Shown: one piece after another, positions 1 to 42,018 of the stretch
Layout of the letters: each line of letters begins with the position of its first letter
Numbering within the stretch: position 1 is the first letter of the stretch
Notes under the pieces: model-generated
Database searches by the model: none
The model's input: the letters and a program-made list of their open reading frames with translations, nothing else
Told to the model about the DNA's origin: nothing
Made by a program: the position numbers and the translations under genes
Origin: a virus
IMG/VR virus record: IMGVR_UViG_3300045303_000036
Span: 1-42,018 of that record
Direction: 5' to 3' (one strand)
DNA length: 42,018 bases

Positions 1-165
1 ATCCGGTACAAACGTCATCGGCATGCCAAAGTTGGCAACCTTGGTGACGGCCGTGCCCTTGCCGGGGGGCGCCTCGCTGACAGGCTTGCCCATCAGCGGC
101 AGCGTTGCCGTAACGTCAACGACAGGCAGACCGCCTGCCGCGACGGTGTTGACCGGCATGCCCAT
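1..165 (-). CDS. Virion protein with shared N-terminal module (partial, runs off left edge)
   Basis: Only the first 55 codons are in the window and the frame is open to base 1. The start at 165 (Met-Gly-Met-Pro) has a good ribosome site, GAGGAG, a few bases upstream. The 55 residues match the N-terminus of the cadherin-type fibre at 771-3938: about 39 of the first 53 residues are identical, including PVNTVA, VVDVTAT, PVSEA and AVTKVANFG. A module shared by two virion proteins of otherwise different sequence is most simply a docking segment for the particle (inference). The frame is also open upstream to an ATG at 327, so a longer product starting there cannot be excluded. Joining base 1 to 42018 keeps the frame and leads into the SPRY-like C-terminus at 41701-42018, so these may be two ends of one gene. 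Confidence 0.75.
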   Translation of the reverse strand, partial: MGMPVNTVAAGGLPVVDVTATLPLMGKPVSEAPPGKGTAVTKVANFGMPMTFVPD

Positions 166-222
166 GTTGCTCTCCTCAAGTGAACGTAAAGGCTCGCTGC
201 ACGCTCTCGCCAGCAGAATTCT

Positions 223-327
223 GATGTCGCTGATGACATGCGGACACGGTAGACTGCTGCGAGCCGGCGGCGTTGCGGGTTTGACGAACCGCCATCGCCC
301 AGGTTCGATCTCGACAAGCTGTGTCAT
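223..327 (-). pseudogene. Truncated duplicate of the conserved gene at 41372-41704
   Basis: ATG at 327 follows the previous stop by one base (TGAGATG). It reads 35 codons that closely match the first 34 of the gene at 41372-41704: EIEPGRWRF, KPATPPARS, LPCP and VISDI are shared. After VISDI the similarity stops abruptly and the frame runs, still open, into the next gene's start at 165. The remaining C-terminal residues of the intact copy are missing. The DNA of the two segments is also clearly similar. I read this as a broken copy left by a duplication. It could still be translated as a short peptide or as an N-terminal extension of the downstream protein. Confidence 0.65.
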
Positions 328-328
328 C

Positions 329-757
329 TCAGTTGATCGTGAACAACGCCCCTGCCGGGATCGTGTAGGTGTTGGTGTTAGCCATCGTGATGGGGGAGCC
401 GTGATCGATCCAGCCGATCACCGGGTTGAGCGGCGTTGTTGGTGTATCGTTCCAGAAGATCACATACCGGAACGGCCCAACCGCACCCGTCGCGGTCCAC
501 ACCACCGGAGCGGTGTTCGACACCGTAGTGACCTGTCCGGTGCGCGCGAACGTCAGCGTAATAGCCTTGCCGGCGCCATCCGCGGCCGTGATATAGCCGT
601 TGCCATTGGCGATCTGCGTCACATTCGACAGCAGAAACGTAGTGCTTAGAACCGGCGCGGTGTTGCTTAGCGCCAGCCGGAACGTGTCGGAGTTGAAGTC
701 GTGGATCTTGTTGGCGATATCCTCAGAGAGGCAGTCTGGTTCTGTGAATGTTGCCAT
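329..757 (-). CDS. Small virion/decoration-type protein, 142 aa
   Basis: Starts MATFTEPD. It has the composition of a beta-rich phage structural protein, with many Thr, Asn, Ala and Val residues and few charges. The layout resembles a common family of small phage virion proteins: an N-terminal NKIHDFNSDTF segment, then alternating strands, then GPFRYVIFWNDTPTTPL and a C-terminal GWIDHG segment. The family match is from memory and no function is assigned. Start 757 was chosen because the longer upstream frame is antisense-like and lies inside the fibre gene; spacing to the fibre stop at 771 is 13 bases. The stop is one base from the following ATG at 327. The gene lies in the run of tail and surface proteins, so a decoration or tail role is likely. 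Confidence 0.7.
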   Translation of the reverse strand: MATFTEPDCLSEDIANKIHDFNSDTFRLALSNTAPVLSTTFLLSNVTQIANGNGYITAADGAGKAITLTFARTGQVTTVSNTAPVVWTATGAVGPFRYVIFWNDTPTTPLNPVIGWIDHGSPITMANTNTYTIPAGALFTIN

Positions 758-770
758 CGTGCACCTGCCT

Positions 771-3700
771 TTAAGTTTTGATCTCGATCTTCGCGACGAA
801 TACCGAATTGAAGGCATCGCCATCGGTATACCCGGTGGCATTCGCGACACTCGCGGTATTGCCGCCAACATACCAAACATGGTCGATGGCGTTTGTTACT
901 CCGGTGAATATGCTCACACCTGCGACAGCCCCATAGAACGCAATAACCAGGTCTTTGGCTTCGTCGTAGGCCTCGTTCAGCGTGCACCAGTCGCTCACGA
1001 GGGTTGCTGGGTTTGTCACGGCCTGGGTGTATGTACCGGAGCCGAAGTCGCCGCCGGTTAGTTGCACCATTGCCGTGGTGTCGTACTGGTCGCCACCTGT
1101 CGAGCCCTGGCCCACATAGCAGATGATCGTCGCCCCGGCCCCAAGCAGGGGGAAGCCGATCGTAATGCGGATCTGTTGCCCGGTCGCCGCCGAGAGGTTG
1201 GCCGCGCCGGTAACTTGCCGCATGGTGGTGCCGCTGAGACCCGGAATGGTGGCGCCGGTCAGTGTGGTTTGAAAGACGGTCGTAGGGCCGCCAGCAGTGG
1301 AAAAGACCGGCGTGATGGTCTGGCCAACGATCGGCAATGAGCCCGGCGTTATCGTTTCGCTGGTCTGCGCCGGCCAGATCGACTGAGCGTAAGACAGATA
1401 GAACTTCTTGGCCCAGACACCGCCAATGTCGTTGAAGCTGCGGATGTCGATGTAATACTGCGACTGATCGTAGGCCTCCGGCTTGCGCGGGTTCAACTCA
1501 CCCTGCATATCGATCCATCGCTTGATATAAAACAGCCACGCGCCGGATGTGTCGAAGGCCTGCCACTGAGCTGACAGGCCGGCAGCGACAATAGCGACGG
1601 CACAGCCGACGTTGTACTGGGTTGCGAGAGTTTGATATTCGCCGCCGTTGTAAAACTCGTATGTCGTGCTGCTGGTTGGCGGCGTTGTGAAGTCCGTATA
1701 CATGGCAGCGCGCTTGGTCGTCTGGTCGTAGCCTGCGAAAAGAATAGATGGAGGGCTCACCGTCCCATGACTGGGGCTAATAACATAGGTTCCCGTGCCG
1801 CCAGTCGTGCCTGATGACTGACTTACTATGTAGGTGCCAGCGGTGATGCCAGTCCCAGAGATCGTCATGCCAAGGCGAATTGGATTCGGACGAGAAATTG
1901 GATTGGTGTCAATGAATGTGATCGTCAATGCGGTGCCGGAAATACTGCCCAGCGTAATAAACCCACCGACAATACGCCGCGCGTCGCCCGCCCCAGGCCC
2001 ACTGGCCAGATACAGCACGTAGTTTTCATAGCCGCTGGTCGATGGTGCGCCAGAAGCAAGCTGTATCCAACTCGCCGCGCCTGCCCGCGCCGTTCCCGAC
2101 GAATGGGTCAGCCAATGCGGCTCGCGTGCACCTGTCACGTCGCGCTGGTCGTGGTTGTCGCCGAACGGCCCCGCCGGATAGGCGGCCGAACTGATAACAC
2201 CGTAGATCGGCTGGCCGTAAGGATATGGGCCGGTCGCGGTTCCAATGAATACCGCGCCGTGTTCCTGATAATAGGGAACGGTTTGGCCGGTATAGATCGC
2301 CACCGGGGCCGGCGTCGTTTTCATTGCAGAGTTATTGAGGAACACGCCAGCCATGAACACAACCGGCGCAAGGCCTTGTCCAAAACCTGCCCCGGCGATG
2401 CAGCACGGCTTGTTGTACAAACTCTGCGCGTACCAGTCCAAGCCCTGCCTGACAATGCGGTCGATCAGCATGGTGCGCGAGGTCGATGTGGAAATGGCGC
2501 CAAGCAACACCAGCGCGGCGTTGCCGGACTGATAAGCAGGATAGGACTCCTGCGAATAGGTCGGGCTGACGAGGTTGATCTGATGGCCGGTGTTGAATTC
2601 GCCGCTCTGAATTGTCGGCCTGATGAAGAGGGTTTGATACGACCAGTCCGGCTCGACGGCGCCTGACGGGATCGCCAGCGGCGTAATGGCGCTGTAGTTG
2701 ATGTCGGCTTGCGTCGTAGTCGGCTTGCCGCCAGCAACAAGGAACCCGGTTGGCTTGATCGTGTTGGAGGCGGGTGACGAGGCCACCACGGTGATCTGCA
2801 CGATGTAGGCGCAGCCGCTGTTGGCGCCGCCGCTCTGCACGGTGTCCAGGCCGCGGTAGAGCCAGATCGTCTTGGGCGAGCTGGTGCCGTCTGCGTAGTG
2901 ATCGACCGTCAGCGGCAGTGTTTTGGCCAAGGCGCCGTCGTAGATAAGGCCAGGCCCGATCCCGCTGCCATACCTGTTGTCGAACCCTTGCGTGGCCAGC
3001 CCGGCGGGCTCGACCATGACACCGCCGAGATAGACATCGGTTGTCACGCCGGCGTGGATCGCGACGCTGTTGAGAACAACGCCACCAGGCGGCGCAACGA
3101 TCCACCAACTGCCATCAACGTATTGCCCGGTCGTCCGCAGTCCGGCGAACGTAGCGTCGAGGCCGTCTTGCGTAATGACCGTCGTGGTGCCGGCTTCGAA
3201 TACGTCCGTTACCGTCACCGTGATGGTCTGGTTGGTCGTGAGGCTGGCCAGGTCGGTGGCGCGGACCTGGACGATGTAGGCGTTGTTGGTGTCGGCGTCG
3301 TCCGGCGTCTCGAAGTCCTTGGTGCCGTTGGACGCCCACCTCAAGGTCGAACCAGACAGCTCGAACCGTGCCTGGTCCGCACCGCCGACGATGCTCCATG
3401 TCACGGTTTCGTTGGCGGTCAATGTAAACGCCAGCGGCGTGTTCTCGACGTTGCTGACCGTGCTGCCGGACGTGATAACCGGCGCGGTGTCGTCTATATC
3501 GGTTACGACAACCAGGATAACCTGGTCCGTAACAGGCGGCGTCAGGCCGGTTACATGCACGGTTACGAGGTGTGAAGTTGCCGTCTCGTAGTCCAGCGCC
3601 GCGGCGGTCTTGAGCAGCGCGCCAGTAATGGAGAACTTGCCGCCGGCACTGTCGGTGAGTGTGTAGACCGGCGTGCCGGTGCCTGGGTTGACGACCGACA

Positions 3701-3938
3701 ACGTGCCAACAGTGGTGCCTATAGTGGCGTTCTCCGCCACCGTATTGCTACTTAATGCGATGAACGTGCCGGATGACGCCACGAACGTCACGGCCTTGCC
3801 GAAATTGGCCACCTTGGTGACGGCGAGGCCCTGGCCCGGCAGAGCCTCGCTGACGGGAAAGCCGAACTGCGGCATCGTTGCCGTTACGTCAACGACAGCG
3901 AGGCCGCCAGACGCGACGGTATTGACAGGCCGGGCCAT
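771..3938 (-). CDS. Large cadherin-repeat tail fibre/adhesin, 1055 aa
   Basis: Residues 1-53 are the module shared with the gene at 1-165. Residues about 59-149 and 155-247 are two cadherin-like repeats, with VAENATIG, LDYETA and VTDIDD in the first and DFETPDD in the second. The remaining 800 residues are Gly/Thr/Ser-rich beta structure typical of a receptor-binding or tail spike protein. I recognise no catalytic motif. At residues about 658-734 an ISGTALTIT...SGTGI...GGTGTYV module sits inside another small repeat (see findings). A GAGGT ribosome site precedes ATG 3938. The stop is 13 bases before the next gene. Its size, cadherin repeats (often involved in calcium-dependent adhesion) and place in the virion block suggest host-surface recognition (inference). 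Confidence 0.8.
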   Translation of the reverse strand: MARPVNTVASGGLAVVDVTATMPQFGFPVSEALPGQGLAVTKVANFGKAVTFVASSGTFIALSSNTVAENATIGTTVGTLSVVNPGTGTPVYTLTDSAGGKFSITGALLKTAAALDYETATSHLVTVHVTGLTPPVTDQVILVVVTDIDDTAPVITSGSTVSNVENTPLAFTLTANETVTWSIVGGADQARFELSGSTLRWASNGTKDFETPDDADTNNAYIVQVRATDLASLTTNQTITVTVTDVFEAGTTTVITQDGLDATFAGLRTTGQYVDGSWWIVAPPGGVVLNSVAIHAGVTTDVYLGGVMVEPAGLATQGFDNRYGSGIGPGLIYDGALAKTLPLTVDHYADGTSSPKTIWLYRGLDTVQSGGANSGCAYIVQITVVASSPASNTIKPTGFLVAGGKPTTTQADINYSAITPLAIPSGAVEPDWSYQTLFIRPTIQSGEFNTGHQINLVSPTYSQESYPAYQSGNAALVLLGAISTSTSRTMLIDRIVRQGLDWYAQSLYNKPCCIAGAGFGQGLAPVVFMAGVFLNNSAMKTTPAPVAIYTGQTVPYYQEHGAVFIGTATGPYPYGQPIYGVISSAAYPAGPFGDNHDQRDVTGAREPHWLTHSSGTARAGAASWIQLASGAPSTSGYENYVLYLASGPGAGDARRIVGGFITLGSISGTALTITFIDTNPISRPNPIRLGMTISGTGITAGTYIVSQSSGTTGGTGTYVISPSHGTVSPPSILFAGYDQTTKRAAMYTDFTTPPTSSTTYEFYNGGEYQTLATQYNVGCAVAIVAAGLSAQWQAFDTSGAWLFYIKRWIDMQGELNPRKPEAYDQSQYYIDIRSFNDIGGVWAKKFYLSYAQSIWPAQTSETITPGSLPIVGQTITPVFSTAGGPTTVFQTTLTGATIPGLSGTTMRQVTGAANLSAATGQQIRITIGFPLLGAGATIICYVGQGSTGGDQYDTTAMVQLTGGDFGSGTYTQAVTNPATLVSDWCTLNEAYDEAKDLVIAFYGAVAGVSIFTGVTNAIDHVWYVGGNTASVANATGYTDGDAFNSVFVAKIEIKT
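3780..3938 (-). repeat. Second copy of the N-terminal virion module (partner at about 7-165)
   Basis: The first 53 codons of the cadherin fibre gene and the 5' end of the gene at 1-165 are a diverged direct repeat on the minus strand. They keep the same frame and similarity ends near the TFV codons in both. Shared runs include PVNTVA and AVTKVANFG. The two copies lie about 3.8 kb apart in the same operon. Confidence 0.8.
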
Positions 3939-3946
3939 TTCTTACC

Positions 3947-4543
3947 TCAGGTCCAGGTAAACGTCTTTGGCGTCGTGCTGACGCCGCCATTGTTCACCAC
4001 GTTGAACGAGCTGGTCGCCGCACCCGGCGGCTGCAACGAAGGCTTGATCACGCACGTCAACGACGTTGCGCTGACATACTGCGTCTGCGACTGCAGCGCG
4101 CCGTTCCAGGTAGCGAAGGTTGCCCGGTCAAAGTTGGTGCCGGTAAACGTCATGGTGAAGTCCGCCCCCGTCGATGCCACCGCCGTGGTTGGCGAGATGG
4201 TGGACAGCGTCGGCAACGTGCTGGCGATCTTCACGCCGTTGCTGTCGTGGAAGCTGGGCGGCGAGTGCTTCATGAAGTTCTCAATGCTGGTAGGCGGCGT
4301 CTGCCGTGGCGGCGTCTCGGTGCCGTAGGTGGCCGTGTCGGTCTTAATGGCCGAGATCGAGCCCGCGCCTGGGACCGGCCCAGCCGTGAAGCCCGGCGCC
4401 ACGTCGCTGGCGAGGAACTGCTCCGGTGCATCCTTGCCCTCGGCCTCGTCGTCCTCTTCCTTGGTGCGCGTCCTGATCGCCTTGGTCAGCACGTCAGTGT
4501 CGTCATCCTCGTCCCTGGTCCTGGTCGGTGTTCTCGCCATCAT
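3947..4543 (-). CDS. IPT/TIG-domain virion protein, 198 aa
   Basis: The N-terminal 40 residues are highly charged (Arg/Asp/Glu-rich, TRDEDDDTD, KEEDDEAEG) and probably disordered. A Pro/Thr linker follows. From about residue 110 to the end there is an immunoglobulin-like IPT/TIG domain, with signature pieces ISPTTAVAS, FTGTNF, TWNG, SLTCVI and FNVVNNGG. Such domains decorate capsids or tails and can bind sugars. A strong AGGAGG ribosome site sits before ATG 4543; a second Met follows immediately. The gene lies 12 bases after the large virion gene and 8 bases before the fibre gene, so it is probably co-translated with surface proteins. Head decoration versus tail is undecided. Confidence 0.75.
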   Translation of the reverse strand: MMARTPTRTRDEDDDTDVLTKAIRTRTKEEDDEAEGKDAPEQFLASDVAPGFTAGPVPGAGSISAIKTDTATYGTETPPRQTPPTSIENFMKHSPPSFHDSNGVKIASTLPTLSTISPTTAVASTGADFTMTFTGTNFDRATFATWNGALQSQTQYVSATSLTCVIKPSLQPPGAATSSFNVVNNGGVSTTPKTFTWT

Positions 4544-4555
4544 GTCGTCCTCCTG

Positions 4556-6478
4556 TTATCGTCCATATTCGTCTTGCGCGGCTAAGCCGCCCATCACATT
4601 GCCACCCATACCATACATCGGTATTTCTTTGCGGATCAGGCCACGCTTCACAACATCGGAAGGCGACAGGCCGGTGAGCCGGCTCGTCGTCTCGATCGAG
4701 CGGTTGATGTGGTTGATCATCGGGCCTTCATAGTCGAACGTCTTGCCCTTGGCTTCGACCTTGCCGGATTTCAGGCCGGCCCATCCGACATCCTGGAAAC
4801 CGCGCGGATCGACGCCAGCCTTCTGCGCCTCTTCGCGGATCACTCGCGTGGCCGGGCCATACCACTCCGGTATGTTCACGCCAGGCTTGATAGCGTTCAT
4901 CATTTGCTCGTCGGTCGTCGCGGCGTTCTTGTTGCCGGTGAACGCTGACGAAAAGTCGTATCGTTTCGGGTTGGTGGCAGCACTGAAGCCAACTTGGCCT
5001 TCGTCTATGTATTTCTGTGCCTGGGCGATATTGCCGGCCGCGTATCGGCCACCGACAGGGAACGGCAGTTCGAAACTTCGTTCCGGCATACGCTCGCCGC
5101 GCTTCGCCATCACGTTGGCGTACTGCGACATCATGAAATTATTGTACGGGCTGGCTCCGCCGGTCGTTGCCGACATCATGTCGCCGAACTCGCGCTTGAA
5201 CGCTTCGCGTCCCTTCTTCGCGCCAAGCTCCTTGATGTACTCCTTCTCCAATTGCCCCATGAAGTACCAGTCGGCGCTGTCCTTGATCGTCTGCCCCTTC
5301 TTGAACCCTTCCTGCAGCCGCGCGCGCGCCTCCGGCGTGCCGTACTTTTCAGCCCACTCCGCGTCCGTTTTTGCCGTCTTGGGCGCCGCCGCGATGCTGG
5401 TGTCGTCGAACGGGCCGTAGTGTTTAGGATCAACATCGAACCGCTTCGACGGGTCGAAGTACGGCTTGTAGCCGTGCAGATCCATGTCCTCTTGGATCGT
5501 CAGTCGATCCTTCTGAAATTGTGCCGCTTCCGGCGTCAACTTCTTCTCCAGGAAAAACCCAGGCTCTGCATCCCTGCCCAGTGCCTCTTCCATGCTTGCG
5601 TATGGAATTTCACCCTTGGCCGGCTTGTCTAGAAACTCTCCTGGGTTCTTTGGGTCGGGCAGCTTGGCCTTCAATGCTGGCGGACCGATGTCGGGATACT
5701 GCTCGGCGTATTGTGGATATTTTCCCTGCAACGCCTCGGCCTTGGCGCGCAGCTTCGGGTTGGCGTATGCAATTTCCATAGGACCGACGCCCTTGGTCCT
5801 GCCAGCAAACCCACCACCACCGCCAAAACCGCCGGCAAGCTGCTGGCCAACAGACGTGTCCGCCAACAAGCTGCCTATACCGCCGGCCTGGTACGCCTCT
5901 TTGTCCTTGGCCATTTGCTGTGTTGCAACATCCGCCCAACTGGGCATCGAGGTGACTTGCTCTGCAAGTTGGCCGATCCGGTTGCTGCCGGGCGCCGGTA
6001 GGTTGCGGTACGGTGCACGCACACGCTGCGCGGCGCGCTCGAACGGGTCTTGCGGATGCTGCTCGAAATACTGACCCGTGTCGCGGTCCATGTAGTCGTG
6101 CATTTGCTGGTAGCGGGCCTCGGACGCCTCTACCGTGGGGTAGCTCGGAAACTTGTCTATTCCCTGTTGCTTGGCGCGCGCCAGGGCTTCGTCAAAAGGC
6201 AACTTCCTGCCGTCATAGACAGTCGGGATGTTGTATTCCCTGCCACCGACATTGGTCCCAGCCTGAAACAGCGTTGACCGTGATCCGTCAGGGTTATCGA
6301 CACCACCAGTGCCCCACAAGTTGCTGAGATGCCGGTCATACAGGTCGCGCTCTTCCGGCGTCATGTTTAGATCGACCTGAGCAGCGTTGCGGTTCTCGGT
6401 GCGTGGCCCTGGACGAGGCAGCGGCACGTCGCCGTACTGGTCCTGTCTCGCTAACTGGCCCAGCCACCAGTCGCTCAT
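4556..6478 (-). CDS. Large virion-associated protein, 640 aa, unknown function
   Basis: Starts MSDWWLGQL at an ATG sharing one base with the previous stop (TGATG), which rules out a longer antisense-like extension. An early segment (NIPTVYDG, ALARAKQQGIDKFPSY, ARYQQMHDYMDRD) recurs in many phage internal or polyvalent proteins as far as I recall. The C-terminal third has SPYNNFMMSQYANVMAKRGE, ERSFELPFPVGGRY and KYIDEG, another recurring phage pattern. The ends resemble each other weakly (LARQDQYGD near the start, LAAQDEYGR at the end). No signal peptide or catalytic motif is obvious. Position after the portal group suggests an internal or ejected protein (inference). Confidence 0.7.
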   Translation of the reverse strand: MSDWWLGQLARQDQYGDVPLPRPGPRTENRNAAQVDLNMTPEERDLYDRHLSNLWGTGGVDNPDGSRSTLFQAGTNVGGREYNIPTVYDGRKLPFDEALARAKQQGIDKFPSYPTVEASEARYQQMHDYMDRDTGQYFEQHPQDPFERAAQRVRAPYRNLPAPGSNRIGQLAEQVTSMPSWADVATQQMAKDKEAYQAGGIGSLLADTSVGQQLAGGFGGGGGFAGRTKGVGPMEIAYANPKLRAKAEALQGKYPQYAEQYPDIGPPALKAKLPDPKNPGEFLDKPAKGEIPYASMEEALGRDAEPGFFLEKKLTPEAAQFQKDRLTIQEDMDLHGYKPYFDPSKRFDVDPKHYGPFDDTSIAAAPKTAKTDAEWAEKYGTPEARARLQEGFKKGQTIKDSADWYFMGQLEKEYIKELGAKKGREAFKREFGDMMSATTGGASPYNNFMMSQYANVMAKRGERMPERSFELPFPVGGRYAAGNIAQAQKYIDEGQVGFSAATNPKRYDFSSAFTGNKNAATTDEQMMNAIKPGVNIPEWYGPATRVIREEAQKAGVDPRGFQDVGWAGLKSGKVEAKGKTFDYEGPMINHINRSIETTSRLTGLSPSDVVKRGLIRKEIPMYGMGGNVMGGLAAQDEYGR

Positions 6479-6912
6479 CACACCACCTCGCCGCTCAGCG
6501 CCGCCTTGGCGCCGTTGCTCAGCTTCATGCGCGACAGCTTGCGCAACGCGCCTGACGTGCTGCCCTGCTCGAGCAGGTTGGCGGCTTCGATCTCCATCAA
6601 GTTCCTGCGCATCGCCTTGTCCTCGATGCTCTCGAACAGCGGACGATCGCCGGTAGCAAAATGATGCACCAGCAACTCGGCCTTGACGCCGATCATGTTC
6701 ACCAGCGCGCCGCGATCGTGCAGCGACTGATGCTTGAACACATTGGTGCCGTAGATGCTGTGGAACAGGCCGGCAAGACAAACGTCATAGTCGTTGTCCC
6801 AGTCGCGCAGCAAGTCATGCACGCCCTTCAGGTGATCGAACAGCGTGCGGCCGCTGTGGCGCGTCTTGTTGGCGTCCAGGCCGATCAGGAAGTCGCGCTG
6901 CCGGTCGTTCAT
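6478..6912 (-). CDS. HD-like DUF6817-type protein, 144 aa
   Basis: Start at 6912 shares one base with the previous stop, and its own stop shares one base with the next start. The pattern RHSGRTLFDHLKG, then LLRDW, then VCLAGLFHSIYGT resembles the DUF6817 family, thought to be related to HD metal-dependent phosphohydrolases. His19, His27 and His51 are candidate metal ligands. The family name is from memory. No substrate can be proposed. Its setting between portal-linked genes and a virion protein is odd for an enzyme. It may be a virion-carried activity or a metabolic accessory gene. Confidence 0.6.
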   Translation of the reverse strand: MNDRQRDFLIGLDANKTRHSGRTLFDHLKGVHDLLRDWDNDYDVCLAGLFHSIYGTNVFKHQSLHDRGALVNMIGVKAELLVHHFATGDRPLFESIEDKAMRRNLMEIEAANLLEQGSTSGALRKLSRMKLSNGAKAALSGEVV

Positions 6913-7298
6913 CAGTACGTCCGCCGCCTCTGGCCCATCTGCGGCATTCCCATCGGCATGCCTTGCGACATACCGCCCATTGCACCTATCCCGCCCATTT
7001 GCGGCATGCCACCACCCTGCCACGGGATCTGGCTCAACTCCGGCATCGTCCCCATGCCCTGCATCCGCGGCTGCATCGGCATTGGCTGCTGCGGCATGAT
7101 GGACGGCGCTGCCGGTGCCAGCCCACTTCCGGGGACACCACCGGCAGGCGTCTGCGGCATGCCGGGAGGTGCTGCCGTAGGCATGTTGGAAGGCATGGCG
7201 CCAGCAAGGCCGGTTAAACCCGCACCAAGCGCACCGCCCTGGTTCTGCTGCATGAGAGCGTCGGTAACGTCGTCGCGGCCGGTGTTAGGCAATGGCAT
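6912..7298 (-). CDS. Met/Pro/Gly-rich small protein, 128 aa
   Basis: Composition is extreme: after a short N-terminal segment (MPLPNTGRDDVTDALMQQ) nearly all residues are Gly, Pro, Met, Gln or Ala, with repeated PMPMQP, GGMPQMGG and QGMPMGMPQ. There is no fold to recognise and it is probably disordered. The start at 7298 overlaps the end of the oxygenase gene by 14 bases, and the stop overlaps the next start by one base, so it sits in the coupled chain. Such linkers occur beside portal proteins of podovirus-like phages and may be minor head proteins. This is inference from place only. Confidence 0.6.
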   Translation of the reverse strand: MPLPNTGRDDVTDALMQQNQGGALGAGLTGLAGAMPSNMPTAAPPGMPQTPAGGVPGSGLAPAAPSIMPQQPMPMQPRMQGMGTMPELSQIPWQGGGMPQMGGIGAMGGMSQGMPMGMPQMGQRRRTY

Positions 7299-7872
7299 CG
7301 GGCTTCTCCGTCTTGAACATCAATGTGATCCGCATCCCCGTGTAGCTCCGCGTCACGCCGTTGGCGCGGTGCGGCATGCGGCCGTCGAACACGATAATGC
7401 TGTTGGGCCGGGGGAAAGAGCAGGCGGCGATCCGGTCCTCTCGCTGGTTGTAGAACAGCGTCTCGCCGCCCCAGTTTGGGCTCCACCGCTCGTGGGGGTA
7501 GTACACGGCGGTGTAGTTGCCCGGCTCACTTGCGTCGGAGTGAACCGTGCCGTCCATGCCGTAGGCCATGCCGTTGGCGTAGCACCGCACCAGCGTATGG
7601 CCGGCAAATACTTTGTCCCTGACGTGCGACCAAGCCTCGAAAATGAGCGGAGCATTCGTCAGCAGCTCGACCTCGCAGTCGTAGGCCTTGTCGACGCCGG
7701 TCTTGCGGTGACCGGCGTAGTGCTTGTGCAGGAACGAATAGCCGTCGCGCTTTGAGTTGGACTTCCAACCGGTCTCCCAGCCGCGCTCCGTGAGAAAGTC
7801 GTACAGCTTGCCGCGCATCTCCTCGGGGAATGCGTTCTCGTGCCGCACCGGTTTCTCGAACACCAGCGTCAT
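7285..7872 (-). CDS. 2-oxoglutarate/Fe(II)-dependent dioxygenase, prolyl-4-hydroxylase-like, 195 aa
   Basis: The double-stranded beta-helix signature is visible. His111 and Asp113 (VHSDAS) and His168 (MPHRANG) form the Fe(II) facial triad, and Arg181 (TGMRITLMF) fits the 2-oxoglutarate carboxylate-binding position. WGGETLFYN and IIVFDGRMPHR match prolyl 4-hydroxylase-type cores. Enzymes of this family hydroxylate a protein or nucleic-acid substrate using O2 and 2-oxoglutarate; the substrate here is unknown. The start overlaps the portal stop (ATGA), so it is translationally coupled to the portal. Length is normal for a single-domain member. All expected metal ligands are present, so it should be active. 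Confidence 0.85.
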   Translation of the reverse strand: MTLVFEKPVRHENAFPEEMRGKLYDFLTERGWETGWKSNSKRDGYSFLHKHYAGHRKTGVDKAYDCEVELLTNAPLIFEAWSHVRDKVFAGHTLVRCYANGMAYGMDGTVHSDASEPGNYTAVYYPHERWSPNWGGETLFYNQREDRIAACSFPRPNSIIVFDGRMPHRANGVTRSYTGMRITLMFKTEKPDAIA

Positions 7873-10247
7873 TGGTTAGCCGTGGGATAAGGCTTCATTG
7901 CCGCCTGCTTCTCCTTGAACAATTGCCCGCGCTCGGCCATCTGCCGCTTCGACGCCATGTCGGCCGATCGGTTCTGCGCGTCCACCTGCTTCTGTTCCGC
8001 CATCTGCGTGTGCAACTGCATCTTCTGCTGGCCCTCGACCAGCTTCTGCTCGTGCTGCTGCGCATCGAACTGCGCCTTTACCTGAAGGTGGCCCATCTTG
8101 GCCTCCTCGAGCCGGCGCTTGCTCTCGGCCTCGAACATCGCGACGCGCTGCTCGCCCTGCAGTTTTGCAGCCTCCTGCGCGCCCTGCTGCTGCAGCTTCG
8201 TCATTTCCAACTGCGCCTTGCCGTCGGCCTCGGCCTTCTGCGCCTCGAGCTTCTTCATCTCGATCTGCGCCGTGGTGTCGAGCTTCTTCTGCTCGGCCTC
8301 CAGCTTCGGGTCGGGCTTGCCGATCCGCTGGCTCGCCATCATCTCGACCTGCTCGACCAGGTTGTCGATCGAGCCGTCCAGCGTGCGGCCAACCCGGAAC
8401 GGCGCCACCGAGAACTTCAGCAACTCGCCGCAGAACTCGGCAGAACCCGGCTGCGCCGCGATCAACGCACCCAACTGCGGCAGCAACTGCGCCATCATGC
8501 CCATGAACTCGCCGCGGCGCTGCTTCTCGGCGTTCTCGTCGGCCTGGATGGTCGAGTCGGTCTCGATGTCGAGCACGAACGCCGTGGTGCGGTAGTCGCG
8601 CAGAAACTCCTCGATCAGCTCCTGCGTCGGCTTGTTCTGCTCGTCCTCGATGTTGCCCTTGAGCTGCGTGTACTGCTGCTGCAGCTCCTGCATCTGCTGC
8701 GGGTTGCCCTGCACCGCCATGGCCTGCGCCTGGGGTGCGGCTTGCGCCTGCTGCATCTGCTGCATGGCCTGCTGCTGGATCATCTGCAACTGCTGCGCCA
8801 TGGCAAACATCTTCTGCTGCTGCTCGGCCTGCGTCGGGATCTCCATCTGCGACATCTGCAACAGCGTGCCGAAGTCGAAGTCGCTGCACATGATCTCGGC
8901 AATGATCTCCTCGAGGTCTCGCGCGACGCGCACCATCTCGCCCTGCTTGTCGCGGATGCGCACTGAGCCAAACTGCGACTTCAACTGCTGCGCGCCCAGC
9001 GTCTCGGACGGATCGGTCGAGCCGCGCATGATGTCGCTCAGACCCATGATCTGGTAGATGTCTTCGATGATCTGCTTGCGCACCGCTATCACCGCCGTGA
9101 TCGTGTTGGCGATCATGTCGATCGGCATCCAGATGATGACTTCCTTGCTGCCGCCGAACGCCGCCCAATTGCTGATCGGCACGAGCACGCGCCCGGGCGA
9201 CTTCATCTTCACCGCAGCCTGCACGGCGTCGCTGATCTCGGCTGAGCCCGCCGGATAGAAGCCCTTCACCTCGAGGTACTGCGCAAGCGCGTGCAGCCGC
9301 CCCGTCAAGGTGTGCACCTCGTCGAGCTGGTCCTTGTATTGCAGTACGTCAGGAACGGGGATCAGGCTGCCCGGCTGCGTGGCGCTGTACGCCGGCATGG
9401 GGCACGGGAAGAAGTTGTTGAGCTTGGCAAGCTCGCTCGGCTCGGCGCTGTCGAGCACGTCCTCGCAGCCCTCGGCAACCCAGACAACCTTGTTCAAGCC
9501 GCGATGCCAGATCTCCCAGAACTGCGCCCGCTCGCGGTTGTCGCTGCCGCCTATTTCCTGAAGGTCCTTGTCAACCTTGTACTCGGCCTTGGTGTACTCG
9601 TCGTCGCTGTACTTGCTGAACCGCGCCTTGGCCTGCGCCCGCGTCATGTAGCTCGCGGCCGCAACCCACGTCACCTCACGCCAGTTGCGCGACAGGCTGT
9701 GCAAAAAGTCCTTGCGGCCCTTGTGATCGACGCAGACGTATTCCGACTTGTCGCGGTCCTTGTCGGCCGGCTCGTACCGGCACCACGCTACGCCGCGGCC
9801 GGTGGTGGCCAGATCGTCGCGCACCAGCTTGAGCAGATCGTCAATGCGCGTCAGATCGAACGCCACCACGGAACACCGCTCCAGCAACTCGCTGGTGGTT
9901 TGGTAAAGCGGCCGCCTGTCCTTGAACTTCGGCACCACCACCGGCACCGGCGGCTTGGCGTAGATGCTGGGCTTGAGGATCTCTAAATTGGCCCAGAACA
10001 GGTTGAACTGGCGATCGCGTTCTAACGAACGCAGGAAGCTAAGGTTGGCATACATCCGCTCGATGTTGTCGCAACTCTCGTTCCACTCCTGGAAAGCCTT
10101 CTCGGACTCGTCCAGCATGTTGAGCCAGGCTTTCGCCTTCTCGGGCTCCATGGCCGGGTTGTATTCGCTATCAGCCGCGCGCTCGTCTTCGCCTGTCGGG
10201 GCCAGTTCTTCCTCAGCCGGCTCCAGGCTTCTGTCCTCGTCCGCCAT
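7869..10247 (-). CDS. Portal protein, 792 aa
   Basis: This is the head-vertex ring through which DNA is packaged and ejected. Length, place two genes after the terminase, and sequence pieces fit podovirus-type portals: FWANLEILKPSIYAKPPVP near residue 85, LVRDDLATTGRGVAWCRYE, and an LPDVLQYKD-like segment. The C-terminal 300 residues are unusual: a Gln/Met/Ala-rich stretch (about 460-540) and a long Lys/Glu/Ala/Gln-rich coiled coil (about 650-780). This could form the barrel/crown that projects into the head. The start is 6 bases after the preceding stop, and the stop overlaps the oxygenase start (ATGA). Confidence 0.85.
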   Translation of the reverse strand: MADEDRSLEPAEEELAPTGEDERAADSEYNPAMEPEKAKAWLNMLDESEKAFQEWNESCDNIERMYANLSFLRSLERDRQFNLFWANLEILKPSIYAKPPVPVVVPKFKDRRPLYQTTSELLERCSVVAFDLTRIDDLLKLVRDDLATTGRGVAWCRYEPADKDRDKSEYVCVDHKGRKDFLHSLSRNWREVTWVAAASYMTRAQAKARFSKYSDDEYTKAEYKVDKDLQEIGGSDNRERAQFWEIWHRGLNKVVWVAEGCEDVLDSAEPSELAKLNNFFPCPMPAYSATQPGSLIPVPDVLQYKDQLDEVHTLTGRLHALAQYLEVKGFYPAGSAEISDAVQAAVKMKSPGRVLVPISNWAAFGGSKEVIIWMPIDMIANTITAVIAVRKQIIEDIYQIMGLSDIMRGSTDPSETLGAQQLKSQFGSVRIRDKQGEMVRVARDLEEIIAEIMCSDFDFGTLLQMSQMEIPTQAEQQQKMFAMAQQLQMIQQQAMQQMQQAQAAPQAQAMAVQGNPQQMQELQQQYTQLKGNIEDEQNKPTQELIEEFLRDYRTTAFVLDIETDSTIQADENAEKQRRGEFMGMMAQLLPQLGALIAAQPGSAEFCGELLKFSVAPFRVGRTLDGSIDNLVEQVEMMASQRIGKPDPKLEAEQKKLDTTAQIEMKKLEAQKAEADGKAQLEMTKLQQQGAQEAAKLQGEQRVAMFEAESKRRLEEAKMGHLQVKAQFDAQQHEQKLVEGQQKMQLHTQMAEQKQVDAQNRSADMASKRQMAERGQLFKEKQAAMKPYPTANQ

Positions 10248-10253
10248 ATTCCC

Positions 10254-10487
10254 TCACCGGGTTGAGCTACGCTCTTCCGGTGTTGACGCGGGCTGGTGAA
10301 TTGGTTGCCCATTCTGGGCCAATTGCGGGGCCGGCTCAACAGGCGCCGCGGAGCTAAGTGCGTCCAGGCGCTCGGCCGCCACCTTGAGCATGTCCGACAT
10401 CTGGCGCGATCGCGGCTCGATGTTCTGCGCCATGCGGCGCATCGCGGCGATCATGTCCTGGTCGTACTTGCGCTGTGCTGGCGTCAT
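10254..10487 (-). CDS. Small protein between homing endonuclease and portal, 77 aa
   Basis: Reads MTPAQRKYDQDMIAAMRR, then a helical Met/Arg/Ala-rich segment, then a Pro/Gln-rich tail. The start at 10487 lies 13 bases after the homing endonuclease stop; an in-frame ATG at 10523 inside that gene is the alternative. Six bases separate its stop from the portal start. No family recognised. Small helical genes of this kind often sit between terminase and portal and may help portal or head assembly, which is inference. Confidence 0.55.
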   Translation of the reverse strand: MTPAQRKYDQDMIAAMRRMAQNIEPRSRQMSDMLKVAAERLDALSSAAPVEPAPQLAQNGQPIHQPASTPEERSSTR

Positions 10488-10500
10488 GTCCGCAGCCCCG

Positions 10501-10974
10501 TCAGAAATTAGAGAACGCCCCATGATACTCTTTGTGCGCCTTAACGTAAGCCGCACGCGCTTCCTCCGCTGAGGGAAACGAACCAAGATATTTCTTAACC
10601 CCATTGATGCCGATCTCGGCCTGAAAATACTTGCCGCGCAGAACGCGAACGCCATTGGGAAGCCCGTCCCGGTTTGCGTTGTTGTGCGACCGTGTCGCCT
10701 CGCGCAAATTAACAAGCCTGTTGTCGCCCTTGTCCCGGTTGATGTGATCAACCTCTTTGGGCCAATGCCCGTGTTGCATCGCCCAAGCAATGCGATGCGC
10801 CCCGATCAGTCGATCATCAACACGCACCTTAATGTAACCGCATGGGTCACGTCCGCCTGCGACCATCCCAGCCTTCAGCCGGTTTCCATATCGCCCACGA
10901 TCAACGCGCCAACGCAGGACGCCAGTATCCGGCTCGTAAACCAGCAATTCATGCAGCCTCTCGATGGAGATCAC
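10501..10974 (-). CDS. HNH homing endonuclease with AP2 DNA-binding domain, 157 aa
   Basis: The N-terminal part has the phage HNH_3 pattern: YEPDTGVLRW, then GAHRIAWAMQHG, then VDHINRDKGDNRLVNLREAT with catalytic His77 and Asn residues near 85 and 98-99. Residues about 105-150 (GVRVLRGKYFQAEIG...LGSFPSAEEARAAY) are an AP2/ERF-type DNA-binding domain. I chose the GTG at 10974 because it overlaps the terminase stop as GTGA and has GAGAGGA upstream. An ATG further upstream would add 17 residues of antisense-like sequence within terL. Free-standing HNH genes spread by cutting intact copies of their site, and insertion between terminase and portal is a typical home. It appears intact. Confidence 0.85.
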   Translation of the reverse strand: MISIERLHELLVYEPDTGVLRWRVDRGRYGNRLKAGMVAGGRDPCGYIKVRVDDRLIGAHRIAWAMQHGHWPKEVDHINRDKGDNRLVNLREATRSHNNANRDGLPNGVRVLRGKYFQAEIGINGVKKYLGSFPSAEEARAAYVKAHKEYHGAFSNF

Positions 10975-12344
10975 AGTCGCAGTCCTCTCATGTCTCGCTC
11001 GTCTGTCGGCGGTGGAATTACCCAAGCCCCAGGCTCGATCTTCGTCTCAATTGGCTGCCTTGGAATGTTACGCCATGCTAGGGACAAATACCTAAATGCG
11101 TCTGCGGGATGACTCGTCCAGTCATGTACCGCTGTCGCCTGAAAGGACTTTGTCTCGTCTTTCCATTCTCTTCTATATTGTTCTAACGCGCTAATACCTT
11201 GTTCCTCACACCTAGGGTGAAACACGCACAACGGCAGCGTGCGCCGCACCGCGTTGATCCCGTCAGCAATAGAAGCCATAGGCACCAGGAATGGCTTAAG
11301 CCCAAGAGCCTGCATCGTCTCAACACGCGTCCTACCCGAGCCCCACTCCTTGATCTTAGCGTCGTGCGGTACGAAGTCCGTGCCGTGCTTCCATCCATGC
11401 AGCAGCTCCCGCTTCTTGATCTCCTCGGCGTAGTGCTCGACGCCGGCCCCGCTCGAGGAGTAGCAGTCGAGCACGAAGAGCTGCGCGCCGACAACCTGAA
11501 ACCACCATATGCTGGTGTCGTCCGTCACGCCGAGATCCCATGCGCGGTGCACATACTGATCCGGCAGCGCCTCGATCGCGTCGACGCGGCCCTCGGCGCG
11601 CACGTTGGCCATTTCGAGCGAGTAGAACGCGCCCAGGATCGCCGCCTGGAAGTCGCAGAAATATTCCTGCCTGTATTGAGCTCGGCCTACGTCCTCACCG
11701 TACAGCGCCGTATACTCGGCGAGCGCCTCGGCGAGAGCGTCGTCACTTAGCGCCTCCGTGTCACTCGCCGTCTTCAATTCAGCAAACCAGTCCTTCGACT
11801 GCGAGGCGTGCTGGAACAGAGTGAATGCGTGGTTGCGGCCACGCGGCGTGGTGATGAATGCGGCCCAGCCGTTGTTCTCCTCGAGCATCGGGCGGTGATA
11901 CGCCCACGCACTCGGGTTCGCCAGCGCCCACTCGCTGTAGACGATGCCGGCGGCGCCGCTGCCGACTGTGGTGTCGTACCTGTCGCTGCCAATGCACTGC
12001 CAGGTCGAGCCGTTCTTGAAACGAATGAACATCTCGCTGTCGTTGGTATTAGCGCGCAGTGCCAGTGGGAACGCTTCATCGATGCGGCGCTTGCCGGTGT
12101 GCGGGTTGATCGCTGTCCAGATCGCTTTTCGGCTCTGTGCATACTCTGGAGTGCAATGCCAGTAATTACCCACACGATCCACGTTCGCCGATAACGCAGT
12201 ATGATGTAGACAAACATCGTCCTTGCCAGCGCGACGATGCCAGACCGCCATCGCACGTTTGCCTCCGTTGCGCAGATATTTCCACAGTTCGATCTGGTGC
12301 GGCCGCGGCGTCCACTCGTTGTTGGGCAGACGCACACGGATCAT
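10971..12344 (-). CDS. terL: Terminase large subunit, 457 aa
   Basis: ATP-driven DNA packaging motor and headful nuclease. Walker A-like HRRAGKDD is at 36-43, Walker B IVYSE at about 134-138 and the coupling motif TTPRGR at 165-170. The RNase H-like nuclease half has acidic residues Asp270 (AWDLGVTDDTS), Asp293 (VLDCYS) and Asp415 (SHPADAFRY). Length is normal. The start overlaps the previous gene as ATGA and the stop overlaps the homing endonuclease start as GTGA. The packaging mode (cos or pac) cannot be decided from the sequence. Confidence 0.93.
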   Translation of the reverse strand: MIRVRLPNNEWTPRPHQIELWKYLRNGGKRAMAVWHRRAGKDDVCLHHTALSANVDRVGNYWHCTPEYAQSRKAIWTAINPHTGKRRIDEAFPLALRANTNDSEMFIRFKNGSTWQCIGSDRYDTTVGSGAAGIVYSEWALANPSAWAYHRPMLEENNGWAAFITTPRGRNHAFTLFQHASQSKDWFAELKTASDTEALSDDALAEALAEYTALYGEDVGRAQYRQEYFCDFQAAILGAFYSLEMANVRAEGRVDAIEALPDQYVHRAWDLGVTDDTSIWWFQVVGAQLFVLDCYSSSGAGVEHYAEEIKKRELLHGWKHGTDFVPHDAKIKEWGSGRTRVETMQALGLKPFLVPMASIADGINAVRRTLPLCVFHPRCEEQGISALEQYRREWKDETKSFQATAVHDWTSHPADAFRYLSLAWRNIPRQPIETKIEPGAWVIPPPTDERDMRGLRL

Positions 12345-12571
12345 TTCTTGCCCTCAGTGATAACGCGCACGGTGATCTCGATCGCGCCCTCGCCGTCCTC
12401 GCCGGTTACTGGCTGCGCTGGGCGGCCCCAGCCGCGTTCCCACAGCATGCTAATTGCCCGCACGCGCGTGTCCTCGCTTGTGCTGTTCTGTGCAATGCCA
12501 CCGACAATGCGAACTGTCTCGGCCGTGTAAGCCCGGCATAACGACCGAATATCTGCATTAGTCTTAGCCAC
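12341..12571 (-). CDS. Small protein in terminase-small-subunit position, 76 aa
   Basis: Starts at a GTG directly abutting the previous stop (TAA-GTG) and overlaps terL as ATGA. The sequence (DIRSLCRAYTAETVRIVGG, then VRAISMLWERGWGRP) looks like two or three helices followed by a short acidic tail. Its place immediately upstream of terL and its helical DNA-binding look suggest the small terminase subunit. It is shorter than most, and a clear helix-turn-helix is not evident. Treat the role as inference. Confidence 0.55.
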   Translation of the reverse strand: MAKTNADIRSLCRAYTAETVRIVGGIAQNSTSEDTRVRAISMLWERGWGRPAQPVTGEDGEGAIEITVRVITEGKK

Positions 12572-12772
12572 TTAGCTAAGGGGGGCCTCCCCCTCCTCCT
12601 TCAATTCCGCAATTGCCTCTGCGAATTTGAGATCGATCTCGTGTTGCAGCCTTGCAAGTCTAGCGCTGAAGGACAGGAACAGGTCCGCGAGAAGCTTTTC
12701 GCATTCGGCGCGCACGGCCTGGTCGCCGGCTTCCATGGGACTGTCGATGATCGGGATCATCTTGGCTGTCAT
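12572..12772 (-). CDS. Small helical protein, 66 aa
   Basis: Overlaps the preceding gene as ATGA and abuts the following GTG. The sequence is mostly one amphipathic helix (LFLSFSARLARLQHEIDLKF, EAIAELKEEGE), a coiled-coil-like profile. No family is recognised. Its location just before the terminase genes would suit a packaging accessory or an early small protein. Confidence 0.5.
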   Translation of the reverse strand: MTAKMIPIIDSPMEAGDQAVRAECEKLLADLFLSFSARLARLQHEIDLKFAEAIAELKEEGEAPLS

Positions 12773-12972
12773 GGCGCGACATGCTTGCGCTGTTTGCGCT
12801 TGCCCCAGCCGCGTCGCCTGATGATCTCATGCGTCATTTCGAGCGGTTCGCCGGCAAGACCTTCCCATCCGGGGCGCTTCATCCAGTATTTGACGCGAGT
12901 TTCAAAGTCAGTGTGTTTCATCCAGTCTTGGATGCTTTCCAGGCTGCGCATGTCTGGCTGCTTCTTATTCAT
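12769..12972 (-). CDS. Small basic protein, 67 aa
   Basis: Reads MNKKQPDMRSLESIQDWMKH, then TRVKYWMKRPGWEGL and a very basic end (RRRGWGKRKQRKH). Rich in Trp, Lys and Arg, so nucleic-acid contact is possible but unproven. Start 12972 was preferred to an upstream in-frame ATG at 13041 because the extra residues are non-protein-like. About 90 bases separate it from the previous gene, one of the few real gaps in the leftward operon. That gap holds an inverted repeat at 12995-13031. The stop overlaps the next gene as ATGA. Confidence 0.55.
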   Translation of the reverse strand: MNKKQPDMRSLESIQDWMKHTDFETRVKYWMKRPGWEGLAGEPLEMTHEIIRRRGWGKRKQRKHVAP

Positions 12973-12994
12973 CGTGCCCCTGCGAACGCAGAAA

Positions 12995-13031
12995 GGGCGC
13001 GCACCTTTCCGCCAAGGACAAATACGCGCCC
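12995..13031 (-). other. Inverted repeat upstream of gene 12972
   Basis: A perfect 7-base inverted repeat (GGGCGCG / CGCGCCC, 12995-13001 with 13025-13031) and a 23-base loop lie in the gap between two leftward genes. On the leftward strand it is followed by only TTTCTG, so as a terminator it would be weak. It could instead modulate the downstream start or be chance in GC-rich DNA. Confidence 0.3.
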
Positions 13032-13062
13032 CCCTGCACACCGTCCAGGCGCGAACGGCGGA

Positions 13063-13296
13063 CTAGTCATTTTTTCCTGACAGGAGCACATCGAATGCCC
13101 TGTCCTCCATCTCTTCCCGCGAAAGAACAACGCACCTCAAACGTCCGACACCGGCAATATCTTCCAACGCCATGCGAAGCCGTTCGATCTCGTCGGCGGC
13201 CTCGAGAACATCTGCGTGCCAGCCAACGTCATCATAGTCATCAGCTATCCAACGCAGCCGCTTAACGATATCGGCCTCTTTATCGGCCTCTTTCAC
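13063..13296 (-). CDS. Small helical protein with EAADEIERLR motif, 77 aa
   Basis: The GTG at 13296 overlaps the upstream stop as GTGA, the coupling style used repeatedly here. An ATG at 13323 would add nine residues and overlap by 31 bases. The core (LRWIADDYDD, VLEAADEIERLRMALEDI) resembles short phage proteins that share the 'AADEIERLR' helix. A related motif appears in the rightward gene at 23098-23328. Function unknown. Confidence 0.55.
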   Translation of the reverse strand: MKEADKEADIVKRLRWIADDYDDVGWHADVLEAADEIERLRMALEDIAGVGRLRCVVLSREEMEDRAFDVLLSGKND

Positions 13297-13637
13297 CCTT
13301 TGAACTCGATCTGGCTGTGCCATTTGTCGATGGTTTCGTTCAGCATGGCGGCGGCGTGGAATGCTCCGTTCGAGATATTAACATGGCGATCGATCTCGGC
13401 GTAGAGCCTTTCTTCGTTGTCGGCGAGGTAGCCGTCCATTTTCTGCAGCGCCTCGAACAGGCTGTGCAGCTTGGCGCGGCTGTCGGTGGTGGTGCGGGCG
13501 ATAATGCTTTTTGTGTGCTGGGCGATGGCGTGCGCCACCCGGTCCGGCGTTACGTCATTGTTGACGCGGGCAACCAATTCGGTGACGGCGATCTCGACGT
13601 TCTTGATCAGGTCGGCTTCGGTGGTGGCGGTGTCCAT
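13293..13637 (-). CDS. Hypothetical protein, 114 aa
   Basis: Start 13637 has a clear GGAGG ribosome site four bases upstream. An earlier in-frame ATG at 13676 would read through that site. The protein is mainly helical (TEADLIKNVEIAVTELVARV, SLFEALQKMDGYLADNEERL) and acidic. No motif recognised. The 95 bases between it and the DUF1376 gene hold no gene that I can see. Its stop overlaps the next GTG. Confidence 0.55.
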   Translation of the reverse strand: MDTATTEADLIKNVEIAVTELVARVNNDVTPDRVAHAIAQHTKSIIARTTTDSRAKLHSLFEALQKMDGYLADNEERLYAEIDRHVNISNGAFHAAAMLNETIDKWHSQIEFKG

Positions 13638-13732
13638 TGGTCCTCCGTTTGCTTTTCTCGGTTGTCCGCTTGGCAATTGGCACGATATTTGCGCTTAAGC
13701 TTACTTACTTTGTGAAGGTGTCGCCCTTTTGC

Positions 13733-14125
13733 TTAGCTTTTGGTGAAGCTTTTGCTTGGGTTTTGGTGCGCCGCAATAAAGCGTTCGACATTGTTTCGGC
13801 CCCGACTTATTCTCCCTCCCTTGGCACCGTAAACCGCACGCTTCAATTTGAGATCATTGGCTTTTTTCAACTCGCGATCTATCCGCGCATGTCGCCATTC
13901 CGGCCCAGAAAACATCGCCTGCAGTTTTGGCTTGATGCGACTCCATTGGCGCCCACCTAGGCAACAAATTGTTGCCAACCCACGATCGTCGATCGGCAAC
14001 GAGCCCTTTTGCCAGTATTCCATGATCAGCAAGAGGTAGGCGCCATGCTGCAACGTCGTGAGGTGGCGCGTATCAGCGAGGTAGTCGGCGACGTAGAGCG
14101 GCATCCAGATTGGGCGTGAGGTCAT
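13733..14125 (-). CDS. DUF1376 replication-associated protein, 130 aa
   Basis: RPIWMPLYVADYLADTRHL and HGAYLLLIMEYW are the signature of DUF1376, a domain found at the N-terminus of phage replication-initiation (O-like) proteins. RQWSRIKPKLQAMF follows, then a Lys/Arg-rich tail that could bind DNA. Length is short: only the DUF1376 domain plus a basic tail, with no helicase-loader or ATPase part. Starts ATGA-overlapped with the HNH-fused DUF1376 gene directly upstream, so the two are probably made together. A rare GANTC site (14129-14133) sits just before its start. Confidence 0.8.
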   Translation of the reverse strand: MTSRPIWMPLYVADYLADTRHLTTLQHGAYLLLIMEYWQKGSLPIDDRGLATICCLGGRQWSRIKPKLQAMFSGPEWRHARIDRELKKANDLKLKRAVYGAKGGRISRGRNNVERFIAAHQNPSKSFTKS

Positions 14126-14673
14126 GGTGACTCCTCGCCGGTTGCATCATGAATATCTTGGTGGCAATTGCGACACACCGAAACCAGATCGTCCAAATGT
14201 TCATGAAATATCCGGACATACGTCAGGTGATGCACTTCGGTTGCATCATTTCCGCACCGACATTTGAAACGATCGCGCGTTAGAATTTCACGGCGTTTTT
14301 CCTGCCATTCTTCGGATGCCAAATAGTCCTGATAATCCTGTTTCCGTTTCGTCGTGCCGATCGCTTTGAATTTTGAACGCCTGATCAACTTTTGGATATT
14401 CGCAACCTCGCGGTCGGCCCGCTCGTTGCGGAGGCAACCGTTGTCAACGTATAGCTTGCCGAGATCGAGTAGCCTGGCCTTGAGCCGACGCCAGCGTTGG
14501 ATATTACAGCCAAGCTCGCTACAGATAGCGCGCGCGTCATCCTCCAGCGCGCCGTCGTGTACGTAGATCAGATCAAGGATCGTGTTGTAAGCGCCGGTTT
14601 CCTCGAGCGTCAGGCCCATCATGCCGATCAGGGCTGCCCGCGGGTCGCGCTTGTACCATTTCAGGGTGCCCAT
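14122..14673 (-). CDS. DUF1376 protein fused to an HNH endonuclease domain, 183 aa
   Basis: Residues 4-90 are a DUF1376 domain (LKWYKRDPRAALIGM, GAYNTILDLIYVHDGAL, WRRLKARLLDLGKLY). Residues 118-176 are an HNH nuclease: EEWQEKRREILTRDRF, a Cys138-x-Cys140 knuckle, His148-His149 and Cys167-x2-Cys170-His171. The start at 14673 shares one base with the preceding stop (TGATG). A frame opening at 14886 lies within the upstream gene and is not used. The fusion joins a replication-initiation-type module with a nicking or cutting module. It may have arisen by capture of a homing HNH domain or may have a real nuclease role in replication (inference). Confidence 0.75.
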   Translation of the reverse strand: MGTLKWYKRDPRAALIGMMGLTLEETGAYNTILDLIYVHDGALEDDARAICSELGCNIQRWRRLKARLLDLGKLYVDNGCLRNERADREVANIQKLIRRSKFKAIGTTKRKQDYQDYLASEEWQEKRREILTRDRFKCRCGNDATEVHHLTYVRIFHEHLDDLVSVCRNCHQDIHDATGEESP

Positions 14674-15218
14674 CACGCCACCGCCGCGTTTGCCGTAACC
14701 AATGTTGGCCAAACCCGGACATTCGCCTCGACTTCGTGGATCGGGACGAGGCGGCACTCGGATCGGTTGATCTGTTCTGTGACCGTGGCCGGCCAGCTCT
14801 CGTGCCGCAGCCAGAACCATTCCTTGAGTGTGGGAAAGTCGATCAGGTAGCAGTTCAGTGCGGTTTCGGACTTGTTGGCGAAGCAATACAGCAGGTAGTC
14901 GGCCTCGCCGTATTTCATCCAGCCGTCCTTCTCGCGGCCCGGCACCGTGCAGCTCCTGGTTTCGAGCGCGAATGCGGAATAAGGCTCGGTGCGGTATTTT
15001 GGCCAGCGGACGATCTTCTCCTCGACGCAGACCGCGGCGCCGTTGCGGCCCTGCACGATCGTATCGACCGCATATTGCCGCTGCAGCTTCGAAGCGAGCT
15101 TGCCCTTGTCGATGAACACGTAGCGGCCGGCGACGGCGTAGCTTTCGTAGAAGACCGGCGCGAGAATTTTGTCGCGCATCCCCCTCTGCCAGACATCGTC
15201 GCGGACAAATTCATTCAT
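14673..15218 (-). CDS. Possible PD-(D/E)XK-fold protein, 181 aa
   Basis: Asp52 (YAVDTIV), then the Glu66-Glu67-Lys68 cluster in a predicted strand (AAVCVEEKIVRW) has the D...ExK spacing of PD-(D/E)XK nucleases. A later LETRSC segment (Glu86) and YGEADYLLYCF suit the rest of the fold. I do not recognise the family by name, so the nuclease assignment is only suggestive. The start overlaps the XRE gene's stop by 8 bases. It lies between a DNA-binding regulator and the replication proteins, so a role in DNA processing or host takeover is plausible. Confidence 0.45.
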   Translation of the reverse strand: MNEFVRDDVWQRGMRDKILAPVFYESYAVAGRYVFIDKGKLASKLQRQYAVDTIVQGRNGAAVCVEEKIVRWPKYRTEPYSAFALETRSCTVPGREKDGWMKYGEADYLLYCFANKSETALNCYLIDFPTLKEWFWLRHESWPATVTEQINRSECRLVPIHEVEANVRVWPTLVTANAAVA

Positions 15219-15558
15219 TCGGCCGCCGCTCCACGATCTTGAGCTCGTAGCCGAGCGCGTTGAGCGCGGCCTCGAAATTGGTCAGGCTTGGTGCACTGCG
15301 ATAGCGCCAGTCGCTGATGGTCTGCGGCGCGACGCCGCTCTCCAGCGCGATCTCGGTCAGCGTCACTTGCCGGGCATTGGCAATGCGAATGAGCCGCCGC
15401 ACCAGCGGGTGGGCCTTCGGTGGAATGGGTATCTTGCCGCGCCAGCGCGTGCCGAGCCGGTTGCCGGGCCCCACAACAGCCGCGCCGGCACTGGAAGTTT
15501 CCAATACCGGCGCGCTGCATGTCTCCGAACGCAAAACCGATACGGAAAGCCGAGCCAT
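15211..15558 (-). CDS. XRE-family helix-turn-helix protein, 115 aa
   Basis: The C-terminal half (about 52-108) is a helix-turn-helix of the XRE/Cro type: LIRIANARQVTLTEIALESG, then VAPQTISDWRY as recognition helix, then NFEAALNALGYEL. The first 50 residues are unstructured and basic (GTRWRGKIPIPPKAH). A GGGGAT ribosome site precedes ATG 15558. It lies 15 bases after the GcrA homologue and overlaps the following gene. It is probably a second regulator of lytic genes; its target site is not evident. Confidence 0.7.
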   Translation of the reverse strand: MARLSVSVLRSETCSAPVLETSSAGAAVVGPGNRLGTRWRGKIPIPPKAHPLVRRLIRIANARQVTLTEIALESGVAPQTISDWRYRSAPSLTNFEAALNALGYELKIVERRPNE

Positions 15559-15573
15559 GAAGATCCCCGAGAA

Positions 15574-15984
15574 CTAAGCAACGGCCTTGGCAGCGGTGCG
15601 CTGCCAGGACAGGCGTGTATGAAATGCGCAGTAGGACGAGCCGGATATGCGGGTTTGGCCGCAATACATTTGCGTTTGCGGCTCGCCCGGCATCCAGCGG
15701 CAGTGGTGGGCGGCGAGCTGGGCGAAATGCACTGGGCCGGCGGGTTTGGGCCGCACGCGCTTGATGCGGGCGAGGAACGGGAACTTTGGCTTGGCGTTGC
15801 GCGGCGGCTTGTTGCGGATCGGGCGCTTGCCGCGCTTGGCGCGCAGCAGGCCCAGGCGGCTGATCTTGCCCAGCACGGCCGACCGGCTGATGCCGAGCAC
15901 GGCGCCGATCGCGGTGCCGCTGTATCCGGCGAGCCACATCGAGCGCAGCGTGGCAAGCTGGTCGGCGTTCCATTCGAGGGGCAT
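15574..15984 (-). CDS. gcrA: GcrA-family cell-cycle regulator homologue, 136 aa
   Basis: GcrA is an alphaproteobacterial sigma-70 partner that activates promoters carrying CcrM-methylated GANTC sites. Both hallmarks are present. The N-terminal DNA-binding domain (LEWNADQLATLRSMWLAGYS, then AIGAVLGISRSAVLGKISRL, residues 4-45) matches the W...L..LW..G.S...IA..LG...R.AVIGK..RLGL pattern. The C-terminal sigma-binding part has CRWMPGEP (95-102), YCGQ (107-110) and SYCAFH (117-122), corresponding to C.WP.G.P / FCG / YC..H. The middle is basic and proline-rich. Length is a little short of chromosomal GcrA. A GGTGGG site precedes ATG 15984. It is the third gene after PL, so it would be made early in the lytic programme. 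Confidence 0.85.
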   Translation of the reverse strand: MPLEWNADQLATLRSMWLAGYSGTAIGAVLGISRSAVLGKISRLGLLRAKRGKRPIRNKPPRNAKPKFPFLARIKRVRPKPAGPVHFAQLAAHHCRWMPGEPQTQMYCGQTRISGSSYCAFHTRLSWQRTAAKAVA

Positions 15985-16030
15985 GGCTATCCCACCAGGG
16001 GCTTGGCGCAGAACTCAATGTGGCGGGCTG

Positions 16031-16264
16031 CTAGGCGCATGGCTGCGCGCGTTTATTGAGGATGGACCTTGCTATGGACTGCGCCGCGTCGGTCGCGCGC
16101 GAAATGTTCACCATGTCGGACAGCTCGCCGTCCGCGAGAATGCGGTACATGCCGGGATAGGTTTTGTCGGGGACGACCTTGGCGATGACTTCGCCGTCGT
16201 AGACCACGACGTAGCCGGTTTTTCGTTTCTGTAGGCTGACATGAAATGGAATGGTGTCGCTCAC
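16031..16264 (-). CDS. Small conserved-looking protein, 77 aa
   Basis: Second gene after PL, overlapping the Cro-like gene as ATGA. Beta-rich first half (FHVSLQKRKTGYVVVYDGEV) and helical second half (NISRATDAAQSIARSILNKR). The pattern suggests a small compact fold, not a DNA-binding helix-turn-helix. No function recognised. The 46 bases to the GcrA start hold nothing that I can identify. Confidence 0.55.
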   Translation of the reverse strand: MSDTIPFHVSLQKRKTGYVVVYDGEVIAKVVPDKTYPGMYRILADGELSDMVNISRATDAAQSIARSILNKRAQPCA

Positions 16265-16464
16265 TCAGCAGCCTCCGGGAGTTGGGCGAAGTCGTCAGCA
16301 CTAACCGCGCCGGTACTCCATTCCCGGATCGCCTTGATGGTCTGCCAGTCGGGACGGACCTTCCGCCTGCGAATGCGGCTCACGGTTGCGCGGGAGCGCC
16401 CGATCGCCTGGGCCACTTCATCGTCACCGAGCTTGAGGAGCGCCATGTAAGCTGACAGGTGCAT
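16261..16464 (-). CDS. Cro-like helix-turn-helix repressor, 67 aa
   Basis: A compact helix-turn-helix fills the protein: MALLKLGDDEVAQAIGRSRA, then TVSRIRRRKVRPDWQTIKAI. The start at 16464 has GGGAAGG upstream. An upstream in-frame ATG at 16515 would place the operator inside the coding sequence and is rejected. Diverges from the repressor gene across about 95 bp that holds PL and two operator dyads. First gene of the lytic operon, so it most likely acts as the Cro counterpart that shuts off the repressor. The predicted transcription start from PL lies within a few bases of the ATG, so the message may be nearly leaderless. Confidence 0.75.
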   Translation of the reverse strand: MHLSAYMALLKLGDDEVAQAIGRSRATVSRIRRRKVRPDWQTIKAIREWSTGAVSADDFAQLPEAAE

Positions 16465-16472
16465 TTGCCTTC

Positions 16473-16502
16473 CCTGTACATCAGGCGTACATTGTTCGTC
16501 AA
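16473..16502 (-). promoter_or_regulatory. Candidate leftward promoter PL
   Basis: On the minus strand TTGACG (16502-16497) is followed after 18 bases by TACAGG (16478-16473). The spacer contains TGTACGCC and ends at GTACA. The same arrangement (CTTGACG, four or five bases, TGTACGCC, four bases, GTACA) recurs in PR at 16974, which supports both. The -10 match is weak. Confidence 0.5.
16475..16491. promoter_or_regulatory. Operator dyad OL
   Basis: Perfect inverted repeat TGTAC-N7-GTACA lying between the -35 and -10 of PL. It has the same arms and 7-base centre as the dyad inside PR, so it is probably bound by the same repressor and/or Cro-like protein. Confidence 0.65.
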
Positions 16503-16543
16503 GGAGTTTGTACATCCACTCGCATGTACGGGAAAACTCCGGG

Positions 16544-16560
16544 CGTGCATGCTATGTACA
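16544..16560. promoter_or_regulatory. Degenerate operator at the repressor start
   Basis: CGTGC-N7-GTACA: one perfect arm and one arm with two mismatches to the TGTAC-N7-GTACA dyad. It covers the candidate start codons of the repressor gene. A nearby inverted pair GTACAT...ATGTAC (16510-16529) has the arms at different spacing. Autoregulation of the repressor is the likely use. Confidence 0.4.
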
Positions 16561-16895
16561 TGGTCAGGCATAAGCCCCCGCCATTCCGTAAAACCCACAT
16601 TCGGGAATGGCGAGAATTTAGGGGCATGACGCTGGAGCGGCTGGCCGATCGCGTCGGTGACCAGATCGGCGGCATGACCCACGCCAGCCTGTCCCGGATC
16701 GAACGGGGCCTGCAGCCATATTCCCAGCCAGTCCTGGAGGCCATTGCCGACGCGCTGGCGACCGATGCCGCCTCGCTCATCATGCGCGACCCCAATGACC
16801 CTGAGGGCATCTGGTCGGTCTGGGACCGGGCCAAGGCCGGCGAGCGCAAAATGATCGTGGATCTGGCAAAAACCGTTATTAAAACCGGAACATAG
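16560..16895 (+). CDS. CI-like phage repressor, 111 aa, XRE helix-turn-helix
   Basis: Residues about 14-72 form an XRE helix-turn-helix (IREWREFRGMTLERLADRVG, then THASLSRIERG with the recognition helix, then VLEAIADALATD). The remaining 40 residues lack any S24/LexA-type peptidase domain, so induction by RecA-stimulated self-cleavage is not expected. Starts at 16554 or 16560 are both possible and neither has a good ribosome site. A start at 16524 would leave almost no room for promoters. Divergent from the Cro-like gene and followed by a strong terminator, so it is a monocistronic lysogeny gene. Confidence 0.75.
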   Translation: MVRHKPPPFRKTHIREWREFRGMTLERLADRVGDQIGGMTHASLSRIERGLQPYSQPVLEAIADALATDAASLIMRDPNDPEGIWSVWDRAKAGERKMIVDLAKTVIKTGT

Positions 16896-16910
16896 TCCTA
16901 GCGACCAATA

Positions 16911-16937
16911 CCCCGCTGAAAACGCGGGGTTTTCTTT
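16911..16937 (+). terminator. Intrinsic terminator after the repressor gene
   Basis: Stem CCCCGC / GCGGGG (16911-16916 with 16924-16929) around a 7-base loop, followed by TTTTCTTT. It isolates repressor transcription from the PR operon that begins about 40 bases later. Confidence 0.85.
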
Positions 16938-16949
16938 GCCTAAAATAAT

Positions 16950-16966
16950 TGTACATCATATGCACA
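16950..16966. promoter_or_regulatory. Operator upstream of PR
   Basis: TGTAC-N7-GCACA, one mismatch from the consensus dyad, ending 7 bases upstream of the PR -35 box and centred 34 bp from the dyad inside PR. The spacing would allow cooperative repressor binding. Confidence 0.5.
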
Positions 16967-16973
16967 TTTGTGC

Positions 16974-17002
16974 TTGACGCTATTGTACGCCACGCGTACA
17001 AA
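16974..17002 (+). promoter_or_regulatory. Candidate rightward promoter PR
   Basis: TTGACG (16974-16979), 17 bases, TACAAA (16997-17002). A 19-base inverted repeat fills the spacer and overlaps the -10 box. Transcription would begin near 17009 and give a leader of about 20 bases before ATG 17029. Confidence 0.65.
16983..17001. promoter_or_regulatory. Operator dyad OR inside PR
   Basis: Perfect inverted repeat TTGTAC-N7-GTACAA, the best copy of the dyad in the window. It lies across the spacer and -10 of PR, so binding would block RNA polymerase. Confidence 0.7.
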
Positions 17003-17028
17003 TGTCCATCGAAACGGGGAACAACCCA

Positions 17029-17286
17029 ATGACCACCCACTTCACCCGCCCGCTGACCGAAGCCAGCCTGGAGCCTGTCACATACGACAGCCCGCATACC
17101 GTCACGCTGTCGCTGTCGGACTGGCTGAATATCCAAACCTATCTGAGCTTCTACGCGAACAACTGCATGGACAAGGGCGAGGGCTACTGGGCGACCGCCG
17201 AGAAGGTGCGTGGCTTGCTCTCGCATATGTCCGAACAGACCGACATCCCCCTCTCGGCTGCGGCTGATGCGGAGGACGTGTCGTGA
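17029..17286 (+). CDS. First PR-operon gene, 85 aa, unknown
   Basis: ATG 17029 has GGGGA upstream. An in-frame ATG at 17002 falls on the PR -10 box and is rejected. The sequence (VTLSLSDWLNIQTYLSFYAN, YWATAEKVRGLLSHM) looks like a small helical protein. It is acidic. No family recognised. As the first gene under PR it would be expressed early and be under direct repressor control. The stop overlaps the next GTG as GTGA. Confidence 0.6.
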   Translation: MTTHFTRPLTEASLEPVTYDSPHTVTLSLSDWLNIQTYLSFYANNCMDKGEGYWATAEKVRGLLSHMSEQTDIPLSAAADAEDVS

Positions 17287-17507
17287 GCATGGACACCCGC
17301 TGCATCGACGGCACGCTCTACCGCACGCCCGCGCGCCGCGATCCCGACGATCCCTATTACGAATACGCCGTTGGCCGTTGCCAAACGTGCCACGGCGAGG
17401 GCTGCCGCACCTGCGACTGCTGCGACGGGATATTCCCGCGCGACATGGTCACCCGCGCATGGGTGACCGGCATCGAGACGTTCGCCTGCGAGGAGTGCCG
17501 GTCATGA
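17283..17507 (+). CDS. Small zinc-ribbon protein with DnaJ-like cysteine motif, 74 aa
   Basis: Cys33-x2-Cys36-x4-Cys41-x2-Cys44 (CQTCHGEGCRTC), followed by C46 and C47 and a distal Cys69-x2-Cys72, form one or two zinc-binding knuckles. The first resembles the CxxCxGxG repeat of DnaJ. GTG 17283 overlaps the preceding stop; an ATG two codons later is the alternative. Probably a small nucleic-acid or protein-binding factor; the target is unknown. Confidence 0.6.
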   Translation: MSMDTRCIDGTLYRTPARRDPDDPYYEYAVGRCQTCHGEGCRTCDCCDGIFPRDMVTRAWVTGIETFACEECRS

Positions 17508-17674
17508 ACCGCACCCGCATGAACGCGACATGGCACAGCCGCTGGAAGAGAGCCTGCCGCGCCGAAACCCTGGCCCGCCGCCGCGAAGCCTCGGACCTGC
17601 TCTCCGGCGTCGCCACGATCCTGCTGTTGGCGACCTTGGCGTTGTGGGTTGCCATTATCTCAGAGAAACTCTGA
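17504..17674 (+). CDS. Small single-span membrane protein, 56 aa
   Basis: The start overlaps the previous stop as ATGA, and the stop overlaps the next start as TGATG. A very basic N-terminus (MNRTRMNATWHSRWKRACR) precedes one hydrophobic span (GVATILLLATLALWVAII), giving an N-in topology. Function unknown. Confidence 0.6.
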   Translation: MNRTRMNATWHSRWKRACRAETLARRREASDLLSGVATILLLATLALWVAIISEKL

Positions 17675-17847
17675 TGCTCACCGTTCGGTTTTATTTCATC
17701 GGCTATTACGGCTGCGGGACATGGCCGCTCAACGTGACCATTGAAAGCACCGACGCCTTCAACGCCGTTCTGCAAGCTCACGCCAAGGGATGGCACAACC
17801 TCAAATTGATGGCGCATGACGGCACCGACATAGAGGAGGCCGCCTAA
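17674..17847 (+). CDS. Small protein, 57 aa
   Basis: Coupled on both sides (TGATG at its start, TAATG at its end). The sequence (LTVRFYFIGYYGCGTWPLNV, AFNAVLQAHAKGWHNLKLM) suggests a small alpha/beta fold. Not recognised. Directly upstream of the exonuclease, so perhaps a recombination accessory protein. Confidence 0.5.
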   Translation: MLTVRFYFIGYYGCGTWPLNVTIESTDAFNAVLQAHAKGWHNLKLMAHDGTDIEEAA

Positions 17848-18650
17848 TGCTCAGCCCCAGCCTACAGCCCGCCACTCTCAGCCCCGAGCGAGACACCCGT
17901 GTCGGCGCCTCGTTCCTGCCCGCCCTGATGGCCGGCAAGACCGACGAGATCATGCGCGAATGGCAACGCCTGACTGGCGATCCGGCCTACGTGCCGGTGA
18001 ATTTCGAGGACAATTGGCCCGTAAACTTGGGCAAGTACCTAGAACCGCTGGCAATTGACTGGCACCAGCGCAAGACCGGCCCGCTGACGCGCCGCGGCGA
18101 GTGGGTGCGCCACCCGCACCGCGACTGGCTCGGCTGTACCCTCGACGCATGGCGCGCCACCACCAACACGGTCATCGACGCCAAGTGTGTCGGCCAGTGG
18201 CGCAAGCTCGACGAGGTGATCTCCTACTACACGCCGCAACTCGTTGTGCAGAAGGACTGCACCGGGGCGGCCAATGCTTCGCTGCTGATCGTCCATGGCG
18301 GCGCCGAGCCGGTCGAATATCCCGTAACATGGACGGTCGGCTACGAATGTGACGTGTGGTTGAGACTTGATGCGTTCTGGGACTGCGTCATGTCGTTGAC
18401 GCCGCCGTGCGAGTTGCCATCGGCGCTCGCGCCCGTGCCGGCCGTGCAGACTTACGACATGGGCACGTCGAATGCCTTCGTGGCCAACGCCGCCACCTGG
18501 CTCCTGAACAAGACCGCCGCGAAAGACTTTGACGGGGCGGCGCGCGAGTTGAAAGCACTCGTCCCCGCCGACGCTATCCGCTGCCACGGTGGCGGCGTGG
18601 AAATTTCCAGAAACCGCGCTGGTTCTCTCTCGATAAAGGAAAGAACGTAA
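17847..18650 (+). CDS. YqaJ-like recombination exonuclease, 267 aa
   Basis: PD-(D/E)XK exonuclease of the phage YqaJ/lambda-Exo type, which resects double-strand ends 5'-3' to give ssDNA for annealing. Candidate active-site residues are Glu66 (KYLEPLAIDW), Asp100 (GCTLDAW) and Asp111-x-Lys113 (VIDAKCVGQW), followed by the YYTPQLVVQ helix that carries the usual Gln/Tyr motif. The motif reads D-x-K in place of E-x-K, an accepted variant. Coupled to the preceding gene (TAATG) and followed within the operon by an ERF annealing protein, the usual exonuclease/annealase pair. Confidence 0.8.
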   Translation: MLSPSLQPATLSPERDTRVGASFLPALMAGKTDEIMREWQRLTGDPAYVPVNFEDNWPVNLGKYLEPLAIDWHQRKTGPLTRRGEWVRHPHRDWLGCTLDAWRATTNTVIDAKCVGQWRKLDEVISYYTPQLVVQKDCTGAANASLLIVHGGAEPVEYPVTWTVGYECDVWLRLDAFWDCVMSLTPPCELPSALAPVPAVQTYDMGTSNAFVANAATWLLNKTAAKDFDGAARELKALVPADAIRCHGGGVEISRNRAGSLSIKERT

Positions 18651-18760
18651 CAGCGCACATGCTGCACGCTATTTACTACACAACAGAGGGTATCAGGGTG
18701 GCGGCTGCATTGACGCCAGCCAAGCCGGCTCCCTCACAATTTGCGAGAAGGAATAACAAC

Positions 18761-19495
18761 ATGCAGACCGAGAACCTCAACGAAATTGCCGCCGCACTTG
18801 CCAAAGCGCAGGGCACAATGGAGGCCGCAAAGTTCAACAAGATCGTGAACTTCAGCGGCCGTTCGTACAAATACGCCGATCTTGCCGCCATCATCGACGC
18901 GATCCGCAAGCCGCTCTCCGACAACGGCATTGGCTGGACCCAAACCATCGAGATCCGCGATGGCGGCTTGATCCTGGCCACCATGCTGCTGCACACGTCC
19001 GGTCAGGCGCTGCGGTCCGAATATCCGTTGCCGTCCTCCGGCAAGCCGCAGGAAATGGGCAGCGCGACGACCTACGCCAAAAGGTACTCGCTCGCTGCAA
19101 TAGTCGGCATTGCCGCCGACGACGACGACGACGCGGATGCCGCGGAAAAGGGCGGGCTCACAGTTGCCGCGCCGAAAAAGAAATATACCGACAACTACGA
19201 CGCCAACACCAAGGCCGATCTCGATCGCGCCCCGGTCAACCGGGTCGAGCCGCCCGTGCATCCGGTAACCGGCGAAACCGGCCCGCACGCCATTGTCGAA
19301 CCCGACGATATGAAATGGGGTGCGAAGTTTGTCGCCGCGATCAAGGCGGCCAAAACCGATGACGAGATCAAGCAGTGGATGGATGTCAACTGCACACGGC
19401 TTGATAACGTCGCGATCGACGCCCCGAAAATACATGACAGGATCGTCACCAACATCGAGGTCGCCAGCGAGGCGCTGAAGAGGAACGCTGCGTGA
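18761..19495 (+). CDS. erf: ERF-family single-strand annealing protein, 244 aa
   Basis: ERF signatures are clear: YKYADLAAIIDAIRKPLSDN (37-56), a strand pair with TMLLHTSGQALRSEYPLP, and GSATTYAKRYSLAAIVGIAA (100-119) followed by an acidic DDDDDAD run. It binds ssDNA and anneals complementary strands. The C-terminal half is a linker plus a small helical domain (WGAKFVAAIKAAKTDDEIKQ). Start 18761 has GAAGGA upstream; a longer in-frame start at 18659 lacks support. About 110 noncoding bases precede it, so it may have an additional promoter. The stop overlaps NinB's GTG. Confidence 0.88.
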   Translation: MQTENLNEIAAALAKAQGTMEAAKFNKIVNFSGRSYKYADLAAIIDAIRKPLSDNGIGWTQTIEIRDGGLILATMLLHTSGQALRSEYPLPSSGKPQEMGSATTYAKRYSLAAIVGIAADDDDDADAAEKGGLTVAAPKKKYTDNYDANTKADLDRAPVNRVEPPVHPVTGETGPHAIVEPDDMKWGAKFVAAIKAAKTDDEIKQWMDVNCTRLDNVAIDAPKIHDRIVTNIEVASEALKRNAA

Positions 19496-19890
19496 GCCGC
19501 TATCTCATCGCTTTGCGGTCTGCAGCCGATCGGGCGCGGGCAATGCGTGTCATCGCCGCCGCGCCGGCCGGCACGCGGATCGAGGTGAAGGCGGCGAAGC
19601 GCACGATCCCGCAGAACGACTGCATGCACGCAATGCTGACCGACGTTGCGCTGCAGAAAACCCATTACGGCCGGAAGTACACGCCGGACCAATGGAAGGT
19701 TCTGTTCATGCACGCCTGCGGTCGCGAGGTGCAGTTCATTCCAGCCCTCGACGGCTCGACGTTCATCCCGTGGGGCAACCGATCGTCCGATCTGTCAAAG
19801 GCGGAAATGTCCGATCTTTTGGAGTTCATCATTTCGTGGTGCGCCCAGAACGGCGTCACGCTGCATGACCCTCAGGAGCGCGCCGCATGA
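19492..19890 (+). CDS. ninB: NinB recombination protein, 132 aa
   Basis: Matches the NinB/Orf family: RTIPQNDCMHAMLTDVA, then KYTPDQWKVLFMHACGREVQ, then GSTFIPWGNRSSDLSKAEM and FIISWCAQNGVTLHDP. NinB (lambda Orf) is an ssDNA-binding recombination mediator that assists exonuclease and annealase. Length is typical. GTG start overlapping erf (GTGA); the stop overlaps the next ATG. Confidence 0.88.
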   Translation: MSRYLIALRSAADRARAMRVIAAAPAGTRIEVKAAKRTIPQNDCMHAMLTDVALQKTHYGRKYTPDQWKVLFMHACGREVQFIPALDGSTFIPWGNRSSDLSKAEMSDLLEFIISWCAQNGVTLHDPQERAA

Positions 19891-20066
19891 TCCTTGATCA
19901 CGAGCGCAAGCCGCTGCGTCAACTCATCCTCAGCATGTGGACCCAGCGACTCGACACCGCGGCGATGGCACGTGCATTGCAACTGCCGGAGGCGGATATC
20001 GAGCGCGAGATGCATGCCGCACTTGAGATCCGGCGGGCCGTCAACAAGCTGGCTGACGGGAAATGA
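19887..20066 (+). CDS. Small helix-turn-helix-like protein, 59 aa
   Basis: Coupled by ATGA at both ends. Reads MILDHERKPLRQLILSMWTQ and then TAAMARALQLPEADIEREMH, a short two- or three-helix unit resembling the part of a helix-turn-helix that senses DNA or a partner. Probably a NinX-type small recombination-region gene. No name assigned. Confidence 0.55.
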   Translation: MILDHERKPLRQLILSMWTQRLDTAAMARALQLPEADIEREMHAALEIRRAVNKLADGK

Positions 20067-20410
20067 GCCGCCATGAATTCACAAAACGCACGAGGCTCGA
20101 AGCGTTCACGCGCTGTGAAGGCAAGTGTGAGGCCTGCGGCGCGATCCTGCGGCCCGGACATTTCGAATATGACCACGACAAGCCAGCCGAGTTTTCAGGC
20201 GCAGCTACGTTGGATAACTGCCGCGTGCTTTGCCTGGGATGTCACAAGCAAAAGACGGCTGGACGCGATATTCCGGCAATTGCGAAGTCGAATAGAGTCC
20301 GCGCACGGCAAGCGGAAGTGAAGCGCAAGCAAGGCCGCCCGCTGGCCGGCACGCGGGCGTCGGGCCTCCGCAAGCGCATGAATGGCAATGTCGAGAGGTG
20401 GCCCCCGTGA
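20063..20410 (+). CDS. HNH endonuclease family protein, 115 aa
   Basis: Zinc-knuckle Cys22-x2-Cys25 (CEACG), catalytic pair Asp37-His38 in FEYDHDKPAEF, Asn52 in TLDNCRVLC, and Cys57-x2-Cys60-His61 (CLGCH) form a complete HNH site. The C-terminus is basic (RRVRARQAEVKRKQ-like). Its place after NinB parallels NinG/Rap-type Holliday-junction or structure-specific nucleases, although the sequence is the general HNH type, not clearly NinG. Coupled by ATGA and GTGA to its neighbours. Confidence 0.75.
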   Translation: MSRHEFTKRTRLEAFTRCEGKCEACGAILRPGHFEYDHDKPAEFSGAATLDNCRVLCLGCHKQKTAGRDIPAIAKSNRVRARQAEVKRKQGRPLAGTRASGLRKRMNGNVERWPP

Positions 20411-20559
20411 GACCGAACCCGGATAAAGATAAGGCCACCCGGCACCTCTATTATCTAAAGAACAAAGCGGCGTTCAAGCTGCGCGACAGGAAATGGCGCG
20501 CAGCTAAGAAGAAGAATGTCCCCTGGCACAGGGACAACAAACCGAGTGCATCCCCATGA
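20407..20559 (+). CDS. Very basic small protein, 50 aa
   Basis: GTG 20407 overlaps the HNH stop (GTGA) and its stop overlaps the excisionase start (ATGA). Lys/Arg-rich (RPNPDKDKATRHLYYLKNK, then KLRDRKWRAAKKK), so it probably contacts nucleic acid. Both its neighbours and the overlap pattern support it as a real gene despite its size. Confidence 0.5.
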   Translation: MRPNPDKDKATRHLYYLKNKAAFKLRDRKWRAAKKKNVPWHRDNKPSASP

Positions 20560-20801
20560 AGACACCGCCCCCCTATCAGGACATAGCAACCTTGACGGCC
20601 AACCTGTCGATCTCGCCGCGCACCGTCGATGTCTGGGTAAAGCGGGGACTGCTGCCGCCGCCGGTGACGCGGGGCACCAAACGGCTTTGGAAATGGTCGC
20701 AAGTGGAGCAATATCTTGATGGCGGCGCCGACAGCGGGACAACGGCGGAACTGCAGGACATACGCAATGAAACGCGGCGACAGGCGAGCGGCGCCCGGTA
20801 A
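20556..20801 (+). CDS. Excisionase-like winged helix protein, 81 aa
   Basis: An AlpA/MerR-like DNA-binding segment (LSISPRTVDVWVKRGLLPPP, then TKRLWKWSQVEQYL) typical of phage Xis and Cox proteins. It lies directly before the integrase and overlaps it by 35 bases, the usual pairing. It would steer recombination towards excision by bending attachment-site DNA. Confidence 0.75.
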   Translation: MKTPPPYQDIATLTANLSISPRTVDVWVKRGLLPPPVTRGTKRLWKWSQVEQYLDGGADSGTTAELQDIRNETRRQASGAR

Positions 20802-21702
20802 CTTTGCCGGCGTCGTGGCGGCCTACCTGGGCGGCGACAAGTTCATGCGGTTGGCGGCCTCGACGCAGGGCGGCTATCGCCGCCACTTGGCGCTGGCGCA
20901 GAGCGTGCTCGGCAACTACACGGTCGATGTGATCCGCCCGGCTCTTGTGCAGGCCTTCCTCGACGGTCTGGCCGATCGGCCGGCCACCCAGAAGCACGCG
21001 CAGACCGCGCTGAAGGCGCTCGAGCGCTGGGCCATCGTGCGGGACCTGCTGCCGCGCCAGATCACGCTCGGCACCGACGCGCCGGGAGCCGACGGTGGGC
21101 ACAAGCCCTGGACCGAAGAACAGATCGCCACCGGCATTGCCCACGCCGCCCCGCATCTGTCGCGGGTGATAACGCTCGCCGCCAACACCGGGCAGCGCGG
21201 CTCCGACCTCGTGCGGATGCGTTGGTCCGACATCGAAATGTATGACGGCAGGCTCGGCCTGAACGTCACCACCAAGAAGGTTGGCCTGCAGCTGTGGATC
21301 CCGTTGACGGCCGAGCTCTGCGAGGCGCTCACCTCATGGCAGCGGCGGCCGGGGTTTATCCTGTTGAAGCCCAACGGCCAGCCCTTCAGCCGCACGCAAC
21401 TGTCGGACGCATGGACCAAGGAACGCGACACCAACCCGCAGCTCACTTTGCTGGCCGGCTGCACGCTGCACGGCTTGCGCTCGACGGCCATTGTCAGGCT
21501 GCGCCGGGCCGGCGTCACCACCGGGCTTATTTCGAGCCTGGTGGGGCTGTCTGAGGCTATGGTGAACCGCTACTGCCGGTTCGCGGTGCAGAAGGACAAC
21601 GCCATCGCCGCGGTGATCCAGCTCGACGGAACGGCCAGAGAACTAGGACTACGTTCAGCAGGTAAGTCGTTGATATCGCTTAAGCCGACATTCTCGAAAT
21701 AA
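20767..21702 (+). CDS. int: Tyrosine integrase, 311 aa
   Basis: Site-specific recombinase of the lambda Int type. The N-terminal part is a SAM-like core-binding domain (TQGGYRRHLALAQSVLG, VQAFLDGLADRPATQKHAQT). The catalytic domain has Arg144 (NTGQRGSDLVRMRW), a Lys near 170-171, His235-x2-Arg238 (LHGLRSTAIVRL) and nucleophile Tyr269 (MVNRYCRF). The second His usual before the Tyr is replaced by Leu261 (VGLSEAM). Start 20767 has only 17 residues downstream of an alternative at 20716 inside the excisionase gene. About 170 noncoding bases follow, a likely place for attP. Confidence 0.92.
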   Translation: MKRGDRRAAPGNFAGVVAAYLGGDKFMRLAASTQGGYRRHLALAQSVLGNYTVDVIRPALVQAFLDGLADRPATQKHAQTALKALERWAIVRDLLPRQITLGTDAPGADGGHKPWTEEQIATGIAHAAPHLSRVITLAANTGQRGSDLVRMRWSDIEMYDGRLGLNVTTKKVGLQLWIPLTAELCEALTSWQRRPGFILLKPNGQPFSRTQLSDAWTKERDTNPQLTLLAGCTLHGLRSTAIVRLRRAGVTTGLISSLVGLSEAMVNRYCRFAVQKDNAIAAVIQLDGTARELGLRSAGKSLISLKPTFSK

Positions 21703-21872
21703 ACCACGGCGTTTTCGTAACTATCTGACGACAAAGGGTAATTCGTGTCGCACGTTTTGCAGAATAACTCAAAAGACGGCAGTTTTTCGAGGGTAGCGGC
21801 GGCCAGTTTCCGACGGGCTGCCGGTGCTCTCGCACCCACACCGGACGACAACACAACAGAGGAACCACAACC
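21703..21872. other. Noncoding gap after integrase; possible attP region
   Basis: 170 bases without a gene between integrase and the secreted-protein gene. No tRNA 3' end or recognisable core is visible. There is a 6-base inverted repeat CCGGTG...CACCGG (21821-21844). The position beside int is where attP usually lies. The region must also hold the promoter of the next gene, but no convincing -35/-10 pair was found. Confidence 0.35.
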
Positions 21873-22607
21873 ATGAGCCGACTACTCGGCGCCGCGCTCG
21901 CGGCGTCACTTGCTACGTTTGCATTGGCACTGCCGGCGCAGGCGGATGCGATCAATAACCTCTCTATCATCGCGCTTCCTGCGGGAAACATAGTCCCGCA
22001 GAGCCAGTCAAACCCCTGCATCATTTGCGGCACGGAGGCCGCTCACCAACCGGGGACCTTCGGGTACAATAATTTCAGCAACCACGGGAACGATACCTCT
22101 TTCGCGACCTTCTCGACCAACATCATTGGTGGCGGGCCGCTCCTCGGCGACCTCCAGAGTAACGCCCTCACCTATTCCGGCTCCCTCCTTGAAAGCCTGC
22201 TTAGCGCCGGCTTCACCTTTGGCGTGGCGATCGACATCAACACCGCAAAGGGCGAGGAAACCCTTCAGTCGTTCCAGTTGATCGATCTTTCCAAGAATGC
22301 CGGCGAGCGTGTCATCTTTGACTTCACCGGACCATATGCCTTGCCCGACATCAACAACGGCAACGGCAAGGGTGACTATCTGCTCACCGGCTTCAACCTG
22401 TTGGCGGCTGGCGTCCAACCTGGTGACGCTCTTCTGTTCCGCGCCGTCTGGACCGGAGCCTCGGACGGTGCCGAGAGCTTCTACATCGTCCCGACCGGTC
22501 TCGCTGCGGTGCCGGTCCCCGGCGCCGTCTGGCTGTTTGGTTCCGGCATTGCCGGGCTTGGCATGCTGAAGCTGCGCCGCAGGAAGGCTCGAGCGGCAAC
22601 GGCGTAA
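21873..22607 (+). CDS. Secreted protein with PEP-CTERM/VPxPx-type C-terminal sorting signal, 244 aa
   Basis: Residues 1-24 are a Sec signal peptide (MSRLLGAALAASLATFALAL, cleavage after PAQA). The mature part is Asn/Gly/Thr-rich beta structure with a Cys pair (NPCIICGTE). The last 32 residues form a tripartite tail: VPVPGAVWLF, a hydrophobic helix (SGIAGLGML) and an Arg/Lys cluster (KLRRRKAR). This is the layout of PEP-CTERM/VPLPA-CTERM sorting signals, processed by a host exosortase and linked to exopolysaccharide-producing Gram-negatives. It has an AGAGGA ribosome site and its own hairpin after the stop. Beside integrase, it looks like a lysogenic-conversion cargo gene. Confidence 0.75.
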   Translation: MSRLLGAALAASLATFALALPAQADAINNLSIIALPAGNIVPQSQSNPCIICGTEAAHQPGTFGYNNFSNHGNDTSFATFSTNIIGGGPLLGDLQSNALTYSGSLLESLLSAGFTFGVAIDINTAKGEETLQSFQLIDLSKNAGERVIFDFTGPYALPDINNGNGKGDYLLTGFNLLAAGVQPGDALLFRAVWTGASDGAESFYIVPTGLAAVPVPGAVWLFGSGIAGLGMLKLRRRKARAATA

Positions 22608-22618
22608 CACTCACACAC

Positions 22619-22655
22619 GAACGCCGCCTGACTCGGGGAGAGGGCGGCGGCGTTC
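22619..22655 (+). terminator. Hairpin terminator after the secreted-protein gene
   Basis: Perfect 10-base stem GAACGCCGCC / GGCGGCGTTC (22619-22628 with 22646-22655), 17-base loop, followed by ATTCAAC with no long T run. Very stable but imperfect as an intrinsic terminator. It ends the cargo gene unit. A rare GANTC site (22630-22634) lies in the loop. Confidence 0.6.
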
Positions 22656-22687
22656 ATTCAACGACCAAGCACAGGACATATAAGGCC

Positions 22688-23101
22688 ATGAACTATCGCA
22701 GTCAAATGCTGATCCTTGTTGCCGGGTTCACGCTGACGATCGCGTTTCTCGGCGCCGCCTACACGCAGTCCCCACCGCCGCTGCCACCAAAATTTCAGGA
22801 CCGGGTTCCTGCCGTCCCAAACCTGGCGACCATCGACATAGTGCAAGAGGGCCAGCCACGGCCGCTGTCGTTTCAGGATCGCTGGGCTGGTGTGGCGACG
22901 CTGGCCGCAACGGCGGAGCGGATCAAGGCGCTAAACAAGCCGCGGGCGGTGCAAGTGCAAACGATCGAGCCCGATCCGCTGATGTCGGTGTTGTCGGAGC
23001 CGCCGCCCGGACGCAAAGCCGCGGTTGTCCCAGGCGACATCTGCGTCAAGCATGGGATGCACAAGTTCTGGTACGGCAGCACCTGGCGGTGCCGGAAATG
23101 A
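22688..23101 (+). CDS. Membrane-anchored or secreted protein, 137 aa
   Basis: The N-terminal hydrophobic helix (MLILVAGFTLTIAFLGAAY) is followed by a Pro-rich stretch (TQSPPPLPPKFQDRVPAVPN), giving a signal anchor with an extracytoplasmic domain. A Cys pair (Cys119, Cys135) near the C-terminus suggests a disulphide. ATAAGG precedes ATG 22688. It begins after the hairpin of the cargo gene and overlaps the next gene as ATGA. Unknown function; it could act in superinfection exclusion or lysis, but nothing in the sequence fixes this. Confidence 0.6.
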   Translation: MNYRSQMLILVAGFTLTIAFLGAAYTQSPPPLPPKFQDRVPAVPNLATIDIVQEGQPRPLSFQDRWAGVATLAATAERIKALNKPRAVQVQTIEPDPLMSVLSEPPPGRKAAVVPGDICVKHGMHKFWYGSTWRCRK

Positions 23102-23328
23102 CGGAAGACATCATTGACCGGCTGCGCGCATCCGCTGACACGCGAGACTGGACCGGCAGTGCAACCGCTGACTTGCAACGCACGGCCGCCGACGAGATCG
23201 AACGACTGCGCAAGCAGACGCTGCTCGCTCCCAGCATCTCATGGGACGGCTTCCTTGTGTCTGGAATGCAGGAAAGCATTGACGAGGTCTGCCGACTTAT
23301 CGATCTGGAAAGGAGGGGCCACAAATGA
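23098..23328 (+). CDS. Small helical protein, 76 aa
   Basis: ATGA-coupled at both ends. The core DIIDRLRASADTRDW...AADEIERLRKQ shares the 'DEIERLR' helix with the leftward gene at 13063-13296, so the two may be distant relatives. Function unknown. Confidence 0.55.
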   Translation: MTEDIIDRLRASADTRDWTGSATADLQRTAADEIERLRKQTLLAPSISWDGFLVSGMQESIDEVCRLIDLERRGHK

Positions 23329-23756
23329 CCCGACTGCTCGACCTGGACACCAAGCTAACCATCCTGGCGAACAACCCGTGCGCCTGCGAGGTCTGCCGGC
23401 AGGCCGCCGCCCTCGCCAAGCATGAACTGGCGGAGGTGTCGCCCAGCGGCAGAGTGCTGCTCGAGTTGCCCATCGGCACGCCAGAGTTTGCCGCCGCGGA
23501 GCAGAAATTCCACGCCGACGAAACCGCCCGCCTGCAGGCCGTCTACGATCTGATCGACCGCGGCCGGTGCCTGCTAACGCCGCTGCCGGCGCCAGTGCTC
23601 GACACCATGACGCCGATCCCAGATCTGCCGGCGCCAGAAGAATGGCGCGATCGGATCGAACGCTACCGCAAGCACGCCATGAAGCCGCGGCTGCGGAAGG
23701 ACAGCGCCGAGCCGATCGAGCACCCGCGCATACCGGGCAGCTTCGTCTTCAAGTGA
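23325..23756 (+). CDS. Hypothetical protein, 143 aa
   Basis: Last rightward gene, ATGA-coupled to the previous one and ending five bases from the convergent 23762 stop. Contains a Cys-rich start (NNPCACEVCRQA) that could bind metal, a central helix (EFAAAEQKFHADETARLQAV), and Pro-rich and basic ends. Not recognised. The convergent ends leave no room for a separate terminator between the units. Confidence 0.55.
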   Translation: MTRLLDLDTKLTILANNPCACEVCRQAAALAKHELAEVSPSGRVLLELPIGTPEFAAAEQKFHADETARLQAVYDLIDRGRCLLTPLPAPVLDTMTPIPDLPAPEEWRDRIERYRKHAMKPRLRKDSAEPIEHPRIPGSFVFK

Positions 23757-23761
23757 TGCGG

Positions 23762-23854
23762 TCATAGAGAAGAGACGATCAACGAAAGCAGCAGGCAGAA
23801 TATGCCAATGATGCCGACTGCGATGACGCAAATGGCAAGATCACGCAGCGTCAT
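23762..23854 (-). CDS. 30-residue single-span membrane peptide
   Basis: ATG 23854 overlaps the stop of the preceding gene as ATGA. The peptide is MTLRDLAICVIAVGIIGIFC followed by LLLSLIVSSL, which is one long transmembrane helix with a short basic N-terminus. Its end-of-cassette position next to holin-like and lipoprotein genes suggests a lysis accessory (antiholin or pinholin-like), but this is inference. It is short enough that automated calling would usually miss it. Confidence 0.55.
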   Translation of the reverse strand: MTLRDLAICVIAVGIIGIFCLLLSLIVSSL

Positions 23855-24045
23855 GGCCGGTTGGCGTCGGGATCGATCTCGTCCTCTTCGTCGCTGCCCA
23901 GCAATACCCCCACGCCATTGATGGTGATGGCGAGATCCACGCCATCCGGCACTGTCAGCGCCACCTCGATACGCGGCGTCAGCGGCTTGACGATGCTGTC
24001 GCTGTCGTCGGGCATGTGGAAAACGTCCTGTTCCGGCTTGGCCAT
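23851..24045 (-). CDS. Small acidic soluble protein in the lysis block, 64 aa
   Basis: Start 24045 lies one base after the lipoprotein stop and has GGGGGAG upstream. Beta-rich (PRIEVALTVPDGVDLAITIN) with an acidic tail (DEEDEIDPD). No membrane segment. Unknown function; its place between a lipoprotein and a membrane peptide suggests that it belongs to the lysis group. Confidence 0.5.
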   Translation of the reverse strand: MAKPEQDVFHMPDDSDSIVKPLTPRIEVALTVPDGVDLAITINGVGVLLGSDEEDEIDPDANRP

Positions 24046-24046
24046 G

Positions 24047-24262
24047 TCATCTCCCCCTGATCGTGCAGCGTTCCATCTGGATAATTGTTCTTGCCAGTGC
24101 TCGGCACGCGGTTTCGGCATTGATGGCGTCTATTTCGTATCGGCTGTAGTAGGCGGGCCGCTCGGTCACTGCCGTCACGATACAGCCGGATAGCAAAATG
24201 GCAATTACAATGGCGATGACGCCAAGGCACGCGGCGTAGAGCCAATAGTTGCGCCCCATCAC
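24047..24262 (-). CDS. Lipoprotein, spanin-like, 71 aa
   Basis: The signal sequence (WLYAACLGVIAIVIAILLSG) ends in a lipobox LSGC with Cys27 as the lipid-attachment residue. The 44-residue mature part is short and charged. A small lipoprotein after a holin-like gene fits an outer-membrane spanin (Rz1-like) or, if the hydrophobic segment is retained, a unimolecular spanin. No separate Rz-like inner-membrane partner is obvious. ATGA overlap with the holin gene. Confidence 0.6.
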   Translation of the reverse strand: MMGRNYWLYAACLGVIAIVIAILLSGCIVTAVTERPAYYSRYEIDAINAETACRALARTIIQMERCTIRGR

Positions 24263-24462
24263 ATCCTCATTGGCGCCACCACGCCCAGCAGCCCGGCGAT
24301 GATATAGACCACCACCAGCACCACGATGACGGTGATCAGCACATTGATGATGGTGGCAAACGGTGCCGGCAGCGGCACCAACGGCAGCAACGCCTGGATC
24401 GCCCAGAGGATCACACCCAGGACGATCAGCATCAGCACAACGCTTATCAAAGTTGAGATCAT
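24259..24462 (-). CDS. Holin-like protein with two membrane spans, 67 aa
   Basis: Start 24462 (MISTLISVVLML) overlaps the previous stop as ATGA; a longer frame from 24483 is not preferred. Two hydrophobic helices (ISVVLMLIVLGVILWAIQ and INVLITVIVVLVVVYIIAG) are separated by a Pro-rich turn (LLPLVPLPAP). This resembles a small Thivi_2564-type membrane family (recalled name) and suits a phage holin, which would open the inner membrane at lysis. Confidence 0.65.
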   Translation of the reverse strand: MISTLISVVLMLIVLGVILWAIQALLPLVPLPAPFATIINVLITVIVVLVVVYIIAGLLGVVAPMRM

Positions 24463-24668
24463 GGCGGTGTCCTCGGTTTGCATGCTTGGATGAGTTGCGC
24501 GATCAGCTCGGCGTTTTGTTTGTCGCGCCCGCTGGCGTTGGTCGCCACGTCCGACATCAGCATCGTGACAAAAACCAGAAACGCTACGTTGACCATCAAC
24601 AGCGCAATGGCGATCGGCTGGCCGCTCATCGAGGCAAGTGCGACCTTGAGGGCTTCGCCGATCGGCAT
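24459..24668 (-). CDS. Small membrane protein of the lysis cassette, 69 aa
   Basis: One transmembrane helix (IAIALLMVNVAFLVFVTMLM, about 19-38) followed by a short polar C-terminal region with a helix (KQNAELIAQLIQ). First gene of the lysis group, 11 bases after the LamG-like fibre. It could be a holin partner or inner-membrane spanin; the sequence does not decide. Confidence 0.55.
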   Translation of the reverse strand: MPIGEALKVALASMSGQPIAIALLMVNVAFLVFVTMLMSDVATNASGRDKQNAELIAQLIQACKPRTPP

Positions 24669-24679
24669 GGCGTCTCGCT

Positions 24680-26011
24680 TTAGAAATTAACCGCAGTCCA
24701 ATGGTTGCCGTTGGGGCTGCTGTCTATGCCAAGGTTTGCAGCAGATAGCTGGTTGTTGAAGGCAAGCCTGAAGCCATGCGGGCCATATGACCCTGCGTAA
24801 GCTTTCGGCGTCCATACGCCAGCTACATCCACACCGAAACTCGTTGCCGGTACTTCTGACCCATCAACGAAAATTATCTCTTTCATCCACACGTCGGGGT
24901 AATGTGCGGCCTGCCCCAGGTAGTGTGCTATTGGCGAGTTCAGGCCCGGATCGGTGCCAAGCATGGTGAATGGCGGGGGCAACAGGCCGTTATTGACACT
25001 GAGGTTCCAGGTTTTCGTTGCTGGAGTTGCCCCGGCAGTCGGACAGGACCAGATAATGTTGAGCCACAGCCCTACATTCGTGAATGTCATTGTAGACATT
25101 CCAAGTTCTGTCGTTCCGCCCGTTCCACTAAACCATCCAATTTGGTTAAGGGAATTAAACCCGACATGCATTTCGTTGCCAGCTATCTTGACGCCAAACA
25201 ATGCCTGATGCGTTGCCAGACTGTTGCGCCTGACCCACATGGATATCGTCCATGGCAAGCTGCTTGTGCCGACAAAAGTCCTGGTCATGTACTGGCTGCT
25301 GGCGCGCAAAAACCGCAGCTCGGATGTCTGTAATGTGCCTGCGCTAAGAACAGCGGCAATAGCCGTATCGACATATTGCTTAGTGGCCGGGTGCAACGCG
25401 GCGGATGGATCGGCGTTAAGAGTTAGATAGCCGGTCATCACGCCATCGGCGCCACCGGCTTTTCCAACTTTCTTGGTGTCTAGTTCTTGAATTGCCTCGG
25501 CAATGGTGTCGGACGTTATGCCTCCGCTAGGAGGAAACGGCAGCGTTGCTGCACCGACTACTGTCCACGCGCCCCACACATTGGTTTTTTTCTCGCGCAC
25601 ATAGACAGTGCCTGGAACCGTTGTGTCGTTCGTGTCTCGCGCCGAGACCGTGACGTTGGCGTTCGTCGGCGGCGATGCCAGCGCCTCATTGATGTAGGCG
25701 ATGCCGGCAAACGCATGGCCGTCTACCGGCCCGCCAGTGGCTGAACCGGCGGAGCGGAACGAGCCCGGAAACCAAACATGCGTGTCGTAATTGGTGACGA
25801 GCTGCGCGGCTTTCTCGGCGCCAAGGGTGACCAGCGCCGCATCGGCAGTCGTTGCGCCAGTGCCGCCACGGTGGATCGGCCGCGGAGTATTGAGATCGTT
25901 GCCGACCAGATCGTCGAGGAAATTGTTGTAGGCCGCGCTCTCGATCGTCTCGTCGGGGACGCCGCGCGTTCCCAGCGGATATTGGTAGTTGCCTGAACCG
26001 TCCTGGGGCAT
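24680..26011 (-). CDS. Tail fibre with LamG-like receptor-binding domain, 443 aa
   Basis: PIHRGGTGATTADAAL (about 45-60) and MTGYLTLNADPSAALHPATK are typical tail-fibre repeats for trimeric shafts. From about residue 225 the sequence turns into a concanavalin-like/LamG domain (RASSQYMTRTF, WTISMWVRRNSLATHQALFG, NQIGWF, YPDVWMKEIIFVDG), a jelly-roll that often binds carbohydrate. Starts three bases after the previous gene's stop. Probably a receptor-binding protein distinct from the collagen-like and cadherin fibres. Confidence 0.75.
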   Translation of the reverse strand: MPQDGSGNYQYPLGTRGVPDETIESAAYNNFLDDLVGNDLNTPRPIHRGGTGATTADAALVTLGAEKAAQLVTNYDTHVWFPGSFRSAGSATGGPVDGHAFAGIAYINEALASPPTNANVTVSARDTNDTTVPGTVYVREKKTNVWGAWTVVGAATLPFPPSGGITSDTIAEAIQELDTKKVGKAGGADGVMTGYLTLNADPSAALHPATKQYVDTAIAAVLSAGTLQTSELRFLRASSQYMTRTFVGTSSLPWTISMWVRRNSLATHQALFGVKIAGNEMHVGFNSLNQIGWFSGTGGTTELGMSTMTFTNVGLWLNIIWSCPTAGATPATKTWNLSVNNGLLPPPFTMLGTDPGLNSPIAHYLGQAAHYPDVWMKEIIFVDGSEVPATSFGVDVAGVWTPKAYAGSYGPHGFRLAFNNQLSAANLGIDSSPNGNHWTAVNF

Positions 26012-26014
26012 GGG

Positions 26015-27628
26015 TCACCTGCCGTAGCTGGGATGCACTGTAATGCGCGTGCGTGGGTCTTCCTGCTCGCGCCGGATGATCGCGTCTGTGACAGCATTTC
26101 GACCGGCCAGCGTACCGGCGGTAGTCCCTGGCCCCTGGGTGGTGCCTGGGTTTAGAGCCTGCCGCCGAGCGAACTCAGGCGAATTGCTGCGGATGAGATC
26201 GTCTGCTTCGCCAACTGCGCGCTGCATCGCCCGGTTGCTTGTACTGCGCAACGCTCTACCGGCCAGGATGGGGGCGACAGTGCTCAGTATGGTGCTGGTT
26301 GGATCGCCGGTTGCATAAGCAGCACCGGCACCACCGGCACTACCCAGCACGGCTGGCGCAACCCAAGAGCCAATGCCGCCACCGCCGCCCAGCATGTTGC
26401 CGACGGTGCGGACGTTGTCCCAGGCGTCACCTCGCCGGGCGAGGTTCGTTAACGCTTCTCGCTCGGCACGCGGGAAACTTCGACCATCGGAGGCAAGGAT
26501 GCGGGCAACCCTGTTCCGCATATTGTTTTCGTAGTTGAGGCCGGAATGAGTTGCTGCCGTTCTGTTGGTAACGTCCTCCTCCGCATCACGCAGTATCTTA
26601 GAACGGATATTGGCGCCCGCGTTGCCGCGCGCCGCTTCAAATATCGCGTCAGCCGACTGCGCACCACGAACGGTGCCACTGCTAAGCTGATCAGCAGTCG
26701 GGTTAGCAGTGAAGTCATCCAGCATACGCTTGGCGACGCCTGACGCGGCAATGTCTGGATTCTTGGTAGACTTGTTGAAAGCCGCCCGGATGCTTTCGAT
26801 GTTGCCGGGAGAAAAGATGGCGTCTGAGCCGGTGCGGGCGGCTTCCCGTTCTGCCTTGGCGACCATATCAAGGCTTTTGAATGTGTTTTTTGCATTTCCT
26901 GAATGCCACCCTCCCGCGCCTAGTTCTTCCCTAATGGCGTCGGTAGCTGATCGAACTGCCGGTGCAGTACGATACACGTCGCCTGGGTTGCTGCGACCGA
27001 TAGCGTAGAGCGTGTCGGTGGCCTCGCCTAATTCACCCGGTGTAGGCACCGCTGCGTTTGAGCGTGGCGCTAAACTGGAACGTGGTGTTAGTGGCCCTAG
27101 AACGGAGCCAGCGGCACCGCCAATAGCAGCACCCTGCGCTACATTACCGGGCAGGCTTTCCAAGTCATAGGTGTGGCCGGCCGACTGTGCCGCGCCTTCT
27201 AAGGCTCCCTCGGCACCGTAGCCGGCGGCCCGTCCTGCAATGCCACGCAAGCCTGCCTTGGCGCCTCCGGCCAATGCCGCGGCACCCGCGCCGATAGCCC
27301 GCAGCGGCGTTGCCGCCATTGTCGCCAGGCCCCCGCCCACGTCGCCGCCAATGGTGGCCCAGGGGCTGCGGGCGCGTGCCTCCTTGGTTTTCTGGATGGC
27401 GCCAGGCTCCAGGCCGGTAGCTTCCAGAGCGCGGTCAGCCAAGCCAAAAGAGCCGGTATCGACGGCGGCGCGCACAACGTCGTCTGCGGTACTGCCGATA
27501 CCGCTGAGGACGCTGCCCCAACCACCCTTGGCTCCTGGCGCGGCAGAGGACGCCGCCTGCACTGGCGCAGGCCCGCCTCGGAGCTTGGTAAGCTCGCCGC
27601 TGAGATCGTCGTCAAATGCGCTGCCCAT
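26015..27628 (-). CDS. Internal virion protein, 537 aa
   Basis: Gly/Ala-rich with long glycine-zipper stretches (GAGAAALAGGAKAGLRGIAG, GAAIGGAAGSVLGPL, WVAPAVLGSAGGAGAA) that suit membrane insertion, framed by helical segments. This composition is common in podovirus ejection proteins that form a trans-envelope channel. It starts on the overlapping TAATG after the transglycosylase gene, so the two are co-produced. The role is inferred from composition and place. Confidence 0.6.
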   Translation of the reverse strand: MGSAFDDDLSGELTKLRGGPAPVQAASSAAPGAKGGWGSVLSGIGSTADDVVRAAVDTGSFGLADRALEATGLEPGAIQKTKEARARSPWATIGGDVGGGLATMAATPLRAIGAGAAALAGGAKAGLRGIAGRAAGYGAEGALEGAAQSAGHTYDLESLPGNVAQGAAIGGAAGSVLGPLTPRSSLAPRSNAAVPTPGELGEATDTLYAIGRSNPGDVYRTAPAVRSATDAIREELGAGGWHSGNAKNTFKSLDMVAKAEREAARTGSDAIFSPGNIESIRAAFNKSTKNPDIAASGVAKRMLDDFTANPTADQLSSGTVRGAQSADAIFEAARGNAGANIRSKILRDAEEDVTNRTAATHSGLNYENNMRNRVARILASDGRSFPRAEREALTNLARRGDAWDNVRTVGNMLGGGGGIGSWVAPAVLGSAGGAGAAYATGDPTSTILSTVAPILAGRALRSTSNRAMQRAVGEADDLIRSNSPEFARRQALNPGTTQGPGTTAGTLAGRNAVTDAIIRREQEDPRTRITVHPSYGR

Positions 27629-29709
27629 TATCCGCCCCGACGCTGTCGGCGCTTGAACCGCTCGATCTCAAGTGCCGACGAGCCTTCGCCATAGGTGTCG
27701 TCGTATTTCGCCCGCAGCGCCTTGTCGTCCCTGTTCGCCAGCATGGCGTCTGTTGCTGCCGGCGGAGCCGTTCGTGGATGAGCAATATCGAACTGTCGCT
27801 CGGCTCTTGTGCCGCCAAGGTAGTAGTCTTTCTTGTCCTCATACTCGTTGATCAGTTTGGCGTTGCCCTCGCTCGACTTGTGCAACAACGCCATGAACGA
27901 CTTTGGCTCCATAGCCGGGTCGGCACCAGAAAGTTGTCGCGCCAGCGCAGTGTCGGTGTTGGACGTGGCGCCAGTCGGGTTGATCTGCGACAGGCTTTCC
28001 CGAATGCGCGAGCCACCCAGCGCACGCATAATTTCAGTGTTGGCTGCCTGCTCGCTGGCGTATCCATTGTTAAACGCGAACGAAGCAAGCTTTGCTGCAT
28101 TGATCCTGAGGCCGGACCCCCACCCCATGATAACGCCGTCATTGACTGCCTTGAGGATCGTGCGGTTATCATCCCGAACTTTTCCGGCCACTTCAGCCAG
28201 GGTTTGCTCCTTTCCAAGGTTGTCAAAGAACTTCTGCGGATCTTGCCCGCCAAGCCGCTGCACCAGGACGCGCTTCTCGGCTGCGTCCTCAGTTTCGCCG
28301 CGCAGTTTCGCGGTCTGTAGGTTCTTGTCCTCCTCCTCTAGCTTAAACTTCTCCTGTATCTGTTGACGGCCATGCCATACGGTCCATTGCTTCGTGTAGG
28401 CATCGTTGGCGCGCTTCTCCAGTTCCTGATACGCCGCCTGCGCCTGCGCCTGTATCTGCGGGCTATAGCTCGGATCAAGCGCGATCCGGCGAGCGTTTTG
28501 CATCTGCTGTTTTATTTGCGGGTTGCCCTCGAGGAACGTCTGCAGTTTCGGTTCCGGGCCTGGGTCGACCGGCTGTGCCGACTGCTCTGGCGCCTTGGGG
28601 ACCGACTGCGGTGTGACGGTTGGCGTTCCGGGCGGCAGCGCAGGCTGAGCCTGCGGAATTGGCGCAGGCCCCTGCGCCACTTGCTGCGGCGGAACCACTC
28701 CATTCTGCGCCGCCACTGAGGCGGCAATGCTGTCTCGCGACACGGGTGGTGCGGCCGGCGCCGGAAACGTGCTGTCGGATGGGCCACGCAGCCCCAGGCC
28801 GGGCGACTGCGGGTTTGTCAGGTTGGCGAGCATGCCTGCGCCAAGGCCTTCCGCACCTTCTGCTGCGGCGCCTTCCGGCGCATACGCCATTGCTCCGGCA
28901 GCTTCCGGCGACATTTCTGGCGCCGCAGCAAACGCATTAGGTTGCTTGGCGGCAGACGCCACAACCTGCTCGCGCGACACCAGCGGAATGTTGAACCGCC
29001 TGGAATATTCAGCGACGTGCGTGCCTAGCGTGTCCTTGCGGTTGGGATCGTTCATGCCCTTCTCGCCGGCAAACCATGCCCTGGCTGCCCCGTCCGGGCC
29101 GTACTTGGCGAGATATTTGCCGCCCATGCCGGTCGCGACCGTCTCCTGCGCATCCTTGTCGGCCAGAAATTCTTCTGGCGTCATCTCTCGGCCAACGAAC
29201 TGCTTGGTCCACTTCGGGACATTCTCGCCCATCACCTGGTACTTGCCGTAGGCGCGATCACCGCGGCGAGACAACTCACCCAGTGCGCTGTACGGATCTC
29301 TTTGCCCGCCGCTCTCATTGCGAGCGACACGCTGCTTCCACTCCTCGATCGGCATGCTTGGCTGCGCGTCCGCCGTCGCCACGGCCGGCTGCGCAACCTC
29401 CTCCGGTGCCGCTTCCGAAACACGCCCGGGAGCCGCCGCTACCGGCGGAGCCCCGCCCATCAACAGACTTGTCGCCGCGGTGTCGCGGCCTTGCTGCGCC
29501 CTCTCGGCCCGCTCGAGGCCGCTGTTCATGTAGCCTTCGCCGAGCCCCTCCCCCAACGCCGTCAGGCCCTCGCCGATCGTCTTTGGATACGGCCTGTTGC
29601 GGGTGGCGAGCGCAATGGCAATGCGGCGCCGCGCCTCGAGCTGCGGATAGCTGAGCGCGCCCGTCCTGGGGTCGTTGGAAAAAATGGTGGAATATGCCTC
29701 GTCAGCCAT
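27628..29709 (-). CDS. Internal virion protein with lytic transglycosylase domain, 693 aa
   Basis: Residues about 120-225 form an SLT-type domain: EEWKQRVARNESGGQRDPYS with Glu132 as the expected catalytic acid, DRAYGKYQVMGENVPKW and ARAWFAGEKGM. It would cut peptidoglycan locally during DNA ejection. The central third is Pro/Ala-rich, probably disordered. The C-terminal part is helical with coiled-coil segments (EKFKLEEEDKNLQTAK, AAKRVLVQRL). It is the only peptidoglycan hydrolase in the window. Eight bases separate it from the previous gene; it overlaps the next by one base. Confidence 0.75.
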   Translation of the reverse strand: MADEAYSTIFSNDPRTGALSYPQLEARRRIAIALATRNRPYPKTIGEGLTALGEGLGEGYMNSGLERAERAQQGRDTAATSLLMGGAPPVAAAPGRVSEAAPEEVAQPAVATADAQPSMPIEEWKQRVARNESGGQRDPYSALGELSRRGDRAYGKYQVMGENVPKWTKQFVGREMTPEEFLADKDAQETVATGMGGKYLAKYGPDGAARAWFAGEKGMNDPNRKDTLGTHVAEYSRRFNIPLVSREQVVASAAKQPNAFAAAPEMSPEAAGAMAYAPEGAAAEGAEGLGAGMLANLTNPQSPGLGLRGPSDSTFPAPAAPPVSRDSIAASVAAQNGVVPPQQVAQGPAPIPQAQPALPPGTPTVTPQSVPKAPEQSAQPVDPGPEPKLQTFLEGNPQIKQQMQNARRIALDPSYSPQIQAQAQAAYQELEKRANDAYTKQWTVWHGRQQIQEKFKLEEEDKNLQTAKLRGETEDAAEKRVLVQRLGGQDPQKFFDNLGKEQTLAEVAGKVRDDNRTILKAVNDGVIMGWGSGLRINAAKLASFAFNNGYASEQAANTEIMRALGGSRIRESLSQINPTGATSNTDTALARQLSGADPAMEPKSFMALLHKSSEGNAKLINEYEDKKDYYLGGTRAERQFDIAHPRTAPPAATDAMLANRDDKALRAKYDDTYGEGSSALEIERFKRRQRRGG

Positions 29710-29717
29710 TTCGCACC

Positions 29718-30902
29718 TTATTTACCTGCGTTAAAGAACCCACCTCTGCCCAACCCGCCGGCAAAGCCGAACAGGCCGCCGATGATGTTGTTGGCGGTGG
29801 CCGACTGCTGGTTCGATACCGCCATCTGCTGATCGAAGTTGCGGTTGATCAGGCCGGCGACGTCGGTTGTGGGGATCGTGGCGCCGCCGGTATTTAAGAA
29901 TGAAGGCTTCGACACTTGCGAGCCCGACAGCAGTGCGCTGATCTCGTTGATCGGCTGGTTGCGCAGCGCAAACTGCTCGTCGAGGTACTGCTGCCGTGCT
30001 GCGTTGGCGGCATTGAAGGCCGTTCCTGCTTGCTGGAAGTTCTGTGCGAGCGCTGCGTTGCTGAACGTGCCCTGCTGGGCGTTCTGCGCAAACTGCTGCT
30101 GCTGCGCCGCATTGGCGAAGTTGGCGCGGCCATACATCTGCTCGTACTGCTGCTGCGCCGCGTTGTTGGAAAACTCGCCGGCAGCCTTGGCCATGTCCGA
30201 CAGCCGCTGCTGCTCCTCGCCGCCCTTGCCAATAACGGCAAGCCGGGCGTCATCGGCCTGCATGGAATAGTTGCGCATGGCGTTTTCGTAGGCCGGCGAG
30301 CCGTAGCGGATGCCCTGGTCCGCCAACTGTTGCTCATACTTGTTGCGCTCAATACCAAGTGAAGGGTTGAGCCGGTCCATCAACCCGCTTTCGATGCGCT
30401 GCCGGTCGGCGGAGAAGTCGTCGCCGTGCTCGTAGGTCCGCTGAATGTCAGGCGATGCGCCAAACGTCGAGCCGATCGGGCCGGCATCGGCAAACGAGGT
30501 TTGCGCCTGCGGTGCGCCTGTCAGGCTGTTGACGTTGCCGAAAGAAGGCCCACCGGAGATGTCAAACGGCGTGGCGAATTGCTGCCCTAGTCTGGCGGAC
30601 TGGTTGGCCCCCAAAGCTGCAAGGTTGTATTGCGCCGCCTGCGACTGATCGAACGTCGCCTGTCCCATTGGCGACAAGGTCTGTGTCGCCGTGGTCTGCG
30701 GGATGTTGTAATTCGCGCCGGTCGTTGGATCTGTAAAATTGTAATTCCCGGTCTGGGAATAGGTTAAATTCCCTGACGGCGTCTGCTGGTTGACTTGCTG
30801 AAGCGCGTTGTTGGCCAGCGCCGTCGAGACGTTGGTGCCGGTCTGCGCGCCAGCCGTGGCGATCGGGTTTGGCGGATCTGGAGTGCCGAATAGGAAACTC
30901 AT
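29718..30902 (-). CDS. Virion-associated protein, 394 aa
   Basis: Gln/Asn/Ala-rich, low in charge, with repeated FANAAQQQQFAQNAQQG- and FSNAALAQNFQQAGT-type elements and an N-terminal FLFGTPDPPNPIATA. It ends in a Gly-rich hydrophobic tail (GGLFGFAGGLGRGGFF). Similar proteins accompany the ejection proteins of podovirus-like phages. The start overlaps the GNAT gene stop by one base (TAATG). Function inferred from place. Confidence 0.55.
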   Translation of the reverse strand: MSFLFGTPDPPNPIATAGAQTGTNVSTALANNALQQVNQQTPSGNLTYSQTGNYNFTDPTTGANYNIPQTTATQTLSPMGQATFDQSQAAQYNLAALGANQSARLGQQFATPFDISGGPSFGNVNSLTGAPQAQTSFADAGPIGSTFGASPDIQRTYEHGDDFSADRQRIESGLMDRLNPSLGIERNKYEQQLADQGIRYGSPAYENAMRNYSMQADDARLAVIGKGGEEQQRLSDMAKAAGEFSNNAAQQQYEQMYGRANFANAAQQQQFAQNAQQGTFSNAALAQNFQQAGTAFNAANAARQQYLDEQFALRNQPINEISALLSGSQVSKPSFLNTGGATIPTTDVAGLINRNFDQQMAVSNQQSATANNIIGGLFGFAGGLGRGGFFNAGK

Positions 30903-31384
30903 TACGCCGCCTCCATCTCTTTCCGCTTTGTCACGTCACGGTAGAGCCGCCTGGCTATCCTGCAGTCCAGCCATTGGTCGTCCGTAAGCGTACACAGCAC
31001 GCCATCGTCTGCCTGCCCGTAGTGGCGCGGCAACATTATGAGGTCAAAGTTCATCCTGGCGAATTGACTGAGTAGGCGCTCGTTGTCGGCGCGAATGTAG
31101 GCCCGCACCATCTGGCAACCGCACTCGATGAATGGATACTCGAATATCCGTTTGTAGGTGGCGCGGGTGAACCACTTGCTGGTGGTTGACGCCGCGCCGA
31201 TCTCGATGGTGCCACACCACGGCTTGAAGTTGAAATAAACCACTCCTGCGATCAGGTTGCCTTCGCCGTCAGTGACGCCAATGGTCTTGCAGTGCTCGAA
31301 GTCGGCCGCAGCCAGTTGGCCATGCGCGAACGTCGCAATGAATTGCGTGACTTGCTCGTCCTGGCCGTACACGAACTCCATCAT
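30902..31384 (-). CDS. GNAT-type acetyltransferase-like virion protein, 160 aa
   Basis: Pattern of the GCN5-related fold: TIGVTDGEGNLIAGVVYFNF (strands 2-3), CGTIEIGAASTTSKWF (strand 4), ATYKRIFEYPF (helix), VRAYIRADNERLLSQFARMN (strand 5, helix 4) and FDLIMLPRHYG. Acetyl-CoA-binding residues in the usual Q/RxxGxG/A loop are not clear, so catalytic activity is uncertain. GNAT-like genes recur in the tail region of podoviruses. Coupled by ATGA to the acidic repeat protein. Confidence 0.65.
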   Translation of the reverse strand: MMEFVYGQDEQVTQFIATFAHGQLAAADFEHCKTIGVTDGEGNLIAGVVYFNFKPWCGTIEIGAASTTSKWFTRATYKRIFEYPFIECGCQMVRAYIRADNERLLSQFARMNFDLIMLPRHYGQADDGVLCTLTDDQWLDCRIARRLYRDVTKRKEMEAA

Positions 31385-32913
31385 CCGAACATGCCTCCCC
31401 CAGGCTGTCCCATGATCGACTGGGCAATGGCGTCTCGCTTTTCCTGTTCCTTTTTACGCTGGACTGCCACCAGCATCTCTGGCGTAATTATTCCGCCCCC
31501 ACCAAGATCTGGGGACGCTCCAGCAATACCTCCTGGGTCCATTCCGGCCACGCCTCCGGGTGCCGCGCCAGCCGGTGCTCCAGCCACGCCTCCGGGTGCT
31601 GCTCCCGGCGCCACTGCATTGTTGGTGGTGACTTCGATCGATAACGGTTCGTGACTAAGGTCTGGAAATTCCGTGTTTGGGTTTGCAGCAACATTGGCCA
31701 CGGTCTGTGGCGACTGTGCCGGCGGCGCTTGCGGTTCAGGCATCATTCCAGGAATATTCTCGAACACGAAGTCTGGCTCTGATCTTGCAGCCACATACCC
31801 ACGGCTAACGGATAAGGGCGGGCTTTCGATCTTGTCCCGGTTCGAGGTGTTGCGAGCAAAGGTTGTCGTCGGAACGGAAAGGACCGGCAGTCCTTGCAGC
31901 GGCTGCGGCTCAACAGCAAGCGGTTCTGGCTCGGTAAAGCCTGTCGTTGGTTCAGCAGTCGGTTCTGGACTGCCATAGGCTTCTTCAAAACCAGTTTCGT
32001 CTACGCCACCGGGCGAGCCACCGTAGGCACTCTCAAACCCAGTTTCGTCAGTGCTGGAAGCGCCGGTTGCACCAAGCCCGCCAAAACCGGCTTCGTCGGT
32101 GCTGGATGCGCCGGTAGCCCCAAGCCCACCAAAACCGGCTTCATCGACACTGGAGGCGCCCATTGCGCCGGGAGCGCCAAACCCTGCAAAGCCAGCCTCG
32201 TCAAAGCCCTGGTTGCTGCTGGGCGATGTATCAATTGCAATTCCACCCAAGTTTGCGGCGGGACCAACTTGGCTCTGGTCTTTGCCTGTCGCTGGCGTGC
32301 TGAATGAAACATCCGGCTTACCCAATGCCATAGCCATGGCGTTCATCGGGTCGCTCTTCGGGTCTTTACCCTGTTCTTTGCTTTCTTTCGCTGAGACACT
32401 TTCTTTCGCAGCTTTTCCTTGCTGCGCAGTTATGTCAAAAATATCTAACGGGTCAGGCGCCGGATCGAAAGGACTGGGGTCTGCAAAAGGATCAGGAGGC
32501 TCCATCCCCGTGACATCTATCGCGCCCAACTCCATCGGGTCCTCCAGCCCGCCATAACTCCCATACCCGCCGGGCGCTTCGCTGAAGTCAAAGTCACTCT
32601 CCGGGTCGGCACCTGGGTCTGAGGCCTCAGTCTCGCCCTCGGCCCCTTCCGCACCCTCACCGCCCTCTGCTCCTTCTGCGCCTTCCGCGCCTTCCGCGCC
32701 TTCCGCACCCGCATCGGCGGCTGACCCGCTCTCGTCGCCCTCGCCGCCTTCGCCGTCATCGCCACCGTCGTCGCCGTCGTCGCCGCCGTCGCCACCGTCT
32801 CCACCACCGCCGTCACCGTCGCCGTCGCCGTCATTGAAGCAGACAAACGGGCTGGTGCAGTCGGCGCGCTCGACTGACATCCAATGCAGCTTGACGAAGT
32901 CCTCGATGCTCAT
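31381..32913 (-). CDS. Acidic low-complexity repeat virion protein, 510 aa
   Basis: Begins MSIEDFVKLHWMSVERADC. Residues 28-60 are almost only Asp and Gly, residues 69-93 are EGA repeats, and residues about 238-318 are five units of about 16 residues beginning DEAGF or DETGF (for example DEAGFGGLGATGASST, twice identical). The C-terminus is Ala/Gly/Pro-rich, with a final helix (VAVQRKKEQEKRDAIAQSIM). Probably disordered and strongly acidic. Start 32913 overlaps the nozzle stop as ATGA; an upstream frame from 33042 is not used. Part of the tail/ejection block, function unknown. Confidence 0.65.
   Translation of the reverse strand: MSIEDFVKLHWMSVERADCTSPFVCFNDGDGDGDGGGGDGGDGGDDGDDGGDDGEGGEGDESGSAADAGAEGAEGAEGAEGAEGGEGAEGAEGETEASDPGADPESDFDFSEAPGGYGSYGGLEDPMELGAIDVTGMEPPDPFADPSPFDPAPDPLDIFDITAQQGKAAKESVSAKESKEQGKDPKSDPMNAMAMALGKPDVSFSTPATGKDQSQVGPAANLGGIAIDTSPSSNQGFDEAGFAGFGAPGAMGASSVDEAGFGGLGATGASSTDEAGFGGLGATGASSTDETGFESAYGGSPGGVDETGFEEAYGSPEPTAEPTTGFTEPEPLAVEPQPLQGLPVLSVPTTTFARNTSNRDKIESPPLSVSRGYVAARSEPDFVFENIPGMMPEPQAPPAQSPQTVANVAANPNTEFPDLSHEPLSIEVTTNNAVAPGAAPGGVAGAPAGAAPGGVAGMDPGGIAGASPDLGGGGIITPEMLVAVQRKKEQEKRDAIAQSIMGQPGGGMFG
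31960..32202 (-). repeat. Tandem 48-base repeats encoding the DEAGF units
   Basis: In-frame tandem array of about five units. The two central units (near 32065-32112 and 32113-32160) are nearly identical in DNA, which points to recent slippage or unequal exchange. Confidence 0.75.
32635..32832 (-). repeat. Asp-Gly and Glu-Gly-Ala coding microsatellite-like tract
   Basis: Minus-strand tract of GAC/GGC codons followed by GAA/GGC/GCG triplets. It encodes residues 28-93 of the acidic protein and would be prone to length change. Confidence 0.7.
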
Positions 32914-34769
32914 ACGTTTGCTGCCATGCGGATGTAGGTTGCGGAGATCGAGATCAATTCGACGCTGGGCTTGAATTGCTGCCCGATCGTGACCTGGACG
33001 ATCGGCGCGTGGCTGAACCCAGTCTCGCCGATCGACACCCACATGGTGTTTCTAACGGGAGTAATGGATGCACCAGCCTGGTCCCACAGTGCTTGATCCC
33101 ACAGACCCTGGTCCCATACGTCCAGCGGGCCAGGATCTGGGCCGGCATTTGGGAATGGCGGTATCCGTAGCTCGTAGTCGGTGGTGGCGGTGAGCTGCGG
33201 CTCGAATGGCTCGCCGGCAGCACTGAAGAACGCCGCACGGGCCTGGAACCATGTGCATTGGTTTGGCGGCGACTGGAACATCTCCCAGCCACCGACAATT
33301 CTGCAGCCGTATGTGTTGCCTACGGTCTTGTGCAGGACATCGTCAAAGGTGGCGTCATCGAAGCCGGTGCTCTCGACTTGCTGGATCTTTCCGGTCTGGG
33401 TACCGAAGAACAGGTTGCCGCGCAGCCGCATAAAGCACATGGCGTCCCAGCCGACGTACCGCGACCAGGCGCCGGTATGCAGGTTGCTGACGCCAACCGT
33501 TTGCTTGTTGTAGGTAGCGCCGCCGGGCCAGTTAACGAACAGGGCATCACCCTCGTCCCACTTGACGAGCGACCACGGGATCTCGGTCTTGCTCTTCAGC
33601 TCCCGCATCCACATCGGCTCGATGTTGTAGGTGATGGCTGCCAGCGACAGCGCCGATACGTCCTTCTGGATCGCCGCCGACAACGGCACGATGCCATCGA
33701 CCGTGGCAACCAGGACATCGGCGCCAAGCTGCTGGTGTGCGTTCTTGCCGAGCGGCTTCGAAATGTCGTAGCGGCCCTCCTGCTTCCAATTGGCCGCGGC
33801 GGTCGGGTCTGTGCCGGTAAACACCAGCACCTCGCCCTGGTCGGTAAAGAAGCAGCACTTGTTGTCGATGCCGTCGCCGCTGCTGCCGGTTGACCAGCTG
33901 GTGCCAAACAACAGCGAGCCGCCGCGCTTGGCGGCGCCCGACAGTGGGATATAGATCAACTGCCCGCCAACTGCATTGATCGGCAGGCAGTAGGCATTCA
34001 TGGTGCCGCCTTCGACGAAGAACAGCCGGTTGCGGTATTTCCAGACGTAGGTGAGGCCGTGTCCGGTGGCGACCGTAGACGGTGCCGGTGGCGGCCCGGT
34101 GATCCAGCTCACGCCGTCAGAAGCCGTGTCCTGGGTCCACTGACTCGGTGCCGCCGTGCGCGCCGCGGCAAACGTGCCGCTGCCTGGACTGGTGTGCGCC
34201 ACGAGGCATTTCCAGTAGGTGTTGTCGGTGGTGTCGAGTGCGCGGGCGCCGACCGCATAGGCTGTCGAGATCGCCCAGGCGGCCGGCGCTGTCGTCGAGA
34301 GATAAGCCCACGTCGTGCCGTTGAAGCGCCGCACATGGTCGCCGGCATCGTTGACGGCAATGAGCCAGTCGCCGCCTGCGGTGGCAAACTGCGCCGTGCT
34401 GAAGTATCCGTTTGTGAGGGTGCCGACGCCCGTCTGCAATACCGGCGTGTCGGCAAACGATATGTCGAAGATCCGCGTGCTGGTGGCGCAGAACATGCGG
34501 TTGACGGCGCCACTAACGTAGTCGAAGCCGGAGCGCACGATCTCGACCGGATCAGGCAATTGCGCCCACCGCTCGGTGCCGCCACGCAGCCGCAGGCCCT
34601 TCTGAGTGGGAAACCAGTTGTCGATGATGTTGGCGCAGCCGGGTTTGACGTAGGCCCAATTCTCCACCTCGATGATGCCGCGGATCGGCGCCGGTAGCGT
34701 CAACGCCTGATAGTTGACAGCCATCTCCGAAGGTACCGGCTGGCGGCGGAAGGCTGCGTGTCCGCTCAT
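32910..34769 (-). CDS. Tail tubular/nozzle protein, 619 aa (P22 gp10-like type)
   Basis: The start region (NYQALTLPAPIRGIIEVEN, GCANIIDNWFPTQKGLRLR) and the long beta-rich body with VSWITGPPP and GHGLTYVWKYRNRLFFVEGG fit podovirus nozzle/packaged-DNA stabilisation proteins that close the tail below the adaptor. Late in the protein there is a short tandem of the WDQ motif (VWDQGLWDQALWDQAG). ATGA coupled on both sides. The assignment to the nozzle is by pattern and position. Confidence 0.75.
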   Translation of the reverse strand: MSGHAAFRRQPVPSEMAVNYQALTLPAPIRGIIEVENWAYVKPGCANIIDNWFPTQKGLRLRGGTERWAQLPDPVEIVRSGFDYVSGAVNRMFCATSTRIFDISFADTPVLQTGVGTLTNGYFSTAQFATAGGDWLIAVNDAGDHVRRFNGTTWAYLSTTAPAAWAISTAYAVGARALDTTDNTYWKCLVAHTSPGSGTFAAARTAAPSQWTQDTASDGVSWITGPPPAPSTVATGHGLTYVWKYRNRLFFVEGGTMNAYCLPINAVGGQLIYIPLSGAAKRGGSLLFGTSWSTGSSGDGIDNKCCFFTDQGEVLVFTGTDPTAAANWKQEGRYDISKPLGKNAHQQLGADVLVATVDGIVPLSAAIQKDVSALSLAAITYNIEPMWMRELKSKTEIPWSLVKWDEGDALFVNWPGGATYNKQTVGVSNLHTGAWSRYVGWDAMCFMRLRGNLFFGTQTGKIQQVESTGFDDATFDDVLHKTVGNTYGCRIVGGWEMFQSPPNQCTWFQARAAFFSAAGEPFEPQLTATTDYELRIPPFPNAGPDPGPLDVWDQGLWDQALWDQAGASITPVRNTMWVSIGETGFSHAPIVQVTIGQQFKPSVELISISATYIRMAANV

Positions 34770-35041
34770 ACCATCCCCGCCTTTTTGAGGAAGTCAGACA
34801 GCGATAGTGGTGGTAGACCCTCGAGCACCCTCAGTCGGTTCTCATGATCGTAGAGCAGTGTTGCCTCTGGCGGCGCGTCTGGCGGCACCGGCTCTGGCGG
34901 CACATAAGGATCTGGCACGCCGCCGGCCTCGAACCATTTCAGGTATTCCGCGCAGTCGCGGTTAGCTGGATCGTTTGGGATCGTCGCGCCGTCCGCAGTG
35001 CGGATGACGCTCTCTGTGGCGGTGAGTTGATACTCCGCCAT
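34766..35041 (-). CDS. Tail fibre assembly-type protein, 91 aa
   Basis: Reads AEYQLTATESVIRTADGATI, then PNDPANRDCAEYLKWFEAGG and a Pro-rich linker (VPDPYVPPEPVPPDAPPE). The 'IPNDPANRD.AEYLKW' segment resembles the XkdW-type family seen beside tail-fibre genes. It starts on the TGATG of the collagen-like fibre and is ATGA-coupled to the nozzle gene. Probably a small chaperone or accessory of the fibre. Confidence 0.6.
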   Translation of the reverse strand: MAEYQLTATESVIRTADGATIPNDPANRDCAEYLKWFEAGGVPDPYVPPEPVPPDAPPEATLLYDHENRLRVLEGLPPLSLSDFLKKAGMV

Positions 35042-37341
35042 CAGAGCCTCGCGTCCGCGCTTACACGGTAGCCTTGCACAAAACAAACCCCCGCCGCAGA
35101 CGAAGATAAATACATCTGCATTGAATATGGGGTAACCATATTAAACCCCATGCTTGCGTTATTCCCATTCGTTGCCGCTAAATTAGGATCAGCGACAAGG
35201 CCGCTGATAGTAGGGGCGGCTCTCATTATCGGTGCTATCGCAATGGTGGCCGCACTATTCTCAGCAGCATAAGCGTAGAACTGATGGTTGAACCCAAGCC
35301 ACCGGAAATACCGCTGGCACGTCAGCAACTCCTGATCGTACGGCCGCATCACGAACGGTGTCTGCGTTGAACCTCGCTCAAGCTTTACAGTATTCAATGT
35401 TCCGGCATTGAACTCGATCGACATCGCCGTGCCAGCCGTCTGTCCGGCGATCGGCAATGGACTGGCTGCGTAAGCGCCGGATGGCGTTAGAGTGTTCACG
35501 CCAGCACGGGCCTGTGCCGTGCCGGTCCATGTCAGGATATATGACCCACCTGATACGTTGGCGTCCTCGATCGGCTGGATGAGGGACTTGCCAGACGCAA
35601 TTGTTATCTGCGTGCTGCTCTTGAGTTGGGTAAACGAATAGTCGCCGCCAGCAGCGCCAGCCTTCCACTGATCGTGGCCATAGCTGCCCGCCGCCAATGC
35701 GGCAGCAGAAACATATCCAACCTGGTTGACGCGAAAGTCGCCGTTGACAAGAACATTGGCATTTGGCGCGGCGTAGCTGGAAATATCACCTGTTACAGCC
35801 ACAGTCCCGGTGACATCCGGCAATGTCAGCGTGCGGTTGGTTGTTGGGGTCCATGCCAGCGTGCCAATTCCGGCGGCGTTCTTGACCAGGTAGCTCTTGG
35901 TCGTGCCGGTGCCGTCGCCGACTGCCCAGCTCGTGCCGTTTACGCCGTCATATTCGTGCGGGTTGACGGCAATGCAGGACACCAGCAACGAGCCGGTGCC
36001 GACACCGGACACCTCGACAACGCCAACCCCCTGCGTGATGTTGGGATGCGCCGGCATGGTGCTGGTCAGCGTGCCGGCCGTGGTGGCACTAACATACAGT
36101 TTTGCGCCATCGACAAAGGCGCTGGTGTTCATTGCCAGCACGCCGCCGGTCATCACCGCGCCGGTCGCGTTGTTGGCGATGTCGGCAAACACCAGACCGA
36201 CGCATGGCGCCTTGGTCATGGTCGCGTCGGCCTGCGCCTTGGCAATAAGCGGCGCGCCGCCGGTGGCCCCGCTGATGTAGACCGGCGTGCCCTTGGTCAG
36301 CGTGCCGCCCGTGCTGTTCTTGGCGTAGAATACGCGGTCGCGCGTTATCACCAGCGGCACGCCAAGCGTGTTCATCCAGCCCAGTGCGTCCAGGCCCTTG
36401 GCGGTCCCGGCGAACAGCCGTGCCCTGCCGGATGCCGGTGTCGCGGGAGTAGCAATTGTCAGAATATCGGTCGCGGCGCTGAGAGTAAGCGCGCCGGTTA
36501 CGGTATCGCCAGCTTTGGCGACCTTCTCTGTGTCCAATTCGGCGATGGCAGCCTGCACATTGGTGGCTGCTATATTACCGGCTGGTGTAAATGCCAGCAG
36601 TCCATCGGCATAAGCCTTGGTGGCGGCGTTTGTTGGGGAACTAACCGCGCCGCTCAGCAGAACCTGGGTGAACTGCGGTGTAGAAGTAAGGCCAATACCT
36701 AGGTTCGTTCGCGATGTTGGCTTGTCGGCGACATCGTTCAGGTTGTTGGCGGCAAGCATGTCGCCACTGCCTGCGCCAGCCGATCCTTTGTCCCCGGTAC
36801 GGGAGAAAAACACTTGTACTCGCTCGCCGGCAGCGAAACCACCGATACCTTGCACCCAGGTGACGCCAACCGTGTCCCACGCGCCGTTGTCGGTTACGGT
36901 GCCAGTGACATTGAAGACGACAAAATGCGACGAGACTGTCGCGCTCAGGAACACCAGCGTCCCCCTGATCGGGTTGGTGCTGTCGTCCCACGCTCCAATA
37001 AAAGCGTCGATCAGGTTTCCGGGTTGGGTTGTCTCGCTGATAAAAAGCTGTGTCGCGGCGCTCAGCGTGGCGTTGTTGAACCCGAAATTCCCCAAACCGG
37101 GATCGGCCGCCGTGGTTGATGTCGAGAACAGGTAATTGGCGCCGGCCCCGGACCCGTCCAGGCCGGGCATGCCCTGTGGCCCCGTTGCTCCGGTTGATCC
37201 AGTCGGCCCCGTAACGCCCTGTGGCCCGGTGGCTCCTGTCGGCCCAGTCTCCCCCGGTACACCTGGCGGGCCCTGCGGGCCTTCCAGGGCAACATTGAAT
37301 GCAGGAGGACTGAAGCTCTTACTGCTGGATGATATTGGCAT
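35041..37341 (-). CDS. Collagen-like tail fibre, 766 aa
   Basis: Residues 21-64 are Gly-X-Y triplets (GPQGPPGVPGETGPTGATGP and on), a collagen-like stalk. A long shaft of beta-rich repeats follows (AATNVQAAIAELDTEKVAKA, VTGALTLSA, RTLTLPDVTG). The C-terminal 230 residues (VLVNGDFRVNQVGY, GHDQWKAGAAGG, PFVMRPYDQELLTCQRYFRW) match the carbohydrate-binding end of many fibre proteins. Start 37341 overlaps the adaptor gene by 23 bases and has GAGAG upstream. Likely the main host-recognition fibre. Confidence 0.85.
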   Translation of the reverse strand: MPISSSSKSFSPPAFNVALEGPQGPPGVPGETGPTGATGPQGVTGPTGSTGATGPQGMPGLDGSGAGANYLFSTSTTAADPGLGNFGFNNATLSAATQLFISETTQPGNLIDAFIGAWDDSTNPIRGTLVFLSATVSSHFVVFNVTGTVTDNGAWDTVGVTWVQGIGGFAAGERVQVFFSRTGDKGSAGAGSGDMLAANNLNDVADKPTSRTNLGIGLTSTPQFTQVLLSGAVSSPTNAATKAYADGLLAFTPAGNIAATNVQAAIAELDTEKVAKAGDTVTGALTLSAATDILTIATPATPASGRARLFAGTAKGLDALGWMNTLGVPLVITRDRVFYAKNSTGGTLTKGTPVYISGATGGAPLIAKAQADATMTKAPCVGLVFADIANNATGAVMTGGVLAMNTSAFVDGAKLYVSATTAGTLTSTMPAHPNITQGVGVVEVSGVGTGSLLVSCIAVNPHEYDGVNGTSWAVGDGTGTTKSYLVKNAAGIGTLAWTPTTNRTLTLPDVTGTVAVTGDISSYAAPNANVLVNGDFRVNQVGYVSAAALAAGSYGHDQWKAGAAGGDYSFTQLKSSTQITIASGKSLIQPIEDANVSGGSYILTWTGTAQARAGVNTLTPSGAYAASPLPIAGQTAGTAMSIEFNAGTLNTVKLERGSTQTPFVMRPYDQELLTCQRYFRWLGFNHQFYAYAAENSAATIAIAPIMRAAPTISGLVADPNLAATNGNNASMGFNMVTPYSMQMYLSSSAAGVCFVQGYRVSADARL

Positions 37342-38026
37342 TGGCCACTCTCGTCCAACCTCTGTCCCAACCACTGTCGACAATGATCGGAGCAGGAGTG
37401 TCGGCGCCGGCAATGTTGACCAGCGCGTCGGAGTAGGTGCCCATGTCCTCGGCGTATGGGCTGCCCTTGTTGGCCTTCCATTGCCAGATCATTCCAAGCT
37501 TCAGCAGGCGCTCGTCGATGCGAAACACGTCACCGTCGTTGGTAAACTGGTCGCCGTAGCCGCCGCCGGACAACCTGATGCAGTTCTTGTTGAGGTAGAC
37601 AAACGTAACGCTTTGCCCGGCCGGCAAATTCGGGAAGATCAGCATGTCGTCGCCGATGATCGTCCACTCGCCCCAGCCGTCCTGCCAGTTGTTGATCCGG
37701 CGCAGCAGCCACTCGTTGGCGTCAGGCACGAACTTCAGGGGCGTTTTGGTAGACGCGGACGGATAGACCTGGGCCGTCAGCAGCATCCGCTTGAAGTCTG
37801 CCGGCAGGGCGTAACGGTCTGCCGTGCCATCAGCGCTGGTGAAAGTCTGGATCGACTTCAGCGCCCGCCACTCGCGCACGTCATAGGCAATGCGTTGCGC
37901 CATTTCGTTGGCGAGCGACAGCAACTCGGCCTGCGTGCGAGGCTGGGTTGATGTGCCAAACATCGACGACGGCGGGTTGACGCCGTTTGCCATGCAAACG
38001 TCCTTCACCACCGTCAACAGTGTCAT
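37319..38026 (-). CDS. Head-to-tail adaptor protein, 235 aa (gp4-like)
   Basis: The helical N-terminus (LTVVKDVCMANGVNPPSS, ELLSLANEMAQRIAYDVREW) and the following beta part (RYALPADFKRMLLTAQVYP, WTIIGDDMLIFPNLPAGQSV, FVYLNKNCI) match phage adaptor/connector proteins of the P22 gp4 class, which extend the portal channel. Length typical. ATGA-coupled to the preceding head gene. Confidence 0.75.
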   Translation of the reverse strand: MTLLTVVKDVCMANGVNPPSSMFGTSTQPRTQAELLSLANEMAQRIAYDVREWRALKSIQTFTSADGTADRYALPADFKRMLLTAQVYPSASTKTPLKFVPDANEWLLRRINNWQDGWGEWTIIGDDMLIFPNLPAGQSVTFVYLNKNCIRLSGGGYGDQFTNDGDVFRIDERLLKLGMIWQWKANKGSPYAEDMGTYSDALVNIAGADTPAPIIVDSGWDRGWTRVANANIIQQ

Positions 38027-38721
38027 GCCGCCACGTTGCCCTTCTGCTCCTGCGCCATGCGAATGAGCGTCTTGCGCGACGGGTTGCCGCGCGGCGTCAT
38101 GCCGGTGAGCGACCTGATATGCTCCTTGATCTCGTCGTCAGTCATGCTGTCGTATTCGGTTGGCTGTTCCTTGGTTGCCGGCTGCGCCCTGAGATCGTCC
38201 TCGAGCACCTGGTTGCGTGCCCTCACGGCCTCGAGCTCGGCCTCGAGCTTGGTGACTTTGGCCATGTCGCTCGAACTCTCCAGGAACGCGATGGCCTGGT
38301 TCTTCAGTTCGCGTCCGCCGGCACCCAGGTTTTTCAATTCGCTGCCGTCCACGAACGCCAGTGCCTCGGCGGTGTAGATGTTGAGCGCACGAAGCTCGGC
38401 ACGCTTGGCCTCGGTCAGGAACGCCAGATAGTCGAGCGGCGTGCCGGCCTTGGTCTGCCGGTCGTGCGCCTTGAATTGCTGGTATTGCGTCCTGAACCGC
38501 TCGGCGAACGTGATGCGGCGGTATTCGCCGGTCACCGGATCTTCGGCCCAGTGCGACCCTTCCGTTGCAGGGTATTCTCCATAGTCTTTCGAGCCCGGGT
38601 GGCGGATGGCAACCAGCTCGACATCGTCGAAGATAGGCCGGCCGGCCTCGGCAGACTTGATCGGGTTTCTTACAGTGGCGTTGCGAAAAACCGCCACCAC
38701 ACCTTTGTCGTTAGGAACCAT
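38023..38721 (-). CDS. Head-associated protein with C-terminal HeH/LEM-like domain, 232 aa
   Basis: The N-terminal 130 residues are a soluble alpha/beta region (VVAVFRNATVRNPIKSAEAG, AERFRTQYQQFKAHD). A coiled coil covers about 150-175 (DMAKVTKLEAELEAVRARNQ). The last 45 residues (MTDDEIKEHIRSLTGMTPRG, KTLIRMAQE) look like a HeH/LEM helix-extension-helix, a fold that binds DNA or proteins. It lies between capsid and adaptor. Exact role unknown. Confidence 0.65.
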   Translation of the reverse strand: MVPNDKGVVAVFRNATVRNPIKSAEAGRPIFDDVELVAIRHPGSKDYGEYPATEGSHWAEDPVTGEYRRITFAERFRTQYQQFKAHDRQTKAGTPLDYLAFLTEAKRAELRALNIYTAEALAFVDGSELKNLGAGGRELKNQAIAFLESSSDMAKVTKLEAELEAVRARNQVLEDDLRAQPATKEQPTEYDSMTDDEIKEHIRSLTGMTPRGNPSRKTLIRMAQEQKGNVAA

Positions 38722-38744
38722 CGGTTTGCCCTTCCTGTTAAATA

Positions 38745-38792
38745 AAAAGGCGGATGCAAAGGCGCCGGAAGGCCATCAAACGCCCCGGCACC
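38745..38792 (-). terminator. Possible terminator after the capsid gene
   Basis: On the minus strand GGTGCCGG (38792-38785) and CCGGCGCC (38768-38761) form an 8-base stem with one G-T pair around a 16-base loop. A TTTTT run follows about 11 bases later. The T run is too far for a textbook terminator, so partial attenuation is as likely. The 125-base gap here is one of the largest in the operon. Confidence 0.4.
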
Positions 38793-38846
38793 CGCCCCTC
38801 TCTCACAACCCAGCCCGCGTCAACAAACCGGATCGTGCAAGATCTC

Positions 38847-39866
38847 TCAGCTACCCGGAGTCGGGTCGTACATTTTCCAATTAAACTTTGGGTTGGTCAT
38901 GCAAAGTTCGCCCATCCAGCCAATAAATTGGGCGATGGCGTCCTTGTCGATGGGCATCATTCCCTCACCCTTGAAGATGCTGTCGAAGTTACGGCTCGGG
39001 TGATAACGCAGCCGCAGGCTGTCGGTATGCAGGCCGTAGGTGGTGTCGGCCGGCATGTCCGAACCGATGCCGCCTTCCAGCACGATGGTGCTGCGCTTGC
39101 CGCCGCCGATGTACTCAAGCGTCGAGAAGCCCAGTTTGCCCAGCGAACCGCTGGTCTGGCGCTGGATGGCGATCGTTGCCGCGTCGTAGGCCTCGTAGTG
39201 CTCCTTCGACATCAACAGCAGATCGGCGTAGTCCTTGCCCCTCGACTGTGCCGTCATGATGCGGTTGAGCAGCGGACGAACGGTGGTCGAGGTGACTTGC
39301 GTCACGCCGGCCATGTACGACTGCACATTGAAGTACTGCGTCTGCCACCAGGCGTTCTGCGCCCGGTCGATGCCGCCATAGACGCCAGTGGTATTTGCAG
39401 TCGGGATCGCCGTCTGCAGGCCGGTGAGCTGCTTGCCGCCGCCGGCAGCGTGCAAGGCTGCGTCCATGGCGTCCTCGAGCGCGCGCTCGGCCGCGGCCAT
39501 GTAGCTCGAGAGCACGGCCATGACCTGGGCCTGGCCCTCGTTGTTGAGGATCTCCTGCTTGCTCAGGATGATGGGCACCGCCACCATCTTGGGCTCGAAC
39601 CAAGCATCGGCGAACAGATCGATCGCTGGGTTCAACAGCACATCATAGCCGTTGTACCATTGCGCGGTTTGCTTGGCGATCTGCAGCGTCTGGCGAATGC
39701 GCGGGCCGCTGTAGGTTTCCCACAGCCCCTTGTCACGCATCACCGCCAGAAGTGCGTTGTTGTCGGAGACGAGATCCTGGTAGGACGAGGAACGATCCTC
39801 GATCGCCATCGACAGGATCTGCTGGTAGGGAATATTACTTTCAGTTCCGACTGGAAGGATAGGCAT
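38847..39866 (-). CDS. Major capsid protein, 339 aa
   Basis: Follows the scaffold gene in the usual order and has the look of an HK97-fold shell protein: N-terminal helices (YQQILSMAIEDRSSSYQDLV), a central segment with EILNNEGQAQVMAVLSSYMA, and a C-terminal beta region (SDMPADTTYGLHTDSLRLRY, DAIAQFIGWMGELCMTNPKF). No signal peptide and no decoration insert. AGAGGA lies upstream of ATG 39866. Position, size and neighbours make the call secure; the exact coat family is not decided. Confidence 0.85.
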   Translation of the reverse strand: MPILPVGTESNIPYQQILSMAIEDRSSSYQDLVSDNNALLAVMRDKGLWETYSGPRIRQTLQIAKQTAQWYNGYDVLLNPAIDLFADAWFEPKMVAVPIILSKQEILNNEGQAQVMAVLSSYMAAAERALEDAMDAALHAAGGGKQLTGLQTAIPTANTTGVYGGIDRAQNAWWQTQYFNVQSYMAGVTQVTSTTVRPLLNRIMTAQSRGKDYADLLLMSKEHYEAYDAATIAIQRQTSGSLGKLGFSTLEYIGGGKRSTIVLEGGIGSDMPADTTYGLHTDSLRLRYHPSRNFDSIFKGEGMMPIDKDAIAQFIGWMGELCMTNPKFNWKMYDPTPGS

Positions 39867-39908
39867 GGCTCAGTCCTCTGCGTTTTCCCGGCGCGGAGGA
39901 CGAGCGTT

Positions 39909-39936
39909 GTTACAGCCCCCTACACGCCATTGCCAA
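39909..39936 (-). promoter_or_regulatory. Possible capsid promoter inside the scaffold gene end
   Basis: Minus-strand TTGGCA (39936-39931), 16 bases, TGTAAC (39914-39909). It would start about 36 bases before the capsid ATG. A rare GANTC site (39960-39964) lies about 24 bases upstream of the -35. The boxes are imperfect. Confidence 0.3.
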
Positions 39937-41230
39937 CACGGCGAGCTGCTCTCTCGAGCGACTCCTGTATCGTTGGGTGTTTCGCTTCCCCGTTGCGCCG
40001 CTGCCCGGCTGAGGGGCGTGTGTTGGCAACACCGTTGCCGTCTGGAGCGCCGCTGATCGAGGTCTTTCGGGTCTGAGCCGGTGTGGTGCGGGTCTGAGCC
40101 GCCTGTGGTGCGCTGGAGGGCCGTAGCTTGTCCGCGCGGGCGTAAGCTTGCTCCAACGGGAAGCCAAGATCAAGTTCCAGTTTGATCTGGTCGGCCAATT
40201 CGTCGAACCGCGGGTGCTGCTCGGCGAACTTGTCCACCTCGGCGCGGGTGCCGGCGAACTTCTGCTGATACACGAACTGGCGCAGGATCTGGTTCTGCTC
40301 CTCGACCTGTTGGTGCAGTTGTCCGATCCGCATTTCGGCGGATGTCTGGCTGTTCTGCTGCCGGGACATCTGGTGCTGTTCCGGCGTCATGCTCAGGACG
40401 TGATGGGCGAAGTCCTGGACCGTGATGGGCCCGCCGTCCGGCCGCTTCCAGCCGTTGGCCCGCGCCACGTTCTGCACAACGATGTCGATGCCGCCAACCC
40501 AGTCCTGGCGGATCTTCTGCTCGATCCCGTAATAGTTATCCATTGTCTTGCGTAGCGAGGTGCCCTGCTTGGTGCAGAGGTCGTGGTAGGGACGCAGTTC
40601 CTCCATGACGTCGTGGTCGCCACGATAGGCGTCGTAGGCTCCCTTGAACTCTTTAGCCATTTTGTAGACCGCGCCACGCACACTCTCCGGCGCTGCCGCC
40701 CATTCGGTCCTGGCTTGTTCGCTGAAGCGTCCCGGCGGCTCGCGGTACGGCGCACGCTCGTCCAGCGGCTTAATGGCTGGCTTGGCCGGCTGCAGCGGTA
40801 ATTGCTGCTGTCCTGGCGGTTGTGCCTCTGCCGGTGCCGGCTGCTCGGCCTTGGCCGGGTCCTTGGCAAACTTGCCGGCCTCCCGATAGCGCTGCTGCGC
40901 CTCGGACGGCTTGCCGGTGCGCTCGGTTTTCTCGGCGATCTTGTCCGGCGCCGCCTTTTCCTTGACGGTAGGCTCCGGTGGGTTGTTGTGGCCCATGCCG
41001 GGGCGCTCGCGCTTGGCCGCCGCCTGCGCCTCGGTGGCCTTGGCGAACGCCTTCTCGAGCGCCTCCTGCCGCGCCACATGCGCCGGCTTGGGCGGCGCCT
41101 GGTCGCCGATCGGCGTCGGTGAGCTGACCGGCGCCTCGTTGACCGGCACCTCGGTCTGCGCTGGCGGTGTCGGAAGTGCTGGAGCCGACGCTGACGGTGG
41201 CGGTGCTGACGGTTGTGTCGTATCGCTCAT
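39920..41230 (-). CDS. Scaffolding protein, 436 aa
   Basis: Position before the capsid gene and composition support a scaffold: an Ala/Pro/Gln/Glu-rich disordered N-terminal 170 residues, a helical middle (FSEQARTEWAAAPESVRGAV, VMEELRPYHDLCTKQGTSLR), a coiled coil (EMRIGQLHQQVEEQNQILRQ), then a compact end (VDKFAEQHPRFDELADQI, LPLEQAYARADKLRP-like). It also has the GMGHNNPPE motif (78-86) known in rhizobial phage proteins. ATGA overlap with the small gene upstream. It ends 53 bases before the capsid ATG. Confidence 0.75.
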   Translation of the reverse strand: MSDTTQPSAPPPSASAPALPTPPAQTEVPVNEAPVSSPTPIGDQAPPKPAHVARQEALEKAFAKATEAQAAAKRERPGMGHNNPPEPTVKEKAAPDKIAEKTERTGKPSEAQQRYREAGKFAKDPAKAEQPAPAEAQPPGQQQLPLQPAKPAIKPLDERAPYREPPGRFSEQARTEWAAAPESVRGAVYKMAKEFKGAYDAYRGDHDVMEELRPYHDLCTKQGTSLRKTMDNYYGIEQKIRQDWVGGIDIVVQNVARANGWKRPDGGPITVQDFAHHVLSMTPEQHQMSRQQNSQTSAEMRIGQLHQQVEEQNQILRQFVYQQKFAGTRAEVDKFAEQHPRFDELADQIKLELDLGFPLEQAYARADKLRPSSAPQAAQTRTTPAQTRKTSISGAPDGNGVANTRPSAGQRRNGEAKHPTIQESLERAARRVGNGV

Positions 41231-41508
41231 GGCGCTGCCCTTCCTAATTTCACCTTCAACTTGTCCAGCACTCCGGCTACGAGATAGGCGTCATCGAGGT
41301 TCAGCTTTTTGTTCAGCCAAAAAATGATCTCCTCGGCGAGCTTGTCGAAGCCAGGATGCGTCTTGGCAAACTCATCGACCTTCTTGCGCATTAACTTGAA
41401 CTCGTCGGCCCGCTTGGTATTGGCCAATTGCCTTGCCGATCGCTTCTCGTCGTGCCTTTTCAGCACTTTCCTGAGTGCTTGCTTTCTTCCTGGCCTTCGG
41501 CTTTTCAT
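41227..41508 (-). CDS. Small paralogue of the scaffold C-terminal module, 93 aa
   Basis: Residues about 44-61 (VDEFAKTHPGFDKLAEEI) match the scaffold's VDKFAEQHPRFDELADQI at 12 of 18 positions, and a similar LDDAYLVAGVLDKLK end follows. The N-terminus is very basic (MKSRRPGRKQALRKVLKRHD). Start 41508 has GGAGATCGG upstream but overlaps the previous gene by 137 bases; ATG 41391 would avoid most of it. ATGA overlap with the scaffold gene. It may bind the same partner as the scaffold end, or regulate assembly, which is inference. Confidence 0.6.
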   Translation of the reverse strand: MKSRRPGRKQALRKVLKRHDEKRSARQLANTKRADEFKLMRKKVDEFAKTHPGFDKLAEEIIFWLNKKLNLDDAYLVAGVLDKLKVKLGRAAP

Positions 41509-41704
41509 TTCCGATCTCCACTAACCCAAGTTGCCTTCCAACCCGGCGGAACGCCGACTTGGACGTATAGAACCGGCCATCGACCTGTTCTGTCGGGTCC
41601 ATGATGTCGCTGATGACATACGGACACGGCAGATCACTACGGGCCGGCGGCGTTGCCGGCTTGCAGAACCGCCAACGCCCAGGCTCGATCTCCAGCAGTT
41701 TCAC
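41372..41704 (-). CDS. Conserved small protein upstream of the scaffold, 110 aa
   Basis: GTG 41704 overlaps the SPRY-like gene stop (GTGA). The first 34 residues (LEIEPGRWRF, KPATPPARS, LPCPYVISDI) are repeated as a broken copy at 223-327. Then EPTEQVDGRFYTSKSAFRRV-type sequence (here DPTEQVDGRFYTSKSAFRRV), then a Lys/Ala-rich tail. The DGRFYTSKSAFRRVG piece looks like a small folded unit with a basic tail. I recall similar proteins in rhizobial prophages but can give no function. It is overlapped by the next gene for 137 bases. Confidence 0.6.
   Translation of the reverse strand: MKLLEIEPGRWRFCKPATPPARSDLPCPYVISDIMDPTEQVDGRFYTSKSAFRRVGRQLGLVEIGNEKPKARKKASTQESAEKARREAIGKAIGQYQAGRRVQVNAQEGR
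41603..41704 (-). repeat. Intact partner of the broken repeat at 223-327
   Basis: The first 34 codons of this gene are duplicated at the other end of the window, where 35 codons remain. DNA similarity is clear across the segment and ends after the codons for VISDI. Confidence 0.7.
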
Positions 41705-42018
41705 GACGGCCACCCAGACGTGAAACTTGACGGCACGGCATAACTAAAAGCCGATGCGCCAAAGTTGGCCGTTATAACGTTCCCTGCAATGCAACTCGTT
41801 CCGCCGAATGTTACAAAAGGCACCATCGTTCCGGCCGGGATTGTTATGCCGCCAACACCCGTAACTGGATCATTGCTTGAGGTGACATTTGAATTCCAAT
41901 TTACGCCGGCGTCTCTGAACCATATCAACCGAGCATCCAGATCGACCGCTATGCCGATCCACGTTCCGGCCGTGTTAACACCAATGTTGATACCCGTGTT
42001 GGTGCCACTGGCCCAAAG
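41701..42018 (-). CDS. C-terminal part of a SPRY-like virion protein (partial, runs off right edge)
   Basis: Open from 42018 to the stop at 41703. The 105 residues contain WASGTNTGINIGVNTAGTWI, IGIAVDLDARLIWFRDAGVN and ITANFGASAFSYAVPSSFTS, which match the second half of SPRY/concanavalin-like modules common in phage surface proteins. The first half of such a domain is not in the window. The partial gene at 1-165 is in the same frame and direction if the ends are joined. The stop overlaps the next GTG start. Confidence 0.65.
   Translation of the reverse strand, partial: LWASGTNTGINIGVNTAGTWIGIAVDLDARLIWFRDAGVNWNSNVTSSNDPVTGVGGITIPAGTMVPFVTFGGTSCIAGNVITANFGASAFSYAVPSSFTSGWPS

What the first reader, a model, noticed from the sequence alone, without database searches (positions are those of the whole stretch)
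1..42018. GANTC is almost missing from the phage genome, while a GcrA homologue is encoded
Reading the whole window I count about 14 GANTC sites: 1883, 2545, 8554, 10105, 11111, 13939, 14129, 19948, 20295, 22630, 26758, 34142, 38858 and 39960. At about 60% GC the chance expectation is near 150. GATC, of similar composition, is plentiful. GANTC is the CcrM methylation site in alphaproteobacteria, and GcrA reads its methylation. A phage that avoids the mark yet carries the reader suggests selection to escape methylation-dependent control or restriction, or to reserve a few sites as switches (inference).
Basis: partly seen in the sequence, partly recalled or inferred. Interest (0 to 1): 0.8.

Follow-up and report, generated by a model that had tools for sequence, protein, structure and literature searches.

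The report
Phage lineage avoiding GANTC sites
This soil phage belongs to a lineage of viruses, probably infecting alphaproteobacteria, that have purged nearly every copy of the five-letter DNA site their hosts methylate for cell-cycle control, most likely to escape a DNA-cutting defence, because relatives that carry a DNA-methylating enzyme of their own, in one case of the type known to protect this site, have let the sites come back.

Summary
Confirmed: the window has exactly 14 GANTC sites, at the listed positions, against 126-149 expected (Markov order 0-2). Against protein- and codon-preserving shuffles the coding count is 12 versus 67 +/- 7. About a threefold deficit is ordinary: CcrM-bearing host chromosomes sit at observed/expected 0.18-0.48. 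The window (0.09) belongs to an uncharacterised soil-phage clade in which 24 large genomes hold 65 GANTC against 3094 expected (0.02). Serine after Asp/Glu is almost never TCN there (3% versus 62% elsewhere), so sites are removed codon by codon.

GcrA does not explain it: gcrA also occurs in a clade member with 85 sites and in phiCbK (0.38), and was not found in a genome at 0.015. All six clade members with a putative m6A methyltransferase have relaxed avoidance; the one with most sites (134) carries an enzyme 54% identical to phiLM21_p027, a proven GANTC methylase. This favours avoidance of a nuclease that cuts unmethylated GANTC over escape from the CcrM/GcrA mark. 'Reserved switches' is not supported: the 14 sites are mostly coding and not specially conserved. 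GANTC depletion in pelagiphages and GATC avoidance in coliphages are precedents. Nuclease and host are unidentified.

The parts
15574..15984 (-). GcrA homologue (136 aa), DNA-binding and sigma70-interacting domains both present
   Evidence: PF07750 4.4e-22; aligns to 7ye1, 5yiu and 5yix; below the NCBIfam GcrA equivalog cut-off
20767..21702 (+). tyrosine integrase: the phage is probably temperate
   Evidence: PF00589 2.2e-13
7869..10247 (-). portal protein, the marker used to define the clade
   Evidence: phrog_12082 4.4e-169; tree
1883..1887 (.). residual site GATTC, coding
2545..2549 (.). residual site GACTC, coding
8554..8558 (.). residual site GAGTC, coding (portal)
   Evidence: CTGTC in G001 and most relatives
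10105..10109 (.). residual site GACTC, coding (portal); shared with G001, G004 and L004, CTCTC in the others, i.e. a TCN/AGY serine codon swap after Glu
11111..11115 (.). residual site GACTC, coding (terminase)
13939..13943 (.). residual site GACTC, coding (DUF1376)
14129..14133 (.). residual site GACTC, coding (DUF1376)
19948..19952 (.). residual site GACTC, coding
20295..20299 (.). residual site GAGTC, intergenic by my gene calls
22630..22634 (.). residual site GACTC, intergenic, downstream of the PEP-CTERM-like gene
26758..26762 (.). residual site GATTC, coding
34142..34146 (.). residual site GACTC, coding
38858..38862 (.). residual site GAGTC, coding (major head protein); GCGTC in G001 and L006
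39960..39964 (.). residual site GACTC, coding; shared with G001, GCCTC in the others

Best explanation
The GANTC gap is restriction-site avoidance. Phages of this clade infect alphaproteobacteria whose DNA is marked by the orphan methylase CcrM (inferred), and in part of that host range they meet a nuclease that cuts GANTC when it is not methylated (inferred). Incoming or fast-replicating phage DNA would be unmethylated and vulnerable, so each site costs fitness and has been removed by synonymous and other substitutions, down to 0-7 per roughly 40 kb genome (depletion and codon signature shown). Members that acquired an m6A methyltransferase, in one case a homologue of a proven GANTC methylase, protect themselves and let sites return (association shown, cause inferred). 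The window is a mildly relaxed member of a subclade in which such methyltransferases come and go. GcrA is a separate early gene, probably a sigma70 cofactor acting on phage or host replication genes (inferred, as proposed for phiCbK).
For: GANTC is the only extreme motif: 65 versus 3094 in 24 large genomes, next abNcd pattern 0.45, GATC 1.10. Serine after Asp/Glu is TCN in 24 of 831 cases versus 62% elsewhere; in G058 and G029 53%. Near-zero GANTC characterises the clade, with about six separate returns. All six members with a putative m6A enzyme are relaxed (0.12-0.70), versus 6 of 33 others; Fisher p = 0.0003. G058 (134 sites) has an enzyme 54% identical to phiLM21_p027, GANTC-specific per PMC5537653, while its sister G062 has 3 sites. 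Remaining sites are 4:1 GASTC over GAWTC although mutational neighbours predict about 1:1, as expected of an enzyme with a central-base preference. Host baseline 0.18-0.48 with CcrM, relatives in hosts without CcrM 0.63-0.95.
Against: No GANTC nuclease was found in any host, and the hosts of the clade are unknown. About half of the relaxed members have no detectable methyltransferase (G014, G016, G077, G081, G089, L019), some being fragments. Specificity of the MT-A70 and Dam-type enzymes is unknown. The tree-corrected contrast is only 3 for, 0 against, 2 ties, and the 0.1 threshold was chosen after seeing the data. The window itself is probably temperate, whereas near-elimination is reported mainly for non-temperate phages (PMC6286503).
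Confidence: 0.62

Rival explanations
1. Escape from the CcrM/GcrA methyl mark: GANTC is avoided because host CcrM would methylate it, and GcrA-sigma70 or a methylation-dependent (type IV) nuclease would then act on phage DNA.
For: The site is exactly the CcrM site; gcrA is present in many clade members; type IV systems exist in general.
Against: A member with a homologue of a proven GANTC methylase has the most sites. Depletion is spread through coding sequence rather than promoters. GcrA presence does not track depletion. A reader of the mark gives no obvious reason for the GASTC/GAWTC difference.
Confidence: 0.15
2. Host amelioration only: the phage mirrors the GANTC scarcity of alphaproteobacterial chromosomes, with no phage-specific pressure.
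For: Rhizobial phages and prophages with distantly related portals mostly match host level, 0.12-0.48.
Against: The clade lies tenfold or more below any sampled chromosome (0.00-0.04 against 0.18-0.57).
Confidence: 0.07
3. The methyltransferase link is coincidental: relaxed members simply infect hosts without the selecting agent, and methyltransferases serve other systems.
For: About half of the relaxed members show no methyltransferase. Hosts of clade members are unknown. Outside the clade, phages with phiLM21-type enzymes sit at the ordinary level (median 0.29).
Against: All six carriers are relaxed, and none of 27 large records below 0.1 has an m6A enzyme. The best example carries a GANTC-type enzyme.
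Confidence: 0.16

Closest known systems
GANTC depletion in pelagiphages and a SAR11 prophage region (PMC9516812)
   Same: Same site, CcrM-bearing alphaproteobacterial hosts, depletion clustered by phage clade, no nuclease identified
   Different: Marine podoviruses of a low-GC host. Here a GC-rich soil clade with a quantified codon signature, a central-base preference and a link to phage methyltransferases
Restriction-site avoidance in phages (Rusinov 2018, PMC6286503)
   Same: Near-elimination of one short palindrome in dsDNA phages, strongest where no other protection exists
   Different: There the cognate host nuclease is known; here the site belongs to an orphan regulatory methylase and the nuclease is inferred
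GATC loss in enterobacterial phages (phiX174, PMC5014478; Deschavanne and Radman 1991 cited in PMC4687349)
   Same: Site of an orphan regulatory methylase (Dam) avoided by phages
   Different: Attributed there to Dam-directed mismatch repair, which is not known to use CcrM marks (own knowledge)
Phage GANTC methylases of phiLM21 and other sinorhizobial prophages (PMC5537653)
   Same: A homologue (54% identity) is encoded by clade member G058
   Different: Those authors propose a regulatory role; the data here suggest self-protection. The window itself has no such gene
GcrA homologue of Caulobacter phage phiCbK (PMC3556154)
   Same: PF07750 protein in a phage, proposed to raise host replication functions
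   Different: phiCbK shows only the ordinary GANTC deficit (0.38), so GcrA and site elimination are separable

Membership tests
Phage restriction-site avoidance | Site count far below composition and codon expectation | tested here: met
   14 versus 126-149; codon-preserving z = -8.2; clade 65 versus 3094
Phage restriction-site avoidance | Avoidance confined to the one site | tested here: met
   GANTC 0.021, next abNcd pattern 0.45, next tested palindrome 0.18
Phage restriction-site avoidance | Avoidance relaxes when the phage has another protection | tested here: inconclusive
   6 of 6 m6A methyltransferase carriers relaxed, Fisher p = 0.0003, but tree-corrected 3-0-2 and enzyme specificity mostly unknown
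Phage restriction-site avoidance | A host nuclease with that specificity exists | tested here: inconclusive
   A limited look beside plasmid-borne CcrM-like genes found none; no systematic nuclease search was possible
GcrA (PF07750) | Family profile above curated cut-off, both domains | tested here: met
   79.6 bits versus 26.9; DNA-binding and sigma-interacting parts align to 5yiu and 5yix
GcrA (PF07750) | Orthologue of the cellular cell-cycle regulator (NCBIfam equivalog NF050816) | tested here: not met
   49.8 bits versus cut-off 280
GcrA (PF07750) | Methylation-dependent DNA binding | not testable with these tools
   Needs a binding assay
phiLM21_p027-type GANTC methylase (in relative G058, not in the window) | Full-length homology and NPPF catalytic motif | tested here: met
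   54% identity over 207 positions with NPPF aligned
phiLM21_p027-type GANTC methylase (in relative G058, not in the window) | GANTC specificity of the enzyme itself | not testable with these tools
   Needs a HinfI protection assay

The most novel reading that the evidence does not exclude
Soil alphaproteobacteria harbour a widespread, undescribed anti-phage defence that uses the essential CcrM cell-cycle methylation as its self-label: solitary GANTC nucleases needing no methylase of their own, strong and old enough to have purged the site from a whole phage clade and to select phage-encoded GANTC methylases as the counter-move.
Probability: 0.35. Interest if true: 0.85.

Novelty: new member of a known kind. 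Interest (0 to 1): 0.6.

Why it matters
CcrM is treated as an orphan regulatory methylase. A phage clade that has erased its site, and regains it in members that carry a methyltransferase of their own, suggests that the same mark also separates self from non-self in alphaproteobacteria. That makes two open questions testable: why GANTC is scarce across alphaproteobacteria, and why so many of their phages encode CcrM-like methylases.

Tried and rejected
GcrA as cause: rejected by presence/absence across the clade and by phiCbK. Residual sites as switches: not specially conserved, mostly coding. General palindrome avoidance: only GANTC is extreme. Serine or dipeptide composition: excluded by codon-preserving shuffles and codon-context counts. 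Mutational bias as source of the GASTC-rich residue: one-step neighbours predict a ratio of 1.05-1.08, observed 4. Temperate versus lytic lifestyle as the driver: integrase-bearing genomes have more sites (p = 0.045), but not once methyltransferase carriers are removed (p = 0.12). PF01555 methylases: none in the 32 records tested; it was not run on G057 and G062, where SPPY-motif enzymes, probably m4C type, turned up, so the association counts m6A-type enzymes only. No annotated phage matches the late region at DNA level. A look for a GANTC nuclease beside plasmid-borne CcrM-like genes found none. Genes unique to methyltransferase-less relaxed members were listed and show no obvious modification gene by eye. 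My methylase motif scan missed some MT-A70 enzymes (versus 60), so absence claims rest on the profile searches plus seeds.
Full report
Observation. The window is a 42,018-base IMG/VR virus record. It holds exactly 14 GANTC sites, at the coordinates given, against 147, 149 and 126 expected at Markov order 0, 1 and 2. An order-3 model gives 43.5, but the 4-mers it uses are already depleted. GANTC is the lowest of the 16 palindromes of its shape, and GATC is in excess (336 versus 221). Shuffling synonymous codons within each gene, which fixes proteins and codon usage, gives 67.2 +/- 6.7 in coding sequence against 12 seen. The finding is real and is not a composition effect.

What the window is. 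Gene calls and family searches give a tailed phage with terminase, portal, major head protein, ERF/YqaJ/NinB recombination genes, two DUF1376 genes, a tyrosine integrase and a GcrA homologue at 15574-15984 on the minus strand. The GcrA aligns to both the DNA-binding and the sigma70-interacting domain of the solved C. crescentus protein but is far below the cut-off for the cellular orthologue. No DNA methyltransferase was found in the window.

Baseline. Hosts were sampled through prophages that carry a related portal. Alphaproteobacterial chromosome samples from genomes with gcrA and a CcrM-type RAMA domain lie at observed/expected 0.18-0.48 (order 1), with the divergent Rhodopila at 0.57; prophages in the same genomes lie at 0.09-0.48 (Rhodopila 0.67). 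Prophages in Burkholderiales with neither gene lie at 0.63-0.95, and Myxococcus phage Mx8 at 0.99. So the first threefold of the deficit is the known alphaproteobacterial scarcity (Gonzalez 2014, PMC3973325). The remainder needs another cause.

Lineage. Portal relatives in IMG/VR show that the window is one of the less depleted members of a large clade. In 69 loci below 0.06 there are 50 GANTC against 4282 expected. In 24 large genomes there are 65 against 3094 (order 2), four of them at zero, and no other abNcd pattern falls below 0.45. On the portal tree (FastTree, outgroup root) near-zero GANTC characterises most of 89 rows, with about six separate returns to higher values. The clade was not found closer than about 51% portal identity in 84,980 bacterial and archaeal species genomes, so the host is inferred from relatives and from GcrA, not shown.

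Selection acts codon by codon. In 18 depleted genomes serine after Asp or Glu is encoded TCN 24 times and AGY 807 times, while serine elsewhere is 62% TCN. NTC codons follow xGA codons 6 times in 370 (1.6%) against 51% elsewhere. The window shows the same (9% and 3%). G058 and G029, both methyltransferase carriers, do not (53% and 59%). The residue is itself informative: 52 of the 65 remaining sites have C or G in the middle, whereas one-step mutational neighbours predict an even split.

What releases the avoidance. MT-A70 enzymes (PF05063) occur in 3 of 79 records, G029, G082 and G004, all relaxed (0.54, 0.26, 0.20). Dam-type enzymes (PF05869) occur in G001 and G003, sisters of the window (0.12, 0.14), with one weak hit in a Bradyrhizobium phage outside the clade. 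G058, with 134 sites (0.70) while its tree sister L176/G062 is at 0.018, encodes a 211-aa enzyme 54% identical to phiLM21_p027, which is GANTC-specific as reported in PMC5537653. None of 27 large records below 0.1 has an m6A enzyme (Fisher p = 0.0003); over tree rows 6 of 6 carriers are relaxed against 8 of 83 others. The tree-corrected contrast is three for, none against, two ties, too few for significance. These tests were exploratory and the cut was set after seeing the data. Outside the clade, phages with phiLM21-type enzymes sit at the ordinary alphaproteobacterial level, median 0.29. About half of the relaxed members show no methyltransferase, and some of those are fragments.

Mechanism. 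If methylated GANTC were the problem (GcrA binding, type IV restriction), a phage methylating its own GANTC should suffer most; instead the member with a GANTC-type methylase has the most sites. If unmethylated GANTC is the problem, self-methylation relieves it. I therefore favour a GANTC nuclease somewhere in the host range, against which CcrM protects the host. That an orphan CcrM can protect a solitary nuclease has been proposed (Ershova 2012, PMC3488263), but no such enzyme was identified here. Near-elimination as an anti-restriction trait is reported mainly for non-temperate phages (PMC6286503). Here integrase-bearing genomes have slightly more sites, but not significantly once methyltransferase carriers are removed.

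GcrA. It is present in depleted and in relaxed members and was not detected in depleted G027; phiCbK has it with an ordinary deficit of 0.38, and Colossus, which lacks it, is at 0.53. It is best read as a separate early regulator, as proposed for phiCbK (PMC3556154). The window's residual sites are mostly coding, and the few that can be mapped are not better conserved than control motifs (2 of 6 in G001 versus 34-59%).

Novelty. GANTC depletion in pelagiphages (PMC9516812), GATC loss in phiX174 (PMC5014478) and restriction-site avoidance in general are known. New here, as far as the searched papers show, are the clade, the strength of elimination in GC-rich genomes, the codon signature, the central-base preference and the link to phage methyltransferases.

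Noticed in passing
window 21873-22607 (+): Secreted-looking 244-aa protein with a C-terminal PEP-CTERM/VPLPA-CTERM-like sorting signal (TIGR02595 16.4 bits versus cut-off 16), with a similar protein in relative G006 (L041:19153-19854). A phage-encoded putative exosortase substrate.
   Followed up: partly
window 14673-15218 (-): Unknown 181-aa protein beside gcrA with an E-E-K stretch that by eye resembles a PD-(D/E)XK core; no Pfam or NCBIfam match. At the similar place G001 and G004 have a methyltransferase followed by other unknown proteins.
   Followed up: partly
G057 21300-22268 and G062 2850-3977: SPPY-motif methyltransferases, probably m4C type, in strongly depleted genomes; their targets are unknown.
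   Followed up: no
clade-wide residual sites in 24 depleted genomes: Residual GANTC are 4:1 GASTC over GAWTC against about 1:1 expected from mutational neighbours (p about 2e-6): a possible fingerprint of the selecting enzyme.
   Followed up: partly
L077 (PP438406.1, Microcystis phage Mwe-JY13): A phage recorded from a cyanobacterium carries a GcrA-like gene, a related portal and an alphaproteobacteria-like GANTC deficit (0.34); its host assignment may be wrong.
   Followed up: no
G010 28509-29147 (-): GcrA homologue with a duplicated N-terminal helix-turn-helix domain.
   Followed up: no

Follow-up and report, generated by a model that had tools for sequence, protein, structure and literature searches.

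A phage gene family for PEP-CTERM-type secreted proteins with exchanged bodies and sorting tails

The window is a single viral record in IMG/VR (42,018 bases, analysed at its full length). It belongs to a soil-type phage and carries near its middle a gene for a secreted protein of PEP-CTERM type (Table 1), whose C-terminal tag is of the kind by which bacteria attach proteins to their sticky outer coat. Recombination genes, a helix-turn-helix (HTH) gene and a tyrosine integrase gene lie to its left, and tail-fibre genes to its right. By its content of an integrase gene and an HTH/excisionase-like gene, the window phage itself is temperate. A prophage-boundary artefact, in which the gene would be chromosomal and the window would cross the end of a prophage, is ruled out by the phage genes on both flanks. 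The window also contains diverged direct repeats, one pair between the contig ends (222-312 and 41602-41692, 86%) and another within the left arm (8-165 and 3781-3938, 78%); these are similar coding segments and do not form an exact terminal repeat.

The encoded protein begins with MSRLLGAALAASLATFALALPAQA, in which a signal peptide is visible by eye, as it is in the aligned family members, and ends with VPVPGAVWLFGSGIAGLGMLKLRRRK. The gene has its own ribosome site (AGAGGAA). In the preliminary description, the locus was read as a phage-borne gene with a signal peptide and a tripartite tail, separated from the integrase gene by a noncoding gap and followed by a hairpin. This reading is borne out: the gene stands between phage genes, and the contig also holds portal, terminase and major head genes; the open reading frame is real and contains VPVP, a hydrophobic helix and RRRK, with the TIGR02595 model narrowly passed; the gap measures 170 nt; and the hairpin was found directly downstream. 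No PHROG family matched the window protein, and its reading as a phage structural protein was rejected on that ground.

Table 1. Features of the window and related genes in other viral records (positions of the window unless another record is named).
Feature	Position	Strand	Evidence or remark
Portal protein, marks the contig as phage	7869..10247	-	phrog_12082, 4.4e-169
Terminase large subunit	10971..12344	-	phrog_2, 1.1e-24
RecE-like exonuclease and Erf-like annealing protein genes	17847..19495	+	phrog_434, 1.4e-19; phrog_2324, 1.7e-36
Small MerR/excisionase-like HTH protein	20556..20801	+	PF13411, 23.0 bits (cut-off 21.6)
Tyrosine integrase	20716..21702	+	PF00589, E 2.5e-13; phrog_1, 1.8e-35
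Shine-Dalgarno-like AGAGGAA	21858..21864	+	read from the sequence; 8 nt upstream of the ORF
Phage PEP-CTERM-type secreted protein, 244 aa	21873..22607	+	ATG start; 53 viral relatives
Signal peptide (aa 1-25), probably cleaved near AQA/DA	21873..21947	+	by eye
Body, aa 26-207, predicted beta-sandwich-like domain	21948..22493	+	AlphaFold2 mean pLDDT 69.9; dN/dS against L002 0.11
CxxC (C49, C52)	22017..22028	+	both Cys invariant in 39/39 aligned members
C-terminal sorting signal, aa 213-238: VPVP, hydrophobic helix, RRRK	22509..22586	+	TIGR02595, 16.4 bits; P214 and P216 invariant in 39/39
10-bp hairpin after the stop codon, terminator-like without a T-run	22619..22655	+	-25.3 kcal/mol
Tail-fibre-like protein, right flank of the window gene	24680..26011	-	phrog_24210, 5.6e-11
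Major head protein	38847..39866	-	phrog_9953, 8.2e-76
Second, unrelated PEP-CTERM genes	L004:6097-6783, L027:9240-9986, L028:9288-9986, L034:9273-9992		4-nt overlap with the family gene
Tunturi_5 gp97 and gp179 (L108, L107), PEP-CTERM-type	PP885688.1 75107-75703, 125878-126516		both annotated as hypothetical protein

Taken alone, the window protein is borderline, since TIGR02595 (PEP_CTERM) is passed by only 0.4 bits (cut-off 16, E 0.012), while Pfam PF07589 (16.2, cut-off 20.7) and VPLPA-CTERM (TIGR03370; 15.9, curated cut-off 25.35) are missed. A search with PEP-CTERM and VPLPA-CTERM profiles, proposed beforehand as a check, has thus upheld the former narrowly and not the latter. PF07589 is to be regarded as the stricter model and not as the defining feature, because it recovers only 22% of the TIGR02595 matches according to Haft et al. 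2006 (PMC1569441). The model of the flocculation protein PepA (NF033554) shows a weak likeness at residues 64-236 (E 2.6e-5), and with 24.1 bits against a cut-off of 80 the protein is not a member. A strict tail pattern, namely P-x-P, a hydrophobic stretch and a basic cluster at the C-terminus, matches one of the 269 window ORFs, which is the gene under study, and none of 11,868 ORFs from codon-shuffled windows. At E ≤ 0.1, the NCBIfam tallies among 39 family members are 21 for VPLPA-CTERM, 18 for PepA and 8 for TIGR02595, plus other PEP-CTERM families; of 30 family records, 7 exceed the curated PF07589 cut-off, at 11 places, the window not being among these. The window protein is therefore marginal as a PEP-CTERM protein, but the family is not.

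An IMG/VR scan that used the window protein alone found 25 loci, and one that used an 18-member alignment found 53. The preliminary description had known of few or none of these genes in phages. A search of the open-access literature (including PMC12642866 and PMC4886054) likewise found no report of phage-encoded PEP-CTERM proteins, but for environmental phages the statement does not hold. Short conserved patterns were scanned for twice in 84,980 bacterial and archaeal genomes, a method that distant relatives could escape, and no relative was returned; nor was any found at E ≤ 10 in 50,697 phage records, and plasmids gave only a weak tail-side match (residues 131-231) to a Desulfosarcina PEP-CTERM protein. 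Only 15 of the 53 loci have any further protein in common with the window, and the family is a sizeable, recombining gene group spread over many different phages.

The alignment used for comparison (A2) holds 39 of 54 sequences, including that of the window; those left out were 11 sequences judged identical to a listed member (decided by script among the first 25 loci and by eye in the case of L041, L046, L048 and L051), the fragments L025, L052 and L053, and L030. The last of these (L030:10001-10774) has an in-frame TGA at codon 14, within the signal peptide, and is otherwise intact. Invariant throughout the 39 members are P214, P216, the two cysteines of CxxC, D168, Y169, D198 and G199, and R236 is conserved in at least 90% of them. 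Purifying selection acts on the body (dN/dS 0.01-0.19 in 14 pairs), and the tail usually, but not always, evolves more freely (0.04-0.47 in the 13 computable pairs).

Four tail classes were distinguished among the 39 members: [VT]PxP[GS]AxW (n = 10, including the window), PEP (n = 7), VPxPxA (n = 16) and VPxP..GAGxPG (n = 6). L033 and L054, members of class D (GAGLPG), match no NCBIfam model at E 0.1, so that this class may be no exosortase signal at all. Over 741 pairs, body and tail identities are weakly correlated (Spearman 0.22), and individual pairs reveal exchange of either part. L043 and L045 are 95% identical in the body and 47% in the tail; L021 and L047 are 86% identical in the signal peptide, 53% in the body and 95% in the tail; for L005 and L039 the corresponding values are 91%, 54% and 86%. 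DNA identity along the gene follows the same steps. On the body tree the tail classes require 8 changes, against a lowest possible number of 3 and, with shuffled labels, an average of 20, which indicates that tails are mostly inherited, yet have been repeatedly exchanged.

Four loci (L004, L027, L028 and L034) carry a second PEP-CTERM gene overlapping the family gene, with TIGR02595 scores of 23.2, 27.6, 25.3 and 20.5 bits, respectively (cut-off 16). Genes of the L028 type were found in 46 viral loci and those of the L027 type in 4, each count including its own query locus, and this second family had no match among phage and plasmid records. Across 49 records (48 from the second-gene scans plus that of Tunturi_5, described below), PF07589 matches at E ≤ 0.01 in 41 and above cut-off in 33, compared with 0 of 14 control genomes. 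The strict P-x-P tail is present in 32 of the 50 L027/L028-type proteins, and variants, for example TEPA or GEPA, occur in most of the others. In the second family, L083, L084 and L086 end at AVPGR without a sorting tail, representing either a secreted form or decay; together with the in-frame stop of L030, they indicate that some members can do without the signal. In this region L027 and L028 otherwise resemble each other, and their second genes have 72-74% DNA identity in the signal-peptide stretch, about 22-60% in the body and 80-100% from the tail onward, which marks an exchange of the body at one locus. Signal-peptide and tail stretches are likewise common to L030 of the first family and L067 of the L028 type, around unrelated bodies.

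A cultured example was reached with a short PEP-type tail query, which pointed to Tunturiibacter phage Tunturi_5 at E about 1, too weak a match on its own. The record of this phage has two PF07589 places above cut-off, corresponding to gp179 and gp97, and gp179 also passes TIGR02595 with 19.2 bits. Like the family, both proteins have a signal-peptide-like start and a tail of TPEP type; unlike the family, their bodies are seemingly unrelated, as judged by eye, and they belong to a cultured jumbo phage of an acidobacterium with a named host. A term search of the main text of the Tunturi_5 paper (PMC11924767) found neither PEP-CTERM nor exosortase mentioned.

The position of the gene varies among the phages. 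In 9 of the 53 loci, several of them near-duplicates, the large terminase gene ends 18 nt before its start and major head and portal genes follow at a distance; in L027 and L028 it lies downstream of a DNA-methyltransferase/primase-like gene. The hairpin of the window has a z of -4.0 against dinucleotide shuffles and of only -1.4 against mononucleotide shuffles of an 80-nt stretch, and the scan for T-run terminators on the plus strand after the window gene returned none. Directly after the stop codon, a stem-loop with z ≤ -3 (mononucleotide shuffles) is present in 29 of 53 loci against 5 of 51 upstream stretches, a difference that near-duplicates inflate. Such stem-loops would suit an accessory gene that brings its own end signal. 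Two consecutive G+C-rich stem-loops without a T-run directly follow the gene in ten loci of the VPxPxA class (L005:6942-7025, L009:10667-10750, L047:8748-8828 and seven others); both stems are conserved, and in 4 of 23 pairs the two partners have both changed. A terminator, an mRNA stabiliser and a recombination site are candidate roles for them.

The AlphaFold2 model computed from 39 sequences predicts a C-terminal helix in addition to the body; an earlier model from 18 sequences was too poor for use. Fold matches are weak and generic, comprising carbohydrate-binding modules, lectins, viral coat proteins and toxin domains (best VIA Z 7.4, 8pxu_B). Foldseek gave no match at E ≤ 0.001 in PDB and BFVD, and profile searches found no relative of solved structure. 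Since the fold matches are within noise, glycan binding is a guess. Exosortase (PF09721) was not found in any of three sets of viral records (0/20, 0/34 and 0/49, or 0/103 altogether), and a host enzyme is therefore presumed. As for the host, the portal protein of the window is nearest to those of Rhizobium phage RHph_I3_18 (45%) and Bradyrhizobium phage ppBjS10J-1 (35%), a kinship that may be taken as only a hint of an alphaproteobacterial host. The tails of the window and L033 matched nothing in plasmids at E ≤ 1, while the L034 tail, which is of PEP type, found matches in 23 plasmid records, the best being Roseomonas PEP-CTERM proteins; such a short-query test can thus work, yet it names no host. 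The large terminase of L020 gave no host hint either, none of 1,539 phage records exceeding 60% identity. A literature search on exosortase or PEP-CTERM in Bradyrhizobium or Acidobacteria brought up no direct support for a host exosortase.

The sequences show the layout, the phage location, purifying selection on the body, a spread over many phage backgrounds and gene positions that is typical of a moron, and repeated exchange of bodies and tails. On these grounds, it is considered fairly probable that the gene is an accessory gene ("moron") of tailed phages, whose product would serve as a substrate of the host exosortase and remodel the surface of the infected cell. The protein would be exported by its Sec signal peptide, and its layout suggests that the C-terminal helix would hold it in the inner membrane with RRRK on the cytoplasmic side. 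A host exosortase would then recognise the proline motif and take over the protein, so that the body with its invariant CxxC may come to lie at the cell surface or within the exopolysaccharide, altering either during infection or lysogeny. The benefit would most plausibly lie in protection against adsorption by competing phages or in favouring aggregation, which is a guess. A further-reaching proposal is more tentative and somewhat doubtful: phages may run an interchangeable surface-protein cassette, in which a constant signal peptide and an exosortase tail matched to the host surround a body swapped by recombination, giving type-specific exclusion of rivals or a changed exopolysaccharide coat.

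Export could also end at the inner membrane, with an ordinary signal peptide and the C-terminal helix as the anchor, no exosortase step, and a periplasmic role such as blocking DNA entry or timing lysis. The marginal model scores of the window, the two class D members that match no sorting model, the failure to find exosortase in the phage records and the invariant CxxC, which suits an oxidising periplasm, all speak for such a protein. However, a plain anchor would require neither prolines nor recurring recognised motif classes, whereas both prolines are invariant in 39 of 39 members and several members and neighbouring genes score above curated PEP-CTERM cut-offs; this explanation is accordingly held to be unlikely. 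Far less credible still, and close to negligible, is a host PEP-CTERM gene on contigs miscalled as viral. Environmental bacteria are typical carriers of PEP-CTERM genes, as stated by Haft et al. (PMC1569441), and many family contigs are fragments; but the window gene sits between phage genes in a contig with portal, terminase and head genes, genes of these three kinds adjoin the family gene in other loci, the two pattern scans of bacterial and archaeal genomes found no relative, and the complete genome of the cultured phage Tunturi_5 carries such genes.

The preliminary description had further proposed lysogenic-conversion cargo beside an integrase. In its narrow form, with expression only from prophages and a change to the envelope or biofilm of lysogens, this role is judged quite improbable. 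The integrase gene just upstream of the window gene, the hairpin behind it and the similar arrangement in L026 and L033 would agree with it, but the arrangement is not general. PF00589 was detected in 7 of 49 family records, a lower bound because a search of the same looseness missed even the window's own terminase and the search was confined to tyrosine integrases, and only in the window, L026 and L033 does it lie within about 1.1 kb of the gene. The loci in which the gene follows the large terminase gene weigh against it as well, and members inside head-gene operons are a misfit with a purely lysogenic role.

The favoured reading, that of an exosortase substrate encoded by phages, can be compared with several known systems. 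Haft et al. (PMC1569441) defined the PEP-CTERM layout, with signal peptides in 97% of the proteins once these had been re-analysed; neither "phage" nor "virus" occurs as a word in the main text of that paper. Compared with the PEP-CTERM/exosortase (EpsH) system as described there, the family is alike in its signal peptide, in having a proline motif, a transmembrane helix and a basic cluster at the very C-terminal end, in a body without known homologues, and in composition (Ser 8.0%, Thr 7.0%, Asn 8.6%), while Cys amounts to 1.1% here and to 0.4% in the PEP-CTERM proteins reported. The family differs in being encoded by phages and not found in the bacterial chromosomes scanned, in having no exosortase found in its viral records, and in a motif that varies (VPVP, PEP, VPIP, VPGP) within one protein family. 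The VPLPA-CTERM motif resembles the window-type and VPIPxA-type tails, although the window itself falls below the model's cut-off. Phage morons and superinfection-exclusion membrane proteins are similar in being small accessory genes with their own ribosome site, a downstream hairpin and varied places across phages. None of them is known to carry an exosortase-type sorting signal. The sorting signal as such is known, but no account of phages using it repeatedly, in swapped cassettes, could be found in the open-access literature.

The family adds a class of phage accessory genes, the window protein being without a PHROG family. Tunturi_5 and Tunturiibacter constitute a cultured phage-host pair, which makes the idea testable now. 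If the cassette proposal were true, each phage would put another protein on the infected cell with the help of a borrowed host exosortase. Exosortase/PEP-CTERM systems are common among environmental Gram-negatives, and what they serve for is still little understood. Should phages acquire exosortase substrates again and again, exchanging and tuning them, the displayed proteins would matter in the conflict between phage and host, which would offer a new handle on the purpose of this system.
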